IMG/VR virus record: IMGVR_UViG_3300027749_000039
Span: 124,001-188,000 of that record
Reading direction: 5' to 3' (one strand)
DNA: 64,000 bases
Origin: a virus
The translations under genes were made by a program, and so were the position numbers. The stretch's first letter is position 1; every line of letters begins with the position of its first letter. Positions 1 through 64,000 of the stretch are shown here, in pieces. Below the pieces are notes generated by a model that saw only the letters and a list, made by a program, of their open reading frames with translations, was not told the DNA's origin and made no database searches.

Positions 1-2
1 TC

Positions 3-878
3 ACGCATGTTATAGAAGATAATATAATTTGCACTGATGGACTAACTATACTAGGAGCTGATAATAAAGCAGGTGTATTAGTTCTTATATACCTTATAAG
101 CAATAATGTCCCTGGGCATTATTGCTTCTTTATTGGTGAAGAACCAATTGAATCTGGTGGACTTTATGGTTCTACTTTATTTGCTAAATATTATAAAGAT
201 ATTAAAAAATTTAAAAGAGCTATTGCTTTTGATAGAAAAGCTACTGGTTCAATTATTACTAGGCAAATGGCTCAAACATGTTGTTCTAATGATTTTGCCC
301 TTGCTCTTTGTAAAGAATTTAATGATTATGGATTATGGATGGAACCAGACGAAACTGGGTATTATACAGATACAGCTGCATTTTTAGAGCTAATACCAGA
401 ATGCACTAATATATCTGTTGGCGTATATGACGAACATTCTACAGAAGAATCCATAGATATAGAATATCTAGAAACAATAGCCAAGACAGCCGTCCTAATA
501 GATTGGGAATATCTACCTACACATAGAACACCAAATTCTTGGATGCCCCTCGAAAATGAGGGTGATGCTATTGTTGCACCTCATATCGAAACGGTGAATC
601 AAACTTTATATAAAGCAGTTAAATCTATTTTATCTAATTTTAATTTCCGGTGCATGAATAAACTAGACTTTAAAAGTGGTAAAACAATGATGTTTAATAA
701 TTGGTTTTATGATCTACCATTAACCGTAATTATTAGAAATGCTATTATTACTATAAATGGTAATAGAATACCTATACATGTTGGGCGGAATCAGTTTATT
801 GATCCACAAGATATACAACATATAATAGAAGGTACAGTAGAAGTAGAGAATATTAACAATTTTGATTGGGATTTTTAA
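3..878 (+). CDS. M20/M42-like metallopeptidase, 5' end missing
   Basis: The frame is open at the left edge, so the start lies outside the window. The visible part aligns with the complete paralogue at 43761-44993: GADNKAG corresponds to GADDKAG (metal-bridging Asp), then GEEPIE (catalytic Glu pair), DRKATGS, and YDEHST with a late metal-ligand His. In M20-type di-zinc aminopeptidases these residues hold the two metals. The amino-terminal HxD motif would be upstream of the window. The stop lies 2 nt before smpB, so the two are probably co-transcribed. A peptidase role is family inference; the substrate is unknown. Confidence 0.75.
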   Translation, partial: THVIEDNIICTDGLTILGADNKAGVLVLIYLISNNVPGHYCFFIGEEPIESGGLYGSTLFAKYYKDIKKFKRAIAFDRKATGSIITRQMAQTCCSNDFALALCKEFNDYGLWMEPDETGYYTDTAAFLELIPECTNISVGVYDEHSTEESIDIEYLETIAKTAVLIDWEYLPTHRTPNSWMPLENEGDAIVAPHIETVNQTLYKAVKSILSNFNFRCMNKLDFKSGKTMMFNNWFYDLPLTVIIRNAIITINGNRIPIHVGRNQFIDPQDIQHIIEGTVEVENINNFDWDF

Positions 879-880
879 AA

Positions 881-1318
881 ATGAGTATAAATAACAAAAA
901 AGCATATTACGAGTATTCTATATTAGAAGAATATGTAGCTGGGCTTAAATTATTAGGTTCAGAAGTTAAAGCATTGCGTGAAGGTAATGGCAATATTAAC
1001 GATACATATGTTCTTATAATGGACGATGAAGTATATGTAAGAGGCATGTATATTGCTAAACATAAAGAGTCATCTTGGATGAATCATGAAGAAGTTCGTG
1101 ATAGGAAACTGCTTTTAACTAAAAAGCAAATCAACGATTTAAAAAAAGATTTGAAAGTTAATGGTATTACCATTGTTCCTATTAGCCTATTTACTATGGG
1201 TGGTAAGTTTAAACTTAAAATAGGTGTAGCAAAGGGCAAAAAGAATTATGATAAGAAACAATCTATCAAAGAAAAGGATATTAAACGTCAAACTGATAGA
1301 GATTTAAATAATTACTAA
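881..1318 (+). CDS. smpB: SmpB, tmRNA-binding trans-translation protein
   Basis: 145 residues. The N-terminal part reads NKKAYYEYSILEEYVAGL then LLGSEVKALREGNGNI, a diagnostic SmpB core, followed by the beta-barrel region with KHKESSWMNHEE and the Lys-rich C-terminal tail that enters the ribosomal decoding site. SmpB delivers tmRNA to stalled ribosomes. ATG 881 is chosen over an upstream TTG because it follows the previous stop closely and begins at the conserved NKKAYYEY block. No tmRNA gene was recognised in the window, so the protein either works with host or distant phage tmRNA or has another role. Confidence 0.95.
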   Translation: MSINNKKAYYEYSILEEYVAGLKLLGSEVKALREGNGNINDTYVLIMDDEVYVRGMYIAKHKESSWMNHEEVRDRKLLLTKKQINDLKKDLKVNGITIVPISLFTMGGKFKLKIGVAKGKKNYDKKQSIKEKDIKRQTDRDLNNY

Positions 1319-1555
1319 ATGAAACATACAGAAAAACTAATCCCATTTGGATGGGATGACTGGGAAGAACATGATATATTACTTAATTCTTATTATAATG
1401 TTGAATTTACAGAAGATTTTGGTGAATTTAAAAAAGGTGAGAAATTTTCCTCAATTACTGTAGATTACATTAAAGGTATAATCGAAGCATTTATTGGTTC
1501 TCCTAGTGATGATTTAAAAATAAAAACAGTTGCCTTTAAAGCAACACCTATTTAA
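1319..1555 (+). CDS. Hypothetical 78-residue protein
   Basis: Starts directly after the smpB stop, so translation is probably coupled. Acidic and aromatic N-terminal half (PFGWDDWEEHD), no signal peptide or membrane segment. No family recognised. It is followed by two structured RNA elements before the LeuRS promoter. Confidence 0.7.
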   Translation: MKHTEKLIPFGWDDWEEHDILLNSYYNVEFTEDFGEFKKGEKFSSITVDYIKGIIEAFIGSPSDDLKIKTVAFKATPI

Positions 1556-1557
1556 AA

Positions 1558-1646
1558 AACGAATGTTAAACCACTTGATCATGGGATAGTAGGATTGGTA
1601 TCAATCCAAGATTAATGGCTTCTCAACCCATTTCTATCTATTCGTT
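1558..1646 (+). ncRNA. Structured RNA element 1 of a tandem pair
   Basis: Outer stem AACGAAT/ATTCGTT closes an 89-nt element. Inside are GATAG/CTATC, a hairpin GGATTG-GTAT-CAATCC, and ATGGG/CCCAT, which crosses GATAG/CTATC and so suggests a pseudoknot. There is no T-arm, so it is not a tRNA. The order of parts matches the element just downstream. Function unknown. Confidence 0.5.
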
Positions 1647-1652
1647 TATAAA

Positions 1653-1729
1653 GCAAATATGACAGTAGGCTAAGCCAAAGTGCCGAGATAATTGGTAAGG
1701 CACACCAATTCTGTCTATTTGCTTTTTTT
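1653..1729 (+). ncRNA. Structured RNA element 2 of a tandem pair, ending in a T-tract
   Basis: Closing stem GCAAATA/TATTTGC stacked near GACAG/CTGTC, hairpin GGC-TAA-GCC, then GTGCC/GGCAC interleaved with AATTGGT/ACCAATT, an H-type pseudoknot pattern. A run of T follows, so it may also end transcription before the LeuRS promoter. Shares the string AGTAGG after the inner stem with element 1. Confidence 0.5.
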
Positions 1730-1732
1730 ATT

Positions 1733-1762
1733 TTGTAAAGTCAAATATTTTTCGTATCTTTG
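1733..1762 (+). promoter_or_regulatory. Bacteroidota-type promoter of leuS
   Basis: TTG at 1733-1735, 19-nt spacer, TATCTTTG at 1755-1762; LeuRS ATG follows at 1777. This matches the -33/-7 consensus of the Bacteroidota primary sigma factor. Confidence 0.85.
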
Positions 1763-1776
1763 TAAAAATTACAAAA

Positions 1777-3045
1777 ATGAACAAATATATTACAGTCATG
1801 TTTCCTTATCCGTCTGGTGACGGGTTGCACATAGGACATGTATATAATTACGCAATAATGGACTCATATTGTCGCTATATGCGATATATGGGCAACGAAG
1901 TATATCAGCCTTTTGGGTTTGATGCCTTTGGTTTGCCTGCAGAAAATTATGCTAAAAAAGTAGGTAGAGATCCAAAAGATGTCACTTATGAAAACATAGA
2001 AAAGTTCCGTATTCAAATGAAACAAATGAATACTAAATTTGAAGAAGTATTGATTACTTCGGATCCTTCCTACCAGAAATGGACACAATGGTTGTTCATG
2101 AAATTGAAAGAACATGGGCTGGCTTATAAGAAAGACGGTGAAGTAAATTACTGTCCTTCTTGTGAAACTGTATTGGCTCGTGAACAAGTAAAAGAAGGTA
2201 AATGCGAAAGGTGTAGTTCTGTTATTGAGATGAAAACTATGAATCAGTGGTATTTTAAGATTACTGATTATAAAGAACGCTTGATTAAAAACTTGGATAA
2301 AATAGATTATCCTACTTCTACTATTAATGCACAACGCATGTGGTTGGAAAACTTGCATGATTGGTGTGTTAGTCGTCAAAGAAGTTGGGGTTGTCCTATA
2401 CCTATTGAAGGCGAAACAGACACAATGGATACATTTGTCGATTCATCTTTTTATTTTATCCGTTATTGTGACCCATTTAATGAAAATGAAATGTGTGCCA
2501 AAGACAAATATAAACAAGTTGATGTTTATGTTGGTGGTAACGAACATGCTTGTATGCACTTGATTTATGCAAGGTTTATTAACATGTTCTTGTATGATAT
2601 TGGTGTAGTTTCAGAAGAAGAACCTTTTCGGAAGTGCATCCATCAGGGAATGATTCTAAACGAAGGCGAGAAGATGTCCAAATCAAAGGGCAATACTATT
2701 AATCCAGATTCTTATGACCAGGACACCTTAAGATTCTATCTTATGTTTATCGGACATTACTTTGATGGTGGTTCATGGTCTGATCAGAATATAGCTGGTA
2801 TTAATCGCTTTATTAATCGTTTTAAAGAGTGGATGTCAAGAGAGGGTGATGATGTTATAGATGTGCCATCTTTTAAAACTAAAATATCTAATTATACAGA
2901 ATCTTTTAAGTTTAATAAGGTTGTATCTGAATTTATGACATTGGTTAATAAAGAACGGATAAAAAACTTGACCGCAGATTCTAAAGAAGAGTTGATTTCC
3001 ATCTTGGAGATTTACATGCCTGGCATAAGAAATAAATTAATTTAA
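1777..3045 (+). CDS. leuS: Leucyl-tRNA synthetase, compact form without CP1 editing domain
   Basis: Class I synthetase. HIGH motif in GDGLHIGHVYNY (about residue 15), a zinc-binding CP insert with CPSC and CERC (about 127-150), the core WCVSRQRSWGCPIP (about 200), DTFVDSSFYFIRYCDP, and KMSKS in GEKMSKSKGN (about 304). Total 422 residues against about 860 for bacterial LeuRS: the CP1 editing domain and most of the C-terminal anticodon-binding and tRNA-elbow domains are absent. It should charge tRNA-Leu without hydrolytic proofreading. It has its own promoter. Leu tRNAs are encoded at 34.0 and 37.2-38.3 kb, most of them without the usual long variable arm. Confidence 0.93.
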   Translation: MNKYITVMFPYPSGDGLHIGHVYNYAIMDSYCRYMRYMGNEVYQPFGFDAFGLPAENYAKKVGRDPKDVTYENIEKFRIQMKQMNTKFEEVLITSDPSYQKWTQWLFMKLKEHGLAYKKDGEVNYCPSCETVLAREQVKEGKCERCSSVIEMKTMNQWYFKITDYKERLIKNLDKIDYPTSTINAQRMWLENLHDWCVSRQRSWGCPIPIEGETDTMDTFVDSSFYFIRYCDPFNENEMCAKDKYKQVDVYVGGNEHACMHLIYARFINMFLYDIGVVSEEEPFRKCIHQGMILNEGEKMSKSKGNTINPDSYDQDTLRFYLMFIGHYFDGGSWSDQNIAGINRFINRFKEWMSREGDDVIDVPSFKTKISNYTESFKFNKVVSEFMTLVNKERIKNLTADSKEELISILEIYMPGIRNKLI

Positions 3046-3046
3046 T

Positions 3047-3355
3047 ATGAAACACAAAGCACATAGAGCGAACCCGCAATATTATTTTGGCGAAGAAACA
3101 CCTTGTCATAAATTAGCAAATGATCTTATGGCTAATTTAGAATATAGCGGAGTGCTATCTGATGCTTTTTTAAGCTATATTTACACTAGTTTATTTAATA
3201 TGATATACTATCACGATCATAATGATTTAGCTAATGGTAAGCAGTTATATAGCGATATAAACGATTTTTTAGATAGGTATTCTCTATTCTCTGATAGTTA
3301 TAAATCAACTGTTAGACGTCCATTTTTATTAATATTAAATTCAATTGAAAATTGA
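3047..3355 (+). CDS. Hypothetical 102-residue protein
   Basis: Follows leuS after 1 nt. Mostly helical-looking with several Tyr and His; no recognised domain, signal or membrane helix. Overlaps the alternative TTG start of the next frame. Confidence 0.65.
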   Translation: MKHKAHRANPQYYFGEETPCHKLANDLMANLEYSGVLSDAFLSYIYTSLFNMIYYHDHNDLANGKQLYSDINDFLDRYSLFSDSYKSTVRRPFLLILNSIEN

Positions 3356-3366
3356 GATTAGATAGA

Positions 3367-3558
3367 ATGCGATGGTTTGGTCCAGCAAGACCCGAAGATA
3401 AACCAGGTGTAGAAGGTTGGCGACATAGCAGATTATTCAAAGTAGTTAGGCATCAGGGTGCTAAAGCTCTTCGTGCTATAAGCAAAAAATTATGTAAGGA
3501 ATCTATATCAGATAATGATATAGATTTTCCTACGTCTAAATATACAAGAAATCACTAA
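3367..3558 (+). CDS. Hypothetical basic 63-residue protein
   Basis: ATG 3367 chosen (MRWFGPARPEDKPG); an in-frame TTG at 3352 would add five residues. Arg/Lys-rich N-terminal half, suggesting nucleic-acid or virion contact, but no family recognised. Stop overlaps the ATG of the next gene. Confidence 0.6.
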   Translation: MRWFGPARPEDKPGVEGWRHSRLFKVVRHQGAKALRAISKKLCKESISDNDIDFPTSKYTRNH

Positions 3559-3803
3559 TGGATATAAAATTAATAGGCATTTGGAATGACTCAGCAAGTG
3601 ATAAACCATTTTTTTGCGGATTACCACTAATTGGTCAAATATATGAAGGACATTTAGATCCTGATACAAACAATTCTTGGCTTGTAGTGACTACCAGTAA
3701 TAAAATTGGATATCGAATATTTCCAAAAGAATTTCTCATGCCACTTGCTGAATGGCGAGATAAACAAATAGATTCAATTTTACAAGATGACGAAGAAAAA
3801 TAA
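3558..3803 (+). CDS. Small protein with the EWRxxQIxxIL C-terminal tail
   Basis: 81 residues, beta-rich N-terminal body, then MPLAEWRDKQIDSILQ near the C-terminus. The same tail ends proteins at 10795, 52723, 52946, 53189 and 54275, whose bodies differ. Possibly an SH3-like body with a shared docking tail; that is inference. Overlaps the next gene by 17 nt. Confidence 0.7.
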   Translation: MDIKLIGIWNDSASDKPFFCGLPLIGQIYEGHLDPDTNNSWLVVTTSNKIGYRIFPKEFLMPLAEWRDKQIDSILQDDEEK

Positions 3804-3963
3804 AAAACCACGAGATATAGTTAAAGAAACTGAAGAATATTTAGTTTTCCTCAAAAAACGCTTAGATTCGGCTAATTATAAAGCGAATGTTTCAAAAGAA
3901 GAATATGATGAAACAAAGGCAAAATATGATAAGGTTAAATTAAGATTAAAATTATTAAAATAG
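3787..3963 (+). CDS. Hypothetical Lys-rich coiled-coil protein, 58 residues
   Basis: ATG lies inside the previous gene and the stop TAG at 3961-3963. Heptad-like charged sequence (RLDSANYKANVSKEEYDET) predicts a single helical coil. No family recognised. Confidence 0.6.
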   Translation: MTKKNKKPRDIVKETEEYLVFLKKRLDSANYKANVSKEEYDETKAKYDKVKLRLKLLK

Positions 3964-3997
3964 TAGTATTATATATATCATGATGTTGACGATCTTT
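3962..3997 (+). repeat. 36-nt exact repeat, copy 1
   Basis: Identical to 57734-57769. Contains an AT-rich TATATATA element, then ATGATGTTGACGATCTTT. Here it supplies the translation start of the gene at 3980; in the other copy the frame stops after six codons. Confidence 0.9.
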
Positions 3998-4258
3998 AAT
4001 AAAAAAACTATGCTGGACATTACCAATAAAGAGGAAATACACATTTCATTTTTAAAAGAATTATTAGAAATGAATGGTTATAAAAAAGATGAATTAGATT
4101 TGACAACTGACGATATTGAAATCGAAGGTAGATATATCAATCTAAACGTAGATAATACAGATTTTTCTATATCACTAGATGAGTATATTGAATATAGAAA
4201 TTGGTGGATTGCATTAGAAAGAGAAGAAAAAATTAATTCTATATTAAATGAAGACTAA
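3980..4258 (+). CDS. Hypothetical 92-residue protein, tail-family relative
   Basis: Start lies in the 36-nt repeat (MMLTIFNKK); a second ATG at 4010 is possible. Acidic, and ends with REEKINSILNED, which resembles the QIxxIL tail of the small-protein family. The last 11 nt overlap the next gene. Confidence 0.65.
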   Translation: MMLTIFNKKTMLDITNKEEIHISFLKELLEMNGYKKDELDLTTDDIEIEGRYINLNVDNTDFSISLDEYIEYRNWWIALEREEKINSILNED

Positions 4259-4793
4259 AATGGACTTACAAAAACAAATAGAAGCATTAAAATTGCAGCG
4301 CATCCAAGAAATAATGGATGACAATAATGTATCAAAGATACAGAAAATAAAATTGTTTGAAAAAGAGCAATTGTTTAACTGTGCGCCTTATATACAACAT
4401 GAATTTCCTGATTGGGAAATAGAAGCTGTTGAATTGGAAAAATTGGAAGCTGAACGTATTTTAAAAGAAGGTTGCGATAATCCGAATGAAATATGTGCTA
4501 AACAATTTTATCAATCAAAAATGACTGATACTATATTCGACCCATCTACTTTTTATTATGAGAAATATGAAACAGTTTCTTATTCCGATTCTTTACAAAA
4601 TTGTTTAGAAAATGCGTTAGAAGATATTTCTGAGGAAGAATATGATGCAGTTGATAAAGATAATCCAATTATTACGGTTATAACAACAAGACATCCACAT
4701 ACAGAGTTGAAAAAACCTTATAATGAAATCATAGATAAGGTTTATGAATTTTGTATAACAAATAAAATATGGGGTTTCAAAAATGATTGGTAA
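4248..4793 (+). CDS. Hypothetical 181-residue protein
   Basis: Helical, charged N-terminal half (QKQIEALKLQRIQEIMDDN) and an acidic centre. Start at 4248 overlaps the previous stop; ATG 4260 is an alternative. No recognised domain. Overlaps the next small zinc-ribbon gene by 11 nt. Confidence 0.7.
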   Translation: MKTKMDLQKQIEALKLQRIQEIMDDNNVSKIQKIKLFEKEQLFNCAPYIQHEFPDWEIEAVELEKLEAERILKEGCDNPNEICAKQFYQSKMTDTIFDPSTFYYEKYETVSYSDSLQNCLENALEDISEEEYDAVDKDNPIITVITTRHPHTELKKPYNEIIDKVYEFCITNKIWGFKNDW

Positions 4794-4956
4794 AGCTATT
4801 TTCAAATTTAACAGTGGTCTTGCCGCTATTTTATGCTCTAAATGTAGAGTTATTATCAAAATTGGTAAAAATTTTACCGATGAAGAAACCATGGCATTTA
4901 AAGGTGAAATAGAATTAGAAGCGCAATTTTGTAAAAAATGTAAATTACAAAAATAA
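4783..4956 (+). CDS. Small zinc-ribbon protein, 57 residues
   Basis: Two CxxC knuckles, LCSKC and FCKKC, about 32 residues apart, form a putative zinc ribbon. Overlaps the upstream gene. Function unknown; such proteins often bind nucleic acid or protein partners. Confidence 0.7.
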   Translation: MIGKAIFKFNSGLAAILCSKCRVIIKIGKNFTDEETMAFKGEIELEAQFCKKCKLQK

Positions 4957-4971
4957 ATATACAATAAAATT

Positions 4972-5001
4972 TTGTTTATTGAATACTTTTTCGTAATTTT
5001 G
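4972..5001 (+). promoter_or_regulatory. Bacteroidota-type promoter
   Basis: TTG 4972-4974, 19-nt spacer, TAATTTTG 4994-5001; gene ATG at 5008, only 6 nt after the -7 element, so the mRNA has almost no leader. Confidence 0.75.
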
Positions 5002-5007
5002 TATCAT

Positions 5008-5232
5008 ATGAATAAAGAGAAATTAGGGCTGATGTTAGCCGAGTCACTAGAATTAAAATATAAAGCTGATAGAGCCGATGCTTTGGCAAGGTTTGCAGTT
5101 TATATGAATAATCCAGTAGCAATTGGTGAACATCCACAGCATACGGAAGAAATGGATAAATTGGTTAGCCAATTTACAGATGCTAACGATAAATTATCGG
5201 CATTAAAAGAAATGGTTGAAGCAATCAAATAA
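5008..5232 (+). CDS. Hypothetical helical protein, 74 residues
   Basis: Begins MNKEKLGLMLAES. Alternating charged and hydrophobic residues suggest a helical bundle or coil. ATG 5008 is preferred because an upstream in-frame start lies in the promoter. No family recognised. Confidence 0.7.
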   Translation: MNKEKLGLMLAESLELKYKADRADALARFAVYMNNPVAIGEHPQHTEEMDKLVSQFTDANDKLSALKEMVEAIK

Positions 5233-5260
5233 AAAATATACGAAAAAGTTTTTAAAAACT

Positions 5261-5290
5261 TTGAAAATTAAAAACTTTTTCGTATTTTTG
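5261..5290 (+). promoter_or_regulatory. Promoter with tRNA-leader-like 5' UTR
   Basis: TTG 5261-5263, spacer 19, TATTTTTG 5283-5290. The sequence after it (AGCACTTTTAGAATATAATA) resembles the UTR before the leader ORFs at 9410 and 47086, but no ATG follows: a possibly vestigial leader unit. Confidence 0.6.
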
Positions 5291-5370
5291 CTTAAAATAA
5301 TAACAAAAAGAAAAAAAAGCACTTTTAGAATATAATATATATAATTATACGAAAAAAACAAAAATAATTT

Positions 5371-5400
5371 TTGTAAATAAAAAACTTTTTCGTATCTTTG
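5371..5400 (+). promoter_or_regulatory. Promoter of tRNA array 1
   Basis: TTG 5371-5373, spacer 19, TATCTTTG 5393-5400. It drives the two Met tRNAs and then the attenuator at 5632-5782. Confidence 0.8.
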
Positions 5401-5433
5401 TTGTATAATAACAAACAATAAGAAATTAAATAT

Positions 5434-5505
5434 AGCGGGATAGAGCAGTGGTAGCTCGCAAGGCTCATAACCTTGAGGTCATTGGTTCGAATCCAGTTCC
5501 TGCTT
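5434..5505 (+). tRNA. tRNA-Met(CAT)
   Basis: Acceptor AGCGGGA/TCCTGCT, anticodon loop CTCATAA, T-loop TTCGAAT. D and anticodon arms are nearly identical to the next tRNA, so the pair is a tandem duplication. Could be elongator, initiator or Ile2. Confidence 0.85.
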
Positions 5506-5520
5506 CAAAAAAAGACATAT

Positions 5521-5592
5521 TGCGGAGTAGAGCAGTGGTAGCTCGCAAGGCTCATAACCTTGAGGTCGTTGGTTCGAATCCAGCCTCCGTTA
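5521..5592 (+). tRNA. tRNA-Met(CAT), 1-72 mismatch
   Basis: TGCGGAG/CTCCGTT leaves T1 opposite T72; an unpaired 1-72 position is a bacterial initiator trait, but the three G-C anticodon-stem pairs of initiators are not present (CAAGG/CCTTG). Loop CTCATAA. Confidence 0.8.
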
Positions 5593-5631
5593 CTAAAAAA
5601 TTAAAAACAATAACAACTTAAAAATTATTTT

Positions 5632-5721
5632 ATGAAACATTTCAGCTCACATAAACATTCGTTTAAATTCTGGTTTAGCAATCAGGGTTCGGTAGAGTTT
5701 TGTTTCAAAAATGCTTCATAA
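5632..5721 (+). CDS. Leader peptide A of tRNA array 1 (His/Phe/Ser/Lys/Trp-rich)
   Basis: 29 codons with 6 Phe, 6 Ser, 4 Lys, 3 His and 1 Trp: 20 of 29 residues belong to isotypes whose tRNAs follow (His x2, Trp x2, Phe, Ser, Lys x3). The peptide starts MKHFSSHKHSFKFWF. Bases 5684-5692 inside the ORF can pair with 5749-5757, the 5' arm of the following terminator, giving a 9-bp antiterminator with two G-U pairs. Predicted role: if charged tRNA is scarce the ribosome stalls early, the antiterminator forms and the array is transcribed. Sequence supports the architecture; regulation is inferred by analogy with amino-acid operon attenuators. Confidence 0.75.
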   Translation: MKHFSSHKHSFKFWFSNQGSVEFCFKNAS

Positions 5722-5743
5722 GAAGTTATTGAAATGAACTAAA

Positions 5744-5782
5744 AATCTCCGAACTTTATATAAAGTTCGGAGATTTTTTTTA
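5744..5782 (+). terminator. Attenuator terminator A
   Basis: Stem AATCTCCGAACTTTA with its complement, followed by a run of T, between leader A and the first tRNA-His. Confidence 0.85.
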
Positions 5783-5785
5783 TAT

Positions 5786-5859
5786 GGTGATATTGGTGTT
5801 AGCGGTTAGCATGGGACCCTGTGAAGGTCTAGGGACGGATTCGAATTCCGTATATCACC
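5786..5859 (+). tRNA. tRNA-His(GTG)
   Basis: Eight-pair acceptor with G-1 encoded opposite C73, loop CTGTGAA, T-loop TTCGAAT. The encoded G-1 is the bacterial His identity element. Confidence 0.85.
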
Positions 5860-5862
5860 CAA

Positions 5863-5981
5863 GAAAAGGTAGATTAAACAAAGAAATTATTTAATTGAAA
5901 CTAGTATAGATTAAATAATCGTATTGATGGTAAAGGTAAGCGGTTAAGCGGAAGATAGTGGTTCGAATCCACTCCTTTTCA
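5863..5981 (+). other. tRNA-like element with large internal hairpin
   Basis: Acceptor GAAAAGG/CCTTTTC and a perfect T-arm (AGTGG-TTCGAAT-CCACT) frame 119 nt. Instead of an anticodon arm there is a 10-bp hairpin ATTATTTAAT/ATTAAATAAT with a 14-nt loop, then a second acceptor-like GTAAAGG and D-loop-like GCGGTTAAGC. May be an interrupted, duplicated or decayed tRNA. Confidence 0.45.
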
Positions 5982-5992
5982 CGAAATAATAT

Positions 5993-6066
5993 GGTGATTG
6001 TAGCTCAATTGGTAGAGCGCAGGTTTGTGGAACCTGAGGTAGCGGGGTCGGAGCTCGTCAATCACC
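5993..6066 (+). tRNA. tRNA-His(GTG), unusual T-loop
   Basis: GGTGATTG/CAATCACC with encoded G-1 and C73, canonical D-arm, loop TTGTGGA. T-loop reads GTCGGAG instead of TTCGAAT. Confidence 0.85.
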
Positions 6067-6069
6067 CAA

Positions 6070-6144
6070 TAAGGTAATCAAGCTAACTTGGTAACGTGGG
6101 AGATTCCAACCCTCCAGTCGTCGGATCGTAACCGGCTGTTCGTG
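6070..6144 (+). pseudogene. Degenerate tRNA-like sequence (Gly TCC or Trp CCA)
   Basis: T-arm GTCGG-ATCGTAA-CCGGC is intact and the anticodon arm around ATTCCAA could give TCC or CCA, but no upstream strand pairs with the 3' acceptor TGTTCGT and the D-stem is poor. The 5' boundary is uncertain. Confidence 0.4.
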
Positions 6145-6155
6145 CAAAATAAAAT

Positions 6156-6228
6156 ACGGGTATGGTGAAAATGGCTATCATTTTTGTCTCCAAAACAAAA
6201 GTTCCGGATTCGAATTCTGGTGCCCGTG
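6156..6228 (+). tRNA. tRNA-Trp(CCA)
   Basis: ACGGGTA/TGCCCGT, G73, anticodon arm TTTGT-CTCCAAA-ACAAA, T-loop TTCGAAT. Confidence 0.85.
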
Positions 6229-6235
6229 CTAAAAT

Positions 6236-6307
6236 GGTGTTGTAACATAGAGGTTTATGTGTTGATCTGAAAAATCAAAAATGCCAGATCGTTACTGGCC
6301 GACACCA
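6236..6307 (+). tRNA. tRNA-Phe(GAA)
   Basis: GGTGTTG/CGACACC, D-stem ACAT/ATGT, anticodon arm TTGAT-CTGAAAA-ATCAA, T-stem GCCAG/CTGGC with T-loop ATCGTTA (A54, T58). All stems are perfect, so the odd T-loop is not decay. Confidence 0.9.
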
Positions 6308-6370
6308 CAAAAATAAATTAAAAAAGGAAGACGCACCCATTTTATATATAAGTAAATAACAAATATAAAA

Positions 6371-7249
6371 ATGGGTGCGAATTCAAAAGAATGGACAGAA
6401 AAGGAAAAAGAAATACTTTTTAAATATTTTCCGAGTATGGGTAGTAATTATTGTTCAGAATTAACAGGAAGAACAAAAAGAGCTTGTCAAGAAATGGCAA
6501 AAAAATTAAAATTGAAGAGAGATTTAGATAAGTATGAAGATAAAGAAAAATTAGAGGAGTTAGTTAAAGGTTGTAAATCATATACAGAATGTGTAATAAA
6601 ATTGGGGTTATCTCCCAGATGTTCTGGTAATTTTCAGACTATCAAAAAATATATCACAATATATAATATAGATATTTCACATTTTGAAAATGGATTTCAA
6701 ATAGGCAACAAACCTCAAAATAAGAAAGAATTATCAGAAGTTTTAATAGAAAACTCTTTTTTTAGCAGAACTCATCTTAAAGAGAGACTATATAAAGAGG
6801 AATTAAAAAAGAAAGAATGTGAGATATGTGGAATTGGTGAAGATTGGTTTAATGGAACTAAAATAGTCCATATTTTAGACCATATAAATGGTGAGCCTTA
6901 TGATAATCGTCTTGAAAATTTAAGAATCGTTTGTCCTAATTGTAATTCAACATTAGAAACAAATTGTGTTGGGAATAAAGTTAATAAAATATATGATTCT
7001 AAAAAAGATGAATATAAAAGTGAAAAAACACATAAAAAATGTAATTGTGGTAAAATAATTTTGAAAGAAAGTAAATTTTGTTCAGAATGCAATGCCAAAA
7101 GTAAAAGAAAAATTATTAATAGACCAACATTTGAAGAATTAGTTAAGTTAATAGAAGAAAATGGTAATACTGGAACAGGTAAAATATACGGCGTTAGCGA
7201 AGCTGTCATAAGAAAATGGTTAAAACAATATAAAAATAAATTAGTATAG
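6371..7249 (+). CDS. HNH homing endonuclease inside tRNA array 1
   Basis: 292 residues. N-terminal Myb/HTH-like segment (EWTEKEKEILFKYFPS), then an HNH core: CEICGIGEDW, HILDHINGEP, NRLENLRIVCPNC. The C-terminus has a zinc ribbon (CNCGK and CSEC) and an HTH tail NRPTFEELVKLIEENGNTGT...IRKWLKQY. This tail is shared with the endonucleases at 34280 and 37300, which have different or diverged cores. It splits array 1 between tRNA-Phe and tRNA-Trp, a typical homing location. Target unknown; a tRNA gene is likely. Confidence 0.88.
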   Translation: MGANSKEWTEKEKEILFKYFPSMGSNYCSELTGRTKRACQEMAKKLKLKRDLDKYEDKEKLEELVKGCKSYTECVIKLGLSPRCSGNFQTIKKYITIYNIDISHFENGFQIGNKPQNKKELSEVLIENSFFSRTHLKERLYKEELKKKECEICGIGEDWFNGTKIVHILDHINGEPYDNRLENLRIVCPNCNSTLETNCVGNKVNKIYDSKKDEYKSEKTHKKCNCGKIILKESKFCSECNAKSKRKIINRPTFEELVKLIEENGNTGTGKIYGVSEAVIRKWLKQYKNKLV

Positions 7250-7262
7250 AATATACTAAAAT

Positions 7263-7337
7263 ACAGACTAGTCTATGGTAGTCGGCGGAACTCCAAATCC
7301 CGTGTGACTCGAGTCAGTTCAATTCTGGCAGTCTGTG
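7263..7337 (+). tRNA. tRNA-Trp(CCA), second copy
   Basis: ACAGACT/AGTCTGT, G73, loop CTCCAAA with one A-C mismatch in the anticodon stem, T-stem GTCAG/CTGGC, T-loop TTCAATT. D-arm is short and the variable region about 10 nt. Confidence 0.65.
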
Positions 7338-7347
7338 CTAATAAATT

Positions 7348-7431
7348 GGAAAGTCCTAATTAGGAGTAGTTAGCCGTTTTGAAAACGGTGAAGGTGTAAT
7401 AGCCGTGGGGGTTCGAGTCCGTCACTTTCCG
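7348..7431 (+). tRNA. tRNA-Ser(TGA)
   Basis: GGAAAGT/ACTTTCC, G73, anticodon arm GCCGT-TTTGAAA-ACGGT, long variable arm, T-loop TTCGAGT. Class II as expected for Ser. Confidence 0.85.
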
Positions 7432-7442
7432 CAAAATAAAAT

Positions 7443-7519
7443 ACGGGTTTCGTCTAATATTTAAGACACCTCCCGGCAAGGGAGTTAATGTTGTAAGGGT
7501 GAAAATCCTACAACCCGTG
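7443..7519 (+). tRNA. tRNA-like, anticodon GCA or GGC, no U33
   Basis: Acceptor ACGGGTT/AACCCGT and D-stem GTCT/AGAC are good. The anticodon loop CGGCAAG has G at position 33. The T-arm has a bulge and loop GTGAAAAT. Cys (GCA) or Ala (GGC) is possible; it may be a pseudo-tRNA. Confidence 0.5.
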
Positions 7520-7535
7520 CAAAAAGATTAAAATT

Positions 7536-7571
7536 ATGAAACAATATAAACAGATTAAACAAAAACAATAA
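7536..7571 (+). CDS. Leader peptide H (MKQYKQIKQKQ) before Lys tRNAs
   Basis: 11 codons with 4 Lys (all AAA) and 4 Gln, 33 nt before three consecutive tRNA-Lys genes. No T-tailed terminator follows. Instead 7585-7609 can form a 9-bp hairpin GGATGCTTA/TAAGCATTC that includes the 5' acceptor strand of the first tRNA-Lys, so it could control tRNA folding or processing. Short, hence less certain than the other leaders. Confidence 0.5.
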   Translation: MKQYKQIKQKQ

Positions 7572-7603
7572 GTTAGGCTCCTATGGATGCTTAACAAATA
7601 TAA

Positions 7604-7675
7604 GCATTCGTAACTCAGAGGCAGAGTATTCGGCTTTTAACCGAAGTGGCGAGATTTCAAAATTCTCCGGATGCA
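7604..7675 (+). tRNA. tRNA-Lys(TTT)
   Basis: GCATTCG/CGGATGC, anticodon arm TTCGG-CTTTTAA-CCGAA, T-loop TTCAAAA; A73 followed by CCA. Confidence 0.88.
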
Positions 7676-7681
7676 CCAAAA

Positions 7682-7753
7682 CCGCTTGTAGCAAACTGGT
7701 GTAGGCAAGAGTCTTTTAAACTCTGGGGCTGGGTTCGACTCCCGGCAGGCGGA
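7682..7753 (+). tRNA. tRNA-Lys(TTT)
   Basis: CCGCTTG/CAGGCGG, anticodon arm AGAGT-CTTTTAA-ACTCT, T-arm CTGGG-TTCGACT-CCCGG. Confidence 0.85.
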
Positions 7754-7758
7754 CAATA

Positions 7759-7830
7759 GATTTTATATGTCAATGGTTAGACTAGCAGACTCTTAATCTG
7801 CGGATCTGAGTTCGAGTCTCAGTGAAATCA
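7759..7830 (+). tRNA. tRNA-Lys(CTT)
   Basis: GATTTTA/TGAAATC, anticodon arm GCAGA-CTCTTAA-TCTGC, T-arm CTGAG-TTCGAGT-CTCAG. Confidence 0.9.
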
Positions 7831-7846
7831 CAAAAAATTTTTAAAA

Positions 7847-9115
7847 ATGTTAGAAATAAAATTATTTAGGCAAAATAAGGACCTAATTATAGAAGGACTT
7901 AAAAAGAAAAATTTTAAGCAACTTAATTTAGTTGATGAAATTATTAAATTGGATGAAGATTTAAGAAAATTAAAACAGGAAACTGAAAATTTAACTTCTG
8001 TTATTAATAAAAATAATAGCGAAATTGCAAGATATATTAAAACAGATGCAGTTAAGGTAGAAAATATTAAAACTCATAATATTATTTTAAATGAAAAAAT
8101 TGAGGAATTAACTAATATACTAAATCAAACTGAAAACGAGTTATTGGATAATTTAATTCAATTACCAAATCTTCCAAATCAAATTGTAGAAATAGACAAT
8201 GGTAATGAAGCAACTAATGGTAATGTTATTATAAGAGAAAACTTAACTCAGTGTACACAAGGTAAACCTCATTGGGAAGTAATTAAAGATTTAAATATAG
8301 TTAGTTTTGAACTAGGAACTAAAATTACTGGTGCTGGGTTTCCTGTTTATATCGGAAAAGGCGCAAGATTACAAAGAGCTTTAATTCAATATTTTTTAGA
8401 TTATAATACTAATGCTGGTTATACAGAATATAATATACCATTAATGGTTAATTATGATTCTGCATATGGTACAGGACAACTCCCTGATAAAGAAGGTCAA
8501 ATGTATTATGCTGAAAAGGATAATTTATACTTAATTCCAACAGCAGAAGTTCCTTTAACTAATATCTTTAGAGATGAAATAGTTAATTTGCCCATAAAAA
8601 TGACAGGACATAGTGCTTGTTTTAGAAGAGAAGCTGGCGCACATGGTAAAGAAGTAAGAGGGTTAAATCGAGTTCATCAATTTGAAAAAGTTGAAATAGT
8701 TCAATTAGTTCAACCTGATAAAAGTTATGAAGTATTGGAAGAAATGGTTTTACATGTTGAGAACTTGATAAAAAGCTTAGAATTACCATATAGAATACTT
8801 AAATTAAGTGGCACAGATATGAGTTTTGCATCTGCTTTAACTTATGACTTTGAAGTATATAGTGCGGCTCAAGACAGATGGTTAGAAGTAAGTTCTGTGA
8901 GTAATTTTGAAACTTTCCAATCTAATCGTATGAAAATTAGATTTAAAGAAGATAAAAAGAACAAATTAGTTCATACTTTAAATGGAAGTTCTTTAGCATT
9001 ACCAAGAATAATGGCTTGCTTATTAGAAAATAATCAAACACATGAAGGTATAAAAATACCAGAAGTATTAATACCGTATTACGGTGACAAATTTTTAACA
9101 AATGGAAAATTATAA
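7847..9115 (+). CDS. serS: Seryl-tRNA synthetase
   Basis: 422 residues, full bacterial length. The N-terminal 110 residues are the antiparallel coiled coil that grips the long variable arm of tRNA-Ser (KLDEDLRKLKQETENLTSV). The class II catalytic domain has TGAGFPVYIGKGARLQRAL (motif 1 region), ACFRREAGAHGKEVRGLNRVHQFEKVE (split here as ACFRREAG and RVHQFEKVE; motif 2) and NGSSLALPRIMACLLENNQ (motif 3). It starts 16 nt after the last tRNA-Lys, so array 1 and serS are probably one transcript. The phage also encodes four Ser-type tRNAs (7348, 9524, 9745, 9837). Confidence 0.96.
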   Translation: MLEIKLFRQNKDLIIEGLKKKNFKQLNLVDEIIKLDEDLRKLKQETENLTSVINKNNSEIARYIKTDAVKVENIKTHNIILNEKIEELTNILNQTENELLDNLIQLPNLPNQIVEIDNGNEATNGNVIIRENLTQCTQGKPHWEVIKDLNIVSFELGTKITGAGFPVYIGKGARLQRALIQYFLDYNTNAGYTEYNIPLMVNYDSAYGTGQLPDKEGQMYYAEKDNLYLIPTAEVPLTNIFRDEIVNLPIKMTGHSACFRREAGAHGKEVRGLNRVHQFEKVEIVQLVQPDKSYEVLEEMVLHVENLIKSLELPYRILKLSGTDMSFASALTYDFEVYSAAQDRWLEVSSVSNFETFQSNRMKIRFKEDKKNKLVHTLNGSSLALPRIMACLLENNQTHEGIKIPEVLIPYYGDKFLTNGKL

Positions 9116-9347
9116 AAAATTAATAGAGAAATATAAAGTTGAAATAGTAGATTATATTATTTCTTCAAAAGACCAATTAGAAGAATACCGTAAAAAGTAT
9201 TTAGGCGCAAATGGAATTATAAAACAAGTTTATAATCAATTAAAACAAGTTCCTGCTGAAAAAAGAAAACAAGCAGGAGAATTGTTAAGAGGATTAAAAG
9301 ATTGTGCTGAAAATAAATATGAAAATTCTTTTGTTAATTCAAAATAA
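9102..9347 (+). CDS. Orphan PheS-type N-terminal tRNA-binding domain
   Basis: 81 residues resembling the coiled-coil N-terminal domain of the PheRS alpha subunit: EEYRKKYLGANGIIKQVYNQ, then VPAEKRKQAGELLRGLKD, corresponding to the family pattern YLGKKG...LPxEERxxxGxxxNxxK. No catalytic class II domain follows and none was found in the window. Overlaps the serS end by 14 nt. Either a remnant of a lost PheRS or a stand-alone tRNA-binding protein; the intact frame favours function. Confidence 0.7.
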   Translation: MENYKKLIEKYKVEIVDYIISSKDQLEEYRKKYLGANGIIKQVYNQLKQVPAEKRKQAGELLRGLKDCAENKYENSFVNSK

Positions 9348-9360
9348 TTTCGTATCTTTG
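9331..9360 (+). promoter_or_regulatory. Promoter of tRNA array 2
   Basis: TTG 9331-9333, 19-nt spacer, TATCTTTG 9353-9360, followed by a UTR (AAAGCATTTTAACAATATAA) shared with the leader unit at 47 kb. Confidence 0.85.
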
Positions 9361-9409
9361 TAAAAGAAAATAAACAAAAAAGCATTTTAACAATATAATA
9401 TATACAATT

Positions 9410-9466
9410 ATGAAAACAATATCATCGTCTAGTCGCAGTAGTTTAACTTTGGAAATCCAGAGATGA
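9410..9466 (+). CDS. Leader peptide B of tRNA array 2 (MKTISSSSRSSLTLEIQR)
   Basis: 18 residues with 6 Ser (TCA, TCG, TCT, AGT x3) and 2 Arg. The array behind it encodes Ser(GCT), Arg(ACG), a Ser-type tRNA and Ser(GGA): the leader is rich in exactly these two amino acids. Bases 9454-9460 near the end of the ORF can pair with 9491-9497 in the terminator stem-loop, giving a competing 7-bp helix. It lies 20 nt upstream of the terminator and within 300 nt of the end of serS. Attenuation by charged Ser/Arg tRNA level is inferred. Confidence 0.82.
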   Translation: MKTISSSSRSSLTLEIQR

Positions 9467-9485
9467 TAGTGTATGTATATACTTG

Positions 9486-9517
9486 AAGCCTTGGATTGTA
9501 AAATTCAAGGCTTTTTT
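9486..9517 (+). terminator. Attenuator terminator B
   Basis: AAGCCTTG/CAAGGCTT stem with T-tract, between leader B and tRNA-Ser(GCT). Confidence 0.88.
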
Positions 9518-9523
9518 AATTTT

Positions 9524-9611
9524 GGTGAGTTACTCAAGTGGTCAAAGAGGCTTGTTTGCTAAACAAGTAGGACGGTAAAACGTTGCGTGGGTTCGAACCC
9601 CACACTCACCG
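9524..9611 (+). tRNA. tRNA-Ser(GCT)
   Basis: GGTGAGT/ACTCACC, G73, anticodon arm CTTGT-TTGCTAA-ACAAG, long variable arm, T-arm GTGGG-TTCGAAC-CCCAC. Confidence 0.9.
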
Positions 9612-9617
9612 CCAAAA

Positions 9618-9653
9618 TATACAGATAATTGCGGGTTCGAGACCCGTTCTGGA
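9618..9653 (+). pseudogene. tRNA 3' fragment (T-arm minihelix)
   Basis: GCGGG-TTCGAGA-CCCGT T-arm flanked by CAGA/TCTG, without D or anticodon arm. Probable remnant of a deleted tRNA. Confidence 0.5.
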
Positions 9654-9664
9654 TACAAAAATAT

Positions 9665-9738
9665 GGTCTCATCGTTCAATGGATTTAGGATACTTGGCTA
9701 CGAACTAAGAGATTGGGGTTCGAATCCCTATGAGACTA
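9665..9738 (+). tRNA. tRNA-Arg(ACG)
   Basis: GGTCTCA/TGAGACT, anticodon arm CTTGG-CTACGAA-CTAAG, T-loop TTCGAAT. A34 would need deamination to inosine to read CGN. Confidence 0.87.
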
Positions 9739-9744
9739 CTAATA

Positions 9745-9832
9745 GGAAAGTTGGCAGAGCGGTTTAATGCGCTGGCACTGAAGCCGGTGACTGGCAAAAG
9801 CCGGTCCGTGAGTTCGAATCTCATACTTTCTT
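9745..9832 (+). tRNA. tRNA-Ser-like (TGA), altered anticodon loop
   Basis: GGAAAGT/ACTTTCT, the same 5' acceptor as Ser(TGA) at 7348. Long variable arm GACTGGC-AAAA-GCCGGTC. The loop is 6 nt (ACTGAA) or 8 nt depending on stem register, with C before TGA in place of U33. T73 is unusual for Ser. Confidence 0.7.
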
Positions 9833-9836
9833 ATAT

Positions 9837-9926
9837 GGAGAAGTAAAACGAAATTGGTATCGTCCCTGATTGGAAATCAGGTTATCGGGTCAAACTGGTA
9901 TGTAGGTTCGAGTCCTATTTTCTCCG
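9837..9926 (+). tRNA. tRNA-Ser(GGA)
   Basis: GGAGAAG/TTTCTCC, G73, anticodon arm CCTGA-TTGGAAA-TCAGG, long variable region, T-loop TTCGAGT. Confidence 0.88.
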
Positions 9927-9970
9927 CAATGTTTCAAAAAAAGAAATATACTTAATAATACACAATTAAA

Positions 9971-10207
9971 ATGGCGAATATAAATGATTACATGATTATA
10001 ATAAAAGAAATTAATAAGGCTTATGATAGTCTTTCGCCTCTTATTGGTCCAAATATCAATGAGGATATACAGACGATTAATAAAAGTATTAAAGCTTTTA
10101 AGTATAATATATTATATGTTAAGTCTAATATACATAAAACGAATAGGATTTTGCGATTAAAAAGGCATAATCGAAAAAAGAAAAATTTTGCAAAGTCAAA
10201 AAAATAG
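9971..10207 (+). CDS. Hypothetical protein, basic C-terminus
   Basis: 78 residues: helical N-terminal two thirds, then a strongly basic tail (RLKRHNRKKKNF) that could bind RNA or DNA. Its 3' end overlaps the promoter of the next gene. No family recognised. Confidence 0.65.
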   Translation: MANINDYMIIIKEINKAYDSLSPLIGPNINEDIQTINKSIKAFKYNILYVKSNIHKTNRILRLKRHNRKKKNFAKSKK

Positions 10208-10217
10208 TGTATATTTG
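10188..10217 (+). promoter_or_regulatory. Bacteroidota-type promoter
   Basis: TTG 10188-10190, spacer 19, TATATTTG 10210-10217; ATG at 10222. Confidence 0.75.
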
Positions 10218-10221
10218 CACA

Positions 10222-10578
10222 ATGAGTAAAGTTCAATCATATATAATAACAAATAAAATAAAACTAATCCGTAGAGTTATTGACCACGGATATGATAAAG
10301 CTTTTGGTTATGCTAATGTTGGTGATGATGAAGATTACACTAAATCATTGCAAAATAAACCCAAAGAAGAATTACTAGCAGTAATTAAAGAATTAAAAGA
10401 TTCGTTATATACACCTGAAACTTCTAATAGAAAAAAATCTCCTTATGAGCCTAAGTTTTGTATAGGTAAATGTCAAAGAGAATTTATACCAAAAGATTCT
10501 AATTTAGAAATATATTGTGCATCATGTGATAGAGTAATAGCGGTTAGACCTATTAAACAAGATTTTAAAGACATATGA
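10222..10578 (+). CDS. Hypothetical zinc-knuckle protein, 118 residues
   Basis: ATG 10222 chosen because the upstream in-frame start is inside the promoter. The C-terminal half has CIGKCQREF and YCASC, a putative zinc ribbon. The N-terminal helices carry no known motif. Stop overlaps the next start. Confidence 0.7.
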   Translation: MSKVQSYIITNKIKLIRRVIDHGYDKAFGYANVGDDEDYTKSLQNKPKEELLAVIKELKDSLYTPETSNRKKSPYEPKFCIGKCQREFIPKDSNLEIYCASCDRVIAVRPIKQDFKDI

Positions 10579-10802
10579 GTAAGAGAAAAGAATTTGACAT
10601 AGAAAGAACGGAATATGATGATAAAGTGGAAGAAATCCGCAAACAAAAAAGAGAATTACGTCATATTCAAGAACCTGGTCTTGTAAAAAAAATTAAAAAA
10701 GATCTTAAACGTGAGCAAAGAGCTGCTAAACGTGGTGATAAAAATAATTTGAAAAAATACATCAAGGATGAGATAGATAATTACGGTGAGGAAGATGATT
10801 AA
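10575..10802 (+). CDS. Hypothetical charged coiled-coil protein
   Basis: 75 residues, highly Lys/Arg/Glu-rich (VEEIRKQKRELRHIQE), ends acidic. Probably a single long helix. No family recognised. Confidence 0.65.
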   Translation: MSKRKEFDIERTEYDDKVEEIRKQKRELRHIQEPGLVKKIKKDLKREQRAAKRGDKNNLKKYIKDEIDNYGEEDD

Positions 10803-11031
10803 ATATATTTGTATAATATCGGAATTATTAGATACAAATGACTTTTGTGATGAAATTAATATAATAACGGGTAAAGTATATTTAATTGAATATGTAAATA
10901 AATATGTATATTATTTATATGATATACATGAGAAATATTTAGGCGAAATATGGGGAACTATAAGCGACCATTTTATAACATTAGCCGATTGGCGTGATCA
11001 GCAAATAGATTCAATTTTAAATAATAAATAA
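10795..11031 (+). CDS. Small protein with the EWRxxQIxxIL-type tail
   Basis: Begins MIKYICIISE; ATG 10795 fits the family better than GTG 10786. Ends ITLADWRDQQIDSILNNK, nearly identical to the tails at 3558 and 52723-54583. Body about 55 residues, beta-rich. Confidence 0.72.
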   Translation: MIKYICIISELLDTNDFCDEINIITGKVYLIEYVNKYVYYLYDIHEKYLGEIWGTISDHFITLADWRDQQIDSILNNK

Positions 11032-11091
11032 CTCTTTATTATAAATAGGACAAATTTTCATTTTAATATATAATATAAAGTATTTAATTAA

Positions 11092-11967
11092 ATGAAATGG
11101 ACAAAAGAAAAATGTAAGGAGATTTCAAATTTATTTGATAATATAAGTGACTTTGAGAAAGAGTATAGAGGGTCTTATATGTCTGCTAGAAGAAATGGTT
11201 GGTTAGAAGAAATAACCAAACATATGAAAAAAAGAGAGACCTTGACCGAGAAAAGGTGTCATGAGATTTCATCAAAATTTGAAACTAAAACAAAATTATG
11301 TGAACATAATAGTTCTGTTTATAAAAAAATTATGAAGAACAAATGGCTATATATGTTTTCTCATATGGAAAATAATAATAGTAGTGAAGATGATAGATGT
11401 ATATACGCATACGAATTTAATGATAACAGTGTTTATGTAGGATTAACAAAAAATGTTAAAACTAGAAATAATTTGCATATGAAACATGGTAGTGTTTTTG
11501 AACATATAAGAATATGCAATGATTTTAAGTTAATAATCTTAACAGATTATTTACCAGTTTATGAATCAAAATTAAAGGAAGATGAATATCTTAATTATTA
11601 TAAAAATAATGGATGGAAAGTCTTAAACAAGATAAAAACTGGTGGTATAGGTAGTTGCGGATATTTGAATAGGACATCATATTGGATAAAAGAAAAATGT
11701 ATTGAAGAAGCATTAAAATATACAAATAGAAGCGAATTTCAATATAATTCGGGAAGTGCATATCGCTCTGCTCAAAAAAATAAATGGTTAGATGAAATAT
11801 GTTCGCATATGCAACCACTCCGAAATTACAAGGGATATTGGACAAAGAAAAAATGTGAAGAAGAATCTTTGAAATATAAAAATAAAAATCAATTTCAAAA
11901 AAATAATAGTGCCGCATATATGTGTTCATACAAAAATGGTTGGCTAAATGAATTTTATAAAAGTTAA
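11092..11967 (+). CDS. GIY-YIG-like protein with repeated KCxE...NGWL modules
   Basis: 291 residues. Four copies of a roughly 35-residue module (for example WTKEKCKEISNLF then ARRNGWLEEITKHM) surround a central GIY-YIG-like domain: CIYAYEFNDNSVYVGLTKN about residue 100, with a late Glu. The modules look like DNA-binding repeats seen in phage homing endonucleases. Preceded by an AT-rich TTTAATATATA element. An isolated single module is encoded at 51469. Homing nuclease is the likely role. Confidence 0.72.
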   Translation: MKWTKEKCKEISNLFDNISDFEKEYRGSYMSARRNGWLEEITKHMKKRETLTEKRCHEISSKFETKTKLCEHNSSVYKKIMKNKWLYMFSHMENNNSSEDDRCIYAYEFNDNSVYVGLTKNVKTRNNLHMKHGSVFEHIRICNDFKLIILTDYLPVYESKLKEDEYLNYYKNNGWKVLNKIKTGGIGSCGYLNRTSYWIKEKCIEEALKYTNRSEFQYNSGSAYRSAQKNKWLDEICSHMQPLRNYKGYWTKKKCEEESLKYKNKNQFQKNNSAAYMCSYKNGWLNEFYKS

Positions 11968-11973
11968 AGTGAA

Positions 11974-12630
11974 ATGAAAAAATACGATAAGATTCCATAT
12001 TGGAATAAAGGATTATTTGACTCTGATTGTATCGGGTTTAATAAAGAAGATGGTTCAAATATGAGATTTGAGTGGTCAAAAAAACGTGGGTTTTATAAGT
12101 TTGGAACTCGTAATGTAATGATTAATGAGAAAGATGAAAACTTTGGAAAAGCTATTCCTTTATTTTTAGAAAAATACGGCGAAGATTTACCAAGAGTATT
12201 TGTTAATAAATATAAAAAAGTAGAAAACTTTGTTGTATTTGGTGAATATGTTGGTGAAAATTCCTTCGCTGGATGGCATGACCCAAATGATAAAATGGAT
12301 ATTATTTTATTTGATGTTAATCAATATAAAAAGGGGTTCATTTCTCCATATGAGTTTTTAGATAATTTTGGACATTTATCAATTCCTTCTGTTATTTATC
12401 AAGGTAAATATACACAAGAATTAATAGACAATGTTAGAAAGAATGTTTTTAACTTAAAAGAAGGTTTAATTACTAAAGGAATTACTTATACTAAAAAAGA
12501 AGGTGAAGCAATTTGGCAAGTAAAAGTTAAGACTAACGACTGGCTTAAAAAAGTAAAAGAAAAGCTAGGTGATAAAGCTTTAGCTGATGAATTAAATGGA
12601 GATAAATCATTAATAGCAGAATACATATAA
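11974..12630 (+). CDS. ATP-dependent RNA ligase (copy 1)
   Basis: 218 residues. Nucleotidyltransferase motif I is KEDGS (Lys about 24, the AMP-accepting Lys), motif III FGEYVG about residue 92, motif IV EGLITKG, motif V WQVKVKT. These match RNA ligases of the Rnl2/RNA_ligase superfamily. Short for the family, with no extra C-terminal domain visible. It lies two genes from a second RNA ligase at 13325. Together with the 5' kinase at 56456 it could repair cleaved tRNAs, as T4 Pnkp and Rnl1 do; that pairing is inference. Confidence 0.85.
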   Translation: MKKYDKIPYWNKGLFDSDCIGFNKEDGSNMRFEWSKKRGFYKFGTRNVMINEKDENFGKAIPLFLEKYGEDLPRVFVNKYKKVENFVVFGEYVGENSFAGWHDPNDKMDIILFDVNQYKKGFISPYEFLDNFGHLSIPSVIYQGKYTQELIDNVRKNVFNLKEGLITKGITYTKKEGEAIWQVKVKTNDWLKKVKEKLGDKALADELNGDKSLIAEYI

Positions 12631-12633
12631 CTT

Positions 12634-13338
12634 ATGGAAAGAGAATATAAAAGAACTGATTGGGATATTATATCCTTCAAAACAAAAGAAGGTGAAATAA
12701 TTGATGAAACACATGCTGAATTTGAAAAACTATGTAAAATGCATGAAGATTGGGAATTTAGTTGTGATACGGTTTCTGATTGTAGAAACCAATTTTATAA
12801 AGAACAAGTCAAGAGCAATGGATTTCCGGTAATATACTCTGTTAGAAATAATGTATTTTGTCCTACTGGAATTGGTTATCAATCCGAGATACTAACAATC
12901 GGTGATGAATATGGAACAACTTTTCGTGGTTCAAATCCAAAAGAAAGAAGTTGGGGTAAAATACTTGCGTTTTATCAAATAAACGAACAAATGTGTATAG
13001 AAGAAAAAAGAGGTGGTCAGCCAGTATCAAATATGATAGCTAAAATTGATCCCAACATACCATGGAAATATAAAACAATTTTTGAAAAATCACTAACTGA
13101 TGATGTTTTACATGAAATAGCTAAATTATCTGGTGTATTTGAAAATGATGAATACTTTTTTGATACATATGATGGTGGCATTAGAGTTATTGATTCTTTG
13201 AGTGAAGTAGGATATAGATTACAAATGTATCCAAATGGTGCGGTAAATTGTATATCAAAACATGATATGTGCCCGGACGAATATAAAGCTAAAGAACTTT
13301 ATAAATTTATTTTAAAAATTTTTGATGAAAAAAATTAG
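12634..13338 (+). CDS. Hypothetical 234-residue protein between two RNA ligases
   Basis: No recognised motif. Contains conserved-looking GYQSEILTIGDEYGTTFRG and a Cys/His scatter, but no clear metal site. Position between the two ligases suggests a functional link with RNA repair, which the sequence alone cannot establish. Its 3' end overlaps the next gene by 14 nt. Confidence 0.65.
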   Translation: MEREYKRTDWDIISFKTKEGEIIDETHAEFEKLCKMHEDWEFSCDTVSDCRNQFYKEQVKSNGFPVIYSVRNNVFCPTGIGYQSEILTIGDEYGTTFRGSNPKERSWGKILAFYQINEQMCIEEKRGGQPVSNMIAKIDPNIPWKYKTIFEKSLTDDVLHEIAKLSGVFENDEYFFDTYDGGIRVIDSLSEVGYRLQMYPNGAVNCISKHDMCPDEYKAKELYKFILKIFDEKN

Positions 13339-14026
13339 TAAAAGGCAGGTAGCCCCAGACTACCATAGAATACCACACTTTAATAAGGAAATTTCCAACA
13401 TGACGCACGATGACATCATATTGGAAACAGATATACAATTTCCTATTGAGTGTTGGATTCAAGAAAAACTCGATGGTGCTAATACTGGAATTGGATGGCT
13501 AAATGATGGTCCTATATTAAGGAATAAAGAACATATTTTAAAGAAAGGATATTCTAAAATTAAAACACCGGCAAAAAAGCAATTTACATCTGCTTGGAAT
13601 TGGGTGCATAAACATAAAGAAGATATTGAGTTTATCCAAGAAATGTGTTATTCACAAATTACTATATTTGGTGAGTGGTTATATGCGCAACATTCGTTGC
13701 ATTATGATAAATTACCTGATTTATTTATAGCATATGATATATGGTCAGTAGAGGATAATTCTTATTTAAGTCCAGAAATAGTGGATACATTATTATCACA
13801 AACTGATATAAAATATATTAAACCTATAAAAACTACTCTTAATTCAATACAAGATATAATTGAATTATCCGAAAAAGAATCAGATTATAGAACTGGCATA
13901 AGAGAAGGTATAGTTATTAAACATGCTGAGGGTAGATTATGTACTCAGATGTATAAAGTGGTAAATAATAAGTTTATTCGCAGAGAAGATTTTAATAAAG
14001 AATTAATAAAAAACACCGTTAAATAA
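13325..14026 (+). CDS. ATP-dependent RNA ligase (copy 2)
   Basis: 233 residues. Motif I EKLDGAN (Lys 48), motif III FGEWLYAQHSLHY, then LPDLFIAYDIW, motif IV EGIVIKH and motif V MYKVVNNKF. The FGEWLYAxHS signature is typical of the RNA_ligase family in phages. ATG 13325 is preferred to TTG 13322. Diverged from the 11974 ligase, so the two probably join different ends or substrates. Followed by a bidirectional terminator. Confidence 0.88.
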   Translation: MKKISKRQVAPDYHRIPHFNKEISNMTHDDIILETDIQFPIECWIQEKLDGANTGIGWLNDGPILRNKEHILKKGYSKIKTPAKKQFTSAWNWVHKHKEDIEFIQEMCYSQITIFGEWLYAQHSLHYDKLPDLFIAYDIWSVEDNSYLSPEIVDTLLSQTDIKYIKPIKTTLNSIQDIIELSEKESDYRTGIREGIVIKHAEGRLCTQMYKVVNNKFIRREDFNKELIKNTVK

Positions 14027-14037
14027 CGGTGTTTTTT
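14011..14037. terminator. Bidirectional terminator
   Basis: AAACACCGTT/AACGGTGTTT with T-tract, between the converging RNA ligase and a minus-strand gene. Confidence 0.85.
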
Positions 14038-14245
14038 ATTCGTCTTTATCATTGTCATCATTTTCTTTAGTACATTTTTCCACTTTGTCAAAATATTCTT
14101 CTTGTTTCTTTTTGATGATTTCTTTTTGTTCTTTACTTTGTTTTGATTTGTAATCCTTCACAACTTCAATATCAGTTCCGCTATCTAGTAATTTATTCAT
14201 AGCTGATTTTTTAGAATGATCTTCAAATAATTTTATGTATTTCAT
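14036..14245 (-). CDS. Small charged protein with CTS-like N-terminus
   Basis: 69 residues beginning MKYIKLFEDHS, a match to the MKxIKxFExF start seen on several proteins here. The rest is Lys/Glu/Asp coil, ending in an acidic tail. T4 internal proteins carry a similar short N-terminal capsid-targeting sequence (MKTYQEF...), so it may be a packaged or scaffold protein (inference). Confidence 0.65.
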   Translation of the reverse strand: MKYIKLFEDHSKKSAMNKLLDSGTDIEVVKDYKSKQSKEQKEIIKKKQEEYFDKVEKCTKENDDNDKDE

Positions 14246-14255
14246 AGTTTATATA

Positions 14256-14984
14256 TTATTTAATAAAATCAGCAAATTTTATTACCGATTCTTTTAGCAT
14301 CATATTAAACTCTTTATCGAAATCTTTTGGATCTTGTTTATATCCAGATTTAGATTCATCTAATGCATCATCAGTCCATTGATAAGACCAGAATAAATCA
14401 TCAGGTATTTTGAAGCCAAAAAAAGTTAAAACTTTCTTTTCTAATTTAACTGCTTCTTCGCCATTCCAGTTATGTCCTACTGATATAACACCTACTTCTA
14501 TATCTTTAATTATATTTTTTTCACCAAGAGTAGCCCATCTATTTTCAAGCCAAGTTAATCTCTCAACTAATTTAGCATAAACAGCATTCATTTTACCCCA
14601 TCTAATTGAACCAAAAAATATAACAGCATCAGATGTTAATAACTCATTAACTACTTTATATAATTCATCATCTTTATTATTAAAAGAAGCCCAACATCTT
14701 AATTCTCCTGTTTTATCTTTACCATCTTTTAGTAATGCTTCTTTAACTCCACAATTATTTCCTGTTTTAGAGCTAACATTTCCTTCACATTGATAGATAT
14801 TTAATTTAGATACGTCTATTATAGTCACAACACTTTTACCTAATTCTTCTTGCATTTTATAAGCTAGTGCGGAAGATTTAGGTGTTTCATCATGTCCTTC
14901 CCAACGATTAGATGTTAAAAGGAAAAGTATTTTTTCTTTTACTTTTAGCTGTTCTATTGTTTTATCATATTTAACTTTTGACAT
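14256..14984 (-). CDS. Flavodoxin-like NAD(P)H/FMN reductase-fold protein
   Basis: 242 residues. KILFLLTSNRWEGHDETPKS followed by SALAYKMQEEL, then SDAVIFFGSIRWGKMNAVYAKLVERL, is the pattern of NADPH-dependent FMN reductases and flavodoxin-fold proteins: a phosphate-binding first loop and a second loop near the flavin. Two Cys (CEG, CGV) might hold a cluster as in iron-sulfur flavoproteins, but spacing is not decisive. Role in a phage unknown. Confidence 0.6.
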   Translation of the reverse strand: MSKVKYDKTIEQLKVKEKILFLLTSNRWEGHDETPKSSALAYKMQEELGKSVVTIIDVSKLNIYQCEGNVSSKTGNNCGVKEALLKDGKDKTGELRCWASFNNKDDELYKVVNELLTSDAVIFFGSIRWGKMNAVYAKLVERLTWLENRWATLGEKNIIKDIEVGVISVGHNWNGEEAVKLEKKVLTFFGFKIPDDLFWSYQWTDDALDESKSGYKQDPKDFDKEFNMMLKESVIKFADFIK

Positions 14985-14985
14985 A

Positions 14986-15375
14986 TTAATAACCGTAACC
15001 TTTATTTATTGGCATATCTGATACAACTTTAACTTCAAACCCGAAACCAGTGTCATCTAATTGTCTATAATTATTATCATAGTGTCTAACATTTCCTCTA
15101 TCAAAAGAATAAGGAGTTGGTTTATTTATTTCTCTCATCCTTTCGAATTCTCTTTGTTGTCTTTCAGCTTTTAATTTATTTTCTTCCATAGCCATCATTT
15201 CGTCAAATGTTAATTCAGCATTTGGATTAACATAAGCAGGTTGTGGTGGAGGTGTATTGTTTGTATTAATTCCGTATTTAAGCATTAGATTATATGCTTC
15301 ACTAGAAGAAATATTTACTTCTTGTGGTTCGGAATATTCTTGTGCCTGTAGGATTCTAACTTCTGGTCTTATCAT
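14986..15375 (-). CDS. Hypothetical 129-residue protein
   Basis: Pro/Gln-rich centre (NNTPPPQPAYVNP) followed by a charged helix (EENKLKAERQQREFERMRE). No known domain; low-complexity composition suggests a structural or linker protein. Confidence 0.6.
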   Translation of the reverse strand: MIRPEVRILQAQEYSEPQEVNISSSEAYNLMLKYGINTNNTPPPQPAYVNPNAELTFDEMMAMEENKLKAERQQREFERMREINKPTPYSFDRGNVRHYDNNYRQLDDTGFGFEVKVVSDMPINKGYGY

Positions 15376-15413
15376 AAAAATTAGTATTTTAAGTATATAT
15401 TAACATTTAGATT

Positions 15414-15444
15414 TTGCTTTTCTAACAAAAATAACGTAATTTTG
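15414..15444 (+). promoter_or_regulatory. Bacteroidota-type promoter
   Basis: TTG 15414-15416, spacer 20, TAATTTTG 15437-15444; ATG 15470. Confidence 0.7.
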
Positions 15445-15469
15445 TCTTTAGAAATTAATATATAATCTT

Positions 15470-15979
15470 ATGAGACTAACAAGAATATCAGAATCTATTG
15501 GAATGATTCCAAGACAAGAGGATTATCCTTCTAAAGCAGAATTGCTTAAAAAATATGGCTATGACGAAAATAGCAAAAATATGGAAGATTATTTTGACGC
15601 TAAGAGACAATTTGAAGAAGAGTGGTTAAGAAAGTATAGAAAAGAAGAATCAGATAGAAGAAGACAAACTGAGGAAGAAATAGAAACTAAAACTCTTACA
15701 CAAGCTGAAAAGTTAGAGAAAGAAAAAGAAGATTTGGAAACTAGGAATAAGCGTCAGCAAGAATTACAATTTTCGGAAGAAGAGGTAAATAAATTGCACA
15801 TTGCAGCTAATAGTAAAGCAGTTTCTAGAGTTTCTCAAATATTAGGAAATGCATTAGCGGAAAAAGATGATAGTTTTTTAAGTGATTTAGTTGAATTAAT
15901 TAACAAATATCCTCAATATCATTCCGGATCTTTATTTGAAAAAAATTCTATTGAAAAGTTTTCAGATTTTAGAAAATAA
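15470..15979 (+). CDS. Hypothetical coiled-coil protein
   Basis: 169 residues, mostly charged heptads (EEEIETKTLTQAEKLEKEKE) with a C-terminal globular-looking part ending KFSDFRK. No family recognised. Confidence 0.7.
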   Translation: MRLTRISESIGMIPRQEDYPSKAELLKKYGYDENSKNMEDYFDAKRQFEEEWLRKYRKEESDRRRQTEEEIETKTLTQAEKLEKEKEDLETRNKRQQELQFSEEEVNKLHIAANSKAVSRVSQILGNALAEKDDSFLSDLVELINKYPQYHSGSLFEKNSIEKFSDFRK

Positions 15980-15982
15980 TAT

Positions 15983-16013
15983 TTGTTGCTTTCGATTAAT
16001 AATCGTATATTTG
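15983..16013 (+). promoter_or_regulatory. Bacteroidota-type promoter
   Basis: TTG 15983-15985, spacer 20, TATATTTG 16006-16013; ATG at 16021. Confidence 0.75.
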
Positions 16014-16020
16014 TAAACAA

Positions 16021-16614
16021 ATGAGATTATACAAGACAGCAATTAATAATAATAACGAAGTTTTATCATATGTGATGCCAGAGCAGGTTGAAAAAATATA
16101 TTCAATCCGAACTGATGAAACATATGATATTTCATTAGAAGCCTTACTTGAATATATTGAACTAACAGGATATGTTATATTTCCATATTTAAATCCTGTT
16201 AATGATATAACATCTATTGTATATGTAGATATAGATTACCAATTTACACCTTGGGATAAACAAGCTATATCATATGTCACTGACCAAATACATAAATGCA
16301 TTAGACAAAAACTTATAGATGTATTCTTTGAAGATTATGAAGAACCGTTTTTAGGTAAATCTGATTTAGAGCAACATGATTTACTTGGTATAACAGGTGA
16401 GGAAAAGATTTTCAAAAATGAAATAACTTATTTATACCATAAATACAAAGGTGGTATTTGGGAATCCTCAAATAAACACGCTGTAGAAATAGATAGATAT
16501 AGTGGTATAATTTCTGGTAATAATATAGGTGAATCCACTATAACGTATCAAGTAGATACTGGAGCTGGAATATTAACATGTTTTAAAACAATAGAAGTAA
16601 TATATGATAAATAA
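16021..16614 (+). CDS. Protein with C-terminal BIG2/Ig-like domain
   Basis: 197 residues. The N-terminal 130 are unrecognised. The last 60 (GGIWESSNKHAVEIDRYSGI, then SGNNIGESTITY) match the pattern of bacterial Ig-like group 2 domains, common in phage virion and adhesion proteins. Early-type promoter upstream. Possibly a decoration protein. Confidence 0.6.
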   Translation: MRLYKTAINNNNEVLSYVMPEQVEKIYSIRTDETYDISLEALLEYIELTGYVIFPYLNPVNDITSIVYVDIDYQFTPWDKQAISYVTDQIHKCIRQKLIDVFFEDYEEPFLGKSDLEQHDLLGITGEEKIFKNEITYLYHKYKGGIWESSNKHAVEIDRYSGIISGNNIGESTITYQVDTGAGILTCFKTIEVIYDK

Positions 16615-16780
16615 AAAATGTAAAATATGCGACAATCAGTTTGTCGCATTAACGGAAGAAAAAGTATTCTGTTCTCCGGAATGCCTTATTACATATGTCA
16701 AATCAGATGAATTTGATAAAGAGATGGAAGACTATTTTAATTCTTCAAATAAGATAGATGAAAAAGGCAATAATATTTGA
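16604..16780 (+). CDS. Small zinc-finger protein, 58 residues
   Basis: CKICDNQF and VFCSPEC form one zinc knuckle pair; acidic C-terminus. Overlaps both neighbours (11 and 23 nt), so it is translationally coupled to the HAD gene. Confidence 0.7.
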   Translation: MINKKCKICDNQFVALTEEKVFCSPECLITYVKSDEFDKEMEDYFNSSNKIDEKGNNI

Positions 16781-17345
16781 TTTATATGATACTCTGCTAA
16801 AAATAGAGAAAAAATCAAAACCATATTTGTATTTATTAAATCATGTAGTTCCAATGGATGTATCTCAAAAAGATATTATAAATCATCTTATGACTAATGA
16901 TTTACCGGCTATACGCTTTATAACACAAATACAGGATATAGGTTTATTAGATGAACAATTTGAACAACACACATTTTTAAAATATCTTGATGCTGAAGTC
17001 GAGTCTACTAGTGTCATATCCGGAACTTTTAGAGTATTAGATAAATTAAAAAATGCCGGTTATAGATTATTCATTTTATCTAATTTAGCAACTCCATATA
17101 AATATCCGTATTATAAATACAACCTGGATAAGTGGATTGAAAAAGCTTTTTTCTCTTGTGATTGTAAGGATAAAAAACCAAATGCTTCTTTTTTTCAACA
17201 AGTAGTAGATTATTCTGGGTTAAATAAAGAAGATTTTATAATGATAGGTGATAATCCTATATCAGATGTAAAAGGAGCTGTTGATTTTGGAATGGAAGCT
17301 TTATTGAAAAATAAAGATTTGTATGTCCTAACCCAATACTTATGA
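16758..17345 (+). CDS. HAD-superfamily hydrolase
   Basis: 195 residues. Motif 1 IIFDLYDTLL (nucleophile Asp and general acid Asp two residues apart), motif 2 LFILSNLA, motif 3 Lys in KDKKPNASFF, motif 4 MIGDNPISDVKGA. A helical cap lies between motifs 1 and 2, as in subclass I HAD phosphatases. Substrate unknown. T4 Pnkp also has a HAD-type phosphatase domain, which the kinase at 56456 lacks, but this protein looks like a generic small-molecule HAD. Confidence 0.85.
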   Translation: MKKAIIFDLYDTLLKIEKKSKPYLYLLNHVVPMDVSQKDIINHLMTNDLPAIRFITQIQDIGLLDEQFEQHTFLKYLDAEVESTSVISGTFRVLDKLKNAGYRLFILSNLATPYKYPYYKYNLDKWIEKAFFSCDCKDKKPNASFFQQVVDYSGLNKEDFIMIGDNPISDVKGAVDFGMEALLKNKDLYVLTQYL

Positions 17346-17404
17346 CCGAATAAAAAGTATATATTAATTAATTAATATATACTTTATTAAATAACAAAAT
17401 TAAT

Positions 17405-17869
17405 ATGAATTGGCACAAATTGCATGAAGAATCAAGAAATTTCGGACAAAAATTAGCAGATAAGGTTGCATCTGGTATGGGCTCTTGGAGATTTATTATA
17501 ATACAATCTATTATTGTTATTATATGGATGATATTTAATGTATTGGGAATATGTTATCATTGGGATCCATATCCTTTTATATTACTTAATTTGTTATTCT
17601 CAACACAAGCGGCTTATGCAGCACCAATAATTATGATGTCTCAAAATAGAGCGGCTGAGAGAGATAGGGCAGAAGCAGAGGCGGATTATAAGGTAAATAT
17701 AGATTCTAAAAAAGAAATAGAGCATATAATTATCCGCTTAAATGCCATTGAAATAGATAAGCTAAATAAAATGATGAAAATTGTTGAAGATATGCAAACA
17801 CATAACCACGAACATTTACATAGTTTAGCCGAAGATATGAAAGAGTTAAAAGAAAATTTAAAAAAATAA
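17405..17869 (+). CDS. DUF1003-type inner-membrane protein
   Basis: 154 residues with two membrane helices (FIIIQSIIVIIWMIFNVLGI, and PFILLNLLFSTQAAYAAPII) separated by WDPY, followed by MMSQNRAAERDRAEAEADY and a coiled C-terminus. This is the DUF1003 signature. In bacteria the family is of unknown function. Confidence 0.85.
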   Translation: MNWHKLHEESRNFGQKLADKVASGMGSWRFIIIQSIIVIIWMIFNVLGICYHWDPYPFILLNLLFSTQAAYAAPIIMMSQNRAAERDRAEAEADYKVNIDSKKEIEHIIIRLNAIEIDKLNKMMKIVEDMQTHNHEHLHSLAEDMKELKENLKK

Positions 17870-17893
17870 CCATCGTAAGATGGTTATTTTTTT
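17868..17893 (+). terminator. Intrinsic terminator
   Basis: AACCATC-GTAA-GATGGTT stem followed by T-rich tract. Confidence 0.8.
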
Positions 17894-17902
17894 ATATAGT
17901 AT

Positions 17903-18127
17903 ATGAATAAAATAATTGATGAGTTTTTTGAGAATAATAAAACAACATATTTACAATGGCGTGAATATGATTCGGAAAAGTTAAAAACTGCTACTGAACA
18001 AAATCCTATTTATTCAGATATACACGAAATTACAATAGATAAGAATAATAATACAATAGTATATTGTGTTCATGATATGAAGGGTTCTATAATTAGAAGG
18101 TCAATTGGAACTATTGAAAATTTATAA
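17903..18127 (+). CDS. Hypothetical 74-residue protein
   Basis: Begins MNKIIDEFFENNKTT; beta strands at the C-terminus (NTIVYCVHDMKGSIIRR). No family recognised. Confidence 0.6.
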   Translation: MNKIIDEFFENNKTTYLQWREYDSEKLKTATEQNPIYSDIHEITIDKNNNTIVYCVHDMKGSIIRRSIGTIENL

Positions 18128-18168
18128 AAAATTTTTCTAAAAAAATTTTTTTATACAGATTTTTTTTG

Positions 18169-18176
18169 TATCTTTG
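18169..18176 (+). promoter_or_regulatory. -7 promoter element TATCTTTG
   Basis: TATCTTTG in a poly-T context, 24 nt before ATG 18200; no clear TTG at the usual distance. Confidence 0.55.
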
Positions 18177-18199
18177 TAAAAGAAAATAAAGATAATAAA

Positions 18200-18535
18200 A
18201 TGAATTACGCAGAAATTAGAGCAATAATACAAGAAGTATTTGATGATATAAACCAAATTGGATATTATTTTCAATATCCAACTTATGGTGAAGAAGAAAT
18301 TATAAAAGAACTAACTGAAAAATTAGGTGAGCATGAAAACGTTCATAATGACGGGTTCTATGATGGATATGATTGTCAATCAGTTCTATATTTCAAAGAT
18401 CACGATGTTTATATTCAGGCTGACGGATTTTATACTTCTTATAATGGGACTGAATGGGACAGGATCAATGAAGTTTTTCCTTATCAAAAAACCATAACTT
18501 GTTATTCTCTTAAAAAAGAAGAAAAGGGAGAATAA
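18200..18535 (+). CDS. Hypothetical 111-residue protein
   Basis: Acidic, aromatic-rich (ADGFYTSYNGTEWDRINEVF). No known domain. Own promoter; lies just before tRNA array 3. Confidence 0.65.
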   Translation: MNYAEIRAIIQEVFDDINQIGYYFQYPTYGEEEIIKELTEKLGEHENVHNDGFYDGYDCQSVLYFKDHDVYIQADGFYTSYNGTEWDRINEVFPYQKTITCYSLKKEEKGE

Positions 18536-18584
18536 AAAATTAATATATACTTTATAAAAATACGAAAAAAGCTTAAAATAATTT

Positions 18585-18614
18585 TTGCTATTTCAAAACT
18601 TTATCGTATATTTG
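18585..18614 (+). promoter_or_regulatory. Promoter of tRNA array 3
   Basis: TTG 18585-18587, spacer 19, TATATTTG 18607-18614. Confidence 0.82.
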
Positions 18615-18661
18615 CAATACAATAATCAACAAACAAACAAAACATTTTAAATAAAAATTTT

Positions 18662-18760
18662 ATGAAAACTACAATAATCACAACACAAGTAATCGGCGCA
18701 TATGAAGCGGGTTATGCCTATGAGGGAACATCTCATGGAGTTGGTAAGTTATGTAGTTAA
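18662..18760 (+). CDS. Leader peptide C of tRNA array 3 (Thr/Gly/Ile/Ala/Tyr/Glu)
   Basis: 32 codons: 5 Thr, 5 Gly, 3 Ile, 3 Ala, 3 Tyr, 2 Glu. The array that follows encodes Tyr x2, Glu x3, Ala x3 and Gly x2, plus two degenerate tRNAs. The block AYEAGYAYEG is made only of these four amino acids. Bases 18738-18744 (GAGTTGG) can pair with 18790-18796 in the terminator, giving a 7-bp antiterminator. Thr and Ile are not matched by intact tRNAs in this array. Confidence 0.78.
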   Translation: MKTTIITTQVIGAYEAGYAYEGTSHGVGKLCS

Positions 18761-18782
18761 TCATAAAAAGATATAATTACTT

Positions 18783-18817
18783 AAAGCATCCAACTCAAAA
18801 AGTTGGATGCTTTTTTT
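18783..18817 (+). terminator. Attenuator terminator C
   Basis: 13-bp stem AAAGCATCCAACT with complement, loop CAAAA, T-tract; between leader C and tRNA-Tyr. Confidence 0.9.
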
Positions 18818-18827
18818 ATGTTAAATT

Positions 18828-18908
18828 GGGAGTGTTGGGCAATTGGCTGGCCCGCCTGACTGTAAATCAGGTTCTTCGGACATGGGGGTTCAAATCCCTC
18901 CACTCTCA
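18828..18908 (+). tRNA. tRNA-Tyr(GTA)
   Basis: GGGAGTG/CACTCTC, anticodon arm CCTGA-CTGTAAA-TCAGG, long variable arm, T-loop TTCAAAT. Confidence 0.9.
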
Positions 18909-18915
18909 CCAAATT

Positions 18916-18995
18916 CGTTCAGTTGTCTAGCGGCAATGACTGGGAGCTGTAACCTCCCCTCTTCGGATTCGTAGGTTCGAGTCCTACCTGAACGA
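18916..18995 (+). tRNA. tRNA-Tyr(GTA)
   Basis: CGTTCAG/CTGAACG, anticodon arm GGGAG-CTGTAAC-CTCCC, variable arm, T-arm GTAGG-TTCGAGT-CCTAC. Confidence 0.88.
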
Positions 18996-19002
18996 CAAAA
19001 AT

Positions 19003-19089
19003 ATACTGGTATTATTAACAGCGGGATAGATTACCAAATAGGAGGTGAAAGTCCTTATGACCGTACAGAGAAAGGCTTTGTGTATATTT
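19003..19089 (+). other. Unassigned structured segment in array 3
   Basis: ATATAC/GTATAT closes about 85 nt containing AGGA-GGTGAAAG-TCCT and CAGAG/CTTTG hairpins. No T-loop or anticodon arm, so not a recognisable tRNA. Confidence 0.35.
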
Positions 19090-19095
19090 TTATCT

Positions 19096-19167
19096 GCTAC
19101 CATAGATTAATCGGTAAATCGTGGCTCTTTCACAGCCAAGTAGGGGGATCGTAACCCCTTGGTAGTA
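19096..19167 (+). tRNA. tRNA-Glu(TTC)
   Basis: GCTACCA/TGGTAGT, D-stem GATT/AATC, anticodon arm TGGCT-CTTTCAC-AGCCA, T-loop ATCGTAA (A54, T58). Confidence 0.88.
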
Positions 19168-19174
19168 CAAACAA

Positions 19175-19246
19175 GGCCCAGTAGATTACTGGCTAAATCG
19201 TTGCACTTTCACTGCAAAGAAGACGGATCGAACCCGTTCTGGGCTG
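19175..19246 (+). tRNA. tRNA-Glu(TTC)
   Basis: GGCCCAG/CTGGGCT, G73, anticodon arm TTGCA-CTTTCAC-TGCAA, T-loop ATCGAAC (A54, A58). Confidence 0.87.
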
Positions 19247-19253
19247 CAAGGGT

Positions 19254-19277
19254 GTTAGTTATTCCGGAATAACTAAC
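19254..19277. repeat. 24-nt perfect palindrome
   Basis: GTTAGTTATTCC followed by its exact complement, then TTT. Lies between tRNA-Glu and a degenerate tRNA; could be a weak terminator or a processing signal. Confidence 0.7.
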
Positions 19278-19280
19278 TTT

Positions 19281-19348
19281 AGTATAGTAGCTCAATTGGT
19301 AGAGCGGTGGTGATTCACAGGCAGTAGGTTCAAAACCTATCTATACAC
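19281..19348 (+). pseudogene. Truncated tRNA (Ile-like), 68 nt
   Basis: D-arm GCTC/GAGC and T-arm GTAGG-TTCAAAA-CCTAT are intact. The acceptor has an A1-A72 mismatch. The anticodon arm plus variable region is about 5 nt too short, leaving a GTG/CAC stem with loop GTGATT. Confidence 0.5.
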
Positions 19349-19354
19349 AAAATT

Positions 19355-19433
19355 AACAAGTCAGGTTTGACAAGCGGCTTAAGTCACCTTCCTCTCAAGA
19401 AGGACATCATGGGTTCGAATCCCATACTTGATT
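19355..19433 (+). tRNA. tRNA-Glu(CTC)
   Basis: AACAAGT/ACTTGAT with one mismatch, anticodon arm CCTTC-CTCTCAA-GAAGG, T-arm ATGGG-TTCGAAT-CCCAT. Long D-region; T73 is atypical for Glu. Confidence 0.72.
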
Positions 19434-19492
19434 CACAGAAAAGGTTATCTGGGTGGATTTTTCAACAGAAAATGAAACTCCGAGCCTTAGAC

Positions 19493-19566
19493 GGGGCGGC
19501 ATGTACCAAGGCTGGCGAAGAACACTTGCAATGTTCCTGTGGTGAGTTCAATTCTCATCCGCTCCA
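19493..19566 (+). tRNA. tRNA-Ala(TGC)
   Basis: GGGGCGG/CCGCTCC, A73, anticodon arm GAACA-CTTGCAA-TGTTC, T-arm GTGAG-TTCAATT-CTCAT. Confidence 0.85.
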
Positions 19567-19615
19567 CGAAGTGAAGGAAAACACGATAAACCCGTCTGCT
19601 AGGACGTAAAATAAC

Positions 19616-19687
19616 GCAGAGATAGTATAACGGTTATTACACTGGCTTGCCAAGCCGGATATGGGAGTTCGATTCTCCTTCTCTGCT
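19616..19687 (+). tRNA. tRNA-Gly(GCC)
   Basis: GCAGAGA/TCTCTGC, T73, loop TTGCCAA, T-arm GGGAG-TTCGATT-CTCCT. Confidence 0.9.
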
Positions 19688-19693
19688 CTAAAA

Positions 19694-19741
19694 ATGGTTC
19701 GACCGCTAAATCGAGTTAGTGAAAATCTACATTCGAACCAT
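19694..19741 (+). other. 48-nt closed hairpin element
   Basis: 9-bp stem ATGGTTCGA/TCGAACCAT enclosing CGCTAA/TTAGTG. tRNA-like closing sequence without arms; function unknown. Confidence 0.4.
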
Positions 19742-19745
19742 ATGA

Positions 19746-19818
19746 GGGGGATTAGTTGTAATTGGCAAAACGTGGGCTTTGCAAGTCTGAGTTGCCGGAT
19801 CGTTGCCGGCATCCTCCA
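19746..19818 (+). tRNA. tRNA-Ala(TGC), second copy
   Basis: GGGGGAT/ATCCTCC, A73, loop TTTGCAA with a wobble-rich stem, T-stem GCCGG/CCGGC with T-loop ATCGTTG (A54, T58). Confidence 0.83.
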
Positions 19819-19874
19819 CAACAAAATAGTGATAGAGCGGCTTTGAACTTTTATATATAAAAATAAAAGTTCAA

Positions 19875-20510
19875 TTGCATCACACAATTTATAAAATAAC
19901 CAATTTAATAAATGGCAAAATTTATATTGGAAAACACTCAACAAATGATATTAAAGATAACTACTACGGTAGTGGGAAATTAATTAAAAGTGCTATAGAA
20001 AAATATGGTATTATTAATTTCACAAAAGAAATTTTGTTTAATTTTCAATCAGAGGAAGAAGCTTATGCCAAGGAAAAGGAAATAGTAAATGAAAGTTTCA
20101 TAAAAAGAAAAGATGTTTATAACCTTATAATAGGGGGTGATACATTTGAAGCTATTAATTCCAATTTAGAATTAAGAAAAGCTAAAAATAAGAAAGCTGC
20201 ATTAATTATGAATTCTGTAAATTGGAATAATCCAGAATTTAGAAAAAGGCAAACTGATAAAATGATATTACAAAATAAAAAATTGCATAAAGAAGGAATT
20301 CTTAAAAGTGTTGATTGGACCGGAAAGAAACATAAGGATGAAAGCAAAGAGAAAATGAGGGAAAAGGCAAAATTGAGAATAGGTGATAAAAACTCTTCAT
20401 TTGGAACTTGTTGGATATATAATGAAAATGAAAGTAAGAAAATAAAAAAAGAAGATTTAGAAAACTACTTATCTATTGGATGGATAAAAGGTAGAAAAAT
20501 TAAATTTTAA
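19875..20510 (+). CDS. GIY-YIG homing endonuclease inside tRNA array 3
   Basis: 211 residues. The GIY-YIG domain starts at once: IYKITNLINGKIYIGKHS, then YYGSGKLIKSAIEKYG and a Glu in EAYAKEKEIV. A NUMOD3-like segment (TGKKHKDESKEKMREKAK) follows, and the C-terminus WIYNENESKKIKKEDLENYL is a DNA-binding tail common in phage GIY-YIG enzymes. The start is taken as TTG 19875 since no suitable ATG exists. It splits array 3 between Ala and Gly tRNAs. Confidence 0.87.
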   Translation: MHHTIYKITNLINGKIYIGKHSTNDIKDNYYGSGKLIKSAIEKYGIINFTKEILFNFQSEEEAYAKEKEIVNESFIKRKDVYNLIIGGDTFEAINSNLELRKAKNKKAALIMNSVNWNNPEFRKRQTDKMILQNKKLHKEGILKSVDWTGKKHKDESKEKMREKAKLRIGDKNSSFGTCWIYNENESKKIKKEDLENYLSIGWIKGRKIKF

Positions 20511-20513
20511 TAA

Positions 20514-20596
20514 GCGAGTATAGTATAACGGAGGCGAAAGCCGTATTATGCTGGTCTTCCAAACCGGATATGAGAGTTCGATTCTCTCTACTCGCT
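20514..20596 (+). tRNA. tRNA-Gly(TCC) with D-loop insertion
   Basis: GCGAGTA/TACTCGC, T73, loop CTTCCAA, T-arm GAGAG-TTCGATT-CTCTC. Relative to Gly(GCC) the D-loop gains about 11 nt that form GGC-GAAA-GCC, a GNRA tetraloop hairpin. Starts 3 nt after the homing endonuclease stop. Confidence 0.83.
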
Positions 20597-20603
20597 CTAA
20601 AAT

Positions 20604-20678
20604 GGGTTGTATATTTTAATGATAGAATGCTGCGGGATTATAAAGCGGCGGTGTGAGACCAATTCTCATTATAACCCC
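20604..20678 (+). pseudogene. tRNA-like with 11-nt anticodon loop
   Basis: GGGTTGT/ATAACCC and D-stem ATTT/GAAT pair. The anticodon stem GCTGC/GCGGC encloses GGGATTATAAA, and the T-loop is ACCAATT. TAT (Ile) would be the best anticodon guess. Probably degenerate. Confidence 0.45.
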
Positions 20679-20719
20679 AAATGAAGGAAATTCTTCATTA
20701 TAAAAATAAAAATTAAAGT

Positions 20720-21019
20720 ATGTCGGATCGAAGATATTATGTCTTTATGAAAAGCGGTAGAAAGTTCTGCGTAGAAGAATATGGTAAGACATATACTGAT
20801 TGGGGTAATTATAACCCAGCTACGAAGAAGATTGAAAAGGTTGCATCTAAATCAAGTGAGATTATTGATGAACATAACACTAAAATAACGAAAGAAAACG
20901 GATATAAGAATATCTGTATGTTAGAAACTGGTACATCACCAATGGCTTATATTGAAGCTATTGATACAAGTGGTGTAGAAAGATTTGAAGGTGTAGATTT
21001 TGTTACATACGAAGATTAA
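20720..21019 (+). CDS. Hypothetical 99-residue protein inside array 3
   Basis: Begins MSDRRYYVFMKSGRKFCVEE; beta-rich, ends with acidic VDFVTYED. No family recognised. One of the few non-nuclease genes inside a tRNA array. Confidence 0.65.
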   Translation: MSDRRYYVFMKSGRKFCVEEYGKTYTDWGNYNPATKKIEKVASKSSEIIDEHNTKITKENGYKNICMLETGTSPMAYIEAIDTSGVERFEGVDFVTYED

Positions 21020-21020
21020 T

Positions 21021-21179
21021 ATGGAATTAAATATTCTAATAGAAAAGATTAAATCTAAAATTGATTTAACAGAAGAGGAAGAAATATATTATTTAGTTAA
21101 TGGCTTAAAAATGAGCGAAAAAGAAGCTAAAAGAATTGTATACCGACCTAAACCTGTAATAGGAAAATTAATAGATTAA
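21021..21179 (+). CDS. Hypothetical 52-residue protein
   Basis: Starts 1 nt after the previous stop. Charged helix with a short basic tail (RIVYRPKPVIGKL). No family recognised. Confidence 0.6.
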   Translation: MELNILIEKIKSKIDLTEEEEIYYLVNGLKMSEKEAKRIVYRPKPVIGKLID

Positions 21180-21186
21180 TTAGAAA

Positions 21187-21194
21187 TATATTTG
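21187..21194 (+). promoter_or_regulatory. -7 element TATATTTG before tRNA-Ala and alaS
   Basis: TATATTTG about 70 nt before tRNA-Ala(GGC); no clear -33 TTG. Confidence 0.5.
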
Positions 21195-21217
21195 TAAAAA
21201 GATATATTTCTACTACA

Positions 21218-21262
21218 TGCCGGTTCAAGGAACGCACACCCTGGCGAGGGTGCCTACCGGCT
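21218..21262 (+). other. Two-hairpin RNA before tRNA-Ala
   Basis: GCCGGT/ACCGGC closes a GTTC-AAG-GAAC hairpin and GCACaCCCT-GGCG-AGGGTGC. The second hairpin mimics an Ala (GGC) anticodon arm with a 6-nt loop. Possibly an armless tRNA remnant or a regulatory element. Confidence 0.4.
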
Positions 21263-21265
21263 CCA

Positions 21266-21338
21266 GGGGGATTAGCTCATTTGGTAGAGCATTTGTATGG
21301 CATACAAAAGGCGACCGGTTCGATTCCGGTATCCTCCA
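21266..21338 (+). tRNA. tRNA-Ala(GGC)
   Basis: GGGGGAT/ATCCTCC, A73, anticodon arm TTTGT-ATGGCAT-ACAAA, T-arm ACCGG-TTCGATT-CCGGT. Directly upstream of the AlaRS gene. Confidence 0.9.
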
Positions 21339-21365
21339 CTAAAAAATATAAAACAAATAAATAGA

Positions 21366-21416
21366 ATGAAAACTAAAAACATGGGCGGAAAGACGCTGGA
21401 CGCATTAATGTCGTAG
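21366..21416 (+). CDS. Short ORF before AlaRS (MKTKNMGGKTLDALMS)
   Basis: 16 codons starting ATGAAAAC like the tRNA leaders, with one Ala codon near the end. A 10-bp hairpin GTCGTAGAAG/CTTTCTGCGAC begins at its stop. Two readings are possible: a leader peptide controlling alaS, or the true alaS start joined by a -1 frameshift, because the alaS frame stays open upstream to 21377. Confidence 0.5.
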   Translation: MKTKNMGGKTLDALMS

Positions 21417-21460
21417 AAGAGTATAAAACTTTCTGCGACGGTAAACAAATAAACTTCAAA

Positions 21461-22240
21461 ATGGACGATAACGTCCGCTCCTATGACGAAACAACTCTGT
21501 TTTGTCCTGCAGGAATGTCCCAATACAAATCCTTATTTAAGGATATTAACCACAAGGGAACAATAAGTAATATACAATCTTGCCTTCGTTTAAACGATAT
21601 GGAAGAAATAGGTGATGGGAGCCACCTATTGTATTTTAACATGATTGGATTATTCTCGTTTAGAGAAATGACTATACAAGAAGCTATTGACTTTTGGATG
21701 GAATTTCTCTATAAAATCAATTGTATTCCTGATTACATTACTATTCATCCTGATAAACCTGAATGGCGAGATTTCTATTCTAATTATAATGTTGAAATAC
21801 GTTATGATGAAGGGTGTATATGGAGTGACGGAGGTATCGGTGGCTACTGCACTGAATTTTACAAGGATGATATTGAAATAGGTAATATAGTTAATCCGTT
21901 AGGTACTTGTATTGACGCAGGGTGGGGTTTGGAACGTATAGAAATGGTTTTATATAATGAGAGAAAAACAAAAGAAGAAACCTTAATTAATACAATTATG
22001 AAAATGATTGAAAGCGGATTTACACCTACTTACAATAAACAAGGTTCTCTTTTGCGAAAACTTTTAAGAATTTGTTATTTAGAAAAAATAGAAGTTCCGC
22101 ATCAATTTTACCAAGATGAAATTTTGAGACAACAAAAAATTATAGAAAAATATAATAGAATGAAAGAGAAACCTAAGTTTAAAAATATGTCTAAGGAGTT
22201 TTGGTTTAATACTCTTGGTATTGATATAGATTTAATGTGA
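21461..22240 (+). CDS. alaS: Minimal alanyl-tRNA synthetase (catalytic domain only)
   Basis: 259 residues from ATG 21461. DETTLFCPAGMSQYKSLF matches the AlaRS DPTLLFTNAGMNQFK block. Next come QSCLRLNDMEEIG, HLLYFNMIGLFSFREMTI (motif 2 region), NIVNPLGTCIDAGWGLERIE (motif 3; AlaRS has DTGMGLERL). Bacterial AlaRS is about 875 residues; the editing and C-terminal domains are absent and only part of the tRNA-binding helices remains. The frame is open 84 nt further upstream and encodes VVEEYKTFC...NFK, which resembles the normal AlaRS N-terminus, so the real product may be longer. It follows tRNA-Ala(GGC). Confidence 0.85.
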   Translation: MDDNVRSYDETTLFCPAGMSQYKSLFKDINHKGTISNIQSCLRLNDMEEIGDGSHLLYFNMIGLFSFREMTIQEAIDFWMEFLYKINCIPDYITIHPDKPEWRDFYSNYNVEIRYDEGCIWSDGGIGGYCTEFYKDDIEIGNIVNPLGTCIDAGWGLERIEMVLYNERKTKEETLINTIMKMIESGFTPTYNKQGSLLRKLLRICYLEKIEVPHQFYQDEILRQQKIIEKYNRMKEKPKFKNMSKEFWFNTLGIDIDLM

Positions 22241-22322
22241 TTTAACTGACTTAGATTTATTATTAGATAGTTCAAACTTACTTCTTTTCTCTTATATAAA
22301 AAAGAAAAGAAAAGAATAAATT

Positions 22323-23051
22323 ATGAAAGAAAAAGAGTTATACAAAACCATTGATATAATTGATGATTCTCGTTTGGAAATAATAATTGAAGTTAAAAAT
22401 GGTATAGAAGGTATGGTGATACATCCTGATTTGGCTATACATAAGTGTATAGAAATGATATCTAAATATGCCATAATCAAAGTTTTGTCCGGAAAAAATG
22501 GAATAAAACTTATAGATGGTGAGGAAAATAGATATCCTGATATACCAATAATTGTGGATTTATTTAATAATAAAATTGCTATTGATGTTAAGTCAAGCAA
22601 TTCCACTAGTGGTAAAGGATTATCAGGTAATGATGCTTTTTCGTTTATTAATTTCGAAACTTCTAGATATAATATATTTGGAGAAGAATTTATTATAGGT
22701 GTTGTTTATGAAGTTATAAATGGTAGATTATATCCACAAGATGTGATTTTTGATAAATTACATTTTTTAGTGGCTAAAAGGAAAAAAGATGGATTTATGT
22801 CTCATGGTGGTGATAAATTTAATTCTAGGATGTTATCTATTAATAGGTATAATAATGGTGATTATGATTATTTAAGTAGAGAAGAATTATTAGAAGGATG
22901 TAAAAAAACTTACAAATTCTTATTAGAAAATCCTAAATTTCGTAATTTAGTTAATGATGTTAAGATTAAAAAACCAAAGAAAAATAGTAATATATATGAT
23001 CCAGTTGGTGATTATACGAAATTGCTATTAGAAAAATTAGAAATGTTATAA
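22323..23051 (+). CDS. EcoRV-like restriction endonuclease
   Basis: 242 residues. The PD-(D/E)xK core is NRYPDIPIIV with KIAIDVKSS: EcoRV has NHYPDFTLY with KIAIDIKTT. Further matches in order: AFSFINF (EcoRV YTSFIRN), FIIGVVYE (WIIGYVYT), a FLVAKRKKDGFMSHGGDKFN block (FLQDKWVIAGDLAGSGNTTN). Length matches EcoRV (about 245). No methylase adjoins; a Dam-type enzyme lies at 53433. In a phage it may degrade host or rival DNA. The relation rests on motif order read by eye; specificity is not claimed. Confidence 0.72.
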   Translation: MKEKELYKTIDIIDDSRLEIIIEVKNGIEGMVIHPDLAIHKCIEMISKYAIIKVLSGKNGIKLIDGEENRYPDIPIIVDLFNNKIAIDVKSSNSTSGKGLSGNDAFSFINFETSRYNIFGEEFIIGVVYEVINGRLYPQDVIFDKLHFLVAKRKKDGFMSHGGDKFNSRMLSINRYNNGDYDYLSREELLEGCKKTYKFLLENPKFRNLVNDVKIKKPKKNSNIYDPVGDYTKLLLEKLEML

Positions 23052-23060
23052 TTTAAATTA

Positions 23061-23093
23061 GAAACGGAATAGTTATCCGTTTCTTTTTTTTTT
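23061..23093 (+). terminator. Intrinsic terminator
   Basis: GAAACGGA/TCCGTTTC stem and long T-tract. Confidence 0.85.
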
Positions 23094-23119
23094 ATATATA
23101 ATAAAAAATATATATTTTA

Positions 23120-23560
23120 ATGAAATTTGTGAAAACATTTGAAACCTTTAATTATACTCCAAATAATTATGAATATGATTATACCGAAGCTAATGAAGAT
23201 GATATAGAAATTGCGGAACGTGAAGGATATTTAAAATCAATGAGTAATGATTTATTTAAAAGATTAGTAAATGTAGTTTCTTCTAATTCTGGTGATACTG
23301 AAACTAATAATTATAAATTGGAACATGACGGGTATTATTCATATTTTAATTATAATTTTAGAAAAGATGATATAACTGGTCAAGGTAAAATAAATGATTG
23401 GTATTTTTCAATCTATCTTATAATGGATGATTCATTTATTTTATCTTATAAAGACGAAGAAACCGATGAAATTAAATGTTTTCACTGCTCTAATTATTTA
23501 AGCTTAATTAAGTGTATGAAGGATAAACAAGATGAAACAAGAGGTATTTATATTAAATAA
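23120..23560 (+). CDS. Hypothetical protein with CTS-like N-terminus
   Basis: 146 residues beginning MKFVKTFETFNY. The body is acidic with many Tyr and Asn. An AT-rich TATATATTTTA element directly upstream resembles T4-type late promoters rather than the TAnnTTTG class. Candidate virion-associated protein (inference). Confidence 0.68.
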   Translation: MKFVKTFETFNYTPNNYEYDYTEANEDDIEIAEREGYLKSMSNDLFKRLVNVVSSNSGDTETNNYKLEHDGYYSYFNYNFRKDDITGQGKINDWYFSIYLIMDDSFILSYKDEETDEIKCFHCSNYLSLIKCMKDKQDETRGIYIK

Positions 23561-23589
23561 TTAATATATAATAAAAAATATAATATATT

Positions 23590-23973
23590 ATGAAAAATAT
23601 AAAAAACTTTGGTGATTTTGTAAATGAATCTTATTCTATTTTAGAAGGAAAAGACCATAAATTTGCGGATGAAGCATTTAGTAGAAAAATTACTGATAAA
23701 TTTTTATCTGATTCTTATGATGTAAGTGATGAATTTTATAATAAAATTATAACATTAGCACATGCTTATTTTAAGAAAAATAGCGATGGAGATGTTGATA
23801 AATTTATATCTTCGGAAAAAGATAAATTAGATAAATTAATAGCAGGTGAAAAAAAGAAAGGTGAAAAACAAAAAAATAAAGAATTAAAATCATCTAAAAA
23901 GAAGGATTATGAAAATGAAGAAATAACTGATGATGATATGAAAGATTTAGAAGATGACGAAGAAGAAGATTAA
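23590..23973 (+). CDS. Hypothetical protein with CTS-like N-terminus, highly charged
   Basis: 127 residues beginning MKNIKNFGDFVNESYSI; the rest is Lys/Asp/Glu-rich with a very acidic C-terminus. AATATATTA precedes the ATG. Resembles internal or scaffold proteins of T4-like phages in design. Confidence 0.68.
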   Translation: MKNIKNFGDFVNESYSILEGKDHKFADEAFSRKITDKFLSDSYDVSDEFYNKIITLAHAYFKKNSDGDVDKFISSEKDKLDKLIAGEKKKGEKQKNKELKSSKKKDYENEEITDDDMKDLEDDEEED

Positions 23974-23974
23974 T

Positions 23975-24004
23975 AAAAAGCGGATAAAATTATCCGCTTT
24001 TTTT
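23975..24004 (+). terminator. Intrinsic terminator
   Basis: AAAGCGGATAA with its complement, then T-tract. Confidence 0.85.
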
Positions 24005-24038
24005 ATTAAACTTTTTATTTTTTATTCATAAATAACTT

Positions 24039-24191
24039 ATGACTAAAACAATAAGATTAGATTACGATGATAATCCAAATGATGTAGCTGACAAATTTGC
24101 TTATATATTAGAAAAATTTGGCATCTCGGTTGAATATATTGATAATGATGGTTATCAAGATTATGTAGAATTAGAAATAAAAAAAATATAA
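24039..24191 (+). CDS. Hypothetical 50-residue protein
   Basis: Begins MTKTIRLDYDDNPNDVADKF; acidic. Four nt before the next ATG. No family recognised. Confidence 0.6.
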   Translation: MTKTIRLDYDDNPNDVADKFAYILEKFGISVEYIDNDGYQDYVELEIKKI

Positions 24192-24194
24192 AAT

Positions 24195-24428
24195 ATGGGC
24201 TGGAAATCAACAATAGCGGTATCAAGACAACACGCACTTCACTTAATTTATGAACGAGCGGTTAGAGCTTCTAATCAAGAATTAGAAGAATTATTAGAAT
24301 CAGTAGGGTATGGTGACGATACTAGTTTATCTTTATACGGTCATAATTTTACCGTTTTGGATTCAAATGATGAAGTAGAAGAGTATAATAAATCGGATTA
24401 CGAAGAAGAAGATGAAGAAGATTGTTAA
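24195..24428 (+). CDS. Hypothetical 77-residue protein
   Basis: Begins MGWKSTIAVSRQHALHLIYE; ends in a run of Asp and Glu. Overlaps the next gene by 17 nt. Confidence 0.62.
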   Translation: MGWKSTIAVSRQHALHLIYERAVRASNQELEELLESVGYGDDTSLSLYGHNFTVLDSNDEVEEYNKSDYEEEDEEDC

Positions 24429-24678
24429 GTTAATTAATTTACACCGTAGGTTAATTAACATTTATAAGTATGATAAATCAGTTGCCATACTTAATACCAT
24501 AATTAGATTAGAAGATAAATTATCTTTACCTTTATTAATAATTTTAGTTTTATTAAATGGAACCGAAAATCGTTATTGGTTAATAGATATGCAGAAAAAC
24601 ATAAGTGTGAGCAACCTGAAAGATTCTAAAAAGAATATAAAATTATTCACTTATGACATAGTGGCTGACCCAGGATGA
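24412..24678 (+). CDS. Hypothetical 88-residue protein
   Basis: Basic N-terminus (MKKIVKLINLHRRLINIYK), hydrophobic centre LSLPLLIILVLLNG too short to be a confident membrane helix. Overlaps both neighbours. Confidence 0.58.
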   Translation: MKKIVKLINLHRRLINIYKYDKSVAILNTIIRLEDKLSLPLLIILVLLNGTENRYWLIDMQKNISVSNLKDSKKNIKLFTYDIVADPG

Positions 24679-24833
24679 AAGTTAAAGATTTAATAGCTAT
24701 GCTTCAAAAACTTAATCCAGAAGCGGAAATTATACTTGAGCCAACTGATGGTATGAAACTAAAACAACAATTTAATTATTATGATGAGGGTTGGAAAGAA
24801 GAAGATATAACAGAAAATGGTGATATAATCTAA
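24675..24833 (+). CDS. Small MKVKDLIAxLQ family protein
   Basis: 52 residues, MKVKDLIAMLQKLNPEAEII: a pattern seen in many small phage proteins and similar to the gene at 27849. Function unknown. Confidence 0.65.
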   Translation: MKVKDLIAMLQKLNPEAEIILEPTDGMKLKQQFNYYDEGWKEEDITENGDII

Positions 24834-24862
24834 ACTTTAAAAAAAATATTACTATATAAATT

Positions 24863-25171
24863 ATGAATTTATATGAAGCACAAAAGTTTTTTTGGAATGA
24901 ATTGAAAGATGTTATTAAAAATAATAATATGGAATCTATATATGTAAATGTGTATATAGGAACAGCAATACAAGATTGTTATGATTATGTATGGGAAAAA
25001 AGAACAGAGACAATAAGATTGTCCGACGGACCATTTTTAGACGGCACTTTTGATGGTGCAAAAGTTTTTATTGATGCGAATAAAAAATATAGCGATCAAA
25101 AATTATATGATAAAGAAGGTAATATAATTCATGATTTCAGTATAAATTTTGGTCATTTATGTTTAATATGA
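24863..25171 (+). CDS. Hypothetical 102-residue protein
   Basis: Begins MNLYEAQKFFWNELKDVIK; mixed alpha/beta. Overlaps the next gene by 13 nt. No family recognised. Confidence 0.62.
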   Translation: MNLYEAQKFFWNELKDVIKNNNMESIYVNVYIGTAIQDCYDYVWEKRTETIRLSDGPFLDGTFDGAKVFIDANKKYSDQKLYDKEGNIIHDFSINFGHLCLI

Positions 25172-25416
25172 GATGGCAAGAAATAGAAAATGATTTTGAT
25201 AGGTTTGATTTAGATAGATCTTTCATTAGCAAAAATCTTTTATCAAGAGAAAAAGTAAGAATAGTCAAATATCCACATTTGGATATTCCAATAGTATATT
25301 ACATAAAGATGTATAAAATATTTTCTTTTAAAAGTGATTTTAAACCAAAATATCCTATATTAAGTAGATTTTTTACACTACTTGGTATTAGAGATATAAA
25401 TTATAATGAAAAATGA
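25159..25416 (+). CDS. Hypothetical 85-residue protein
   Basis: Begins MFNMRWQEIENDFDRFDLD; basic aromatic C-terminal half. No family recognised. Confidence 0.6.
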   Translation: MFNMRWQEIENDFDRFDLDRSFISKNLLSREKVRIVKYPHLDIPIVYYIKMYKIFSFKSDFKPKYPILSRFFTLLGIRDINYNEK

Positions 25417-25460
25417 ATATAGAATTTTTTGAGAAAAAATTTAATATAAAATTATAGTTA

Positions 25461-25534
25461 GCAAGATTCGCCTAGTTGGTATGGCATCACACTTCCAATG
25501 TGAAATAGGGCCGGTTCGAGACCGGCATCTTGCT
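25461..25534 (+). tRNA. tRNA-Gly(TCC), isolated
   Basis: GCAAGAT/ATCTTGC, T73, anticodon arm TCACA-CTTCCAA-TGTGA, T-arm GCCGG-TTCGAGA-CCGGC. Only clear tRNA outside an array; it precedes tyrS. Confidence 0.92.
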
Positions 25535-25559
25535 CAACACATATAATACGAAAATCTAT

Positions 25560-25590
25560 TTGTTAATTCAAATAGATTTTCGTATTTTTG
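25560..25590 (+). promoter_or_regulatory. Promoter of tyrS
   Basis: TTG 25560-25562, spacer 20, TATTTTTG 25583-25590; ATG 25609. Confidence 0.78.
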
Positions 25591-25608
25591 CTTATTAAAA
25601 GAAATTCT

Positions 25609-26682
25609 ATGAAATTTAACACATTTCCCGAAAATATAAATCCTTTCCAGAAAAAAGGTATAGTAAAGTTTGGTATCGATCCAACTGGCTCTGAGATGCA
25701 TTTAGGACACCTCTTACCTTTGAGAATTGTGAAAAAATTCAAAGCCGAAGGTTTCCCTATACATATTATACTAGGCACATTTACAGCTCAAATTGGAGAC
25801 GCTACTGGTAGAGATGCTACCCGTCCAATCTTAACAGAGCTAGAAACTATTGAAAATGGTGAAAAATTACTTCAACAAGTAAAAAGAATACTTGGTGATG
25901 ATATAATAATTCACAAAAATACAACTTGGCATAATGCAATGCAACTACCAGAGTTTATGAAGGTTATATCTAATTTTTCAGTTCAAAAGCTATTAAATAG
26001 AGATAATTTTGCTAAACGTATGGAAGCTCATGTGCCTATCGCTATGCACGAGTTGATGGGTCCAATACTACAAGGTATAGATTCATTTCAGTTAAATACT
26101 ACCGTAGAAGTTGGTGGTTCTGATCAATTATTTAATTTTGTAATTACAAGAGAAGTACAAGAATTATTGGGACAAACACCAGAAGTTTGTGTGCTATCTC
26201 CTGTTATTAACGGATTAGATGGACGTAAAATGTCTAAATCATTTGGTAATTGTATTTTTATTAATGATACCCCAGAAGATGTATTTGGTAAAGTTATGTC
26301 TATTTCAGATGAAACTATGAGAGAGTGGCTTCCTATATTTTTTGACGAAATAGATGCTACAAAACATCCAATGGTTCAAAAGAAAGAATTAGCATTTCGA
26401 ATAACACAGGAAATATGGAGTTTAGAAGCGGCGGAAACGGGTAAAGCACACTTCCAATCTGTTATACAAAGTAGGGAACTACCTGAAAATATGCCTGAAT
26501 TTGAAATAGGTAATTTAACTGAAATAGTTAGTAAAATTATTAATGGTTCTAAAACAGAAGCAAGAAGATTATTAACTTCAAATGCTGTTAAAATTAATGG
26601 TGAAAAAGTAGCAGAAGGGTTTGAAGTAAAGTCTGGTGATATAGTTAAAGTAGGTAAAAGAAATTTCGCAAAAATTATATGA
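25609..26682 (+). CDS. tyrS: Tyrosyl-tRNA synthetase
   Basis: 357 residues. Class I: HLGH in SEMHLGHLLPL, the nucleotide-binding GTFTAQIGDATGRDATRP, substrate loop GGSDQLFN, KMSKS in GLDGRKMSKSFGN. The last 60 residues (EARRLLTSNAVKINGEKV, SGDIVKVGKRNFAKI) are the S4 RNA-binding domain. Normal length for this TyrRS branch. ATG 25609 was chosen since the upstream TTG start falls in the promoter. Two tRNA-Tyr genes lie in array 3. Confidence 0.95.
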   Translation: MKFNTFPENINPFQKKGIVKFGIDPTGSEMHLGHLLPLRIVKKFKAEGFPIHIILGTFTAQIGDATGRDATRPILTELETIENGEKLLQQVKRILGDDIIIHKNTTWHNAMQLPEFMKVISNFSVQKLLNRDNFAKRMEAHVPIAMHELMGPILQGIDSFQLNTTVEVGGSDQLFNFVITREVQELLGQTPEVCVLSPVINGLDGRKMSKSFGNCIFINDTPEDVFGKVMSISDETMREWLPIFFDEIDATKHPMVQKKELAFRITQEIWSLEAAETGKAHFQSVIQSRELPENMPEFEIGNLTEIVSKIINGSKTEARRLLTSNAVKINGEKVAEGFEVKSGDIVKVGKRNFAKII

Positions 26683-26942
26683 TGTTAATAAATATAGGAA
26701 TTGAAAAAATTGGCACTTTTGAAGTAAAATACTCTTTATACCAAAAAAATTTTGAAGGACATAAACTTTATGACGTTATTGTAGACGATATTTTAGTTGG
26801 TGATATAAGTGTTAAAGATGATTTAAATAATTGTTTTAATACCTATAAATCTTCTTTTTGTCGCACATTGCAATATGCAATACAAAAGAAGGAAAATATA
26901 TATTTAAATATAACAGGTGGATTAAATGGATATTATGAATAA
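26679..26942 (+). CDS. Hypothetical 87-residue protein
   Basis: Start overlaps the tyrS stop. Mixed beta strands (FEVKYSLYQKNFEGHKLYDV). No family recognised. Confidence 0.6.
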   Translation: MMLINIGIEKIGTFEVKYSLYQKNFEGHKLYDVIVDDILVGDISVKDDLNNCFNTYKSSFCRTLQYAIQKKENIYLNITGGLNGYYE

Positions 26943-26948
26943 GAAAAT

Positions 26949-27728
26949 ATGAATTTAACAGACTTAATTAAGCAACGAAAAAAGAAGGAAACTCTAAAAG
27001 ATAAATTAGGGCATTGGTGGAGTTATACCAAAACATATAAGATAGAAATACCTTATTATGAGTTTAAGAAAGGTATTTTTAATGTGATTAAATGGGCTAA
27101 AGTTATTTGGAAAGATACTGATTATGGTTATCACGATATAATGAAAATATGGCAATTTAAGCTTGATAAAATAGCTGATAATTTTGATAAAAAATACCAA
27201 AAAGCTAATAAAAATGGTAATTGCTATTATAATGATTTACCAGAACAAGTTAAATATATGCGTATAGCAAGCCGTTTAATTGATAGATTATATGGAGAAG
27301 GTGAATTTTATGACAATACATATGAAGAAGAGTGGCGTAAATATCATAAGAAAGAATATGTATGGAAACCAAGTGAAAAAGATTTAGAAGAAGTTAGAAA
27401 AATAGCTATTGCTATAAATCGTGAGCGAAGGATTGATTCTATATTAGGAGATACTGATATAGAAGAAATAGATTTAGACGATGATGTAGAATTAGATTTT
27501 CTTGATATAGAGGCAAATAAACCTTATCATTTAGAGGCAAAAATTATTAATGAAAATTTTGACGAGTATTTTATTAAAAATAAATTATCTTTGAAAAAAG
27601 CAATTAAAAAAACTGGCTCAACTGATAAAGAATTATTAGCACAAGCTATTAGCGAAATGAAACATAAAAAGGCTAAAAAGTTATTTTTTAAAATAATAAA
27701 AGACAAGTTAGAGACTTGGATTGACTAA
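26949..27728 (+). CDS. Hypothetical 259-residue protein
   Basis: Trp/Tyr/Lys-rich N-terminal half (GHWWSYTKTYKIEIPYYEFK), then NRERRIDSILGD, which resembles the QIxxIL tail motif but internal, an acidic stretch, and a Lys-rich helical C-terminus. Similar Trp/Tyr-rich sequences occur in T4-like phage proteins of unknown function. Confidence 0.65.
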   Translation: MNLTDLIKQRKKKETLKDKLGHWWSYTKTYKIEIPYYEFKKGIFNVIKWAKVIWKDTDYGYHDIMKIWQFKLDKIADNFDKKYQKANKNGNCYYNDLPEQVKYMRIASRLIDRLYGEGEFYDNTYEEEWRKYHKKEYVWKPSEKDLEEVRKIAIAINRERRIDSILGDTDIEEIDLDDDVELDFLDIEANKPYHLEAKIINENFDEYFIKNKLSLKKAIKKTGSTDKELLAQAISEMKHKKAKKLFFKIIKDKLETWID

Positions 27729-27729
27729 T

Positions 27730-27849
27730 ATGGCACGAACATCTAAAAAAATTGCCTCAAAGGCATCAAAATTACTAAAAGAATCTACTAGTAAAATAAT
27801 AAAGGCTGTTGCCGCATCAGCTTTAAGACAAAGAAAAAAAGGTAAATAA
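27730..27849 (+). CDS. Very basic 39-residue peptide
   Basis: Lys/Ser/Ala-rich (MARTSKKIASKASKLLKEST), histone-H1-like composition, no acidic cluster. Stop overlaps the next ATG. Possible DNA- or RNA-binding peptide; no family recognised. Confidence 0.62.
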   Translation: MARTSKKIASKASKLLKESTSKIIKAVAASALRQRKKGK

Positions 27850-28109
27850 TGAAAGCAGTAAAATTAATAAAATTACTACAAGAACAAATAGATAAACACG
27901 GTGAAGATATTGAAGTTTTCATCGAAGCACCAGGTTTTAATAGTGAAGAAACTTTTTCGACAGAAGATTATATCAATGACGAGATTTCCATCGATGAAGA
28001 TTTAGATACTTATCCAAAACATCTAATCATGGAAAAACATGGTGATAATAGAGGCATTATTTATGGTGTAGAAATAATTGGTAGTTCTTCTGTTAATTTT
28101 AGCGGATAA
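27849..28109 (+). CDS. Small MKxxKLIxLLQ family protein
   Basis: 86 residues: MKAVKLIKLLQEQIDKHGED, then EVFIEAPGFNSEE. Related in pattern to 24675. Function unknown. Confidence 0.65.
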   Translation: MKAVKLIKLLQEQIDKHGEDIEVFIEAPGFNSEETFSTEDYINDEISIDEDLDTYPKHLIMEKHGDNRGIIYGVEIIGSSSVNFSG

Positions 28110-28119
28110 AAATAGATAG

Positions 28120-28314
28120 ATGAAAATTAGAAAAAATTATATACTTTTTATGAATCCTATGCTAAAAACTGCTTATTATGGTGGGTATAAATTTAGTAAA
28201 AGGATTTCAAAAGCAACATTAGGGCATATTTATGATTGCTCTTTTAGTGAATTAAAACATAATATTAAAATCCTTGAAAATAGAGGATATACAATATCAA
28301 AAAGAAATTATTAA
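28120..28314 (+). CDS. Hypothetical basic 64-residue protein
   Basis: Begins MKIRKNYILFMNPMLKTAYY; Lys-rich with predicted helix ELKHNIKILENRG. No family recognised. Confidence 0.58.
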   Translation: MKIRKNYILFMNPMLKTAYYGGYKFSKRISKATLGHIYDCSFSELKHNIKILENRGYTISKRNY

Positions 28315-28316
28315 AT

Positions 28317-28613
28317 ATGAGTATAAATGTAAATATAGATATAGATGATATTTTATATTCTATGGGTAGGCGTGATATGGAAAGATTGCTATCCGAATTA
28401 TTAGAAGATATGGATTCCTCTTCCATAAGAGCAGCAATAGACCGTATGAAAGATGAGAATAAAAAACTTATTTGTGTTGGTTTAGTTAATACAAAAAATA
28501 CAACTTTTTTGGAGGAAGATTTTAATGATAGTTTAGCAAAATTATCGGCAAATTACATCTCTCTTAAAAAAGAGGATCAAGAAATAATTGAAGCAATAGC
28601 AGAAAAATACTAA
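28317..28613 (+). CDS. Hypothetical helical protein, 98 residues
   Basis: Begins MSINVNIDIDDILYSMGRRD; several amphipathic helices. Stop adjoins the next ATG. Confidence 0.65.
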   Translation: MSINVNIDIDDILYSMGRRDMERLLSELLEDMDSSSIRAAIDRMKDENKKLICVGLVNTKNTTFLEEDFNDSLAKLSANYISLKKEDQEIIEAIAEKY

Positions 28614-29201
28614 ATGACAACATTAAAAGAAATAAAAATACATATGATTAATTATCTATCCGAATTTGGATTAGATGATGATGACTATTATGATGAAGAT
28701 GGACATTGTGGTGGACAGCTTTTAGTAGAAATAAAAAGTTTTTGGAAACATTTTTCCACTGATACAGATAAAGATTTTATCTATGTTGTTAGTGGTAAGT
28801 ATATGAGTGATGATATAGATTTAGATGGTGCTCGTGATTATTTTTTTAGTAGTTCAGGAGTTATTCCTATGTTATTTGATTATCTTACTAATACACTCAA
28901 ATACTCTTTAGAGGAATATAGAAGTTGTATATGGAATAGTGTTGGATTAACAGATGACATATGGTCAATGTATGATGAACTTGAAGCTAAAGATGAACCA
29001 AATGTAGAAGATAATACTACTATTAACACTGAAAGTTTTTCTATACTTAAATATCCTAAACATATGAAAGCAGAATTAGACGCTAATCCTCTGTTAAAAT
29101 TTGTGGGGTTATCTAAAGTAGATGGTGAAAGTCCTATTTATTCAATTAATATACCACAAGGTTATACAATTGTTCCAGAATTTAAAGAAGCATTAAAATG
29201 A
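28614..29201 (+). CDS. Hypothetical 195-residue protein
   Basis: Acidic (LDDDDYYDEDGHCGGQ). Ends with IPQGYTIVPEFKEALK. No catalytic motif found; overlaps the next gene by 4 nt. Confidence 0.65.
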   Translation: MTTLKEIKIHMINYLSEFGLDDDDYYDEDGHCGGQLLVEIKSFWKHFSTDTDKDFIYVVSGKYMSDDIDLDGARDYFFSSSGVIPMLFDYLTNTLKYSLEEYRSCIWNSVGLTDDIWSMYDELEAKDEPNVEDNTTINTESFSILKYPKHMKAELDANPLLKFVGLSKVDGESPIYSINIPQGYTIVPEFKEALK

Positions 29202-29593
29202 TAGTAAAAAGTAAAATAGAAAAAAAATATACCAATCCTGATTGGAGTCATTTTCCAGAATATAGAATAGATTTTATTTATTCTTCAAATACATATTCTG
29301 GATATTTAGAAGGTATGCCGTCTATTGAAAATAGACACAATGAAAGGGTCACAGATAGGATGATTAAACAAGCCAAATTATTATATCCACACTTAGAACC
29401 TTTTGTTTATACAGGTAATTTAGATATAACTAAAGTTTATCCATATAGATGTAATATAGCATGGATTAATAATCTGGAAAATCATATGTTAGTTATATGG
29501 TTTGATGAAGGTAAAACGGATATTATAGCAAGTTTAGAAACTATAATTGATGATATAAATTTTGATAAAAATTCCGAAGATTTTGGATTTTAA
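29198..29593 (+). CDS. Hypothetical 131-residue protein
   Basis: Contains YRIDFIYSSNTYSGYLEG and an acidic C-terminus. No family recognised. Confidence 0.62.
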   Translation: MIVKSKIEKKYTNPDWSHFPEYRIDFIYSSNTYSGYLEGMPSIENRHNERVTDRMIKQAKLLYPHLEPFVYTGNLDITKVYPYRCNIAWINNLENHMLVIWFDEGKTDIIASLETIIDDINFDKNSEDFGF

Positions 29594-29602
29594 AAATATA
29601 AA

Positions 29603-30082
29603 ATGATAGTAAGAGTATTAAGTAAAGGACATTTTGATACGCTTCTTCCTAGAATGCGTATAGACAATTCCAATGTTGAAGAACATGTGGATAAAGCTTT
29701 TATTTCTATTACTGATGGTGATAGAGAAGATGCTCATTACTTTGATAAGGATTATTCAAATGTTCTTAACTTAGAATTTGATGATGCTACTGACGAAGAA
29801 AATGAACGTAGACGAAAATTTGGACAAATAGAATATATTCTATTCACAAAAGAACAAGGTGAAAAAATACTCGAATTTATTGAACAAAATAAACATGTTG
29901 AAACTTTTTATGTTCATTGTTTAGCAGGCGTTTCTAGAAGCGGAGCTGTAGGTCTCTTTATAAATGATCTACATGGTGAAGAATCTTATTTTGAATTTGC
30001 TAATAGCAATCCAATAATAAAGCCAAATTATTTTATTTTGGCTATGTTGAGAAGATTACAAAATGGTTTAATAGAAGAATAA
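29603..30082 (+). CDS. Dual-specificity/tyrosine phosphatase-like protein
   Basis: 159 residues. Signature HCLAGVSRSGAVG contains the CX5R loop (Cys nucleophile, Arg phosphate binder) and the following Ser. DREDAHYFDKDYSNVLNLEF precedes and may hold the general acid. In phages such enzymes may reset host signalling or remove RNA 5' phosphates; the substrate here is unknown. Confidence 0.85.
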   Translation: MIVRVLSKGHFDTLLPRMRIDNSNVEEHVDKAFISITDGDREDAHYFDKDYSNVLNLEFDDATDEENERRRKFGQIEYILFTKEQGEKILEFIEQNKHVETFYVHCLAGVSRSGAVGLFINDLHGEESYFEFANSNPIIKPNYFILAMLRRLQNGLIEE

Positions 30083-30109
30083 ATTAAAATTATCTATAAT
30101 ATATAGATA

Positions 30110-30295
30110 ATGGAAAATATATTTAACTTTGAAGAATTTTTAACAGAAGCTTATAATAAGCCAAGAGGTAAGATGAAATCTCGCTGGTCTGTTAAGTATA
30201 AAAAATCTATTAACTGCTCGAATCCCAAAGGTTTTTCTCAAAAGAATTATTGTAAGAGGAAAAAAAGAGGTGGGAAATATAAAACTAAAAGTTAA
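30110..30295 (+). CDS. Small basic protein with CTS-like N-terminus
   Basis: 61 residues. MENIFNFEEFLTEAYN matches the CTS-like pattern. The rest (SRWSVKYKKSINCSNPKGFS, then KNYCKRKKRGGK) resembles short conserved proteins of T4-like marine phages with two Cys. ATATATAGATA directly precedes the ATG, a late-type element. Confidence 0.7.
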   Translation: MENIFNFEEFLTEAYNKPRGKMKSRWSVKYKKSINCSNPKGFSQKNYCKRKKRGGKYKTKS

Positions 30296-30317
30296 TTAAC
30301 TTTTAGTTTTATATTTC
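30274..30317. terminator. 44-nt perfect palindrome
   Basis: Two 22-nt exact arms meet at GTTAATTAAC. It covers the end of the preceding gene and its stop. Probably a terminator or mRNA stabiliser before the Thg1 promoter. Confidence 0.75.
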
Positions 30318-30355
30318 ATATGAAAAAAATAATATGCTTTCTCTACTAACTTTTT

Positions 30356-30386
30356 TTGTTTTTGTTAGATTATTTTCGTAATTTTG
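30356..30386 (+). promoter_or_regulatory. Promoter of the Thg1-like gene
   Basis: TTG 30356-30358, spacer 20, TAATTTTG 30379-30386; ATG 30408. Confidence 0.75.
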
Positions 30387-30407
30387 TATAAATTGAAAGA
30401 TAAAAAT

Positions 30408-31346
30408 ATGAAAGATTCATTAGGTGATAGGATAAAAGAATACGAATCACAAACATGTGGAACTCGTTTAATGGGCAGACTGCCCGTGATATGCCGGCTC
30501 GACGGAAAGAATTTTAGCCGCTTTACTAAAGGTTTAAAGCGTCCATATGATGAACGTTTATCTAATCTTATGGTTGAAACTACTAAGTATTTAGTTAAAG
30601 AAACTAATGCTAATTGTGGCTATCATCAATCAGATGAAATTACTTTAGTATGGTATTCTGACTCATATGAATCTAAAATTTATTTTGATGGACGCTTATT
30701 CAAAATGATTTCTGATTTAGCCGCCATGGCTTCTGTATTTTTCAATAGAGAATTACCAAGCTATTTACCAGAAAAAGCACACTTGATGCCTCGTTTTGAT
30801 TGTAGAGTATTTAGCATACCTACAATTCACGAAGCTGCTAACTGCTTTCTGTGGCGCGAATTAGATGCTACTAAGAACTCAATTAGTATGGCTGCACAAC
30901 ACTATTATTCTCACAAAGAATTAGAAGGTAAAAATGGTTCGGAAAAACAAGAAATGCTTTTCCAAAAAGGCGTAAATTGGAATGACTACCCAGCCTCATT
31001 TAAAAGAGGAACCTATATTCAAAGGAAAAGAGTTCTAACAAAGTTTTCTACTGAAGAATTAGAGAATTTACCTGTTAAACACCAAGCTAGGCAAAATCCT
31101 GACTTGATGATTGAGAGATGGGTAATAGATAGGATAGATTTACCGCCTTTGATGACTATACAGAATAGAGAAGAAGTAATTCTTTTTGGAGCTGAGCCAA
31201 ATGACGTGCGTGTAGTAGGTTATACTATTGAAGATATGTTAGAAGCTTTCTATGCAAAAGGTGATAAAGTTGATATGACAGAATTTAAATTCTGGGTAGA
31301 TTCAGTATTACCTTTGCTAAAAACAAAAGAAAAAGAATTAATATGA
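30408..31346 (+). CDS. tRNA-His guanylyltransferase-like (Thg1) 3'-5' polymerase
   Basis: 312 residues. Catalytic carboxylates in ICRLDGKNFSRFTKGL and GYHQSDEITLVWY match the Thg1 metal-binding DGRxF and SDE motifs; the middle TCGTRLMGRLPV is the usual N-terminal Thg1 block. Thg1 adds G-1 to tRNA-His; bacterial and archaeal Thg1-like proteins repair 5'-truncated tRNAs. Both phage tRNA-His genes already encode G-1, which favours 5'-end repair. ATG 30408 chosen as the first after the promoter. Confidence 0.93.
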   Translation: MKDSLGDRIKEYESQTCGTRLMGRLPVICRLDGKNFSRFTKGLKRPYDERLSNLMVETTKYLVKETNANCGYHQSDEITLVWYSDSYESKIYFDGRLFKMISDLAAMASVFFNRELPSYLPEKAHLMPRFDCRVFSIPTIHEAANCFLWRELDATKNSISMAAQHYYSHKELEGKNGSEKQEMLFQKGVNWNDYPASFKRGTYIQRKRVLTKFSTEELENLPVKHQARQNPDLMIERWVIDRIDLPPLMTIQNREEVILFGAEPNDVRVVGYTIEDMLEAFYAKGDKVDMTEFKFWVDSVLPLLKTKEKELI

Positions 31347-31603
31347 GTTTAAATTGGTTTCCTAGTTTTGATTACGCAACATTATATTCACCACGTAAAT
31401 TTGATTTAGATTTATTTCAAATGAATTGTATATGCATATATATGCCTTTAGGCGGTAGCCAATTTAAAGAAAATGATTTGTGTCATTTTTACTTAGATGG
31501 TGAATGGGTTAGAGTAACTAAAGTAGGTAATAAAAAAATGAGTGCGCCGGAAGTATCTACATATGCATTTTCCGAATTTAAAAAATATTTCAAAGTTAAT
31601 TAA
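31343..31603 (+). CDS. Hypothetical 86-residue protein
   Basis: Overlaps the Thg1-like stop by 4 nt. Contains HFYLDGEWVRVTKVGNKKM, suggesting a small beta barrel. No family recognised. Confidence 0.6.
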   Translation: MSLNWFPSFDYATLYSPRKFDLDLFQMNCICIYMPLGGSQFKENDLCHFYLDGEWVRVTKVGNKKMSAPEVSTYAFSEFKKYFKVN

Positions 31604-31605
31604 TT

Positions 31606-31845
31606 ATGAAAATGATAGTTGAAGAGTGGGGAGACGGGTATGAAAATAGTGGCGTATCTGTAACACTTATTAAATCAGATGGCAAAGAAATGAACGTTAC
31701 ATTTAGAGATGGCGAACGTGAGGATATGGTTATAGCTAGGGATTTAAGCGATGCAACATATATAGCATCGCTTATTAAAACTGCATATGATGCTGGTAAA
31801 ACAGGTGAAGAATTGATAATTGAATATAAAGATATAGAAGAATAA
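31606..31845 (+). CDS. Hypothetical 79-residue protein
   Basis: Begins MKMIVEEWGDGYENSGVSV; alpha/beta, acidic. Stop overlaps the next ATG. Confidence 0.62.
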   Translation: MKMIVEEWGDGYENSGVSVTLIKSDGKEMNVTFRDGEREDMVIARDLSDATYIASLIKTAYDAGKTGEELIIEYKDIEE

Positions 31846-32591
31846 TGAAACAAGTTGTGTATCTAGGCGATATTCACGGCAACTTTGATTGGTTGAAACG
31901 TGAGATAAAAAGAGTTGGCATAGGTGAAAATGAAGAAGTAGCTTATATAATCCAAGTTGGAGATTTTGGAATCGGATTTAATAATAAATCCGATTTAGAT
32001 ACTTTAAACTTATTAAATGAGTTTCTTAAATTGAGGAATATAATAATGATTGCTATTCGTGGTAATCATGACGACCCTTCATTTTTTCAAGGTAATCATA
32101 TTTATTCTAATTTGATGTTAGTGCCTGATTATACTACTATGGAAATAGATGGTAGAAACCATTTATTCGTGGGTGGTGCTATATCAATAGATAGAAAGTA
32201 TAGGCTACATAAAGATCAGATAGCTGCATCTTATGGCTCTTCACAGAAGTCATATTGGTATGATGAACTATTCTTATTAAATGAAGAAAAGTTAAAAGAT
32301 ATAACTGGTATTGATGTAGTTATATCACATACTGCTCCTGAGTGGTGCTATCCTGATAATAGAAATGGGTTTGGTCCATTTGTTGATGAATTTGCTTATG
32401 ATGATGATAAGTTATACACTGATTTGGATAAAGAACGTAAAGATGTGACTAAAATGTTCCAAATTTTAGAAAAAAATGGTAATACTATTCAGTATCATGC
32501 ATATGGTCATTTTCATTCAAGTCAAATAACTATGAATAGATATTGCAATCATTATTTATTAGGTATAAATGAGTTTAGGGAATTATATTAA
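31845..32591 (+). CDS. Calcineurin-like metallophosphoesterase
   Basis: 248 residues with all five family motifs: GDIHGNFDWL, VGDFGIGF, RGNHDDPSF, SHTAPEW and GHFHSSQ, which bind two metals. Substrate could be phosphoprotein, cyclic nucleotide or nucleic-acid ends; the sequence does not decide. Terminates in a hairpin shared with a converging homing endonuclease. Confidence 0.9.
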   Translation: MKQVVYLGDIHGNFDWLKREIKRVGIGENEEVAYIIQVGDFGIGFNNKSDLDTLNLLNEFLKLRNIIMIAIRGNHDDPSFFQGNHIYSNLMLVPDYTTMEIDGRNHLFVGGAISIDRKYRLHKDQIAASYGSSQKSYWYDELFLLNEEKLKDITGIDVVISHTAPEWCYPDNRNGFGPFVDEFAYDDDKLYTDLDKERKDVTKMFQILEKNGNTIQYHAYGHFHSSQITMNRYCNHYLLGINEFRELY

Positions 32592-32608
32592 TTCCCTAAA
32601 CTCATTTT
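32569..32608. terminator. Bidirectional terminator
   Basis: 17-bp stem around GAGTTTAGGGAATTA with T-tract on the plus side; encodes the last residues of both converging genes. Confidence 0.85.
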
Positions 32609-33370
32609 TATTTCTATATATTTGTTATACTTTCTTTTAAGACCAAAAGTAAAGTCGGAATATAACCAATTTAAAAATTTAATAGAATTTTTTCTACCAC
32701 CTATATATAGAATAGAATGTTTATTATTACCATTTATAATTCTTCTGATAGAATATTTAATACCTAAATTAATAGATATATCTTCTAAATATTTCCAATC
32801 TTGTCCGTATGTGCTTGCAAAATATATTTGAGGTGATTTATTACTGAAGTTTATACACCCATCGCCGTCCATTATTCCTCTTAGAAAATATTTAATATCT
32901 TCCTGTTTAATCTTCATTAAATTAAAATCTGGCGAGGCTGTACTTTTATTTTCATAATTAAATGACCTAAATATATTTACAATATCTTTAGAACAGTATT
33001 GGATACACGCAGATGTTTTTGTTCTGCCCTTTCTTAATCTTTCATTATAATAAAAATTTCCTAATTTTTCAAATATTGGTTTGATATCGTCTAAATCTTC
33101 TTTTAGTATTTCTATACCTATATTATTACCGACTAAATATCCATCAGACCATAATAATCCCATTATATAGGACACATAAGGATTATCAACTTTTTCAAAT
33201 GTATCTAAACTTGGGTAAATATATTTTTTATTATAACTCAATTTTAATTTTTTAGCTTTGTTTTTAACCATATCAATAGTAAAATTACTCAATATTTCAT
33301 TTATTTTAGTTGGTCCAATTTTGTGGTAGTTTTCTACCATGAATTTTATTTCGTGTTCTTTCCATTCCAT
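32588..33370 (-). CDS. LAGLIDADG homing endonuclease
   Basis: 260 residues. Two LAGLIDADG helices, YIMGLLWSDGYL (about residue 70) and FLRGIMDGDGCI (about 165), each ending in the metal-binding Asp. N-terminal HTH-like segment (MEWKEHEIKFMVENYHKIG). It is on the minus strand, opposite to its neighbours, and not in a tRNA array; free-standing mobile gene. Confidence 0.9.
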   Translation of the reverse strand: MEWKEHEIKFMVENYHKIGPTKINEILSNFTIDMVKNKAKKLKLSYNKKYIYPSLDTFEKVDNPYVSYIMGLLWSDGYLVGNNIGIEILKEDLDDIKPIFEKLGNFYYNERLRKGRTKTSACIQYCSKDIVNIFRSFNYENKSTASPDFNLMKIKQEDIKYFLRGIMDGDGCINFSNKSPQIYFASTYGQDWKYLEDISINLGIKYSIRRIINGNNKHSILYIGGRKNSIKFLNWLYSDFTFGLKRKYNKYIEIKMSLGN

Positions 33371-33441
33371 AATTTATATATTATTTATGATATAGCCCCT
33401 AATAATGTTTACACGCAAATAAAATAAATATGAAAATAATT

Positions 33442-33471
33442 TTGTCAATTCAAAACTTTTTCGTACTTTTG
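33442..33471 (+). promoter_or_regulatory. Promoter of a putative noncoding RNA
   Basis: TTG 33442-33444, spacer 19, TACTTTTG 33464-33471. No ORF follows. Confidence 0.7.
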
Positions 33472-33477
33472 TAATCT

Positions 33478-33694
33478 AATTAAGAACATAGAAACTAGCA
33501 TAGTGTAATAAACTATGTAAAAACTTTACATGCTCACAGAACGTTAAAATTTTATCATTATAACAGGTTACTTAATCGAAAGAAGATAATTGGTATAATG
33601 TATATCTATAAGATATAATAAAATTATAACCTTTCAATCCGAAAGGCATAGACTTAGAGTGTAAAGAGTTTCAAAAATAAATCTGAAAATAATT
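33478..33694 (+). ncRNA. Putative noncoding RNA of about 220 nt
   Basis: Between two good promoters and without an ORF. Contains hairpins CATAGT/ACTATG, TGTAAA/TTTACA, AGGTTA/TAACCT enclosing TATATC/GATATA, and CTTTC-AATCC-GAAAG. The density of stems in noncoding sequence suggests a structured transcript; identity unknown. The rest of 33371-33441 shows nothing else. Confidence 0.5.
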
Positions 33695-33724
33695 TTGCAA
33701 ATTAAAAACTTTATTGTATCTTTG
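33695..33724 (+). promoter_or_regulatory. Promoter of tRNA array 4
   Basis: TTG 33695-33697, spacer 19, TATCTTTG 33717-33724. Confidence 0.85.
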
Positions 33725-33808
33725 CAATACAATAATCAATAAAGAAACAAATAACGATAAAAAGTCCATAGAGGAAAAAAGTAGTTTAAAAATTAAATAT
33801 ATAATATA

Positions 33809-33910
33809 ATGAAAAACATTAATAGAAATAATAATACCATAAATTTAGTCATAAATAACGTGAATACGTTATGCGTGATTAGAGGAGTTATGGGGTTAAG
33901 TCTATTATGA
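33809..33910 (+). CDS. Leader peptide D of tRNA array 4 (Asn/Leu/Ile/Val-rich)
   Basis: 33 codons: 9 Asn, 5 Leu, 4 Ile, 4 Val, 2 Arg, 2 Thr, 1 Cys, so 27 of 33 residues. The array encodes Leu, Ile x3, Arg, Val x2, Asn x2, Thr x2 and Cys: the same seven isotypes. Unlike the other leaders, no strong antiterminator helix with the terminator was found; only two 5-bp options (GATTA/TAATC, GAGTT/AACTC). Confidence 0.8.
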   Translation: MKNINRNNNTINLVINNVNTLCVIRGVMGLSLL

Positions 33911-33937
33911 TAATATTTCAAATATATTATAATATTT

Positions 33938-33971
33938 AATCTCAAACTCAAAAAGTTTGAGATTTTTTTTT
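33938..33971 (+). terminator. Attenuator terminator D
   Basis: AATCTCAAACT-CAAA-AGTTTGAGATT stem and T-tract, between leader D and tRNA-Leu(TAA). Confidence 0.9.
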
Positions 33972-33981
33972 ATGTTAAAAT

Positions 33982-34069
33982 GGCGCAGTGATGAAACTGG
34001 TTAGTACATGCAGGACTTAAAATCCTGTGGACAGAAATGTCCGTGTCGGTTCGACTCCGACCTGCGCTA
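33982..34069 (+). tRNA. tRNA-Leu(TAA)
   Basis: GGCGCAG/CTGCGCT, anticodon arm CAGGA-CTTAAAA-TCCTG, classic long variable arm GGACA-GAAA-TGTCC, T-arm GTCGG-TTCGACT-CCGAC. Confidence 0.92.
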
Positions 34070-34076
34070 CAAAACT

Positions 34077-34150
34077 CGGCGGGTAGCTTAGACGGTAAAA
34101 GCACGAATCTTATAAATTCGAGATAGTGGGATCGTTACCCACCCCTCCGA
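34077..34150 (+). tRNA. tRNA-Ile(TAT)
   Basis: CGGCGGG/CCCTCCG with one mismatch, anticodon arm CGAAT-CTTATAA-ATTCG, T-stem GTGGG/CCCAC with T-loop ATCGTTA. A TAT anticodon is rare in bacteria, which normally use CAT modified by TilS. Confidence 0.85.
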
Positions 34151-34155
34151 CAAAT

Positions 34156-34228
34156 GGTTCTATCGTACAATGGATTAGTACAAGGCTCTTCTAAAGCCTT
34201 TATGTGGGTTCGAATCCCGCTGGAACTA
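34156..34228 (+). tRNA. tRNA-Arg(TCT)
   Basis: GGTTCTA/TGGAACT, anticodon arm AGGCT-CTTCTAA-AGCCT, T-loop TTCGAAT. Reads AGA/AGG, frequent in this genome. Confidence 0.88.
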
Positions 34229-34279
34229 CAATCGTTATTAATTTTTATTAGGGAGTTCGGTTTATATAATATATAATTT

Positions 34280-35086
34280 ATGAGACATAAACAAACAGAA
34301 CAAACTAAAAAGAAGTTATCAGAAATAAGAAAAAAATGGTTAGCAGATAATCCAGAAAAACATCCATGGAAAAGAAAAGATAAATTCTTATCTAAGCCTT
34401 GTGAATTTTTCAAAAAGAAATTATTGGAAAATAATTTAACTTTTTCGGAAGAACAAAACTTACTTGAAGGAAGAGCATATTCGGTAGATGTAGTTTTTTA
34501 TGATAAAATGATTGGATTTAAAATAAATGGAAATCAACATTATAATTCAGATAAAACTCTTAAAGATTATTATAAAAAAAGGAAAGAAGAGATTGAAATT
34601 TTAGGATGGAAATTATATGATATACATTATACAAAAGTTTATAATGAAAAATTTATAGAGGAAATAATAAAATTCATAAAAGAGCAAAAGGAAATTCCAA
34701 ATTTTAATTTTGAATTTTTTATAAAAAAGGTTAAAAAAATATGTAAAGATTGTGGTAAAGAAATATCATATAATAGCATAGAAAGATGTTTAAAATGTCA
34801 TAATATATCCAGAAGAACAGAAAAATATGAAGTTAATTTAAAATATAAAATAGGTGCTAATAAAAAAGAAAAATTTATAAAAAATTGTAATTGTGGTGAA
34901 ATAATATCCATAAATTCAAATAATTGTAAGGAATGTTTTGATAAAATACAAAGAAAAATAGTTGATAGACCAAGTTTAGAAATTTTATTAGAAGAGGTTA
35001 AAGATATAGGATATAGTGCGGTTGGTAGAAAATATGGAGTTAGTGATAATTCTATAAGAAAGTGGATAAAAAATTATCAAAAATAA
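34280..35086 (+). CDS. Vsr/PD-(D/E)xK-type homing endonuclease, active site altered
   Basis: 268 residues. NUMOD3-like N-terminus (KKLSEIRKKWLADNPEKHPW), a nuclease-like core SVDVVFYDKMIGFKINGNQHY, two zinc ribbons (CKDC/CLKC and CNCG/CKEC) and the shared HTH tail DRPSLEILLEEVKDIGYSAV...IRKWIKNY. The related enzyme at 47640 has LEIDGKQH where this has FKINGNQH: the E and D of the catalytic ExD are K and N. It may be inactive or use other residues. Splits array 4 after tRNA-Arg. Confidence 0.78.
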   Translation: MRHKQTEQTKKKLSEIRKKWLADNPEKHPWKRKDKFLSKPCEFFKKKLLENNLTFSEEQNLLEGRAYSVDVVFYDKMIGFKINGNQHYNSDKTLKDYYKKRKEEIEILGWKLYDIHYTKVYNEKFIEEIIKFIKEQKEIPNFNFEFFIKKVKKICKDCGKEISYNSIERCLKCHNISRRTEKYEVNLKYKIGANKKEKFIKNCNCGEIISINSNNCKECFDKIQRKIVDRPSLEILLEEVKDIGYSAVGRKYGVSDNSIRKWIKNYQK

Positions 35087-35090
35087 AAAT

Positions 35091-35162
35091 TGTCGTATAG
35101 CTTAGTGGGGAAGCGTCAGCAGAAGTAGCTGAAGGGCATAGGTTCAATTCCTGTTGCGACTA
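35091..35162 (+). tRNA. tRNA, isotype uncertain (loop AGAAGTA)
   Basis: All arms pair well (D GCTT/AAGC, anticodon TCAGC/GCTGA, T ATAGG/CCTGT), but the loop AGAAGTA has G at position 33. Nominal anticodon AAG would mean Leu without a long variable arm. T1-T72 mismatch. Confidence 0.6.
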
Positions 35163-35169
35163 CAAATAA

Positions 35170-35241
35170 GGTTCCTTAACTCAGAGGCAGAGTGCTACTT
35201 TTACATGGTAGAAGTCGGGATTTCAAAATTCCCAGGAACCA
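35170..35241 (+). tRNA. tRNA-Val(TAC)
   Basis: GGTTCCT/AGGAACC, anticodon arm CTACT-TTTACAT-GGTAG, T-loop TTCAAAA. Confidence 0.87.
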
Positions 35242-35248
35242 CAAAAAT

Positions 35249-35320
35249 TGGAATGTAGCTCAGAGGCAGAGCAGGATCCTGTTAAGATCAAGGTCGAGAT
35301 ATCGTAATTCTCCATTCCAG
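35249..35320 (+). tRNA. tRNA-Asn(GTT)
   Basis: TGGAATG/CATTCCA, G73, loop CTGTTAA, T-arm GAGAT-ATCGTAA-TTCTC (A54, T58). Confidence 0.87.
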
Positions 35321-35325
35321 CAAAT

Positions 35326-35397
35326 AGTCTTATAGCTCAAAGGCAGAGTGCCTGTTCGACATACAGGAGGTTGCGATATCGTAATTCGCTAAGACTA
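35326..35397 (+). tRNA. tRNA-Val(GAC), C33
   Basis: AGTCTTA/TAAGACT, anticodon arm CCTGT-TCGACAT-ACAGG: position 33 is C. T-arm GCGAT-ATCGTAA-TTCGC. Confidence 0.82.
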
Positions 35398-35406
35398 CAA
35401 ATAAAG

Positions 35407-35480
35407 GGGCGTATGGTGAAATTGGTTTATCACGTCTGACTGTTAATCAGTTATTATAGGTTCGAGTCCTATTGTGCCCG
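35407..35480 (+). tRNA. tRNA-Asn(GTT)
   Basis: GGGCGTA/TGTGCCC, G73, CTGA-CTGTTAA-TCAG, T-arm ATAGG-TTCGAGT-CCTAT. Confidence 0.85.
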
Positions 35481-35507
35481 CTAATTAAATAAAAAAAGTA
35501 AATAATA

Positions 35508-35586
35508 CGGAACGTACCGAGTCACACTGATAATGTGGATATTCGTAAAGGTGTTGAAAATGAGATTTCAAGATTCTCCGTTCCGA
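35508..35586 (+). tRNA. tRNA-Ile(GAT) without a D-arm
   Basis: CGGAACG/CGTTCCG and anticodon arm TCACA-CTGATAA-TGTGG are clear. Only about 7 nt separate acceptor and anticodon stems, so no D-arm fits, while the variable region is about 23 nt. T-arm GAGAT-TTCAAGA-TTCTC. Confidence 0.65.
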
Positions 35587-35592
35587 CAAAAT

Positions 35593-35665
35593 GCCAAATT
35601 AGTATAGCGGCGATTATACCAACCTTGTAAGTTGCGAGACACCAGTTCGAGTCTGGTATTTGGCT
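35593..35665 (+). tRNA. tRNA-Thr(TGT)
   Basis: GCCAAAT/ATTTGGC, loop CTTGTAA, T-arm ACCAG-TTCGAGT-CTGGT. Confidence 0.86.
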
Positions 35666-35702
35666 CCACTACTGATCAGAATCCAGTGATTCAGATCTAA
35701 AA

Positions 35703-35778
35703 CGGACTATAGCTCATTATTGGTTAGAGCGTCACGCTGATAACGTGAAGGTGGTTGGATCGAAGCCAGCTAGTCCGA
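35703..35778 (+). tRNA. tRNA-Ile(GAT)
   Basis: CGGACTA/TAGTCCG, A73, TCACG-CTGATAA-CGTGA, T-arm GTTGG-ATCGAAG-CCAGC. Confidence 0.88.
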
Positions 35779-35784
35779 CAAAAT

Positions 35785-35857
35785 GCTAAAGTGTCTGAAT
35801 GGTTGAGGAACTTTCTTGGTATGAAAGATAATATCGGTTCGAATCCGTTCTTTAGCT
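35785..35857 (+). tRNA. tRNA-Thr(GGT)
   Basis: GCTAAAG/CTTTAGC, anticodon arm CTTTC-TTGGTAT-GAAAG, T-loop TTCGAAT. Confidence 0.87.
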
Positions 35858-35863
35858 CTTAAT

Positions 35864-35936
35864 GGCGCCTTGGTCGAGTGGTTATAGGCGCAGGTCTGCA
35901 AAACCTGATACATTGGTTCAATTCCAGTAGGCGCCT
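35864..35936 (+). tRNA. tRNA-Cys(GCA)
   Basis: GGCGCCT/AGGCGCC, T73, CAGGT-CTGCAAA-ACCTG, T-arm ATTGG-TTCAATT-CCAGT. Confidence 0.92.
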
Positions 35937-35949
35937 CAAATTAAATAAA

Positions 35950-36225
35950 ATGAAACCGATTAAAAAAACATTTCTCTTTCTTCGCCAATTAACAAAAAAT
36001 AAAGGCTTAGAGATACAACTAACTTTAGGTAAATTTATGTTTGGTGGAAGACCAAACTGGTTTGTAGTAGCATTTGAAACACGTTCAAAATGTGACCATG
36101 CTGGTGTTGAGTTTCGTTTAGAATTATTAAAAATATTTTATTTTCATATTAATATCTACGATTTTAGACATTGGAATTATACAACAGATACTTATTGTGA
36201 TCACGGTGATATATCCTATAGTTAG
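35950..36225 (+). CDS. Hypothetical 91-residue protein
   Basis: ATG 35950 avoids overlap with tRNA-Cys. Basic N-terminus (MKPIKKTFLFLRQLTKNKGL), then His/Asp-rich C-terminal part (DFRHWNYTTDTYCDHGD). No family recognised. Confidence 0.62.
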   Translation: MKPIKKTFLFLRQLTKNKGLEIQLTLGKFMFGGRPNWFVVAFETRSKCDHAGVEFRLELLKIFYFHINIYDFRHWNYTTDTYCDHGDISYS

Positions 36226-36242
36226 TATTTAATATATACTAA

Positions 36243-36944
36243 ATGAAATGGATAAAATCATTTAGTGAAAGTTCAAAATATAAAGAGAAGGAAAGAACTG
36301 ATTACGCTTATAAATTAAAGAAAAAATTATTACAATTTAATTTAAATTGGCAAGAACTTATTTTCTTTTTGGAAGATAATGGATTTGATACATCAAAATT
36401 AGAAGAACTAAATGTTCCATCAAATTCATTTTTAAATAAAGGTTCATTTGGTATGGTTTTTTCTTATGGTAATGATAAAGTAATTAAAGTTAGTTTTAAT
36501 AAATTTGATTATGAATTTGCTAGAAAATTAATTGGGAAAGATAATGAACACTTACCAAATGTTTATGATATAAAAAGTATTTCTAATAATGTTTTAACTA
36601 TGTTTATTATAGTTATGGAAAAATGTAAACCATTGCCTCAAAGTATAAAGACATATATAAATATCGAATATAAAAATATAGGTGAGTTTTTTAGAACACA
36701 AGATCCAGAGTATCTAATACCTACAGAAGAAGAAGATTTGGAAACTTATAGAAAATATGATTTAGGAAATCAATTTTTAAGTATGATGGAGGAGATAAGA
36801 GAATTATTTGGATTAAATAAAGACTTAGATATACATTCAGCAAATTTTATGATGAAAGAAAATAACCTTTGTTTTATAGATATTTTTGTTCCAAAGTATC
36901 TTACAAAATTAGAACTTTCTAAAAGAAAATCAAAAACAAAATAA
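36243..36944 (+). CDS. Protein-kinase-fold protein with CTS-like N-terminus
   Basis: 233 residues. After MKWIKSFSES comes an ATP-grasping Gly loop LNKGSFGMVFSYGNDKVIKVSF with the Lys in VIKV, a hinge-like VMEKCKPLP, a catalytic-loop-like LDIHSANFMM (H..N) and CFIDIF (metal Asp). This is the protein-kinase/aminoglycoside kinase order, though compact. TTTAATATATA precedes the ATG. If the N-terminus is a capsid-targeting sequence, the kinase could be packaged and injected, like T4 Alt; that is inference. Confidence 0.68.
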   Translation: MKWIKSFSESSKYKEKERTDYAYKLKKKLLQFNLNWQELIFFLEDNGFDTSKLEELNVPSNSFLNKGSFGMVFSYGNDKVIKVSFNKFDYEFARKLIGKDNEHLPNVYDIKSISNNVLTMFIIVMEKCKPLPQSIKTYINIEYKNIGEFFRTQDPEYLIPTEEEDLETYRKYDLGNQFLSMMEEIRELFGLNKDLDIHSANFMMKENNLCFIDIFVPKYLTKLELSKRKSKTK

Positions 36945-36951
36945 ATATTTT

Positions 36952-36981
36952 TTGTAGTTTCAAAACTTTATTGTATCTTTG
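36952..36981 (+). promoter_or_regulatory. Promoter of tRNA array 5
   Basis: TTG 36952-36954, spacer 19, TATCTTTG 36974-36981. Confidence 0.85.
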
Positions 36982-37033
36982 TGTTATAATTAAAAATAGA
37001 AAACAGACAAACAGAATTTAATATATAAATAAT

Positions 37034-37102
37034 ATGAAAAACATCAATCTAAATATGAATTTGCTTAATCTAATGGAAACATTGGACAGGATTCTTATAT
37101 AG
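37034..37102 (+). CDS. Leader peptide E of tRNA array 5 (Leu/Asn/Met/Ile-rich)
   Basis: 22 codons: 6 Leu (CTA, TTG, CTT), 5 Asn, 2 internal Met, 3 Ile. The array encodes Leu(TAG), Leu(AAG), Leu(CAA) and a CAT tRNA. The best antiterminator of the set: 37083-37093 (TGGACAGGATT) is an almost exact copy of the terminator 3' arm and can pair with 37129-37139 over 11 bp. An extra hairpin AACTTTA/TAAAGTT sits between stop and terminator. A ribosome reaching the stop would cover the segment and permit termination. Confidence 0.83.
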   Translation: MKNINLNMNLLNLMETLDRILI

Positions 37103-37126
37103 ATAACTTTATCATAAAGTTTTTAT

Positions 37127-37160
37127 AAAATCCTGTTCACAATCTGAACAGGATTTTTTT
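37127..37160 (+). terminator. Attenuator terminator E
   Basis: AATCCTGTTCA-CAATC-TGAACAGGATT and T-tract before tRNA-Leu(TAG). Confidence 0.92.
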
Positions 37161-37163
37161 ATT

Positions 37164-37239
37164 GGCACTCTATCCCAACAAGAGCAGAGGACTCAGCTTT
37201 AGAACCTGAGAGTTGTGGGTTCAAATCCCACGAGTGTCA
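37164..37239 (+). tRNA. tRNA-Leu(TAG), short variable loop
   Basis: GGCACTC/GAGTGTC, loop TTTAGAA with C31-C39 mismatch, T-arm GTGGG-TTCAAAT-CCCAC. No long variable arm, unlike bacterial tRNA-Leu. Confidence 0.75.
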
Positions 37240-37299
37240 CACAACTCGAACTCTGGTAGATAAAAAATAAGGGACTGTTATGTATATAATATATACATA

Positions 37300-38133
37300 A
37301 TGGAAAATAAAAAATTTATTGAAATATGCCAAACAGCCGTAAGTATGGCTGAGGCAGCTAGAATTATAGGAATTGGATTTAATTCTTTTAAGAAAAAAGC
37401 ATTAATATTAAATTGTTATAAAACTAATCAAAATTGGAGAAAAGGTAAAACTGTTTTAAATGATGATAGAATAGAAAGTAAACATACTTTATTTTGTGAA
37501 AATTCTTCCGCAAGAAGAGAATATATTAAAGGTTTAATTATTAAACATAATTTAATTGAATATAAATGTTTTGATTGTGGATTAAAAAATGAATGGAATG
37601 GGAAAATTTTAAACTTACAGTTAGACCATATAAATGGTGTAAAAAATGATAATAGACTTGAAAATTTAAGATTTATGTGCCCTAATTGTCATTCACAAAC
37701 AGAAACATGGTGTAAAAGTAAAGGTAATTCAATAAATAATTTAGATATAGAAATCTTAATTAATACTATAAATAAGTCATTTTCTATGACTAAATTAATT
37801 GATAAATTAGGAATCTATGATACACAAAATAATAGAAAGAAAATCAAAAAAATAATGATAGAAAATAATCTATCTTTTGAATTTGATAAACAGGAAAAGA
37901 ATAAAATAAATAGTTGTAAGTGTGGTAAATCTATTAAAAAATCAAGTAAAATGTGTTCTAAATGTTGGCAGATAGAACAAAGAAAAGTTAATAGACCTAC
38001 ATATGAGCAGTTAAAAAAAGAAGTAGAAGAAATTGGATATTCAGCAACAGGTAGAAAATATAATGTTTCTGATAATTGCATAAGAAAATGGTTAAAAGCA
38101 TATGTACCCCAATTGGCAGAGGGACACCGTTAA
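37300..38133 (+). CDS. HNH homing endonuclease inside tRNA array 5
   Basis: 277 residues. N-terminal HTH (AVSMAEAARIIGIGFNSFKK), HNH core with CFDCGLKNEW, LQLDHINGVKNDNRLENLRF and MCPNCHSQ, then zinc ribbon CKCGK/CSKC and the shared tail NRPTYEQLKKEVEEIGYSAT...IRKWLKAY. The last 12 codons run into tRNA-Leu(AAG): 36 nt are both coding sequence and tRNA. Confidence 0.88.
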   Translation: MENKKFIEICQTAVSMAEAARIIGIGFNSFKKKALILNCYKTNQNWRKGKTVLNDDRIESKHTLFCENSSARREYIKGLIIKHNLIEYKCFDCGLKNEWNGKILNLQLDHINGVKNDNRLENLRFMCPNCHSQTETWCKSKGNSINNLDIEILINTINKSFSMTKLIDKLGIYDTQNNRKKIKKIMIENNLSFEFDKQEKNKINSCKCGKSIKKSSKMCSKCWQIEQRKVNRPTYEQLKKEVEEIGYSATGRKYNVSDNCIRKWLKAYVPQLAEGHR

Positions 38134-38172
38134 GAGCGGTGATAGGTGTCGGATCGTTGCCGACTATATGCA
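38098..38172 (+). tRNA. tRNA-Leu(AAG), short variable loop
   Basis: GCATATG/TATATGC, anticodon arm CACCG-TTAAGAG-CGGTG, T-arm GTCGG-ATCGTTG-CCGAC. Its first 36 nt overlap the endonuclease ORF. Confidence 0.82.
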
Positions 38173-38240
38173 CAAAGATTGCGCTGATGAGAATTGTAGG
38201 TGCAATTTCTAGTTGTAGAGTATTTCACAATACTCTCTCT

Positions 38241-38314
38241 ACCGAAGTGATGTAATTGGTAAACATCTTATTTTCAAAAAATAAGTTTTGAGGGATCGTA
38301 GCCCTTCTTCGGTA
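38241..38314 (+). tRNA. tRNA-Leu(CAA), short variable loop
   Basis: ACCGAAG/CTTCGGT, loop TTCAAAA on stem TTATT/AATAA, T-arm GAGGG-ATCGTAG-CCCTT. No long variable arm. The 38175-38240 stretch holds a GAGTATT/AATACTC hairpin only. Confidence 0.8.
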
Positions 38315-38372
38315 CTATCATTGAAATAGTTGTATATTATGATAAATGGTATAGTTATGATATAATTAATAA

Positions 38373-38457
38373 GCCGCTATGAGCAGATGTGGTAATTGCG
38401 ACGGACTCATAATCCGTTTTCTGTAAGATAGTGTTGGTTCGAGTCCAACTAGCGGTA
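38373..38457 (+). tRNA. tRNA(CAT) with long variable arm: Met, or Ile2
   Basis: GCCGCTA/TAGCGGT, anticodon arm ACGGA-CTCATAA-TCCGT, about 15-nt variable arm, T-arm GTTGG-TTCGAGT-CCAAC. A class II shape is odd for a CAT tRNA. Confidence 0.78.
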
Positions 38458-38512
38458 CAGACATAATAAATATAAAAAGTTATTATGATCACATAAAAGA
38501 AAATTTATTAAA

Positions 38513-38773
38513 ATGGAAAATTTGAAAGATGTAAAGGTCGCAGACCTTGTTAGAAACGCTAAGGCAAAAATTGCTTATGTTCAAAGTGGTATAATTTATT
38601 ACCAAATTGAAAATGATACGCATGTAACTATGCTTCCGATTGATCTTAATAATGAAGATATTAAACAAGATATAGGAACTTCAAGATTAGATGCGGAATA
38701 TAGTGGTATTACTTTAATGCGTTATATTAACAAAGCAATAAAATTAGGTACATTAGCGTATTATAAAAAGTAA
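38513..38773 (+). CDS. Hypothetical 86-residue protein
   Basis: Begins MENLKDVKVADLVRNAKAKI; small alpha/beta. Precedes the AsnRS leader by 5 nt. No family recognised. Confidence 0.65.
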   Translation: MENLKDVKVADLVRNAKAKIAYVQSGIIYYQIENDTHVTMLPIDLNNEDIKQDIGTSRLDAEYSGITLMRYINKAIKLGTLAYYKK

Positions 38774-38778
38774 ATAAA

Positions 38779-38850
38779 ATGGAAACTATAAAAATAAAAA
38801 CTGCGGGCGTCTATGGTGCAGTAATTGCACCATTCGCCTTCTATAATTAG
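38779..38850 (+). CDS. Putative leader peptide before AsnRS
   Basis: 23 codons ending in an Asn codon directly before the stop (PFAFYN). A stem GGCG/CGCC with GGTGCA/TGCACC lies in the ORF, and a 16-bp hairpin AATTAGTA.../...TACTAATT begins at the last sense codon and ends 24 nt before asnS. No T-tract follows the hairpin. Could regulate asnS by translation rather than transcription. Confidence 0.5.
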   Translation: METIKIKTAGVYGAVIAPFAFYN

Positions 38851-38907
38851 TAATTTTTAATCGAATAAAAATTAAAAATACTAATTATAAAAATAAAAGC
38901 AGTTAAA

Positions 38908-40098
38908 ATGAAAAAAAAACAAGGATGGATTAAATCCATAAGACAATCCAAAGGATTAATATTTGTAGCAGTTACAGACGGAGCAAAAGATTTCCAAGTA
39001 ACAATAGTAGAAGCCGAATGTAAAATATACGGCGAACTAAAAGTAGGAGCTTCTTTTGAAGCACAAGGTAAAGATTCAACAACCCCAAAAGGATTATTTG
39101 AATTTAAAGCATCTGAGTTTAAGATAATAGGTAGTTCCGATGACAGCTACCCTATACAGCCCAAGTCCCATGGTATGGATTTTCTACGTTCTATTTTAGA
39201 ATATAGAGGAAAAACTAAACAATTTCAAGCAATTTGGAAAATTAGGCATCATTTAACACAGGCTATACATCAATTTTTTGATAGTGAAGGATTTTATCTC
39301 TACCAAATTCCTATCATTATAGACAGCGATTGTGAGGGTGCCGGTGAAACTTTCCAAGTAAAAACTGAATGGTTAGATAGAGTTTTAACCGTATCAGGTC
39401 AGCTACATGGTGAAGTGGGTGCCATGAGTCTTGGTAAAATTTATTCATTTAGTCCATCTTTTAGAGCAGAAAAATCAGCCACCAAAAAACACTTAAGTGA
39501 GTTTTGGCATCTTGAACCAGAAATAGGATGGTATAGCATGGAAGATACTATGAGATTAGCAGAAAAATCTATAAAATTCTTTATCACATATGTATTAGAA
39601 AAATGTGAATATGAATTTAAACAATTAGGTATAACTACTGAACATCTAACAGATGTTATAGAAAAAGAATGGAAAACTATTAAATACGAAGAAATAGTTA
39701 AACTATTTGGTGTTAAATATGGTGAGGATATAAACTCGGAAACAGAACAGAAAATTGTAACACATTTTGGTTGCCCTGTGTTTATAACACATTATCCTGA
39801 ATCATTAAAGCCCTTTTACATGAAGAAAATAGGAGGTGTTGCTTTTTGTTTTGATTTGATTTTTGAATCAATAGGGGAATTAATTGGAGGTTCTGAGCGA
39901 GAAGATTCTTATGATAAATTAAAACAGTCTATGATAGATTCTGGTTTAGATTTAGATAAAATGGATTGGTATTTAAACACCAGAAAACACGGTTCAATTC
40001 CACATAGTGGATATGGAATGGGATTTGAACGTCTGTTGATGTTTATTACAAAAGTTCCAAAAATACATGATGTTATACCTTTTCCTGTATCTTATTAA
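38908..40098 (+). CDS. asnS: Asparaginyl-tRNA synthetase
   Basis: 396 residues. OB-fold anticodon domain at the N-terminus (GWIKSIRQSKGLIFVAVTDG), then class II core: IPIIIDSDCEGAGETFQV, motif 2 SPSFRAEKSATKKHLSEFWH and LEPEIGWY, motif 3 HSGYGMGFERLLMFIT. Bacterial AsnRS is about 465, so inserts are trimmed. The GAGETFQV block is AsnRS rather than AspRS type. Two tRNA-Asn genes lie in array 4. Confidence 0.94.
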   Translation: MKKKQGWIKSIRQSKGLIFVAVTDGAKDFQVTIVEAECKIYGELKVGASFEAQGKDSTTPKGLFEFKASEFKIIGSSDDSYPIQPKSHGMDFLRSILEYRGKTKQFQAIWKIRHHLTQAIHQFFDSEGFYLYQIPIIIDSDCEGAGETFQVKTEWLDRVLTVSGQLHGEVGAMSLGKIYSFSPSFRAEKSATKKHLSEFWHLEPEIGWYSMEDTMRLAEKSIKFFITYVLEKCEYEFKQLGITTEHLTDVIEKEWKTIKYEEIVKLFGVKYGEDINSETEQKIVTHFGCPVFITHYPESLKPFYMKKIGGVAFCFDLIFESIGELIGGSEREDSYDKLKQSMIDSGLDLDKMDWYLNTRKHGSIPHSGYGMGFERLLMFITKVPKIHDVIPFPVSY

Positions 40099-40100
40099 AA

Positions 40101-40134
40101 AATGGAGCGTATTTAGATACGCTCCATTTTTTTT
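40101..40134. terminator. Bidirectional terminator
   Basis: AATGGAGCGTAT/ATACGCTCCATT plus T-tract, between asnS and a converging HNH gene whose last codons lie in the stem. Confidence 0.88.
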
Positions 40135-40778
40135 GCATATTTTTTTGTTATCAAATCAGATAAATTCCTATTTTTTAACCTCTTGGTTAAGGTAGTATAA
40201 CAAATACCTAATTTTTTCGCAGTGGTTCCTATTGAATAATTATTACACATTTCAACTAATTTATCATTTTCGGGCCAATCTATTTTTGTATTTTTATCCA
40301 TTAGAGTTTTATTACCATATCTATCATCTTTAAACTTATCTAACGACTTTGTTATCAATTTATGAGGACAAATACCATTATTTTGTGCTTTGCCACAATT
40401 ACAATTAAAACACATAACTTGTAAATCTTCTCTTATTGGATTTTTTCGTAAAACATAATAAAATGATTTGTTTTTATCTTCGTCTTTATAACCATCGTTG
40501 TTTATATGGTCTATGGTTAAAAACATAATTTCTTTTTCGCCGCAGCAAGAACATTGTCCACCATATTTTTTAATAACTTCGTGTTTAAGTGAAAATTGAT
40601 ATTGACTTCTTTTTTCTTTTGCGAAAGGCATACTCTTATTATAATATTTCTTTTTATCTAAGCAAACACGACATCCTTTTTTATTTTCTTCTGGTTCTAT
40701 ATTACCACAATAAATACATAAGCCATTTTCTTCTCTTATTTTCTTCTTTTTATTTCTTGTTTCGTTAGGGCTATACAT
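40113..40778 (-). CDS. HNH endonuclease
   Basis: 221 residues. N-terminal zinc ribbon (CIYCGNIEP, CRVC), HNH core CSCCGEKEIMFLTIDHINND with DLQVMCFNCN, C-terminal HTH (NYSIGTTAKKLGICYTTLTK). Minus strand, against the local direction; free-standing homing-type gene. Confidence 0.86.
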   Translation of the reverse strand: MYSPNETRNKKKKIREENGLCIYCGNIEPEENKKGCRVCLDKKKYYNKSMPFAKEKRSQYQFSLKHEVIKKYGGQCSCCGEKEIMFLTIDHINNDGYKDEDKNKSFYYVLRKNPIREDLQVMCFNCNCGKAQNNGICPHKLITKSLDKFKDDRYGNKTLMDKNTKIDWPENDKLVEMCNNYSIGTTAKKLGICYTTLTKRLKNRNLSDLITKKYAKKMERI

Positions 40779-40900
40779 AATTTCTTTTTTATTCTTTGTT
40801 TATATTTTAATTCATTTCTTTTACACTTGATACAGCAGAACTTTTTGTTAGGTCGTCCTGTTATTTCATTTAAGCAGTTACGATAATTACATTTTCTCAT
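40736..40900 (-). CDS. Small zinc-finger protein before the HNH gene
   Basis: 54 residues; MRKCNYRNCLNEITGRPNKK then FCCIKCKRNE: one C4 zinc finger and a basic helix. Overlaps the HNH start by 43 nt in another frame. Resembles the zinc-finger modules found inside other phage HNH proteins. Confidence 0.62.
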   Translation of the reverse strand: MRKCNYRNCLNEITGRPNKKFCCIKCKRNELKYKQRIKKKLCIALTKQEIKRRK

Positions 40901-40942
40901 AAGGTATATATTAAAAATCTGTCCTTCCTTTTAAAGATAATT

Positions 40943-40972
40943 TTGTAATGTCAAAACTTTATCGTATCTTTG
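40943..40972 (+). promoter_or_regulatory. Bacteroidota-type promoter
   Basis: TTG 40943-40945, spacer 19, TATCTTTG 40965-40972. Confidence 0.8.
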
Positions 40973-40990
40973 TTCTATAAGTTTTTAATT

Positions 40991-41395
40991 ATGATGTGTA
41001 TATGTTGCGATAAGAAGATTTCTCTATTATATCCAGAGATAGATTTACCTAATGGTAAATTAGAAGAAGATGTAGTTTTCAATACTAAAGAGAAAATACA
41101 AATTGATGGCTCTCATGACGAAGAAATAACATTAGACGCTGGTTCAAAAATGTGGAATAACGGGATTGTTAATAAAGTATCAGCTGGATATGGTAGCTGT
41201 CATGATGGTGATGAGTTTATTATCGCAATATGTGATGATTGTATTACTACAAAGAAGAGAACAGGCAATATAGCTTATATTAATAATTATATGGGTTACT
41301 CTTTACCAGGTGATGAAGATTATGAAAAATCAAGAATTGCTTGGAGACGATATAATAGGATAGACGATATATTAAATGATGAAGAAACCCAGTAA
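40991..41395 (+). CDS. Zinc-binding protein with tail-family C-terminus
   Basis: 134 residues; ATG 40991 is the first after the promoter. MCICCDKKI and ICDDCI look like a zinc site. The end RRYNRIDDILNDEE resembles the QIxxIL tail. Function unknown. Confidence 0.68.
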   Translation: MMCICCDKKISLLYPEIDLPNGKLEEDVVFNTKEKIQIDGSHDEEITLDAGSKMWNNGIVNKVSAGYGSCHDGDEFIIAICDDCITTKKRTGNIAYINNYMGYSLPGDEDYEKSRIAWRRYNRIDDILNDEETQ

Positions 41396-41412
41396 AAACT
41401 GGGTTTCTTTTT
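41383..41412. terminator. Bidirectional terminator
   Basis: AGAAACCCAGT/ACTGGGTTTCT stem with T-tract between converging genes. Confidence 0.88.
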
Positions 41413-43669
41413 ATTTATCTAAACCGGTTCCTCTTCTAATTTTACTAAAATCTACTTTACTATCTGGATTAAATGGTAAATTAGCATCTTGATTTGCATT
41501 ATCAGTAAATATAATATATTTATAATCTGTTCCTATAATTGATAGGTTAAGTATTTTATTATGTTCTTTTTCAGGTATTATATTATTGAATAATCTAATA
41601 TTAGTTATCTTAATATCTGAAGCAGGTATTGATGCATGTGTTTTTGGAGCTATATCAATAATAGTTGGTTGTATCGGTAATTCTATTTTGTATAACTGGT
41701 TTAATTTAGAAGATGTTAATTCTTCTGCATCTTCTTCGTATTCCACATTTCTCTTATAAAGATAAGCTGTTAATTTATGTAAGCGTTGATCAATATTTAT
41801 AACTAAACTATACCAAACATTTTCGGATAGAACATTTGATGTTTTGTTAGATAATTCTAATTGATATGTAGTTTCATTTATTATTGCAAATAAAGTATTA
41901 CCTATCATATAAAAAACGAACCCATTATTAATATCATCAATATAATTAAAGAAAATATATGGTTCATTCATTGATATATTATTTATACTAAACCAACAAT
42001 AAAATCCCATATTATCAGATGTTTTGTAGAAGAATTTAAAATTCCTATAAACAACACCTGGTGAATTAAATTGAACACTTGACATATCATAATGTGTTTT
42101 AGCTACCGTCACACTAGCATTTTCTATATTTTCTTTTTCTATATTAGCATATAATTCAACTCTTAGTGTTTCTTGTGCTTTATTAGCTACTCTTAATTGT
42201 TCTTGGTTAGCAGTAGATTTCTTATCTTGCATATTTTCAAGACCCATTAATTCTTCTAATGTAGTATTCTTAGTAAGATTATCAATAACATCTTGTATTT
42301 CTTGATTTGCGCCAATGATATTTGCTTTTTTGTTGAATTTCTTAAGTATTATTTTATAATAAACAGAATAGTTATTAAAATTTCTAATTGCCTGTGAATG
42401 CTCTATTGTATATAATTTATTTATATTACAAAACCAAATTACGTCATTTAAACCTGGTCTGCTTTGCACACCAAATGCTGATTTGAATGCATCTTTAGTT
42501 ATATTAATTTCAAAAGATTCAAATAAGGTTAAGTCAAAATTATTTAATGAACCTGTATTATCTGGAAATTGATTATTATCCACACTAGCTTTTATTTTAG
42601 CATCACATATATAATTTTGTACTTGATGTTCGTGGAATGTATAATCTATACCCTTTTGATCAGCGTCAGTTAATACATAAATAATATCATGTCCAAACAA
42701 ATTCGATACATCATTACTCATTTTATTAAATAAAGTTAAAGCTTGTGCTTGTTGATATGGTTGATAAAATTTAGCAATAGAATCGGCATTTGATATAGGT
42801 AAATTAGTTGATTCAGTCGAATAATTTGGCATCAACATACTTGATTGTCCACCAGGTGGCATATTTTCTAAAGTTGTTGTATCTCCTATTATGTTTAACA
42901 AAAGGCAATTACAATTTTCTCTAACACCATATAAATTAGACTTTTGTCCATCTAATGATACATTTTGAAAATCACCAATTAAATTAATATCAAATATAGA
43001 AACACCAGTTGACCCATTATATTTTACATAATATTCAATTTGGAAAAACCGAATTGGATTAATTCTTTCACCTATTACATTTGCTTTGGTAAATTCGGTC
43101 CAGTTATTAATTGTTCTACCATAATCTTGTGAATAACGATAGTAAATAGTTGTATTCTCAATATCGCCTTTACTTAATATTTCTATATCAGTTAATTTGA
43201 ATACTTTATAAATATAAGGCGGTTTTATTACAACTTCGGTATTAGTTGACGATAATTTAATTGTGCTTAACCCATCGCTTATATTCCTATCTAAACTACC
43301 TTCTAGATTATAATCTAATAAAGTAATAACACCTGTATTTGAATCACCTTCTCTTATCCATTTTATATCAATGAACATTTTATATTTTGGATCAAACGGT
43401 ATAAAATTGTCAATTTCATTGTTAAGTTCTAACCAGTCTGTCCATTTTATAGCGTCTTTAGAAACTCTATATTGTGTTGTTAAATATCTATAATTATCAG
43501 ATCCGGTTATGCTGTAAGTAAATGATTTAAAGTATTTAACATTTTCCAAATTAATAAAAGATAATGAATATGAATCACCTATTTTATTAAATATAGGCGC
43601 ATTAGTTGTATTATAATTATCTGTTATGGTAATACTTCCAAGTATAGAATCTGATGATATAGTAAACAT
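41411..43669 (-). CDS. Large virion protein with C-terminal LamG-like domain
   Basis: 752 residues, beta-rich and Asn/Ser/Thr-rich. Repeated segments of the type ITGSDNYRYLTTQYRVSKDA and WTDWLELNN (twice) suggest duplicated discoidin-like modules in the first third. The last third (FYCWFSINNISMNEPYIFFN, then VWYSLVINIDQRLHKLTAYL) has the pattern of concanavalin/LamG sandwich folds. Likely a tail or baseplate component. AT-rich late-type element upstream. Confidence 0.72.
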   Translation of the reverse strand: MFTISSDSILGSITITDNYNTTNAPIFNKIGDSYSLSFINLENVKYFKSFTYSITGSDNYRYLTTQYRVSKDAIKWTDWLELNNEIDNFIPFDPKYKMFIDIKWIREGDSNTGVITLLDYNLEGSLDRNISDGLSTIKLSSTNTEVVIKPPYIYKVFKLTDIEILSKGDIENTTIYYRYSQDYGRTINNWTEFTKANVIGERINPIRFFQIEYYVKYNGSTGVSIFDINLIGDFQNVSLDGQKSNLYGVRENCNCLLLNIIGDTTTLENMPPGGQSSMLMPNYSTESTNLPISNADSIAKFYQPYQQAQALTLFNKMSNDVSNLFGHDIIYVLTDADQKGIDYTFHEHQVQNYICDAKIKASVDNNQFPDNTGSLNNFDLTLFESFEINITKDAFKSAFGVQSRPGLNDVIWFCNINKLYTIEHSQAIRNFNNYSVYYKIILKKFNKKANIIGANQEIQDVIDNLTKNTTLEELMGLENMQDKKSTANQEQLRVANKAQETLRVELYANIEKENIENASVTVAKTHYDMSSVQFNSPGVVYRNFKFFYKTSDNMGFYCWFSINNISMNEPYIFFNYIDDINNGFVFYMIGNTLFAIINETTYQLELSNKTSNVLSENVWYSLVINIDQRLHKLTAYLYKRNVEYEEDAEELTSSKLNQLYKIELPIQPTIIDIAPKTHASIPASDIKITNIRLFNNIIPEKEHNKILNLSIIGTDYKYIIFTDNANQDANLPFNPDSKVDFSKIRRGTGLDK

Positions 43670-43714
43670 ATCATATATATTAAAAACTTATGTTTGAAAC
43701 TTTTAACAAAAATT

Positions 43715-43744
43715 TTGCATTTTAACAAAAATTTAGTATCTTTG
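43715..43744 (+). promoter_or_regulatory. Promoter of the peptidase gene
   Basis: TTG 43715-43717, spacer 19, TATCTTTG 43737-43744; ATG 43761. Confidence 0.82.
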
Positions 43745-43760
43745 TATAAATAAAGTATAA

Positions 43761-44993
43761 ATGAACGTTAAAGAAAAATTCTTAGAACTTACAAGTAGAA
43801 CCTATCCTCACGAAACAGAACATGAGTTATATCCTCTACTACCAGATAATTTATTGACAGATGATTTTGGTAATAAATATATCCAAATAGGTGATACAAC
43901 TACAATGTTTACATCACACCTAGATACCGCCACCAAAGCTAACACTAATATAACACACGTTATAGACGGTGATATTATTAAGACTGATGGTAAAACAATT
44001 CTCGGTGCCGATGACAAAGCAGGTGTTGTTATCATGCTTAACATGATTGAGAATAACGTTCCTGGTTTATATTACTTCTTTCTTGGTGAAGAAGTTGGAT
44101 GTATTGGTAGCTCAAAATTAGCAGAAAGCTTTAAAAAATCACAAAAATTAGAACACATAAACAAAGTTATATCTTTTGATAGGCGAGATACAGATTCTAT
44201 AATTACGCATCAATCTTCTGCTAGAAGTTGCTCTGACGCTTTTGCGGAAGCATTAGCTGAACAGTTAAATCGTTTCTCTAAAGAAGTATATGATAATGAT
44301 ACAGTATTTGAATACAAGAAAGACCATACTGGTATATGCACTGACTCAATTCAATTTACTTCACTTTATTCGGAATGCACCAATATATCTGTTGGCTATT
44401 ATGAAGAACATACTTTTAGAGAAAGACAGAATATTAAACACTTAGATAAATTAGCTAAAACTTGTTGCTTACTTGATTGGGAGTCATTACCAGTTGAAAG
44501 AGATTTTACTAAGAAAGAATATTATAGTTATGGGCAAAGCTATCAGAGTCACTATGGTAGTAGATGGAGTGAAGAAGATTATGAATATAGTAATAGAAGT
44601 TATAGTAGATATGGAAGCTCTTATAACAACTACAGCACTGCGTTAAAAGATGAGAAAAAATATTTTATTGATAGATCATTTGGTTCAGCATATTCTTCTT
44701 CAATAACTGTTGAAAATGGAAGTAATAAAGTAAAAGCAGTTAATTTATCTTATGATAGATTAAATTATGAAAAATCTTTAATAGAAGAATTATTCTATTA
44801 TTTAGAAGTTCAATATAAAGCATTGACTTGGTCAGGTGAGAAAGCTATTGTATGTTATGATAATAGTCATGTATTTACTAATGTAAGTAGAGATGAGTTA
44901 TCGGAATTTCTACCAGAATTAAACTTCTGGGAAATTGAATATGAAAGACAAATTCATGAAGACTTATGGGATTCTCCAGATTGGATGTGGTAA
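43761..44993 (+). CDS. M20/M42-like metallopeptidase, complete paralogue
   Basis: 410 residues. Metal ligands: TSHLDTATK (HxD), GADDKAG (bridging Asp), GEEVGC (Glu pair), FDRRDTDS and YEEHTF (His). The order fits M20/M42 aminopeptidases. The lid or dimerisation domain is very short. The C-terminal 150 residues are Tyr/Ser-rich (SRYGSSYNNYSTALK) and unlike known members. Paralogue of the truncated gene at 3-878. A phage peptidase of this type is unusual; role unknown. Confidence 0.8.
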   Translation: MNVKEKFLELTSRTYPHETEHELYPLLPDNLLTDDFGNKYIQIGDTTTMFTSHLDTATKANTNITHVIDGDIIKTDGKTILGADDKAGVVIMLNMIENNVPGLYYFFLGEEVGCIGSSKLAESFKKSQKLEHINKVISFDRRDTDSIITHQSSARSCSDAFAEALAEQLNRFSKEVYDNDTVFEYKKDHTGICTDSIQFTSLYSECTNISVGYYEEHTFRERQNIKHLDKLAKTCCLLDWESLPVERDFTKKEYYSYGQSYQSHYGSRWSEEDYEYSNRSYSRYGSSYNNYSTALKDEKKYFIDRSFGSAYSSSITVENGSNKVKAVNLSYDRLNYEKSLIEELFYYLEVQYKALTWSGEKAIVCYDNSHVFTNVSRDELSEFLPELNFWEIEYERQIHEDLWDSPDWMW

Positions 44994-45008
44994 TAAAAAT
45001 AAATAATT

Positions 45009-45473
45009 ATGAAACAAAAAATAGGTATTTTTGCAGGATCTTTTAATCCATTTACAATTGCACATAAAAACATTTTAGAAAAAGCCGAAAGAATACTTGG
45101 TATTGGAAACGTTGTAGTTGCGATTGGTTGTAATCCAGCCAAAGGTTCTATTGCCGATAAAAGTCGGGAAGCTAATTCGTTAGCTTCCCGACTAGAAACA
45201 CCAGTTATATCTTATACAACTTTTCTACATGAATTGATTCTTCAAAAAGAAGAAGAAGGTTATGATGTTGTATTAGTTCGTGGATTAAGAAATGGCGAAG
45301 ATTTAGCTTATGAAGAAAATCAATTAAAATTCATAAGAGAGTTCTTACCAGAAGACTATTTACTTAATACAATATTCTTAATTTCAGATGAAGAATATAA
45401 ACATATTAGTTCATCAGCGGTAAGACAATTAGAATCATTCAGAGAGGGTAGTGCTAAACAATATGTAATATGA
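45009..45473 (+). CDS. CoaD-like phosphopantetheine adenylyltransferase
   Basis: 154 residues, the usual CoaD length. IGIFAGSFNPFTIAHKNIL contains the (H/T)xGH-type nucleotide-binding site (here TIAH, with the second His), VVLVRGLRNGEDLAYEENQL matches the CoaD IRGLR...FEYE block, and YKHISSSAVRQL matches the WSFISSSLVKEV block. It would make dephospho-CoA from phosphopantetheine and ATP. A related NMN adenylyltransferase role cannot be excluded. Confidence 0.82.
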   Translation: MKQKIGIFAGSFNPFTIAHKNILEKAERILGIGNVVVAIGCNPAKGSIADKSREANSLASRLETPVISYTTFLHELILQKEEEGYDVVLVRGLRNGEDLAYEENQLKFIREFLPEDYLLNTIFLISDEEYKHISSSAVRQLESFREGSAKQYVI

Positions 45474-45568
45474 TTATAATAGATAAGCGTTATACAATAA
45501 AATTCAGTAAAAATGGTATACTTCAATATGCCGACTTTAGTGAGAAAGATGGTGAAGAAATCCAATGA
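45470..45568 (+). CDS. Hypothetical 32-residue peptide
   Basis: ATG overlaps the previous stop and its stop overlaps the next ATG: tight translational coupling supports a real gene. MIIIDKRYTIKFSKNGILQY; no family recognised. Confidence 0.55.
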   Translation: MIIIDKRYTIKFSKNGILQYADFSEKDGEEIQ

Positions 45569-45906
45569 CAAATATGAAAAATTTTACACAAAAAAAGACT
45601 AACTTAAATACCAAAGTGGATTTTAGTAAAGAAAAATTAGAAGAACCATTTATAGCAATGGAACCAAAACATGTGCCTGTTGATAACCAAACAACTTTTG
45701 AAAAAATGTTTAATCGCACCATTGACCAGAAGTATATCTGCACCTGCGAGTATTATGGTTCCTATTTTGTAGGCTCAATTAAAGAAATTGAACTATGGAT
45801 ACATCAAGAAGGTATCAAACCCGATGAGGATACTATAGAAATATATGAATTGAAGTCAGATAAACCATTGTCGTTCAACATAAAAACTACTATTGAGATA
45901 ATCTAA
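45565..45906 (+). CDS. Hypothetical 113-residue protein
   Basis: Contains YICTCEYYGSYFVGSIKEIE; mixed fold. Coupled to both neighbours by overlap. No family recognised. Confidence 0.63.
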   Translation: MTNMKNFTQKKTNLNTKVDFSKEKLEEPFIAMEPKHVPVDNQTTFEKMFNRTIDQKYICTCEYYGSYFVGSIKEIELWIHQEGIKPDEDTIEIYELKSDKPLSFNIKTTIEII

Positions 45907-46349
45907 TGAAAGCAAATTTTAATTTTAATTTATCAGATATTGATGGTAATCAAATAATTGATTATCTTAATAAAAACTATGATGGCAGCATCGAACTTGT
46001 AAGACAAGAAATTATCAAAAAGCCAAACGGTACATTTTATCGTTTATTCTTTTCAAGAGAATGGTATCGTGGTGATATTTACTATGAAAATTATCTAGCA
46101 ATAGATAAGGATGGTATTAATGTATATTCTGATGAGCCATGGGAGGGCAATGAAGATGACGAGGAAATGGAAACTTTATTATCTGAATGGTTAAAAACTT
46201 ATACTTTTGAAAAAATTGATTATAAATCAAAATTTTATCTTTTAATGTTAGATGTTGAGGCTGATATTTCTGGAATCATTAATGAACCTAAACAGGAAAC
46301 TATTGATGCTATGATTGAAAAGCTAAAATTAGCTAAAACTTATTTATGA
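45906..46349 (+). CDS. Hypothetical 147-residue protein
   Basis: Begins MKANFNFNLSDIDGNQIIDY; RLFFSREWYRGDIYYENYLA in the middle; helical acidic C-terminus. No family recognised. Confidence 0.65.
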   Translation: MKANFNFNLSDIDGNQIIDYLNKNYDGSIELVRQEIIKKPNGTFYRLFFSREWYRGDIYYENYLAIDKDGINVYSDEPWEGNEDDEEMETLLSEWLKTYTFEKIDYKSKFYLLMLDVEADISGIINEPKQETIDAMIEKLKLAKTYL

Positions 46350-46609
46350 GAAAATTAAAAAGAACTCATAAAAATTTAATGATAATTGAAGCAGGATTTA
46401 TTTATTGCAAACGGAATAATATAGAATTTGATGCGGATTATTTTATAGATAATATCTTTATGACGGATGAATTTCATGACGACAACAATAATAAATTTGA
46501 TTCTATTTGTGAAGATTTAAGATGCTACCGCTATTATGAGAAGTATAAATTAAAAGAAATTACCGAAGAAGAATACGAAACATGTGTTGATATGTTCGGT
46601 GAGATATAA
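46346..46609 (+). CDS. Hypothetical 87-residue protein
   Basis: Basic N-terminus, acidic C-terminus, no motif. Overlaps the previous gene by 4 nt and ends just before a 45-nt palindrome. Confidence 0.62.
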   Translation: MRKLKRTHKNLMIIEAGFIYCKRNNIEFDADYFIDNIFMTDEFHDDNNNKFDSICEDLRCYRYYEKYKLKEITEEEYETCVDMFGEI

Positions 46610-46611
46610 AC

Positions 46612-46656
46612 TTTAATCCAATTTATCATATAAGTTATATGATAAATTGGATTAAA
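46612..46656. repeat. 45-nt near-perfect palindrome covering a start codon
   Basis: Two 22-nt arms (TTTAATCCAATTTATCATAT...) around a single G. The ATG of the next gene is inside the 3' arm, so the hairpin could end upstream transcripts and hide the start codon. Confidence 0.85.
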
Positions 46657-46962
46657 AAATTATTTAAGAAAAAAGAAGAAATCCCTGCTTCTGTGTCGTC
46701 CATCACAGAATGGGTCGATGAAAAAGGTGTTCCGCACAAAAAATTTGTAATAGCAGTTGGTAATTCTTCAAAAGAAAAAGCCGAAGAACAAATTGGAAAA
46801 TTAATTGCTTCTTATAAAGAAGATGTAGAATGGGATGATTCTATAGGCGAACTAAAAATCAATGGTGAAAAAAACTTACCTTATAACAAAACTATTTGGT
46901 TTCCTTCACCTGATACCGATAGTGGTGTAAAAATTGAAGAAATTAAATCAGATAAAAAATAA
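46639..46962 (+). CDS. Hypothetical 107-residue protein
   Basis: Basic N-terminus MINWIKKLFKKKEEIPASVS, then FVIAVGNSSKEKAEEQIGKL and a motif NKTIWFPSPDTDSGVKIEEI. Could be virion-associated; no family recognised. The start lies in a palindrome. Confidence 0.63.
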   Translation: MINWIKKLFKKKEEIPASVSSITEWVDEKGVPHKKFVIAVGNSSKEKAEEQIGKLIASYKEDVEWDDSIGELKINGEKNLPYNKTIWFPSPDTDSGVKIEEIKSDKK

Positions 46963-46981
46963 AAATATCTGTAAAATTATT

Positions 46982-47011
46982 TTGTATAATCACAAATACT
47001 TCGTATCTTTG
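46982..47011 (+). promoter_or_regulatory. Promoter of tRNA array 6
   Basis: TTG 46982-46984, spacer 19, TATCTTTG 47004-47011, followed by the leader-type UTR (AAAAAGCATTTTTAAAATA). Confidence 0.87.
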
Positions 47012-47085
47012 TGTAACAAAAGCAAAGAATAAATACTTAATTAAAGACAACAAAAAAGCATTTTTAAAATACAATATATACTATT

Positions 47086-47181
47086 ATGAAAAACATTCTA
47101 AACATACAAAACCCTCAACAACCGCAAGTTGATGTCGATCAGGATCCTGATACGATGAGGACTAACCATGTTAGAATGTAA
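47086..47181 (+). CDS. Leader peptide F of tRNA array 6 (Gln/Asp/Pro-rich)
   Basis: 31 codons: 5 Gln, 4 Asp, 3 Pro, concentrated in the block NPQQPQVDVDQDPD. The array encodes Asp x3, Pro, Gln x3, and GlnRS. Bases 47160-47166 (GACTAAC), near the end of the ORF, can pair with 47210-47216 in the terminator 5' arm. Same architecture as leaders A, B, C and E. Confidence 0.84.
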   Translation: MKNILNIQNPQQPQVDVDQDPDTMRTNHVRM

Positions 47182-47206
47182 ATGAATTATATTACATTTT
47201 TAATAG

Positions 47207-47237
47207 CCAGTTAGTCGAAAGATTAACTGGTTTTTTT
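47207..47237 (+). terminator. Attenuator terminator F
   Basis: CCAGTTAGTC-GAAA-GATTAACTGG and T-tract before the Asp tRNAs. Confidence 0.9.
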
Positions 47238-47261
47238 GTTTTATATAGCGAGAATTAGTAA

Positions 47262-47350
47262 GGTTACGGCGAATAATGGCTGGTTCGCTACTCTGTCACA
47301 GTAGTAAGTAGGTTAAAACCGAAAAGAGGGTTCGATTCCCTTCGTAACCG
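47262..47350 (+). tRNA. tRNA-Asp(GTC) with long variable region
   Basis: GGTTACG/CGTAACC, G73, CTACT-CTGTCAC-AGTAG, T-arm GAGGG-TTCGATT-CCCTT. The variable region is about 20 nt and contains GGTT-AAA-ACC, unusual for Asp. Confidence 0.82.
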
Positions 47351-47355
47351 CAAAA

Positions 47356-47429
47356 GGCACCATATATCAATTGGTTAGATTTTCCGCCTGTCACATGGAA
47401 GGCTACGGGTTCGAGCCCCGTTGGTGTCG
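47356..47429 (+). tRNA. tRNA-Asp(GTC)
   Basis: GGCACCA/TGGTGTC, G73, loop CTGTCAC with a C-A mismatch in the anticodon stem, T-arm ACGGG-TTCGAGC-CCCGT. Confidence 0.83.
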
Positions 47430-47434
47430 CAAAA

Positions 47435-47508
47435 GGTCTGTTAGTAGAAATGGATACAATATCTCCCTGTCACGGAGAAGGTTGCCGGATCGTACCCGGT
47501 ACAGACCG
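47435..47508 (+). tRNA. tRNA-Asp(GTC)
   Basis: GGTCTGT/ACAGACC, G73, TCTCC-CTGTCAC-GGAGA, T-arm GCCGG-ATCGTAC-CCGGT (A54, T58). Confidence 0.87.
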
Positions 47509-47513
47509 CTAAA

Positions 47514-47586
47514 CGAGTATGAAGTGTAACCAGGTTGCACACGAATTTTGGGAATTCGTAGAGACGTTCGAATCGTACATGCTCGA
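47514..47586 (+). tRNA. tRNA-Pro(TGG)
   Basis: CGAGTAT/ATGCTCG, anticodon arm CGAAT-TTTGGGA-ATTCG, T-loop TTCGAAT on a weak T-stem. Confidence 0.8.
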
Positions 47587-47639
47587 CAAAAAATCACTGC
47601 TTCGATTAAACTTTCTCCGACAATTTTAATATATATCTT

Positions 47640-48569
47640 ATGGATATAATTAAAATTATAAATGAAAGTTTTTCCATTAATGATTTAGCCAAAAAATTAT
47701 ATGGTTATTCTAATGGCAAGAGCAATAAAAAAGCAATAGAAGTTTTAAAACAAAACGGATTTGATATATCTTTTTTTGACGGAAAAAGTAAAAATAGAAA
47801 ATATCAAAAAATAAAAATTATTTGTCCTATTTGTTTTGTGGAATTTGAAACAACTGAAAATGGTAAAAAAACATGTTCTTCTTCATGTTCTAATTCTTAT
47901 TTTCAACACGGGAAAAATAATCCTGATTTTGATCAAGAAAAATATGAGGAAAGATATAAAAAAGTATCTAATACATTAAAAACTAATATTCCTTGGAATA
48001 AAGGCAAAAATGATAAGGCAAAAATAAAAACATGTCTAAATTGTAAAATTGAATTTGAACCTAAAACACACACACAGAAATATTGTTGCAAAAAATGCCA
48101 ATTTTCATGTAAAGAGTATAGAAAATTATTAAGTGACAATGTTAAAGAAAGAATAAAAAATGGAACACATAAAGGTTGGCAATCAAGAAATATTGAGAGT
48201 TATCCTGAAAAATTCTTTAAAAAAGTATTAAAAAATAATGGTATTGAATATATACCAAATAAAACAATAATAAAAAAAGACTATAATATAGAAGGCAATG
48301 GTAATTATTTTTTAGATTTTTATATAAAAGAAGGAAATATAGATTTAGAAATAGACGGCAAGCAACATGATTATAGGGTCGAACATGATAATGAACGAGA
48401 TAACAATTTATCAAAGCATTTCAACATTTATAGAATAAAATGGCAGTCAATAAATAGCGAAACAGGAAAACAATATATAAAAAAAGAAATTAAAAAATTT
48501 ATAAAATATTATAACAAAATGAAAAACTTAACTTTACAACAACAGCAACAAATGATTAAACTAGATTGA
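47640..48569 (+). CDS. Zinc-finger PD-(D/E)xK homing endonuclease in array 6
   Basis: 309 residues. HTH-like N-terminus, two zinc fingers (CPICFVEF/CSSSC and CLNCKIEF/CCKKC), then a Vsr/DUF559-like nuclease: YFLDFYIKEGNIDLEIDGKQ with the ExD pair. Its last 16 codons are the Gln leader peptide G read in frame. It separates Asp/Pro from Gln tRNAs. Free-standing homing is the likely role. Confidence 0.82.
   Translation: MDIIKIINESFSINDLAKKLYGYSNGKSNKKAIEVLKQNGFDISFFDGKSKNRKYQKIKIICPICFVEFETTENGKKTCSSSCSNSYFQHGKNNPDFDQEKYEERYKKVSNTLKTNIPWNKGKNDKAKIKTCLNCKIEFEPKTHTQKYCCKKCQFSCKEYRKLLSDNVKERIKNGTHKGWQSRNIESYPEKFFKKVLKNNGIEYIPNKTIIKKDYNIEGNGNYFLDFYIKEGNIDLEIDGKQHDYRVEHDNERDNNLSKHFNIYRIKWQSINSETGKQYIKKEIKKFIKYYNKMKNLTLQQQQQMIKLD
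48519..48569 (+). CDS. Leader peptide G (MKNLTLQQQQQMIKLD) before Gln tRNAs and GlnRS
   Basis: 16 codons with five consecutive Gln codons (CAA, CAA, CAG, CAA, CAA), beginning ATGAAAAAC like leaders D-F. A terminator follows at 48591, then Gln(TTG) x2, Gln(CTG) and glnS. Bases 48567-48573, overlapping the stop, can pair with 48593-48600 with one bulge, competing with the terminator. The homing endonuclease frame runs in frame into it, so the peptide can be made from its own ATG or as the endonuclease C-terminus. Confidence 0.85.
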   Translation: MKNLTLQQQQQMIKLD

Positions 48570-48590
48570 TGGTATTGTATAGTTATGTAT

Positions 48591-48622
48591 AAACCTATCA
48601 GTCTAAACTGATAGGTTTTTTT
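48591..48622 (+). terminator. Attenuator terminator G
   Basis: AAACCTATCAGT-CTAA-ACTGATAGGTTT and T-tract between leader G and tRNA-Gln. Confidence 0.92.
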
Positions 48623-48624
48623 AT

Positions 48625-48710
48625 GCTCCTCTGGTGTAATTGGTTAACATACTTGATTTTGAGTCAAGGGACAGGTAATGCAAGTCAGGGTTCGAATCCT
48701 TGGAGGAGTA
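48625..48710 (+). tRNA. tRNA-Gln(TTG) with long variable region
   Basis: GCTCCTC/GAGGAGT, CTTGA-TTTTGAG-TCAAG, about 17-nt variable region (unusual for Gln), T-arm CAGGG-TTCGAAT-CCTTG. Confidence 0.84.
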
Positions 48711-48715
48711 CAAAT

Positions 48716-48787
48716 AGTCCAATAGTGTAACGGTTAGCACAACTCTCTTTGACAGAGTTAGTCTTGGTTCGAATCCAGGTTGAACTA
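48716..48787 (+). tRNA. tRNA-Gln(TTG)
   Basis: AGTCCAA/TTGAACT with one mismatch, ACTCT-CTTTGAC-AGAGT, T-arm CTTGG-TTCGAAT-CCAGG. Confidence 0.87.
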
Positions 48788-48793
48788 CTACAA

Positions 48794-48864
48794 TGTTCTA
48801 TGATGTAATGGTAGCATAAGAGCTTCTGATTCTCTTTGTATTGGTTCGAGTCCAATTAGAACAA
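48794..48864 (+). tRNA. tRNA-Gln(CTG)
   Basis: TGTTCTA/TAGAACA, loop TTCTGAT within AGAGC/TCTCT, T-arm ATTGG-TTCGAGT-CCAAT. 18 nt before glnS. Confidence 0.84.
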
Positions 48865-48881
48865 CTAAAAATAATAATTTT

Positions 48882-50471
48882 ATGAATTTTATAGAAGAAA
48901 AAATTATTGAAAAAGTAAATCGTGGAATTAAGCCGGTGCTTCGCTTTCCGCCCGAACCAAACGGAAAATCATTGCACTTGGGGCATGCCAAGTCAATGTG
49001 TTTAAATTTTGGATTGGCAGAGAAATATAATGGTGAATGTAATTTAAGGTTTGATGATACAAATCCTTCTGCTGAAAAAGCGGAATATGTAGATGCAATC
49101 ATTAATGATATAAAGTGGCTTGGATTTACTCCAACACGTATAGAACACACATCTAATTATTTTGAAATAATATTTGAATATGCGGTTAGATTAATTGAAA
49201 AAGGGTTAGCATATGTTGATGATTCTACATCAGAAGAAATTGCTAGTATGAAAGGAACTCTTAATGCACCTGGTATTGATTCACCATATAAATCAAGAAC
49301 TATTTCCGAAAACTTAGATTTATTTTATCGTATGAGAAATGGTGAATTTAATAATGGTAAAAAAACATTAAGATTAAATATTGACATGACTTCACCTAAT
49401 ATGATATTAAGAGATCCAGTTATATATCGGATTATGCATGAAACACATCATAATACAGGTGATAAATGGTGTATATATCCTTTATATGATTTTGCGCATC
49501 CGATATCTGATTATATTGAAAGTATATCTGATTCATTATGTACCTTGGAGTTTGAAGTTCATAGACCATTGTATAATTGGATATTAGAAAATTTAGATTT
49601 AAAATATCCGTTACCTGAGGAAACTGAGTTTGCTCGTTTAAATGTTTCTTATAATGTAATGAGTAAGAGGAAGTTAAAAACATTAGTAGATGAAAATTAT
49701 GTAACAGATTGGGATGATCCAAGATTATTAACATTATCTGGATTAAGAAGAAAAGGATATACACCGACATCAATTAAATCATTTTGTGAAACAGTTGGTT
49801 ACACTAAAAGAGATTCTTTGATTGATTTTAGACTATTAGAAGAGTGTTTACGTTCTGACTTAAATAAGTTAGCATTAAGATATATGGTCGTTTTAAATCC
49901 ACTTAAAATTACTATTATTAATTATAGTGGTGAAGAAAAATGTGTTATTGAAAATAATCCTGAAAATGTAGAAGATGGAATAAGAGAAGTTATTTTTACT
50001 AAGGAATTATTTATTGAAGCAGATGATTTTAGAGAAATCGCTAATAACAAATATCATAGATTAAAAATAGGTGGTGAAGTTAGATTAAAGGGAGCTTATA
50101 TTATAAAAGCAGAAGAAGTAGTAAAAGATGAATTAGGTAATATAATTGAAGTTAAATGTATTTATGATCCTACTACTAAATCAGGTGAATCTGATAGAAA
50201 AGTAAAGGGCACTATACATTGGGTATCTACTTCTTATAATAAAGAAATTATTGTAAATGAGTATGAAAATTTATTTACAGAAGAAATACCAGAAACTTTT
50301 GATATTATCAAAAGTTTAATAATAAGTAAACCTGCAATAGCAGAATTAGCAATAGAAAATACTGTTATTAACAAAGCAGTTCAATTTATGAGGAATGGCT
50401 ACTTTACTTTAGATAAAGATGGTAGTTTTATAAAAACAGTGTCATTAAAAGATGGATTTAAAGAAAAATAA
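48882..50471 (+). CDS. glnS: Glutaminyl-tRNA synthetase
   Basis: 529 residues, near the bacterial length of about 550. Class I: FPPEPNGKSLHLGHAKSMCL (HIGH), NLRFDDTNPSAEK, and MSKRKLKTLV (KMSKS variant). The C-terminal half forms the beta-barrel anticodon-binding domains. The first motif FPPEPNG distinguishes GlnRS from GluRS. It follows three tRNA-Gln genes and sits behind attenuators F and G, so enzyme and tRNAs are probably co-regulated by Gln charging. Confidence 0.96.
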   Translation: MNFIEEKIIEKVNRGIKPVLRFPPEPNGKSLHLGHAKSMCLNFGLAEKYNGECNLRFDDTNPSAEKAEYVDAIINDIKWLGFTPTRIEHTSNYFEIIFEYAVRLIEKGLAYVDDSTSEEIASMKGTLNAPGIDSPYKSRTISENLDLFYRMRNGEFNNGKKTLRLNIDMTSPNMILRDPVIYRIMHETHHNTGDKWCIYPLYDFAHPISDYIESISDSLCTLEFEVHRPLYNWILENLDLKYPLPEETEFARLNVSYNVMSKRKLKTLVDENYVTDWDDPRLLTLSGLRRKGYTPTSIKSFCETVGYTKRDSLIDFRLLEECLRSDLNKLALRYMVVLNPLKITIINYSGEEKCVIENNPENVEDGIREVIFTKELFIEADDFREIANNKYHRLKIGGEVRLKGAYIIKAEEVVKDELGNIIEVKCIYDPTTKSGESDRKVKGTIHWVSTSYNKEIIVNEYENLFTEEIPETFDIIKSLIISKPAIAELAIENTVINKAVQFMRNGYFTLDKDGSFIKTVSLKDGFKEK

Positions 50472-50483
50472 AACAATTAAATT

Positions 50484-50837
50484 ATGAGAGAGTATAGAAA
50501 TGGAAATGTATATAAGTTGCACGATTCTATGTTTATAATAACTGGAGAAAGAACTATTAATGGTAAAAAAATAACTGATTGGGTTTCATTTGAACATGAA
50601 GCTATGAGTGGATGCACACCAAATGAAACAGAATTAGTAAGTGAAATGTGTTGGGAGTGTGATACTAACGATTCTGAATATCCTGATTATGAGTGTGAGA
50701 ATTGTAAAGGCACTGGATATTATAAGAAAGAGAGATTGGGAATGGATAGGGCAACTTATTTAGCATCTAGTGTTAAAAAGTATATTATAGATAAGATGTT
50801 GGGTAATTTTGACTTTAATGTATATTTGTCTATGTAA
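50484..50837 (+). CDS. Protein with DnaJ-like zinc motif
   Basis: 117 residues. CWECDTNDSEYPDYECENCK then GTGYY: two CxxC knuckles, the second CxxCxGxG as in DnaJ zinc centres. No J-domain. Function unknown. Confidence 0.66.
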   Translation: MREYRNGNVYKLHDSMFIITGERTINGKKITDWVSFEHEAMSGCTPNETELVSEMCWECDTNDSEYPDYECENCKGTGYYKKERLGMDRATYLASSVKKYIIDKMLGNFDFNVYLSM

Positions 50838-50847
50838 TATATACATT

Positions 50848-51111
50848 ATGGCAAGAAAGAAAAAAATACCGGCAAAAAATGATAAAAAACTTAGAGTAGG
50901 TATGAGAGTTCTTTTGAAAAAAAACTATAAATTAGCTGTAGTAGAAAAAATTCATCCAAAATATTCGGATGAATTTGTTGTTTCTTATTATGGTGATCAT
51001 AATAGATTATGTTATGATATAATTACTGAACGTGATGTATTACCTGCCGCTGATTATGAGATAATAAAAAATCGAAATAATCGGATTAATGATATTTTTA
51101 GAGACGATTAA
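50848..51111 (+). CDS. Small basic protein, tail-family relative
   Basis: 87 residues; MARKKKIPAKNDKKLRVGMR, beta-rich body (SH3-like VLLKKNYKLAVVEKI), ends RNNRINDIFRDD. TATATTTG at 50821-50828 may be its promoter; ATG 50848 chosen for that reason. Confidence 0.66.
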   Translation: MARKKKIPAKNDKKLRVGMRVLLKKNYKLAVVEKIHPKYSDEFVVSYYGDHNRLCYDIITERDVLPAADYEIIKNRNNRINDIFRDD

Positions 51112-51416
51112 TCGTCATAACCATAATTATCATCTTCATGTGGTAAAAATGCTAAAGGTATAATATCATCTCTCATTTCTTCTCTACGTTTAAATATATC
51201 TTCTCCAGGAAATTTTTGTTTCATATATGCAAAATACTGACCTTCTGTTATTTCTTGTAATGTTGATTTCCCACATGCTAGACACGCATCAGCAGTTCCA
51301 ACAACTGGGAATGCTTCTTTACAACTTTTACATACATAATATTTTGCGAATAAATGTGCTGGTGCTAACGGTGCGGTTGGTCCGGCAAAAGCTTCAAAAT
51401 GTTTTAGATATTTCAT
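51108..51416 (-). CDS. Zinc-ribbon protein with CTS-like N-terminus
   Basis: 102 residues from ATG 51416: MKYLKHFEAFAGPTAPLAPA, zinc ribbon CKSCKEAF/CLACGKS, helical acidic tail. A TTTAAATATATACTTT element precedes the start on the minus strand. Candidate packaged protein by its N-terminus (inference). Confidence 0.68.
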   Translation of the reverse strand: MKYLKHFEAFAGPTAPLAPAHLFAKYYVCKSCKEAFPVVGTADACLACGKSTLQEITEGQYFAYMKQKFPGEDIFKRREEMRDDIIPLAFLPHEDDNYGYDD

Positions 51417-51468
51417 AAAGTATATATTTAAATATATAAACAAAATTTTACTTTAGAATAAAAAGTCT

Positions 51469-51627
51469 ATGACTGATTTTATATTTATACAAATTGAAGC
51501 ATTAAAATATAATAGCAAAACAGAATTTAGAAAAAATTGTGGTGGTGCTTATATGGCATCGTTAAGAAATGGATGGCTAAATGAAATAACAAACCATATG
51601 AAAAAATATTCAAAAAATGAAGATTAA
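51469..51627 (+). CDS. Single-repeat relative of the 11092 protein
   Basis: 52 residues: QIEALKYNSKTEFRKNCGGA then ASLRNGWLNEITNHM is one copy of the module repeated in the GIY-YIG-like protein at 11092. Either a stand-alone DNA-binding module or a remnant of a homing gene. Overlaps the next start. Confidence 0.62.
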   Translation: MTDFIFIQIEALKYNSKTEFRKNCGGAYMASLRNGWLNEITNHMKKYSKNED

Positions 51628-52723
51628 TAAATCGGGAGCAAAATTTAGCTCTATAGTTAGTATAGGTGAGAAAATTAAGAAAATAGAAAAAGAAACAGGT
51701 GAAGAATACCTCTATTTGAATAGAGGCGTTACTGATGTTTGTCAAATGGATTTAACAAATATTGTATCTAAAATTGATTTTAATAGCAAAGAAATACAAC
51801 ATTATCCACCTAATTTAGGTATTAATTCGTTAAGGGAAAATATATCAAAAGAATATTTCCCTAATATAATTGATGTAGAAAAAAATATAAGTATAATTAA
51901 CGGTGGTATGCCATCATTAGATTTATGTATCCAAATTTTGGATACTAAAAAAATATGGTTTCCAAAATTTTACTGGGGTAGCTATCAAAAAATGGCTCAG
52001 ATTCGTAAAAAATCTTATGATTTTTATGAATCATTATCCGATTTTAATTTATCCTTATTGAGTGAAGATGATTGTATATTCATTTGCTCACCATCAAATC
52101 CAACAGGGTTATTAATAGAAAATGATTATTTATTAGAGATGATTAAAAAAATAACTGATACTGGTGCTATAATAATTTTTGATTCACCATACTATAAGTT
52201 ATTTTACAATGATAATTTTTTTGAAAGAGCATTACAAACAGGTGGCGATAATATTATATTATGTGAAAGTTTTTCTAAATGTTATGGATTAAGTGGTATT
52301 AGATTAGGATTTATATGTTCTTTGCATAAGGAATTTAATGAGGAATTAAATATAAGGATGTTATATGAATTTAATGGGATATCAACAATACCACAATTAT
52401 TAATTAATAATTTAATTTCTACTGATGAAGGTAAAAAAATAATTAATAATTTTCAATCAGAAACAAAAAAACACATATTTGAAAATATAAATTATTTAAA
52501 AGAAAATAATTTATTAGCAGATGAAATATATAATGGTGAAATTCCGGTTGGTATATTTGCTATTATAAATAAAACGGAATTAGAACTTCTAAATAAAAAA
52601 ATAGGCTCCATTGGATTAGACAAGTTCGTTTATCACGACAAAGATACATGGTCATCTTATAGTAGAATATGTGTATCGGTAAATCATGATAGATTCGTAG
52701 CATTTATGTTAGGTATTTTATAA
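51617..52723 (+). CDS. PLP-dependent aminotransferase (fold type I)
   Basis: 368 residues. Class I/II aminotransferase hallmarks in order: INGGMPSLDLC (phosphate loop region), SPSNPTGLL (substrate-side Asn), IIFDSPYYKLF (Asp pairing the PLP ring nitrogen and Tyr), ESFSKCYGLSGIRLGF (Schiff-base Lys) and SRICVSV (carboxylate Arg). Looks intact. Substrate unknown; an amino-acid or modified-nucleotide pathway is possible. Stop overlaps the next ATG. Confidence 0.88.
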   Translation: MKINKSGAKFSSIVSIGEKIKKIEKETGEEYLYLNRGVTDVCQMDLTNIVSKIDFNSKEIQHYPPNLGINSLRENISKEYFPNIIDVEKNISIINGGMPSLDLCIQILDTKKIWFPKFYWGSYQKMAQIRKKSYDFYESLSDFNLSLLSEDDCIFICSPSNPTGLLIENDYLLEMIKKITDTGAIIIFDSPYYKLFYNDNFFERALQTGGDNIILCESFSKCYGLSGIRLGFICSLHKEFNEELNIRMLYEFNGISTIPQLLINNLISTDEGKKIINNFQSETKKHIFENINYLKENNLLADEIYNGEIPVGIFAIINKTELELLNKKIGSIGLDKFVYHDKDTWSSYSRICVSVNHDRFVAFMLGIL

Positions 52724-52953
52724 TGAAAGTAGTTTGTATTAAAGAATATAAAGTAGCTGGTGAAATAAAAATTAATAAAGAAAATGTTTATACTTTGAAA
52801 TATAGTGTAAACACAGTAGCCGGAACCATCTATAGAATAGAAGGTGTTTGGTTTACTGAAGAAAATGATGGAAGTAATGAATACTTCTATGATTATTTTA
52901 TACCATTATCCGAATGGAGAGATAAACAGATAGATAGTATATTAAATGAGTAA
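52723..52953 (+). CDS. Small protein with EWRxxQIxxIL tail
   Basis: 76 residues, MKVVCIKEYKVAGEI..., beta-barrel-like body, tail FIPLSEWRDKQIDSILNE. First of three consecutive family members. Confidence 0.75.
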   Translation: MKVVCIKEYKVAGEIKINKENVYTLKYSVNTVAGTIYRIEGVWFTEENDGSNEYFYDYFIPLSEWRDKQIDSILNE

Positions 52954-53158
52954 AATGATGGTGTGTATAAGGAGTTTACGTTCCGAAGAACATAAAATAA
53001 TTTATGAAGAAACCCATTTTTATAAAGAAGATGAGATATTGTTTGTAACTACTCGTCTTGAAAATGGTTCTGGTATATTCACCGCACAGTATTTTAATGA
53101 AAGTTTTATTTCATTATCGGAATGGAGAGAAAGACAAATTGATGATATACTAAATTAA
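52946..53158 (+). CDS. Small protein with EWRxxQIxxIL tail
   Basis: 70 residues; tail FISLSEWRERQIDDILN. Overlaps the previous gene by 8 nt. Body diverged from its neighbours while the tail is conserved. Confidence 0.75.
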   Translation: MSKMMVCIRSLRSEEHKIIYEETHFYKEDEILFVTTRLENGSGIFTAQYFNESFISLSEWRERQIDDILN

Positions 53159-53168
53159 ACATTATTGG

Positions 53169-53193
53169 ATTTCATATCTAAAATAGATATGAA
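53169..53193 (+). promoter_or_regulatory. Hairpin over a start codon
   Basis: TTTCATATCTA-AAA-TAGATATGAAA, perfect 11-bp stem; the ATG at 53189 of the next gene lies in its 3' arm. Confidence 0.75.
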
Positions 53194-53440
53194 ATTAGTA
53201 TTTGTTAATCCTGTATGGACAGATAGTGAAAAAAAATTCACATTAAATAAAATATATGATATATTTCTCGAAGGTAATGTTTGGAAAATAACTTGCGATA
53301 ATGGTGAAACAGCTATATATGGCGTCAATAAAACAATTGAAGATATTATACAACGAATAAGAACAAAAAAAAATCCACCATTTATTACACTTGCGGAATG
53401 GAGAGAAAAACAAATAGATAATATATTAAGCGATGAGTAA
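53189..53440 (+). CDS. Small protein with EWRxxQIxxIL tail
   Basis: 83 residues from ATG 53189 (MKLVFVNPVW, in line with the paralogues); a TTG 53165 start is possible. Tail FITLAEWREKQIDNILSDE. The start is inside a perfect hairpin. Confidence 0.72.
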   Translation: MKLVFVNPVWTDSEKKFTLNKIYDIFLEGNVWKITCDNGETAIYGVNKTIEDIIQRIRTKKNPPFITLAEWREKQIDNILSDE

Positions 53441-54272
53441 TTTAATTAAATGGTCGGGAAGCAAAAGTTCACAAGCTAAAAATATAATCAGTTTTTTTCC
53501 AAAAGAATTTAAAGTATATTACGAGCCTTTTGCTGGTGGTGGTTCTATTTTTATGGAATTATTACAAAGTGATATAAAGATAGAGCGTTATATTATTAGT
53601 GATGTGAATAAAGAGTTAATTGAGGTTTATTTAACGATAAAGGAAAACCCTTATTATCTTATTCATACTTATAAGAAACACTACGATAATTTCAATAGTG
53701 GTGATATTCAGTATAGGAAAGATTACTTTGACAAAGTAAGAAATGAGTTTAATATATCAAAAAAACCAGAAGACTTTTATTGGATAATGAGAACTACCAC
53801 AAATGGTATGCCACGTTATAATAAAAAAGGTGAATTTAATAATTCTTGCCATTTTTCAAGACCTGGTATGAATCCAACTGAAGTTGAAAATAATGTAATG
53901 AAGTGGAGTCAAATTTTTTTTGAAAAAAGTGTTGAGTTTTATAACATAAGTTATGAACTATTATCATCTGGATTTTTAGTTGATAATGAAATTAGACAAG
54001 ATGATTTAATATATTGCGATCCACCATATGAAAATACCAAAGGTATGTATTTTGGTAATTTTAATAATCAAGACTTTATAAAATGGTTAAATACTATAAA
54101 ATCTAAATGGATATTATCTTATGATGGTAAAGTAAATGAAGATAAGGTAAACCATATAGCACCAAATTACAAAAGACATGAGTATTTAATATCGGGTAAT
54201 TCTTCATTTAGAAGAGTTATTGGTAATAGTAATGATTCGATAATAAGTGAATCATTATATTTAAATTTCTAA
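53433..54272 (+). CDS. Dam-type (D12 class) adenine-N6 DNA methyltransferase
   Basis: 279 residues. SAM-binding motif I is YYEPFAGGGSIFMEL, catalytic motif IV is IYCDPPYENT, N-terminal KWSGSKS matches the D12 KWAGGK start. D12 enzymes methylate adenine in short sites; Dam (GATC) and M.EcoRV (GATATC) are members. It could protect phage DNA from host or self nucleases, including the EcoRV-like enzyme at 22323 (inference). Confidence 0.92.
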   Translation: MSNLIKWSGSKSSQAKNIISFFPKEFKVYYEPFAGGGSIFMELLQSDIKIERYIISDVNKELIEVYLTIKENPYYLIHTYKKHYDNFNSGDIQYRKDYFDKVRNEFNISKKPEDFYWIMRTTTNGMPRYNKKGEFNNSCHFSRPGMNPTEVENNVMKWSQIFFEKSVEFYNISYELLSSGFLVDNEIRQDDLIYCDPPYENTKGMYFGNFNNQDFIKWLNTIKSKWILSYDGKVNEDKVNHIAPNYKRHEYLISGNSSFRRVIGNSNDSIISESLYLNF

Positions 54273-54274
54273 CT

Positions 54275-54583
54275 ATGAAAAAAGGACAAAAAGTTATAGC
54301 TAAAACTAATATAGATATTAAAAATTGTTGGTTCATGGAAGATTGTTTAATCAAAAAAGATAACTTCTACATAATAGAAAATATATATTCTTCTGATATC
54401 TTAGATAAAGGTGAAGGTATTTTTTATTTAGGTAAAAAAATGGATATAATTAGAATTAATGGTTGTAATTTTCCACATGGAAAGAAACAAATAAATGAAA
54501 AGGATATTACAATTTTTTTTGAAGATTATTTTATATCATTAGCCGAGTGGCGTGATATACAAATAAACTCTATATTAGATTAA
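54275..54583 (+). CDS. Small protein with EWRxxQIxxIL tail
   Basis: 102 residues; body MKKGQKVIAKTNIDIKNCWF, tail FISLAEWRDIQINSILD. Two nt after the methyltransferase stop. Confidence 0.74.
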   Translation: MKKGQKVIAKTNIDIKNCWFMEDCLIKKDNFYIIENIYSSDILDKGEGIFYLGKKMDIIRINGCNFPHGKKQINEKDITIFFEDYFISLAEWRDIQINSILD

Positions 54584-54627
54584 TTTGTTAATTTCAATTT
54601 TTATTCTTATCTTTACAAAAAAATATT

Positions 54628-54732
54628 ATGAAATTAATTTTCTTCATTTTAGTTGCTATATTTGCTGGTATTAAAACAGCTCTTATTTGTTTATTTATTT
54701 ATTGGATTTTGCGTTTTTTTAGAATTATCTAA
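54628..54732 (+). CDS. Single-span membrane peptide, 34 residues
   Basis: Almost entirely hydrophobic (MKLIFFILVAIFAGIKTALI, then CLFIYWIL) with a short basic end. Its stop overlaps the next ATG. TATCTTTA upstream (54608-54615) may be its promoter. No family recognised. Confidence 0.6.
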   Translation: MKLIFFILVAIFAGIKTALICLFIYWILRFFRII

Positions 54733-55286
54733 TGATTTTATATACCTTACAAGAGGAATTTAAGTTTCTTGAGTTTCAAGAAACAGGTGTGTTAAAAGCA
54801 CATCCTGACATTATATGCGATGATAGTTTCAATAGAGCCTATGAGTGGATAGAAAGTAAGATGAATACATTACTACCTGTATCTGACATGTTATGTAAAC
54901 ATCCTATGTGGGCATGGTATAAATATGGTGGTAAAAGAAAACCAGATTTACGAAAAAAACACCTTAACAAATGTGATATATTCTATCGAATTGAGATTGA
55001 AATTGATGATAGCAAAGTTCTTTTAACAGATTTTGATAATTGGCATTTAGTTTTAAATGCTGATAAAAGGGATATTAAAGAAGAACATACTATATTTGAT
55101 ATAGAAGAAGGTGATGATATATCATCTTATATTAAGGAAGGTTTCTTTGTCGAAGACAATAAATTAAAGTATGATTGGAATAATATAATTTTAGATAAAA
55201 ATTCTAATAAGAAATATATTCAAGCTACATTTTGGTATGTTACATTTGATCAAGTAAAATCTTATACAAAACATAAAAGCCGCTAA
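54732..55286 (+). CDS. DUF3841-like protein
   Basis: 184 residues. Starts MILYTLQEEFKFLEFQETG; has HPMWAWYKYGGKRKPDLRKK and LTDFDNWHLVLN, the characteristic blocks of DUF3841, found in bacteria and phages. Biochemical role unknown. Confidence 0.8.
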   Translation: MILYTLQEEFKFLEFQETGVLKAHPDIICDDSFNRAYEWIESKMNTLLPVSDMLCKHPMWAWYKYGGKRKPDLRKKHLNKCDIFYRIEIEIDDSKVLLTDFDNWHLVLNADKRDIKEEHTIFDIEEGDDISSYIKEGFFVEDNKLKYDWNNIILDKNSNKKYIQATFWYVTFDQVKSYTKHKSR

Positions 55287-55303
55287 AATTAGCGGCTTTT
55301 ATG
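55275..55303. terminator. Bidirectional terminator
   Basis: AAAAGCCGCTAA/TTAGCGGCTTTT between converging genes. Confidence 0.87.
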
Positions 55304-55894
55304 TTATATTCTAACGTTTGCTGTGACTGTTGAACTAACACCTACTCCATTTGAAGCATTAACGCTTACTGAGTAAGTTGAACCGGGTGAACAGTTTGCT
55401 AATGTTAATGTATATGTGTTATTTAAAGTTCTTATATTAGTATTTTGATAAGGATTATATTGATTACTTCCAGCATCTTGCGTATTATATATTGGTGAAC
55501 TATCTTTAGTAGACGTTACGTTATATCTCGAAGAACCAGTAGCTGCTGTCCATGTGTAAGTTATATTAAAAGAACCAACTCCATTCGATGCTGATATGCC
55601 TGTAATTGTTATATTGGAAGGTGTTGCAAAATAAAAACTTCTATTAGTCCAAGAAGATTCAAATGCACCCGGTATGTTATTTGACCAATCAACATATTGG
55701 ACATTACCTATATAATACTGTTTTTTTATTGAAAAAGCATTTGTAGTATCGGAAGTTCCGGGTGTAGAATATCCATAATACGATATTGTAGTTCCGATTC
55801 CCAATGAACCACCAGCACCTGCGGCAGTACCAGACGCATCGTATCTGGTATATAGTGTATTTAAATCAAAATAAATTTGTGTTTGTGAAGGCAT
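55304..55894 (-). CDS. Virion protein with fibronectin/Ig-like C-terminus
   Basis: 196 residues. Gly/Ser/Thr/Asn-rich; last 100 residues (GISASNGVGSFNITYTWTAA, then YTLTLANCSPGSTYSVSVNA) have the strand pattern of fibronectin type III domains. No catalytic motif. An AT-rich late-type element precedes the start. Likely a tail or capsid decoration protein. Confidence 0.72.
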   Translation of the reverse strand: MPSQTQIYFDLNTLYTRYDASGTAAGAGGSLGIGTTISYYGYSTPGTSDTTNAFSIKKQYYIGNVQYVDWSNNIPGAFESSWTNRSFYFATPSNITITGISASNGVGSFNITYTWTAATGSSRYNVTSTKDSSPIYNTQDAGSNQYNPYQNTNIRTLNNTYTLTLANCSPGSTYSVSVNASNGVGVSSTVTANVRI

Positions 55895-55954
55895 ATATAA
55901 TATGTTTTTATTATATATTAAATTGTTATAAATAATTTTTTTAATATATAATTT

Positions 55955-56401
55955 ATGCTAAATAACTCCTTATCTGTTTACAAAATATCTTTTAAAAATT
56001 CATACCAAGTAGTTTCGGATTTAGACCTAGACAAGATTTCTAATTTAGATATAGAATCATCCTTTGATTATAAAGTGGGTGATTCTTTCTATTTTTATGT
56101 AATTACTACAAAAATAGAAATTAATAAATATATAAAAATACTAGAAAAAAACTTAATAGCTTTTACCTTTGAGGATTTGTCAGATTCTATTATTAATTAC
56201 CAACATGATTTATCTTATAGTAAACAATATCTAGATGACGAGAATACATATATTTACGAAATATTCATGGAAGATTTAAATAGATGGATTTATAGTAAGT
56301 TAGATTTAGATATAGTATTAGATATAATTTCTACAAAAGGTATTGAATCATTAAGAGAGGTTGATAAAAAATTCTTAAAGGACAATTATGAAACAAAATA
56401 A
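55955..56401 (+). CDS. Hypothetical 148-residue protein
   Basis: Begins MLNNSLSVYKISFKNSYQVV; acidic, helical C-terminal half. No family recognised. TTTAATATATA element before the ATG. Confidence 0.65.
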   Translation: MLNNSLSVYKISFKNSYQVVSDLDLDKISNLDIESSFDYKVGDSFYFYVITTKIEINKYIKILEKNLIAFTFEDLSDSIINYQHDLSYSKQYLDDENTYIYEIFMEDLNRWIYSKLDLDIVLDIISTKGIESLREVDKKFLKDNYETK

Positions 56402-56419
56402 AAAATATACGCTATTATT

Positions 56420-56449
56420 TTGTAAATTCGCTGATAAGTCGTATATTTG
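56420..56449 (+). promoter_or_regulatory. Promoter of the polynucleotide kinase gene
   Basis: TTG 56420-56422, spacer 19, TATATTTG 56442-56449; ATG follows after only 6 nt, so the mRNA may be nearly leaderless. Confidence 0.8.
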
Positions 56450-56455
56450 TAGTGT

Positions 56456-56971
56456 ATGAAAAACAAATTCCTTTTAAAAACACTTAAAGAACCTTTTGTA
56501 TTATTAATGGTTGGTCCACCATTGACTGGGAAATCCACTGCTATTAAATCTTGGTTAGAAAACTATAATGGTAAAGTTGAAGTTATTTCACGTGATGCAA
56601 TTTTATTAGAAGAACATGGTTCGGATGACTATTCAGCGGCGTTTAATGCGCCTGGTATACAGAAAAAAGCTGATAAGATACTTATTTCTAAATTAGAAGA
56701 TGCAAATGCCAACAGAAGTAATGTAATAATTGATATGACTAATCTTAATCCAAAAAGAAGAGGGTATAACTTATCTTTTTTTGATGAAGATTATTATAAA
56801 GTTGCGGTTTTATTTCCTATATTATCTTGGGATGAATTTTCCGCTAGAAATGAAAAAAGAAAAATAGAAGAAAATAAGTTTATACCTGAGCATGTTATAA
56901 AAAATATGGTTAATTCTTATTCCTCTATAAAAGATGACGAAGAAATTGATAAGGTTATAAGTTATGATTGA
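56456..56971 (+). CDS. T4 Pnkp-like polynucleotide 5'-kinase (kinase domain only)
   Basis: 171 residues. P-loop GPPLTGKST, then VISRDAILLEEHG, IIDMTNLNPKRRGYNLSFF and SARNEKRKIEENKFIPEHVI. T4 Pnkp has TNLNPERR and a matching RN.KR...P..V block, so this is the same kinase module. The C-terminal HAD phosphatase domain of Pnkp (which removes 3' phosphates) is absent. It would rephosphorylate 5'-OH RNA ends for the RNA ligases at 11974 and 13325. Confidence 0.87.
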   Translation: MKNKFLLKTLKEPFVLLMVGPPLTGKSTAIKSWLENYNGKVEVISRDAILLEEHGSDDYSAAFNAPGIQKKADKILISKLEDANANRSNVIIDMTNLNPKRRGYNLSFFDEDYYKVAVLFPILSWDEFSARNEKRKIEENKFIPEHVIKNMVNSYSSIKDDEEIDKVISYD

Positions 56972-57185
56972 TAATTTTCCATTCCCATTTAAGGGATTAT
57001 GCAAAAGTTTAGCAATAAAACGGTTTAGTCAGCAACATTTCAAAACTGCTATTAGATTGAGTGCTAAATTATCCGCAAAAGAATTTGCCACTAAAGAAGA
57101 AAGAACTAGAGTAGAGCATCTTATATTTGTGCATCTTAATGCCGCTAGAAGAGCTTTTAAATTAAAAAAGAAAAAGAAAAAATGA
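56964..57185 (+). CDS. Hypothetical very basic 73-residue protein
   Basis: FPFPFKGLCKSLAIKRFSQQ with a C-terminal run of nine Lys broken once by Leu. Lys-rich tail suggests RNA or DNA binding. Overlaps the kinase and DHFR genes by 8 and 4 nt. Confidence 0.65.
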   Translation: MIDNFPFPFKGLCKSLAIKRFSQQHFKTAIRLSAKLSAKEFATKEERTRVEHLIFVHLNAARRAFKLKKKKKK

Positions 57186-57718
57186 TAACACTAATAGCTG
57201 CCTGTTCTAAAAATAGAGTTATAGGCAAAGATAATACTTTAATTTGGAAAGTCCCAGGTGACTTAAAAAGATTCAAAGAAATAACTACCGGACATACCGT
57301 TCTTATGGGTAGAAAGACTTTTGAATCTATAGGTAAACCTTTACCTAATAGAAGAAATGTGATCTTATCAAGAGTTCATAATCTTAAAATAGAAGGATGT
57401 TTAGTGTATTCCAATCTAAAAGAAGTATTAGAATTATTTGGTAATGACCTATTTATAATAGGTGGTGAGGAAATCTATAGGCAAACTATAGGCTATGCTG
57501 ATTATATTGATTTAACTTTTATTCATAAAGAATATGAAGGTGACGCTTATTTTCCAGAAATACCTTCCCATTTTTTGGAGATTAAATCAAAGAGACAAAA
57601 TTTGGAATGCGAGGATTTTAAGTATTCATTTATTACTTATGAACACATTAAGCACCTAAACCACAGACTAAATACAATAGATTTAACACATTTTCCAGAT
57701 ACGTTATTTGACAATTAA
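57182..57718 (+). CDS. folA: Dihydrofolate reductase
   Basis: 178 residues. IAACSKNRVIGKDNTLIWKV (substrate loop), LKRFKEITTGHTVLMGRKTF (NADPH and folate contacts), IGKPLPNRRNVILSR, IGGEEIYRQTI and YFPEI. The active-site acid normally in the DLxxF block is the Asp of PGDLKRFK. Standard length plus a short tail. Maintains tetrahydrofolate during phage DNA synthesis; common in large phages. Confidence 0.95.
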   Translation: MITLIAACSKNRVIGKDNTLIWKVPGDLKRFKEITTGHTVLMGRKTFESIGKPLPNRRNVILSRVHNLKIEGCLVYSNLKEVLELFGNDLFIIGGEEIYRQTIGYADYIDLTFIHKEYEGDAYFPEIPSHFLEIKSKRQNLECEDFKYSFITYEHIKHLNHRLNTIDLTHFPDTLFDN

Positions 57719-57733
57719 TAATTATAGTATATA

Positions 57734-57769
57734 AGTAGTATTATATATATCATGATGTTGACGATCTTT
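57734..57769 (+). repeat. 36-nt exact repeat, copy 2
   Basis: Identical to 3962-3997. Here ATGATGTTGACGATCTTT is followed at once by TAG, giving a six-codon ORF, and a strong terminator lies 45 nt downstream. Could be a short regulatory transcript or a relic of duplication. Confidence 0.9.
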
Positions 57770-57813
57770 TAGAATATCTAGTTATAATCAACCTAACGAT
57801 AGATTCTTCTTAA

Positions 57814-57858
57814 AAAAGAACCTTTATTAACGAAACACTTGTTAATAAAGGTTCTTTT
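57814..57858 (+). terminator. Intrinsic terminator
   Basis: 17-bp stem AAAGAACCTTTATTAAC with complement; T-rich tail. The following 57859-58050 is AT-rich with a doubled AAATATTTTA and one AAGATTTTAAG/CTTAAAATTTT hairpin, and shows no gene. Confidence 0.87.
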
Positions 57859-58050
57859 GTTTTTTCTTACTACCACTAAAAATATTTTAAAAATATTTTA
57901 AAAATATGTAAACTTTTGCATAAAAACTGCTTAAAAGATATATCAATATGAATTACAGAAGATTTTAAGAATAAAAAAATCTTAAAATTTTTGAAAAAAC
58001 TTTAAAACTTTTGATTTAGATTGAATATAAATTAAAAAAGAAAAAATCGT

Positions 58051-58341
58051 ATGAACAAAGCAGATTTAATCAACCACGTATCCGCTAAGGTGGATTTAAC
58101 AAAAACAAAGACTTCCGAAGTAATTGACGCTATCGTTGAAGCAGTAAAAGCATCTTTGAATGCAGGTGAAAAAGTAACTCTTGTAGGTTTTGGTACATTC
58201 CAAACTGCACAAAGAGCTGAAAGAAAGGGTCGTAACCCAAAGAACGGTGCTGAAATACTTATCCCAGCTAAGACTGTTGCTAAGTTTAAGCCAGGTTCTT
58301 CTTTACAAGCTTCTGTAAATGGTGAAACTGAAAACGCTTAA
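58051..58341 (+). CDS. HU-family DNA-binding protein
   Basis: 96 residues. MNKADLINHVSAKVDLTKTK, VGFGTFQTAQRAERKGRNPK, then FKPGSSLQASVNG: complete HU/IHF fold with the beta-arm RxGRNPxxG. HU bends and compacts DNA; phage copies often shape the nucleoid or replication complex. Codon choice is richer in G and C than the neighbours, compatible with high expression or later acquisition. Confidence 0.96.
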   Translation: MNKADLINHVSAKVDLTKTKTSEVIDAIVEAVKASLNAGEKVTLVGFGTFQTAQRAERKGRNPKNGAEILIPAKTVAKFKPGSSLQASVNGETENA

Positions 58342-58364
58342 TTCACTTTAAGTTTTTAAACTAT

Positions 58365-58397
58365 AAGACTTACTAAGAAATTAGTAAGTCTTTTTTT
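58365..58397 (+). terminator. Intrinsic terminator
   Basis: AAGACTTACTAA-GAAA-TTAGTAAGTCTT and T-tract after the HU gene. Confidence 0.9.
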
Positions 58398-58481
58398 ATT
58401 AACCATATGTTATTATTTATAATGTGTTAATTTTTTTAACAAAATTTTTGTTTTGTTAAAATTTTGTTGTATCTTTATAAC

Positions 58482-59006
58482 ATGAAAAAAGAGATAGAAA
58501 GAAGATTTTTACTACGAGATATTCCTATTGTAACTGAAGGTTATTCTTTATTAGAAATAGAAAATATTAATCAATACTATTATCTAGTAGATGGTGTTTG
58601 GAAAAGAATTAGAAAGATTGAATCTAATTTATTTGGCGAACAATATTTACATACAATTAAAACTTATAAAGACGGTATAACTTATGAAGATGAAAAATTC
58701 TTATCATTTGAAGAGTTTAAAACATTAATTGATGATATACATGGTGGTAAATACGAAACAAAGTATATTTCAAAAACGAGATATAAGTTTCCGACAGGAG
58801 AAGATGCTGACTTTGAAGGTGAAATAAGAAATATAAAATGGGAGGTAGATGTATTTAACTTTCATCTTATTATTGCTGAAATAGAAATACCTGATTTAAA
58901 ATACGAATTTGAAATACCTGACTTTATAAAAACTCAAATAATTTGTGAAGTCACAAATATACAAGAATTATCAAACCGTAGTTTAGCAAGACCATTACCA
59001 TTTTAA
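58482..59006 (+). CDS. CYTH-domain triphosphate tunnel protein
   Basis: 174 residues. Starts MKKEIERRFLLRDI: the ExExK-type signature (EIERR) of CYTH enzymes, followed by alternating charged strands with KRIRKIE, HTIKTYKDGITYEDE, EVDVFN and AEIEI, as in the eight-strand tunnel. CYTH proteins hydrolyse triphosphates, including RNA 5' triphosphates, or make cAMP. ATG 58482 is used; TATCTTTA at 58469-58476 may be the promoter. Confidence 0.84.
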   Translation: MKKEIERRFLLRDIPIVTEGYSLLEIENINQYYYLVDGVWKRIRKIESNLFGEQYLHTIKTYKDGITYEDEKFLSFEEFKTLIDDIHGGKYETKYISKTRYKFPTGEDADFEGEIRNIKWEVDVFNFHLIIAEIEIPDLKYEFEIPDFIKTQIICEVTNIQELSNRSLARPLPF

Positions 59007-59061
59007 ATATTTTTAAACTTTCAATTTTTTAAAACTATATTAATTATTAAAACAAATAAAT

Positions 59062-61227
59062 ATGAATAAAAACCCAAACATTGATTCTGCTACGCAGGTA
59101 AAAGTAATGGCATCATTAGATGATTACGATGATGATGAGGATTCAAAGCCTTTCAAAGGGAAGAAAGAAAATAAGTCTTCTAGAACACCAGTTTTAGACT
59201 CTTTTAGTAAAGATTTAACTAAAATGGCTGAAGAAGGTAAGATTGATCCTATTGTTGGACGTGAAAAAGAAATACTCCGTGTATCTCAAATCCTTTCTCG
59301 TAGAAAGAAGAATAATCCTATCTTAATTGGTGAGCCTGGTGTTGGTAAATCTTCTATTGCTGAAGGTCTTGCATTGCGTATAGTTCAGAGGAAAGTTAGT
59401 CGTGTTCTTTTTAATAAAAGAATTGTTACTTTAGATTTAGCTTCTATGGTTGCCGGTACAAAGTACCGTGGACAATTTGAAGAAAGAATCAAAGCTTTAA
59501 TGGCTGAACTTGAAAAAGAACCAAATGTAATTCTTTTCATCGATGAAATACATACTATGATTGGTGCTGGTGGTGCTTCTGGTTCATTAGACGCTTCTAA
59601 TATGTTTAAACCCGCTTTATCAAGAGGTGAATTGCAAATTATAGGTGCAACAACATTAGACGAATATCGTAAGCATATTGAAAAAGATGGTGCATTAGAA
59701 AGAAGATTCCAAAAAGTATTGGTTGAACCAGCTACCGAAGAAGAATCTATACAAATCCTTAATAATATTAAGGATAACTATGAAAATCACCACTCGGTTA
59801 CATATACACCAGAAGCTATTAAAGCTTGTGTTGAATTGACGGCTAGATATGTTCAGGACAGGTTTTTGCCTGACAAGGCTATTGATGCATTAGACGAAGC
59901 TGGTTCTTACGTGCATATATCTAACATTAATGTTCCAAAAGAAATATTGGACATAGAAGCTGAGATTGCTAAGGTTAAGGAAGAAAAACAATCAGTAGTA
60001 AAGAGCCAGCGTTATGAAGATGCAGCTAAACTTAGAGATAAGGAAAAGCAACTTAATGATGCTTTAGATAAAGCTAGATTGATTTGGGAAGCTGATCAGA
60101 AAAAACATAGACAAACTGTGACAGAAGAAAATATTGCACAAGTTGTATCTATGATAACTGGTATTCCTTTACAAAAGATAAATACTAATGAAAATTCTAA
60201 ATTGGCTAAAATGGGTCCTGCATTAAAAGGTTCTGTTATAGGTCAAGACGAAGCAGTAAATAAAGTAGTTCGTTCTATACAAAGAAGTCGTATTGGCTTA
60301 GCAGATCCAAATAAGCCAATATTTGTAGGTATGTTAATTGGTAATTCTGGTGTTGGTAAAACAGAATTTGCTAAACAATTAACGAAGTATATGTTTGAGT
60401 CCGAAGATTCACTTATTCGTTTGGATATGAGTGAGTATATGGATAAAATATCTTCTACTAAATTAATTGGTTCTTCTGCTGGTTATGTTGGTTACGAAGA
60501 AGGTTCTGCTTTCTTAAATAAAGTAAGAACAAAGCCATATTCTGTTATACTTTTAGATGAAATAGAAAAAGCACACGCAGATATATATAATATGTTCTTA
60601 CAAGTATTTGATGATGGACATATGACTGATTCTCATGGTAGAAAAGTGAGCTTTAAGAATACGGTTATTCTAATGACATCTAATGTTGGTACTAAAGAAG
60701 TAAAAGATTTTGGTTCTGGTGTTGGATTTAATACAAAGAATAAAGAAGATAAGAAAGCTGATAATATCAAGGATAAACTTGAAAAGGAATTAAAGAAGAA
60801 ATTTCCACCAGAATTCATCAACCGTATTGACGATATTATCTACTTCAAGGATTTGGGCAAAGAAGAAATCTTACAAATCATCGATTTGGAATTAGTTAAA
60901 ATTATCGGTAGAGTTAAGACTATTGGCTTTGAAATTACTGTTGATAGTAAATTGAAAGAACATTTAGTAACAGTTGGATACGATCCTCAATATGGCGCAA
61001 GACCTATGAAGAGAGCTATTCAAAGATGGATTGATGATTATTTAACAGATTACATTTTGGAAAATGCACCTGTGGAAGGTACAAAACTTGATTTAAGTTA
61101 TGATTCGGATAAAGAAGTAACGACAATTAGTGATACTAAACCAGAGGTTACGACTGAAATTAAAACAGATATTGAAATTGAGGTTGAAGAAAAACCAAAA
61201 AAATCAAGAAAGAAAAAATCAGAATAA
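59062..61227 (+). CDS. ClpC-like AAA+ unfoldase without the Clp N-domain
   Basis: 721 residues. D1: Walker [10 protein letters not shown], Walker [10 protein letters not shown], pore loop [12 protein letters not shown] short middle domain with a UVR-like helix pair ([20 protein letters not shown]) marks ClpC rather than ClpB. D2: [20 protein letters not shown], sensor [13 protein letters not shown] in the D2 loop is the ClpP-docking motif. The double Clp N-domain is replaced by about 50 low-complexity residues, and the C-terminus is a Lys/Glu-rich extension. It probably feeds proteins to host ClpP with altered adaptor use. Confidence 0.94.
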
Positions 61228-61228
61228 A

Positions 61229-61258
61229 AAAAAGCCACTCATTGAGTGGCTTTTTTTT
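61229..61258. terminator. Bidirectional terminator
   Basis: AAAAGCCACTC/GAGTGGCTTTT and T-tract between the Clp gene and a converging virion gene. Confidence 0.87.
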
Positions 61259-64000
61259 ATTGTATATAACTTAATGACCAGTCAGTTACATTTATAAATC
61301 CGGTATTACCATCGCAATCTAAATAAACTTCCCAAGTATCATTATTTACTGCGGTTATTGTTGTGCCTGTTATTTTCTCCCATGCTCCATTTGAAGCTGA
61401 AGTAGTAGTTGTAAGCACAGTATCTGAAGTTATATTTAATGATGAATTTTGTGCTAATATTAATCTAATTTCAGCACCGTTATAAGTTGCTGAATCACCT
61501 GTGCTAGATTTTCTAACCCATACGGATATAATGGTTCTTTTGCCAATTGCTGCTGGTATATATTTATACATACCAGCAAATTTTGTTGTTGGAAATAATG
61601 AATATGTTATAACTTGTGGAACGATAGCTGTTGAATAACTAGCGGATAAATAATAATTACTATCACGATATGTATATCCATTTTTATAATAGCTACTATA
61701 AGTTAATCCATTTAAATAGTTAAACTTAATAGCCGAATCTAATGTTAATCTATTAGCACCAGATATTAAATTTAGATTATTTGTTTTACAATTGTTAAAA
61801 TTCCAATTACAAAAATAATTTAGATATTGAGAAGTACCACCTGATAATAAAAAACTATCAAATGGAATTAAGCTATAAGTGCTATTATTAATAAAATTAA
61901 CATTATCAAAAATAATATGACTATAATCTGCGGGTGATGCACTAAGCATAGTTTCATATGAATAAAAAATTGGCGATAAAGCAGTATTTGATATAGTTGA
62001 ATTTATTATTTTAATGTTAAATGTTTTATTAATGATAAGTGTATTACCAGTGCTACTACTCGTAGCACTTTTGCCGGTATTATAAATATTTAAATTTTCA
62101 AATACGCTGTCATACGAAGTTATTGATAATCCAACATTATTATTCCATATGTTTATATTTTTAAATGTTTTGCCGTTTTTAAATTGTTTTCCTCTAAAAT
62201 TCACTCCATCAACGCCTGAAGAATAACATGAGTGAAATATTAAATTATTTATATCACCTATTATATAATTTGATGTGTTAATATTAAATCCAAAATAAGG
62301 ACTACCATAAAGACCCGCAAAATTATTATTAATAAATGCAAAGTTGGATAAAAAGAAATCGGAACTATTAGAACAATAAACAAATAAACTATTGGAAAAT
62401 GTTCCACTATTTGAGGTATAAGAATATGGTTGATAAACCGGCCAGCTATTATTTGTAAATCCAGGTTCAAATAATTGAACAGGTGAAGCTAATGGTACAT
62501 TAAATATAACATTATTGTCCATCAATATATTATTTAATTGATGCGCAGTATATGCGCCATAACCTGACGTACTTCTAAGGGCGGTCAGCTTATTATTAAA
62601 ATAATTATTAATTTTATTAAAACTACAACCAATAAAACTTCTACTTTTACTATATGTAAGTCCAGTACTACCCGGATTAATTGCACAAATTGTATTTGTT
62701 TCTAATCCAGAACTGAATTCGGTGTTTAATCCTATACCATATGGGTTTATCCAATTTCCATTTGACGAAAGCACAGGACCACTGCCGGGATTTGAATTGG
62801 CACCTATATTTTTAAACTCTACATATTGTATATTTGCCTGCCCACCACGCATTTCGATATACATATTATTAGTTGGATCACCAATTATTTTAATATTTCT
62901 ACTTAAATTGGCAATTTCTCCAATATAAGGACTATCACCCGAATGCAAATAAGTTAAAGGTGTTGTTGCGGTTATATTAGTGCCAGAAATAGAAGAAATA
63001 GTAGCTAAATCATATTCCGAATATGAAAATCCAGTTGGTGTTAATAATATAGAATCACCACTTTTCCAACCAGTAGCTATTGATGTTGTGATAGAAATTG
63101 ATCCAGTAGCACTTGTGTTTGATAAATAAGTCCAAGGTGTCACAGTTGCACCAATTATTTCAATAACTCCATATGAATTTACAAAAATTCCAGAGCCAAC
63201 ACTGATAGAAGCTCCAAAAGCTAATGTGGCTGTTGAACTAGTTGCAAATCTATTTGCTAAACTACCTATTGAAAAATATCCACCACTATTAACAACTAGA
63301 TCGCCTGATAGTTTAAGATAATAATCAGTATTAGAAGCTGTACCAAAGACTAAAGAACCACCATATGATATTTCTATACCATTAGAAGCTGTCGCTGATG
63401 AAGTTCCAAGCATAGATATAGTGCATGAATTATATGTATTTTGGCTCCATACTCCTGCTTGATTTACTATTTCACCTTGAATAAATATTTGATCATTTGA
63501 TGTTGCTGTTTGTGTTGCGGATGTAATAAATGCTTTCATTATATTAGAAAGTGCATATTGGGAGCTAGATACCGTAAAAATATTACTATCATAATTGCTA
63601 CTTGAACAAATATAAGCAACGGCACCGCTAACATTTGAAGCTTTTAAAGATACCGCATATGTAGCTGTTGTTGAAAATGTAACTGGATTAACAAACTTGA
63701 AAAACTCCCAACTATAGTGTTGTGAATAATATGTGCTGCCCGCAACATCAACTGGATATAAATTATATGAACCTGCTGTACTAAATGTTATGGTTGTACC
63801 AGCAACATCCATTGAATTTGTAATATCACTAATTTTTATAGATATGGTTGCTGTTTGTAGCCAACGATTAACTTTTAATCCAATATGTGTAATTGAGCCT
63901 GTTGTACCAAAATTAAATCCAGCTGATGTTGTTGATAATACGGTTCCAACTGCGGTTGGAAACCATAACCTACTAGCTATATTATTAAATAGATTATATC
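61257..64000 (-). CDS. Large beta-helix-like tail fibre/spike protein, 5' end outside window
   Basis: The frame stays open past the first internal ATG (63812) to the window edge, so the start is beyond 64000. At least 910 residues. Asn/Ser/Thr/Gly-rich; the central region has many repeats of the type NNVIFNVPLASPVQLFEPGF and FINNNFAGLYGSPYF, N-rich ladder turns typical of right-handed parallel beta-helices. The C-terminal domain (SVWVRKSSTGDSATYNGAEI) is a carbohydrate-binding-like jelly roll. Probably receptor-binding. Confidence 0.75.
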   Translation of the reverse strand, partial: YNLFNNIASRLWFPTAVGTVLSTTSAGFNFGTTGSITHIGLKVNRWLQTATISIKISDITNSMDVAGTTITFSTAGSYNLYPVDVAGSTYYSQHYSWEFFKFVNPVTFSTTATYAVSLKASNVSGAVAYICSSSNYDSNIFTVSSSQYALSNIMKAFITSATQTATSNDQIFIQGEIVNQAGVWSQNTYNSCTISMLGTSSATASNGIEISYGGSLVFGTASNTDYYLKLSGDLVVNSGGYFSIGSLANRFATSSTATLAFGASISVGSGIFVNSYGVIEIIGATVTPWTYLSNTSATGSISITTSIATGWKSGDSILLTPTGFSYSEYDLATISSISGTNITATTPLTYLHSGDSPYIGEIANLSRNIKIIGDPTNNMYIEMRGGQANIQYVEFKNIGANSNPGSGPVLSSNGNWINPYGIGLNTEFSSGLETNTICAINPGSTGLTYSKSRSFIGCSFNKINNYFNNKLTALRSTSGYGAYTAHQLNNILMDNNVIFNVPLASPVQLFEPGFTNNSWPVYQPYSYTSNSGTFSNSLFVYCSNSSDFFLSNFAFINNNFAGLYGSPYFGFNINTSNYIIGDINNLIFHSCYSSGVDGVNFRGKQFKNGKTFKNINIWNNNVGLSITSYDSVFENLNIYNTGKSATSSSTGNTLIINKTFNIKIINSTISNTALSPIFYSYETMLSASPADYSHIIFDNVNFINNSTYSLIPFDSFLLSGGTSQYLNYFCNWNFNNCKTNNLNLISGANRLTLDSAIKFNYLNGLTYSSYYKNGYTYRDSNYYLSASYSTAIVPQVITYSLFPTTKFAGMYKYIPAAIGKRTIISVWVRKSSTGDSATYNGAEIRLILAQNSSLNITSDTVLTTTTSASNGAWEKITGTTITAVNNDTWEVYLDCDGNTGFINVTDWSLSYIQ

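Follow-up and report, generated by a model that had tools for sequence, protein, structure and literature searches.

Short ORFs stand ahead of the tRNA arrays in a 64,000-nucleotide stretch of viral DNA (the window), which raises the question of whether they are leader peptides that control the arrays. A sequence-only reading had reported seven such ORFs, each followed by a terminator and then by tRNA genes, and all seven units are present (Table 1). The ORF ends 18–27 nt before the intrinsic terminator and the terminator lies 7–27 nt from the first tRNA at all seven sites. At default thresholds, ARAGORN found 45 tRNAs in the window, and jointly the arrays represent every one of the 20 amino acids, Pro being included only if the relaxed threshold is used. 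That every array has a leader held for arrays of at least three tRNAs (7/7) but not for two Met tRNAs (5434–5593) and one Gly tRNA (25461), which have no leader of their own. Likewise, six leaders are short ORFs as described, while the seventh is not free-standing but forms the tail, with an internal ATG, of a 309-amino-acid ORF; its relative in record L001 is built the same way, and these are the only two such cases among 87 leaders.

The composition of the leaders tracks the arrays, as had been claimed: with both relaxed and default ARAGORN thresholds, the true pairing was the single best of the 5,040 leader-to-array assignments. A fixed site rule (ATG ORF of 9–48 codons, stop 10–40 nt before the hairpin, longest ORF chosen) recovered the same ORF at 7/7 window sites. 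For the leader said to match Asp, Pro, and Gln tRNAs, the first two matches stood; the Gln tRNAs lie past the next leader, so that the Gln match of leader 6 would need read-through of two attenuators. Leader 3 had been given no match, and in fact has Tyr, Glu, Gly, and Ala tRNAs downstream.

Table 1. Leaders, predicted antiterminator arms, terminators, tRNA arrays, and neighboring genes in the window (P values from shuffle tests)
Feature	Start	End	Strand	Remarks
Leader ORF 1, MKHFSSHKHSFKFWFSNQGSVEFCFKNAS	5632	5721	+	Cognate to downstream His, Trp, Phe, Ser, Lys tRNAs (and SerRS)
Antiterminator arm (segment 2), leader 1	5683	5702	+	P = 0.015; arm covaries in relatives (window row misaligned in the alignment, contributes little)
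Terminator hairpin 1 with T run	5741	5778	+	
tRNA array 1	5787	7831	+	His, His, Trp, Phe, Trp, Ser, Lys, Lys, Lys; HNH-like ORF inserted (6371–7249); Ser(TGA) only in relaxed ARAGORN run
Seryl-tRNA synthetase	7847	9115	+	Directly 3′ of array 1
Leader ORF 2, MKTISSSSRSSLTLEIQR	9410	9466	+	Cognate to Ser and Arg tRNAs
Candidate antiterminator arm, leader 2	9453	9461	+	No better than shuffles, P = 0.57
Terminator hairpin 2	9485	9514	+	
tRNA array 2	9524	9927	+	Ser GCT, Arg ACG, Ser-like tRNA read as CTGA, Ser GGA
RNA ligase	11974	12630	+	About 2 kb 3′ of array 2, possibly in a shared operon
Leader ORF 3, MKTTIITTQVIGAYEAGYAYEGTSHGVGKLCS	18662	18760	+	Cognate to Tyr, Glu, Gly, Ala tRNAs; contains GAYEAGYAYEG
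Candidate antiterminator arm, leader 3	18737	18751	+	P = 0.08
Terminator hairpin 3	18783	18813	+	
tRNA array 3	18828	21339	+	Tyr x2, Glu x3, Gly, Ala, and others
AlaRS N-terminal-like protein	21461	22240	+	3′ of array 3; match below NCBIfam cut-off
Leader ORF 4, MKNINRNNNTINLVINNVNTLCVIRGVMGLSLL	33809	33910	+	Cognate to Leu, Ile, Arg, Val, Asn, Thr, Cys tRNAs
Antiterminator arm, leader 4	33884	33898	+	P = 0.005
Terminator hairpin 4	33938	33964	+	
tRNA array 4	33982	35937	+	12 tRNAs, 7 isotypes
Leader ORF 5, MKNINLNMNLLNLMETLDRILI	37034	37102	+	Cognate to Leu x3 and CAT tRNAs; stop codon TAG
Antiterminator arm, leader 5	37082	37094	+	P = 0.005
Terminator hairpin 5	37127	37157	+	
tRNA array 5	37164	38458	+	Leu TAG, Leu AAG, Leu CAA, CAT; HNH-like ORF inserted
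Asparaginyl-tRNA synthetase	38908	40098	+	Downstream of array 5
Leader ORF 6, MKNILNIQNPQQPQVDVDQDPDTMRTNHVRM	47086	47181	+	Cognate to Asp, Pro (and Gln further on)
Candidate antiterminator arm, leader 6	47159	47174	+	P = 0.18
Terminator hairpin 6	47202	47235	+	
tRNA array 6	47262	47590	+	Asp x3, Pro; end approximate; Pro(TGG) near 47511 only in relaxed ARAGORN run
Leader 7, MKNLTLQQQQQMIKLD	48519	48569	+	Cognate to Gln; in-frame tail of ORF 47640–48569
Antiterminator arm, leader 7	48561	48574	+	P = 0.005
Terminator hairpin 7	48591	48618	+	
tRNA array 7	48625	48865	+	Gln TTG, TTG, CTG
Glutaminyl-tRNA synthetase	48882	50471	+	Directly 3′ of array 7

The same design is present at 66 sites in 17 records of related phages and in the distant phages LR756501 (735 kb), LR756504, LR756500, Bacillus phage G, Brevundimonas phage Gurke, and Caulobacter phage phiCbK; Lak-A1 probably has it as well. 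In six related records, a leader and terminator precede 40 of the 43 arrays with at least three tRNAs, composition not being a criterion. By the site rule, the design was absent from the tRNA-rich phages GAP32, XacN1, T4, pT24, G006, and G007 (0/12 arrays of at least three tRNAs); the remaining human-gut and Acinetobacter records, with no more than one tRNA per stretch, are uninformative. Three leaders missed by the rule, the fifth of LR756501 and both of phiCbK, were picked by eye. The public phiCbK record annotates two terminators between leader and genes, and for leader 1 of this phage, the cognate fraction is 0.52 with respect to the tRNAs annotated in its own array and 0.02 with respect to those annotated in the following one. 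A third phiCbK terminator, ahead of Glu and Asp tRNAs, showed no clear leader. As a bacterial control, we used two genomes reached via a Cloacibacterium and a Chitinophagaceae record (42 tRNAs in 20 stretches): six ORF-plus-terminator calls were obtained, representing five distinct ORFs, and none was cognate by eye.

A correlation between codons and tRNAs in homologous arrays, on which the earlier claim had been staked, holds. The cognate content was 0.397 in comparison with 0.181 after permutation for 51 sites from 11 records, and 0.434 in comparison with 0.237 for 21 sites from six distant phages (0/20,000 permutations in each set); default tRNA thresholds gave 0.374 vs. 0.184 (66 sites) and 0.415 vs. 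0.223 (21 sites), again with 0/20,000 in both. These site counts are not independent, as sites within one family are related. The frame of the ORF had the top cognate content at 64 of 66 sites (0.405, with 0.195 and 0.137 for the two alternatives) and was the best at 19 of 21 sites in the distant phages. In KVP40, Atu_ph07, Lak-A1, and the first site of Gurke, other frames score about as high, and composition is thus uninformative for them. At an uncorrected P < 0.05, cognate enrichment was found for 19 of the 20 amino acids, Val being the exception. At L087:9397, the leader contains Tyr and Cys codons, yet neither tRNA is encoded in its array. Asn and Thr occur frequently across all leaders, as might be expected if low-complexity, AT-rich ORFs resembled the arrays by chance; the permutation and reading-frame tests reject this explanation, the shuffle tests and the presence of the design in GC-rich phiCbK also speak against it, and we regard its probability as vanishingly small.

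The control codons are biased toward codons rare in the window's genome: GTG 0.84 (0.08), GCG 0.62 (0.08), CCG 0.48 (0.07), CGC 0.42 (0.03), and ACG 0.32 (0.04). This bias would suit leaders that sense slow translation in general, for example at rare codons, the match then reflecting codons that are slow for the phage with no dedicated feedback. We consider such a sensor improbable: the match is lost once leaders are reassigned to other arrays within a genome, split or fused arrays mostly have leaders split or fused likewise, and the Arg isoacceptors are separated, with 11 CGN and 2 AGR codons in leaders before CGN-reading tRNAs and 1 CGN and 9 AGR before AGR-reading tRNAs. The corresponding split for Leu TTA had a P value of 0.10, and no isoacceptor excess was seen for Ser (46/73 vs. 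47.8 expected), Pro (16/27 vs. 18.4), Val (19/19 vs. 19.0), or Gly (18/23 vs. 17.3).

The 3′ part of the leader is able to pair with the 5′ arm of the terminator. This antiterminator pairing was better than in shuffled sequences (P ≤ 0.05) at 36 of 51 sites and, in distant phages, at 16 of 21; within the window it was individually significant for four of the seven leaders, the others being leaders 2, 3, and 6 (Table 1). Terminators paired more strongly with their own leaders than with those of relatives (−12.9 vs. −10.6 kcal/mol, 62 sites, P = 2e-7), the Asp/Pro (−11.9 vs. −11.5) and Gln (−12.7 vs. −11.9) families being near equal. Both mutually exclusive helices covary in the single family, of 12 members, that was analyzed at the level of individual pairs: 97.1 and 93.8% of the cells are paired, and changes on both sides are found in 4/6 and 4/8 pairs. 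Across 11 families, the cognate fraction is 0.70–0.90 between codons −10 and −4 relative to the arm and drops to near background from codon −2 onward, and this peak 4–10 codons upstream of the arm fits the footprint of a ribosome. Assuming a 14-nt shadow, the arm is reachable by a ribosome at the stop codon in 66/66 sites.

Some relatives have ~80–400 nt between the terminator and the first tRNA and thus room for a promoter, which would allow the terminators to close upstream units, the arrays to have promoters of their own, and the ORFs to be by-products. We give this arrangement only a very slim chance, since the leader and terminator covary and a promoter-like TAnnTTTG is found within 200 nt upstream of the leader at 50 of 66 sites, compared with 0.20 of random stretches; in the window, a separate promoter after the terminator is unlikely because of the short spacing. 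T-box riboswitches sense the aminoacylation state before synthetase genes by binding the tRNA directly, with no leader translation. Direct sensing of this type, or by another riboswitch, would share the response to uncharged tRNA ahead of synthetase genes (described for T-boxes in PMC2965389). It is nevertheless extremely improbable here, as the match is made by codons in one frame and not by one specifier, and an Rfam scan of the window at gathering thresholds gave 40 matches, all tRNA, with no T-box or known leader.

On strong sequence evidence, we propose that each element is very probably a ribosome-mediated transcription attenuator ahead of a tRNA operon. The sequence-only reading had suggested this from ORFs, codons, and terminators alone, and none of the antiterminator, covariation, geometry, and split- or fused-leader tests broke it. 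RNA polymerase would transcribe the leader and a ribosome would translate it. With cognate charged tRNAs plentiful, the ribosome would proceed to the stop codon and mask the antiterminator arm, which lies at the leader's 3′ end, the terminator hairpin would form, and transcription would end before the first tRNA. If any one cognate charged tRNA were scarce, the ribosome would stall 4–10 codons upstream, the arm would pair with the 5′ arm of the terminator, and transcription would continue through the tRNAs and also, for several operons, a synthetase gene; a multi-amino-acid leader would act as an OR gate for the entire array. From the cognate codons, alternative pairing, geometry, and conservation of the units, we infer leader translation, stalling, read-through, and feedback, with the replacement of tRNAs exhausted during infection, for instance once host defenses have cleaved them, as their supposed purpose.

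Similar leaders also precede phage synthetase genes (GlnRS, AspRS, AsnRS, ValRS-like, and LeuRS-like). Among 114 background terminators with no tRNAs within 700 nt, 29 had an ORF fitting the rule and 9 an antiterminator at P ≤ 0.05; this control yielded more cases of the design, as seven of the nine precede synthetase genes and one, L052:11658, an RNA ligase gene (the ninth is L003:11719). L052:11658 is related to the HisRS-like case. A search of viral contigs with SerRS as bait gave no match, and the pattern KHFSKxxKWF, representing one leader family, had 10 matches in the genome collection, none ahead of a tRNA array. The Asn codons of leader 5 might be seen as an answer to the AsnRS of the same operon, a weak idea because the related L001 keeps them with no AsnRS homologue in the stretch examined.

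The synthetases in or near the operons raise the alternative that the same attenuators respond to amino-acid starvation of the host, the tRNA and synthetase genes being merely coregulated. The circuit would sense charged tRNA and be blind to the cause of its shortage; a lack of amino acid would trigger it with no benefit from extra tRNA, which counts against tRNA replacement. We find starvation unlikely as the relevant signal, though far from negligible: additional tRNA cannot make up for a missing amino acid; the proteins scanned, in a nonexhaustive survey, yielded no gene for amino-acid biosynthesis immediately after a leader; and an RNA ligase or RNA-repair HAD protein lies near such leaders in L048, L052, L005, and the window (11974). 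On-demand tRNA replacement would be the role that fits the attenuators best, perhaps as a counter to tRNA-cleaving host defenses.

Ribosome-mediated attenuation is known from the trp, his, leu, thr, and ilv leaders of amino-acid operons, and a leader peptide lies ahead of the synthetase gene pheST of E. coli. The amino-acid operon attenuators (PMC1183508) have a leader ORF with cognate control codons, alternative 2:3 and 3:4 pairing, an intrinsic terminator, and biased codons, all shared by the phage elements. Unlike them, the phage-borne elements target tRNA arrays, many of their leaders combine several amino acids, and the arrays of the window jointly cover all 20 (with Pro only at the relaxed threshold); the genes found behind the leaders are tRNAs and synthetases, not genes making the sensed amino acid. 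The histidine leaders before hisS/hisZ in bacilli (PMC2965389) and that of pheST share a cognate leader before a synthetase gene but are bacterial and control an enzyme, whereas the phage leaders target mainly tRNA genes. Phage tRNAs that replace or evade those destroyed by host nucleases are treated in PMC10264068 and PMC11555353, whose accessible portions concern which tRNAs phages carry, and here the matter is regulated supply. The attenuation mechanism is itself already known; no paper of the literature searched describes it for tRNA genes, in phages, and with multi-amino-acid leaders.

The purpose of phage-carried tRNAs has been debated for decades. In distant giant phages, the leaders may form a surveillance network able to cover 20 amino acids, the arrays staying silent until a stall for their own tRNAs and then being reissued with synthetases and RNA repair against tRNA-destroying defenses, a plausible scenario that we advance tentatively. 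The "hypothetical proteins" gp083 of phiCbK and gp86 of phage G would gain a likely function as such leaders, and the occurrence of leaders in cultured phages brings an experimental test within reach. If running short of its own tRNAs is what switches an array on, the phage provides a readout of the tRNAs being exhausted. Codon-compensation and counter-defense ideas would then become testable via read-through, and attenuation would extend to tRNA genes and to sensors of several amino acids at once.

The source virus record comprises 190,602 bases, of which the window covers bases 124001-188000. ARAGORN called 45 tRNA genes in the window, all on the plus strand, and a hairpin with a T run lies 7-27 nt ahead of each of the seven arrays of at least three tRNAs. 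Each hairpin is in turn preceded by an ATG ORF of 16-33 codons, the leader, whose stop codon (TAG in leader 5) lies 18-27 nt before it. The sequence-only reading had placed the leaders and their peptides correctly, except that leader 7 is the in-frame tail of a longer ORF, as is its relative at locus L001; for the remaining 85 of 87 leaders examined, no ATG ORF of more than 60 codons has the leader as its tail. The window arrays cover 20 amino acids with a Pro(TGG) tRNA called at the relaxed ARAGORN threshold only, and 19 without it.

Features of the window and of related or distant loci (L numbers denote loci; other positions are in the window)
Feature	Position	Strand	Remark
Leaders 1-7 (starts)	5632, 9410, 18662, 33809, 37034, 47086, 48519	+	ATG ORFs before array terminators
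HNH-like ORF	6371-7249		inside or near tRNA array; match below Pfam's cut-offs
HNH-like ORF	37300-38133		inside or near tRNA array; match below Pfam's cut-offs
DUF559 ORF, 309 aa	47640-48569		inside or near tRNA arrays; in frame into leader 7; above Pfam's cut-offs
GIY-YIG ORF	11092-11967		inside or near tRNA arrays; above Pfam's cut-offs
Two ORFs	34280-35086, 19875-20510		inside or near tRNA arrays; similar by eye to the four ORFs above, but without nuclease match
Pro(TGG) tRNA	near 47511		
PheRS N-terminal domain	9102-9347		stand-alone synthetase piece
AlaRS N-terminal-like protein	21461-22240		stand-alone synthetase piece
Class I/II aminotransferase and glutamate-synthase-like protein	51617-52723 and L027:7204-8754		in phage genome
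CAT (Met) tRNAs	5434-5593, L034:18074, L049:6870, L053:4838, L065:10257		upstream of attenuator, beyond its control
RNA ligases or RNA-repair HAD protein	11974-12630, L048:10320-11033, L052:12183-12836, L005:551-961		near leader-controlled operons
CTA-anticodon (amber-reading) tRNAs	L026:14412 (= G000:54412), L040:6132, L041:5630, L097:5585 and 5663, L119:4520, L133:9047 and 9130, L139:8273		relaxed ARAGORN; none behind any leader found here
Lak-A1 leader	L118:4381	-	
L7/L12-like ORF, LR756501.1	L093:~11668-12042	-	ribosomal protein-like, by eye
Third annotated phiCbK terminator	L130:4081-4180		precedes Glu and Asp tRNAs

To compare leaders with arrays, we chose the ORFs by a fixed rule blind to composition. 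In the window, the actual pairing of each leader with its array was the sole best among 5,040 at the relaxed ARAGORN threshold and again 1 of 5,040 at the default. Across 51 sites in 11 records (relaxed threshold), the share of leader residues cognate to the array (cognate fraction) was 0.397 vs. 0.181 after within-genome reassignment (0/20,000 permutations), in agreement with the default-threshold values for 66 sites (0.374 vs. 0.184, 0/20,000). The codon-tRNA correlation, whose absence from homologous arrays the sequence-only reading had named as refuting its idea, holds. The 15 further sites came from allowing the first tRNA to lie up to 450 nt away (2) and from a search with one leader motif (13), and the Phe/His/Lys/Ser/Trp sites among the latter are not independent, because their loci were found through that motif. 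Of the 22 matches to the motif, 11 lie ahead of a terminator and tRNAs, and no tRNA array is present at the remaining 11 loci. The ORF frame was the richest in cognate content at 64 of the 66 sites (17 records). Over the same sites, 19 of the 20 amino acids were enriched at P < 0.05 without correction, Thr marginally so (0.044); Val was not significant (0.07).

The cognate codons are also placed as attenuation predicts. With the position of the arm, the 3' part of the leader that pairs with the terminator's 5' arm, set from base pairing alone, the family-averaged cognate fraction (11 families) was 0.37-0.50 at codons -15 to -11, 0.70-0.90 at codons -10 to -4, 0.45 at -3, 0.27 at -2 and 0.07-0.38 from codon -1 onwards, the permuted level being ~0.1-0.3. 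If a ribosome stalled with codons -10 to -4 in its A site, the arm would remain accessible, and a ribosome at the leader stop codon would cover it. Such a profile is not expected from an artefact of composition.

Among cognate control codons of amino acids having three or more codons, 255 of 314 can be read by a tRNA of the array in question (216 expected), an excess not seen for Ser, Pro, Val or Gly. For Arg, the leaders of arrays with CGN-reading anticodons hold 11 CGN and 2 AGR codons, against 1 CGN and 9 AGR in the leaders of arrays that have TCT or CCT (P = 0.0006); the Leu split has the same direction but is not significant (P = 0.10). Pooled over 66 sites, control codons are skewed to those that the window's genome seldom uses (GTG 0.84 vs. 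0.08, GCG 0.62 vs. 0.08, CCG 0.48 vs. 0.07). Biased control codons, picked for sensitivity, are expected from theory (PMC1183508).

The 3' part of the leader can also pair with the 5' arm and loop of the terminator, and this antiterminator duplex was better than 200 dinucleotide shuffles (P <= 0.05) at 36 of 51 sites, ~2.5 being expected, including four of the seven window leaders. Averaged over 62 sites, terminators were paired better by their own leaders than by those of relatives, the own leader being the best of its family in 24; the difference was almost nil in the Asp/Pro and Gln families. Pairs were counted one by one in the Phe/His/Lys/Ser/Trp family only (12 sequences), in columns picked after inspection of an alignment whose window row is misaligned: 97.1% of antiterminator cells were paired, with 4/6 pairs changed on both sides, falling to ~60% on a shift by one column, and 93.8% of terminator cells, with 4/8 pairs changed on both sides. 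The two structures share the same middle segment. With the third arm removed, the RNA folded with the antiterminator at 64/66 sites, a result that is partly circular, pairing having been the basis on which the arm was picked; placing a ribosome at the stop codon left the terminator at 66/66.

Rearranged arrays provide natural experiments. Tyr/Glu and Ile/Gly/Ala tRNAs form two arrays with two leaders in records G001, G002, LR745206 and LR756502 and at locus L065, and a single array with a single fused leader in the window, G004, L072 and G014 (L089). The Leu array of L001 has an additional Arg(CCT), and its leader carries AGA and AGG at the positions of the window's Lys and Ile codons. Record G013 (L087:9397) is a counter-example, with Cys and Tyr codons before Ile, Gly, Ala and Glu tRNAs.

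The same leader-array sets recur in IMG/VR relatives found by GlnRS and in the public huge-phage genomes LR745206.1 and LR756502.1. Counting arrays of at least three tRNAs with an ORF and terminator within 450 nt, irrespective of composition, over the whole window record (G000) and the tRNA-bearing stretches of the others, we found 40/43 in G000 (7/7), G001 (7/8), G002 (6/7), G004 (6/6), LR745206 (7/8) and LR756502 (7/7) together. The same rule gave G005 2/2, LR756501 4/6, LR756504 6/7, LR756500 3/4, Lak-A1 1/2, Gurke 2/4, phage G 1/2, KVP40 1/2 and Atu_ph07 1/1, and none in phiCbK (0/2), GAP32 (0/4), XacN1 (0/3), T4 (0/1), pT24 (0/1), G006 (0/1) or G007 (0/2). Distant phages had been picked by GlnRS, DNA polymerase or SerRS similarity or as phages known to be rich in tRNAs, and leaders played no part in the choice. 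With a wider rule, which allowed a gap of 0-60 nt and a tRNA up to 450 nt away, six of them gave 21 sites, LR756504.1 and LR756500.1 included, with a cognate fraction of 0.434 vs. 0.237 (0/20,000; default threshold 0.415 vs. 0.223), the ORF frame best at 19/21 and the antiterminator at P <= 0.05 at 16/21; two of the 21, L115 and the second site of L120, were judged non-leaders. Examples are FTPAPAVAFRRGTGTGTGTCVPAG before Arg, Pro, Ala, Thr, Val and Gly in LR756501.1 (735 kb), YRQNVQNIRVVRFYR before Tyr, Phe, Val, Ile, Gln, Asn and Arg in Brevundimonas phage Gurke, and CSWFEFDTDFTDVFYCEY, annotated as gp86, before Cys, Asp, Phe, Tyr, Glu, Thr, Ser and Trp in Bacillus phage G. Prevotella phage Lak-A1 has a single many-amino-acid leader before a 20-tRNA array with a significant antiterminator (P = 0.005); its composition says nothing, because the array covers so many amino acids. 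In LR756501.1, an L7/L12-like ORF sits between a leader-terminator (MVRKYNDYCINDKLKMLIG) and an array of Ile, Cys, Asp, Asn, Tyr and His tRNAs.

Two phiCbK leaders were picked out by eye, the second of them near position 51341 of JX100813. Leader 1, annotated as gp083, was 0.93 cognate to its own array's Pro, Thr, Lys, Leu, His, Ala and Ser tRNAs at the relaxed threshold, at which alone Thr and His were called (Ala in ARAGORN only), and 0.02 to the next array. The Thr, His and Ala tRNAs are absent from the public record and from Rfam at gathering score, and tRNAs for Thr, His, Ala and Arg are not reported for this phage in its genome paper (PMC3556154). With annotated tRNAs only, the cognate fractions for the own and the other array were 0.52 and 0.02 for leader 1, and 0.39 and 0.10 for leader 2. 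The antiterminator was not significant for leader 1 (P = 0.16) and significant for leader 2 (P = 0.002). Around the third annotated terminator there is only a doubtful short ORF (MTHLLTRYEREATGLDTTTA).

Terminators away from tRNAs were scanned as an intended control, and further leaders turned up: of nine significant ones, seven are followed by synthetase genes and one by a gene for RNA ligase. The leaders ahead of AspRS carry Asp pairs (L010, L048, L023), INNRNR precedes AsnRS and a weakly ArgRS-like gene (L050), and VVVV (L010), LLLPL (L022) and a leader with one His only (L048) precede ValRS-, LeuRS- and HisRS-like genes, whose products score below NCBIfam's cut-offs. At L005, a stretch with no tRNA, a Gln leader is followed by an RNA-repair HAD protein and GlnRS.

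Stall-controlled attenuation of the tRNA arrays is the most likely reading; the anatomy is read from the sequence itself, and all the dynamics we infer. When charged tRNA is scarce, the ribosome would stall in the leader, the antiterminator would form and the array would be transcribed; when it is sufficient, transcription would terminate. Many-amino-acid leaders would act as OR gates. The window attenuators may work in tandem, as leaders 1 and 7 lie behind other units and no promoter-like motif was found close upstream of them; this would explain the Gln codons in the Asp/Pro leader. At the weakest step, the purpose, an answer to amino-acid starvation is less favoured than the replacement of tRNAs that host defences have cleaved, because starvation cannot be cured by supplying more tRNA and genes for RNA ligase or RNA repair are found nearby, in the window and at L048, L052 and L005. 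The motif TAnnTTTG, which we take to be linked to Bacteroidota, is found at 50 of 66 leaders and suggests a host from that phylum.

Leader-peptide attenuation is a textbook mechanism. It is known ahead of some synthetase genes (PMC2965389). Judged by titles and the starts of abstracts, no paper among the open-licence PMC matches listed, a set outside which most subscription papers and bioRxiv lie, concerns attenuated tRNA genes or leader peptides of phage tRNA arrays; the main-text portions available contain no "attenuat" or "leader peptide" for the huge-phage paper (PMC7162821) and no "attenuat" or "leader" for the phiCbK genome paper (PMC3556154). The leader-array design is real and conserved; its probable mechanism is of a known kind, and its use is new and much wider.
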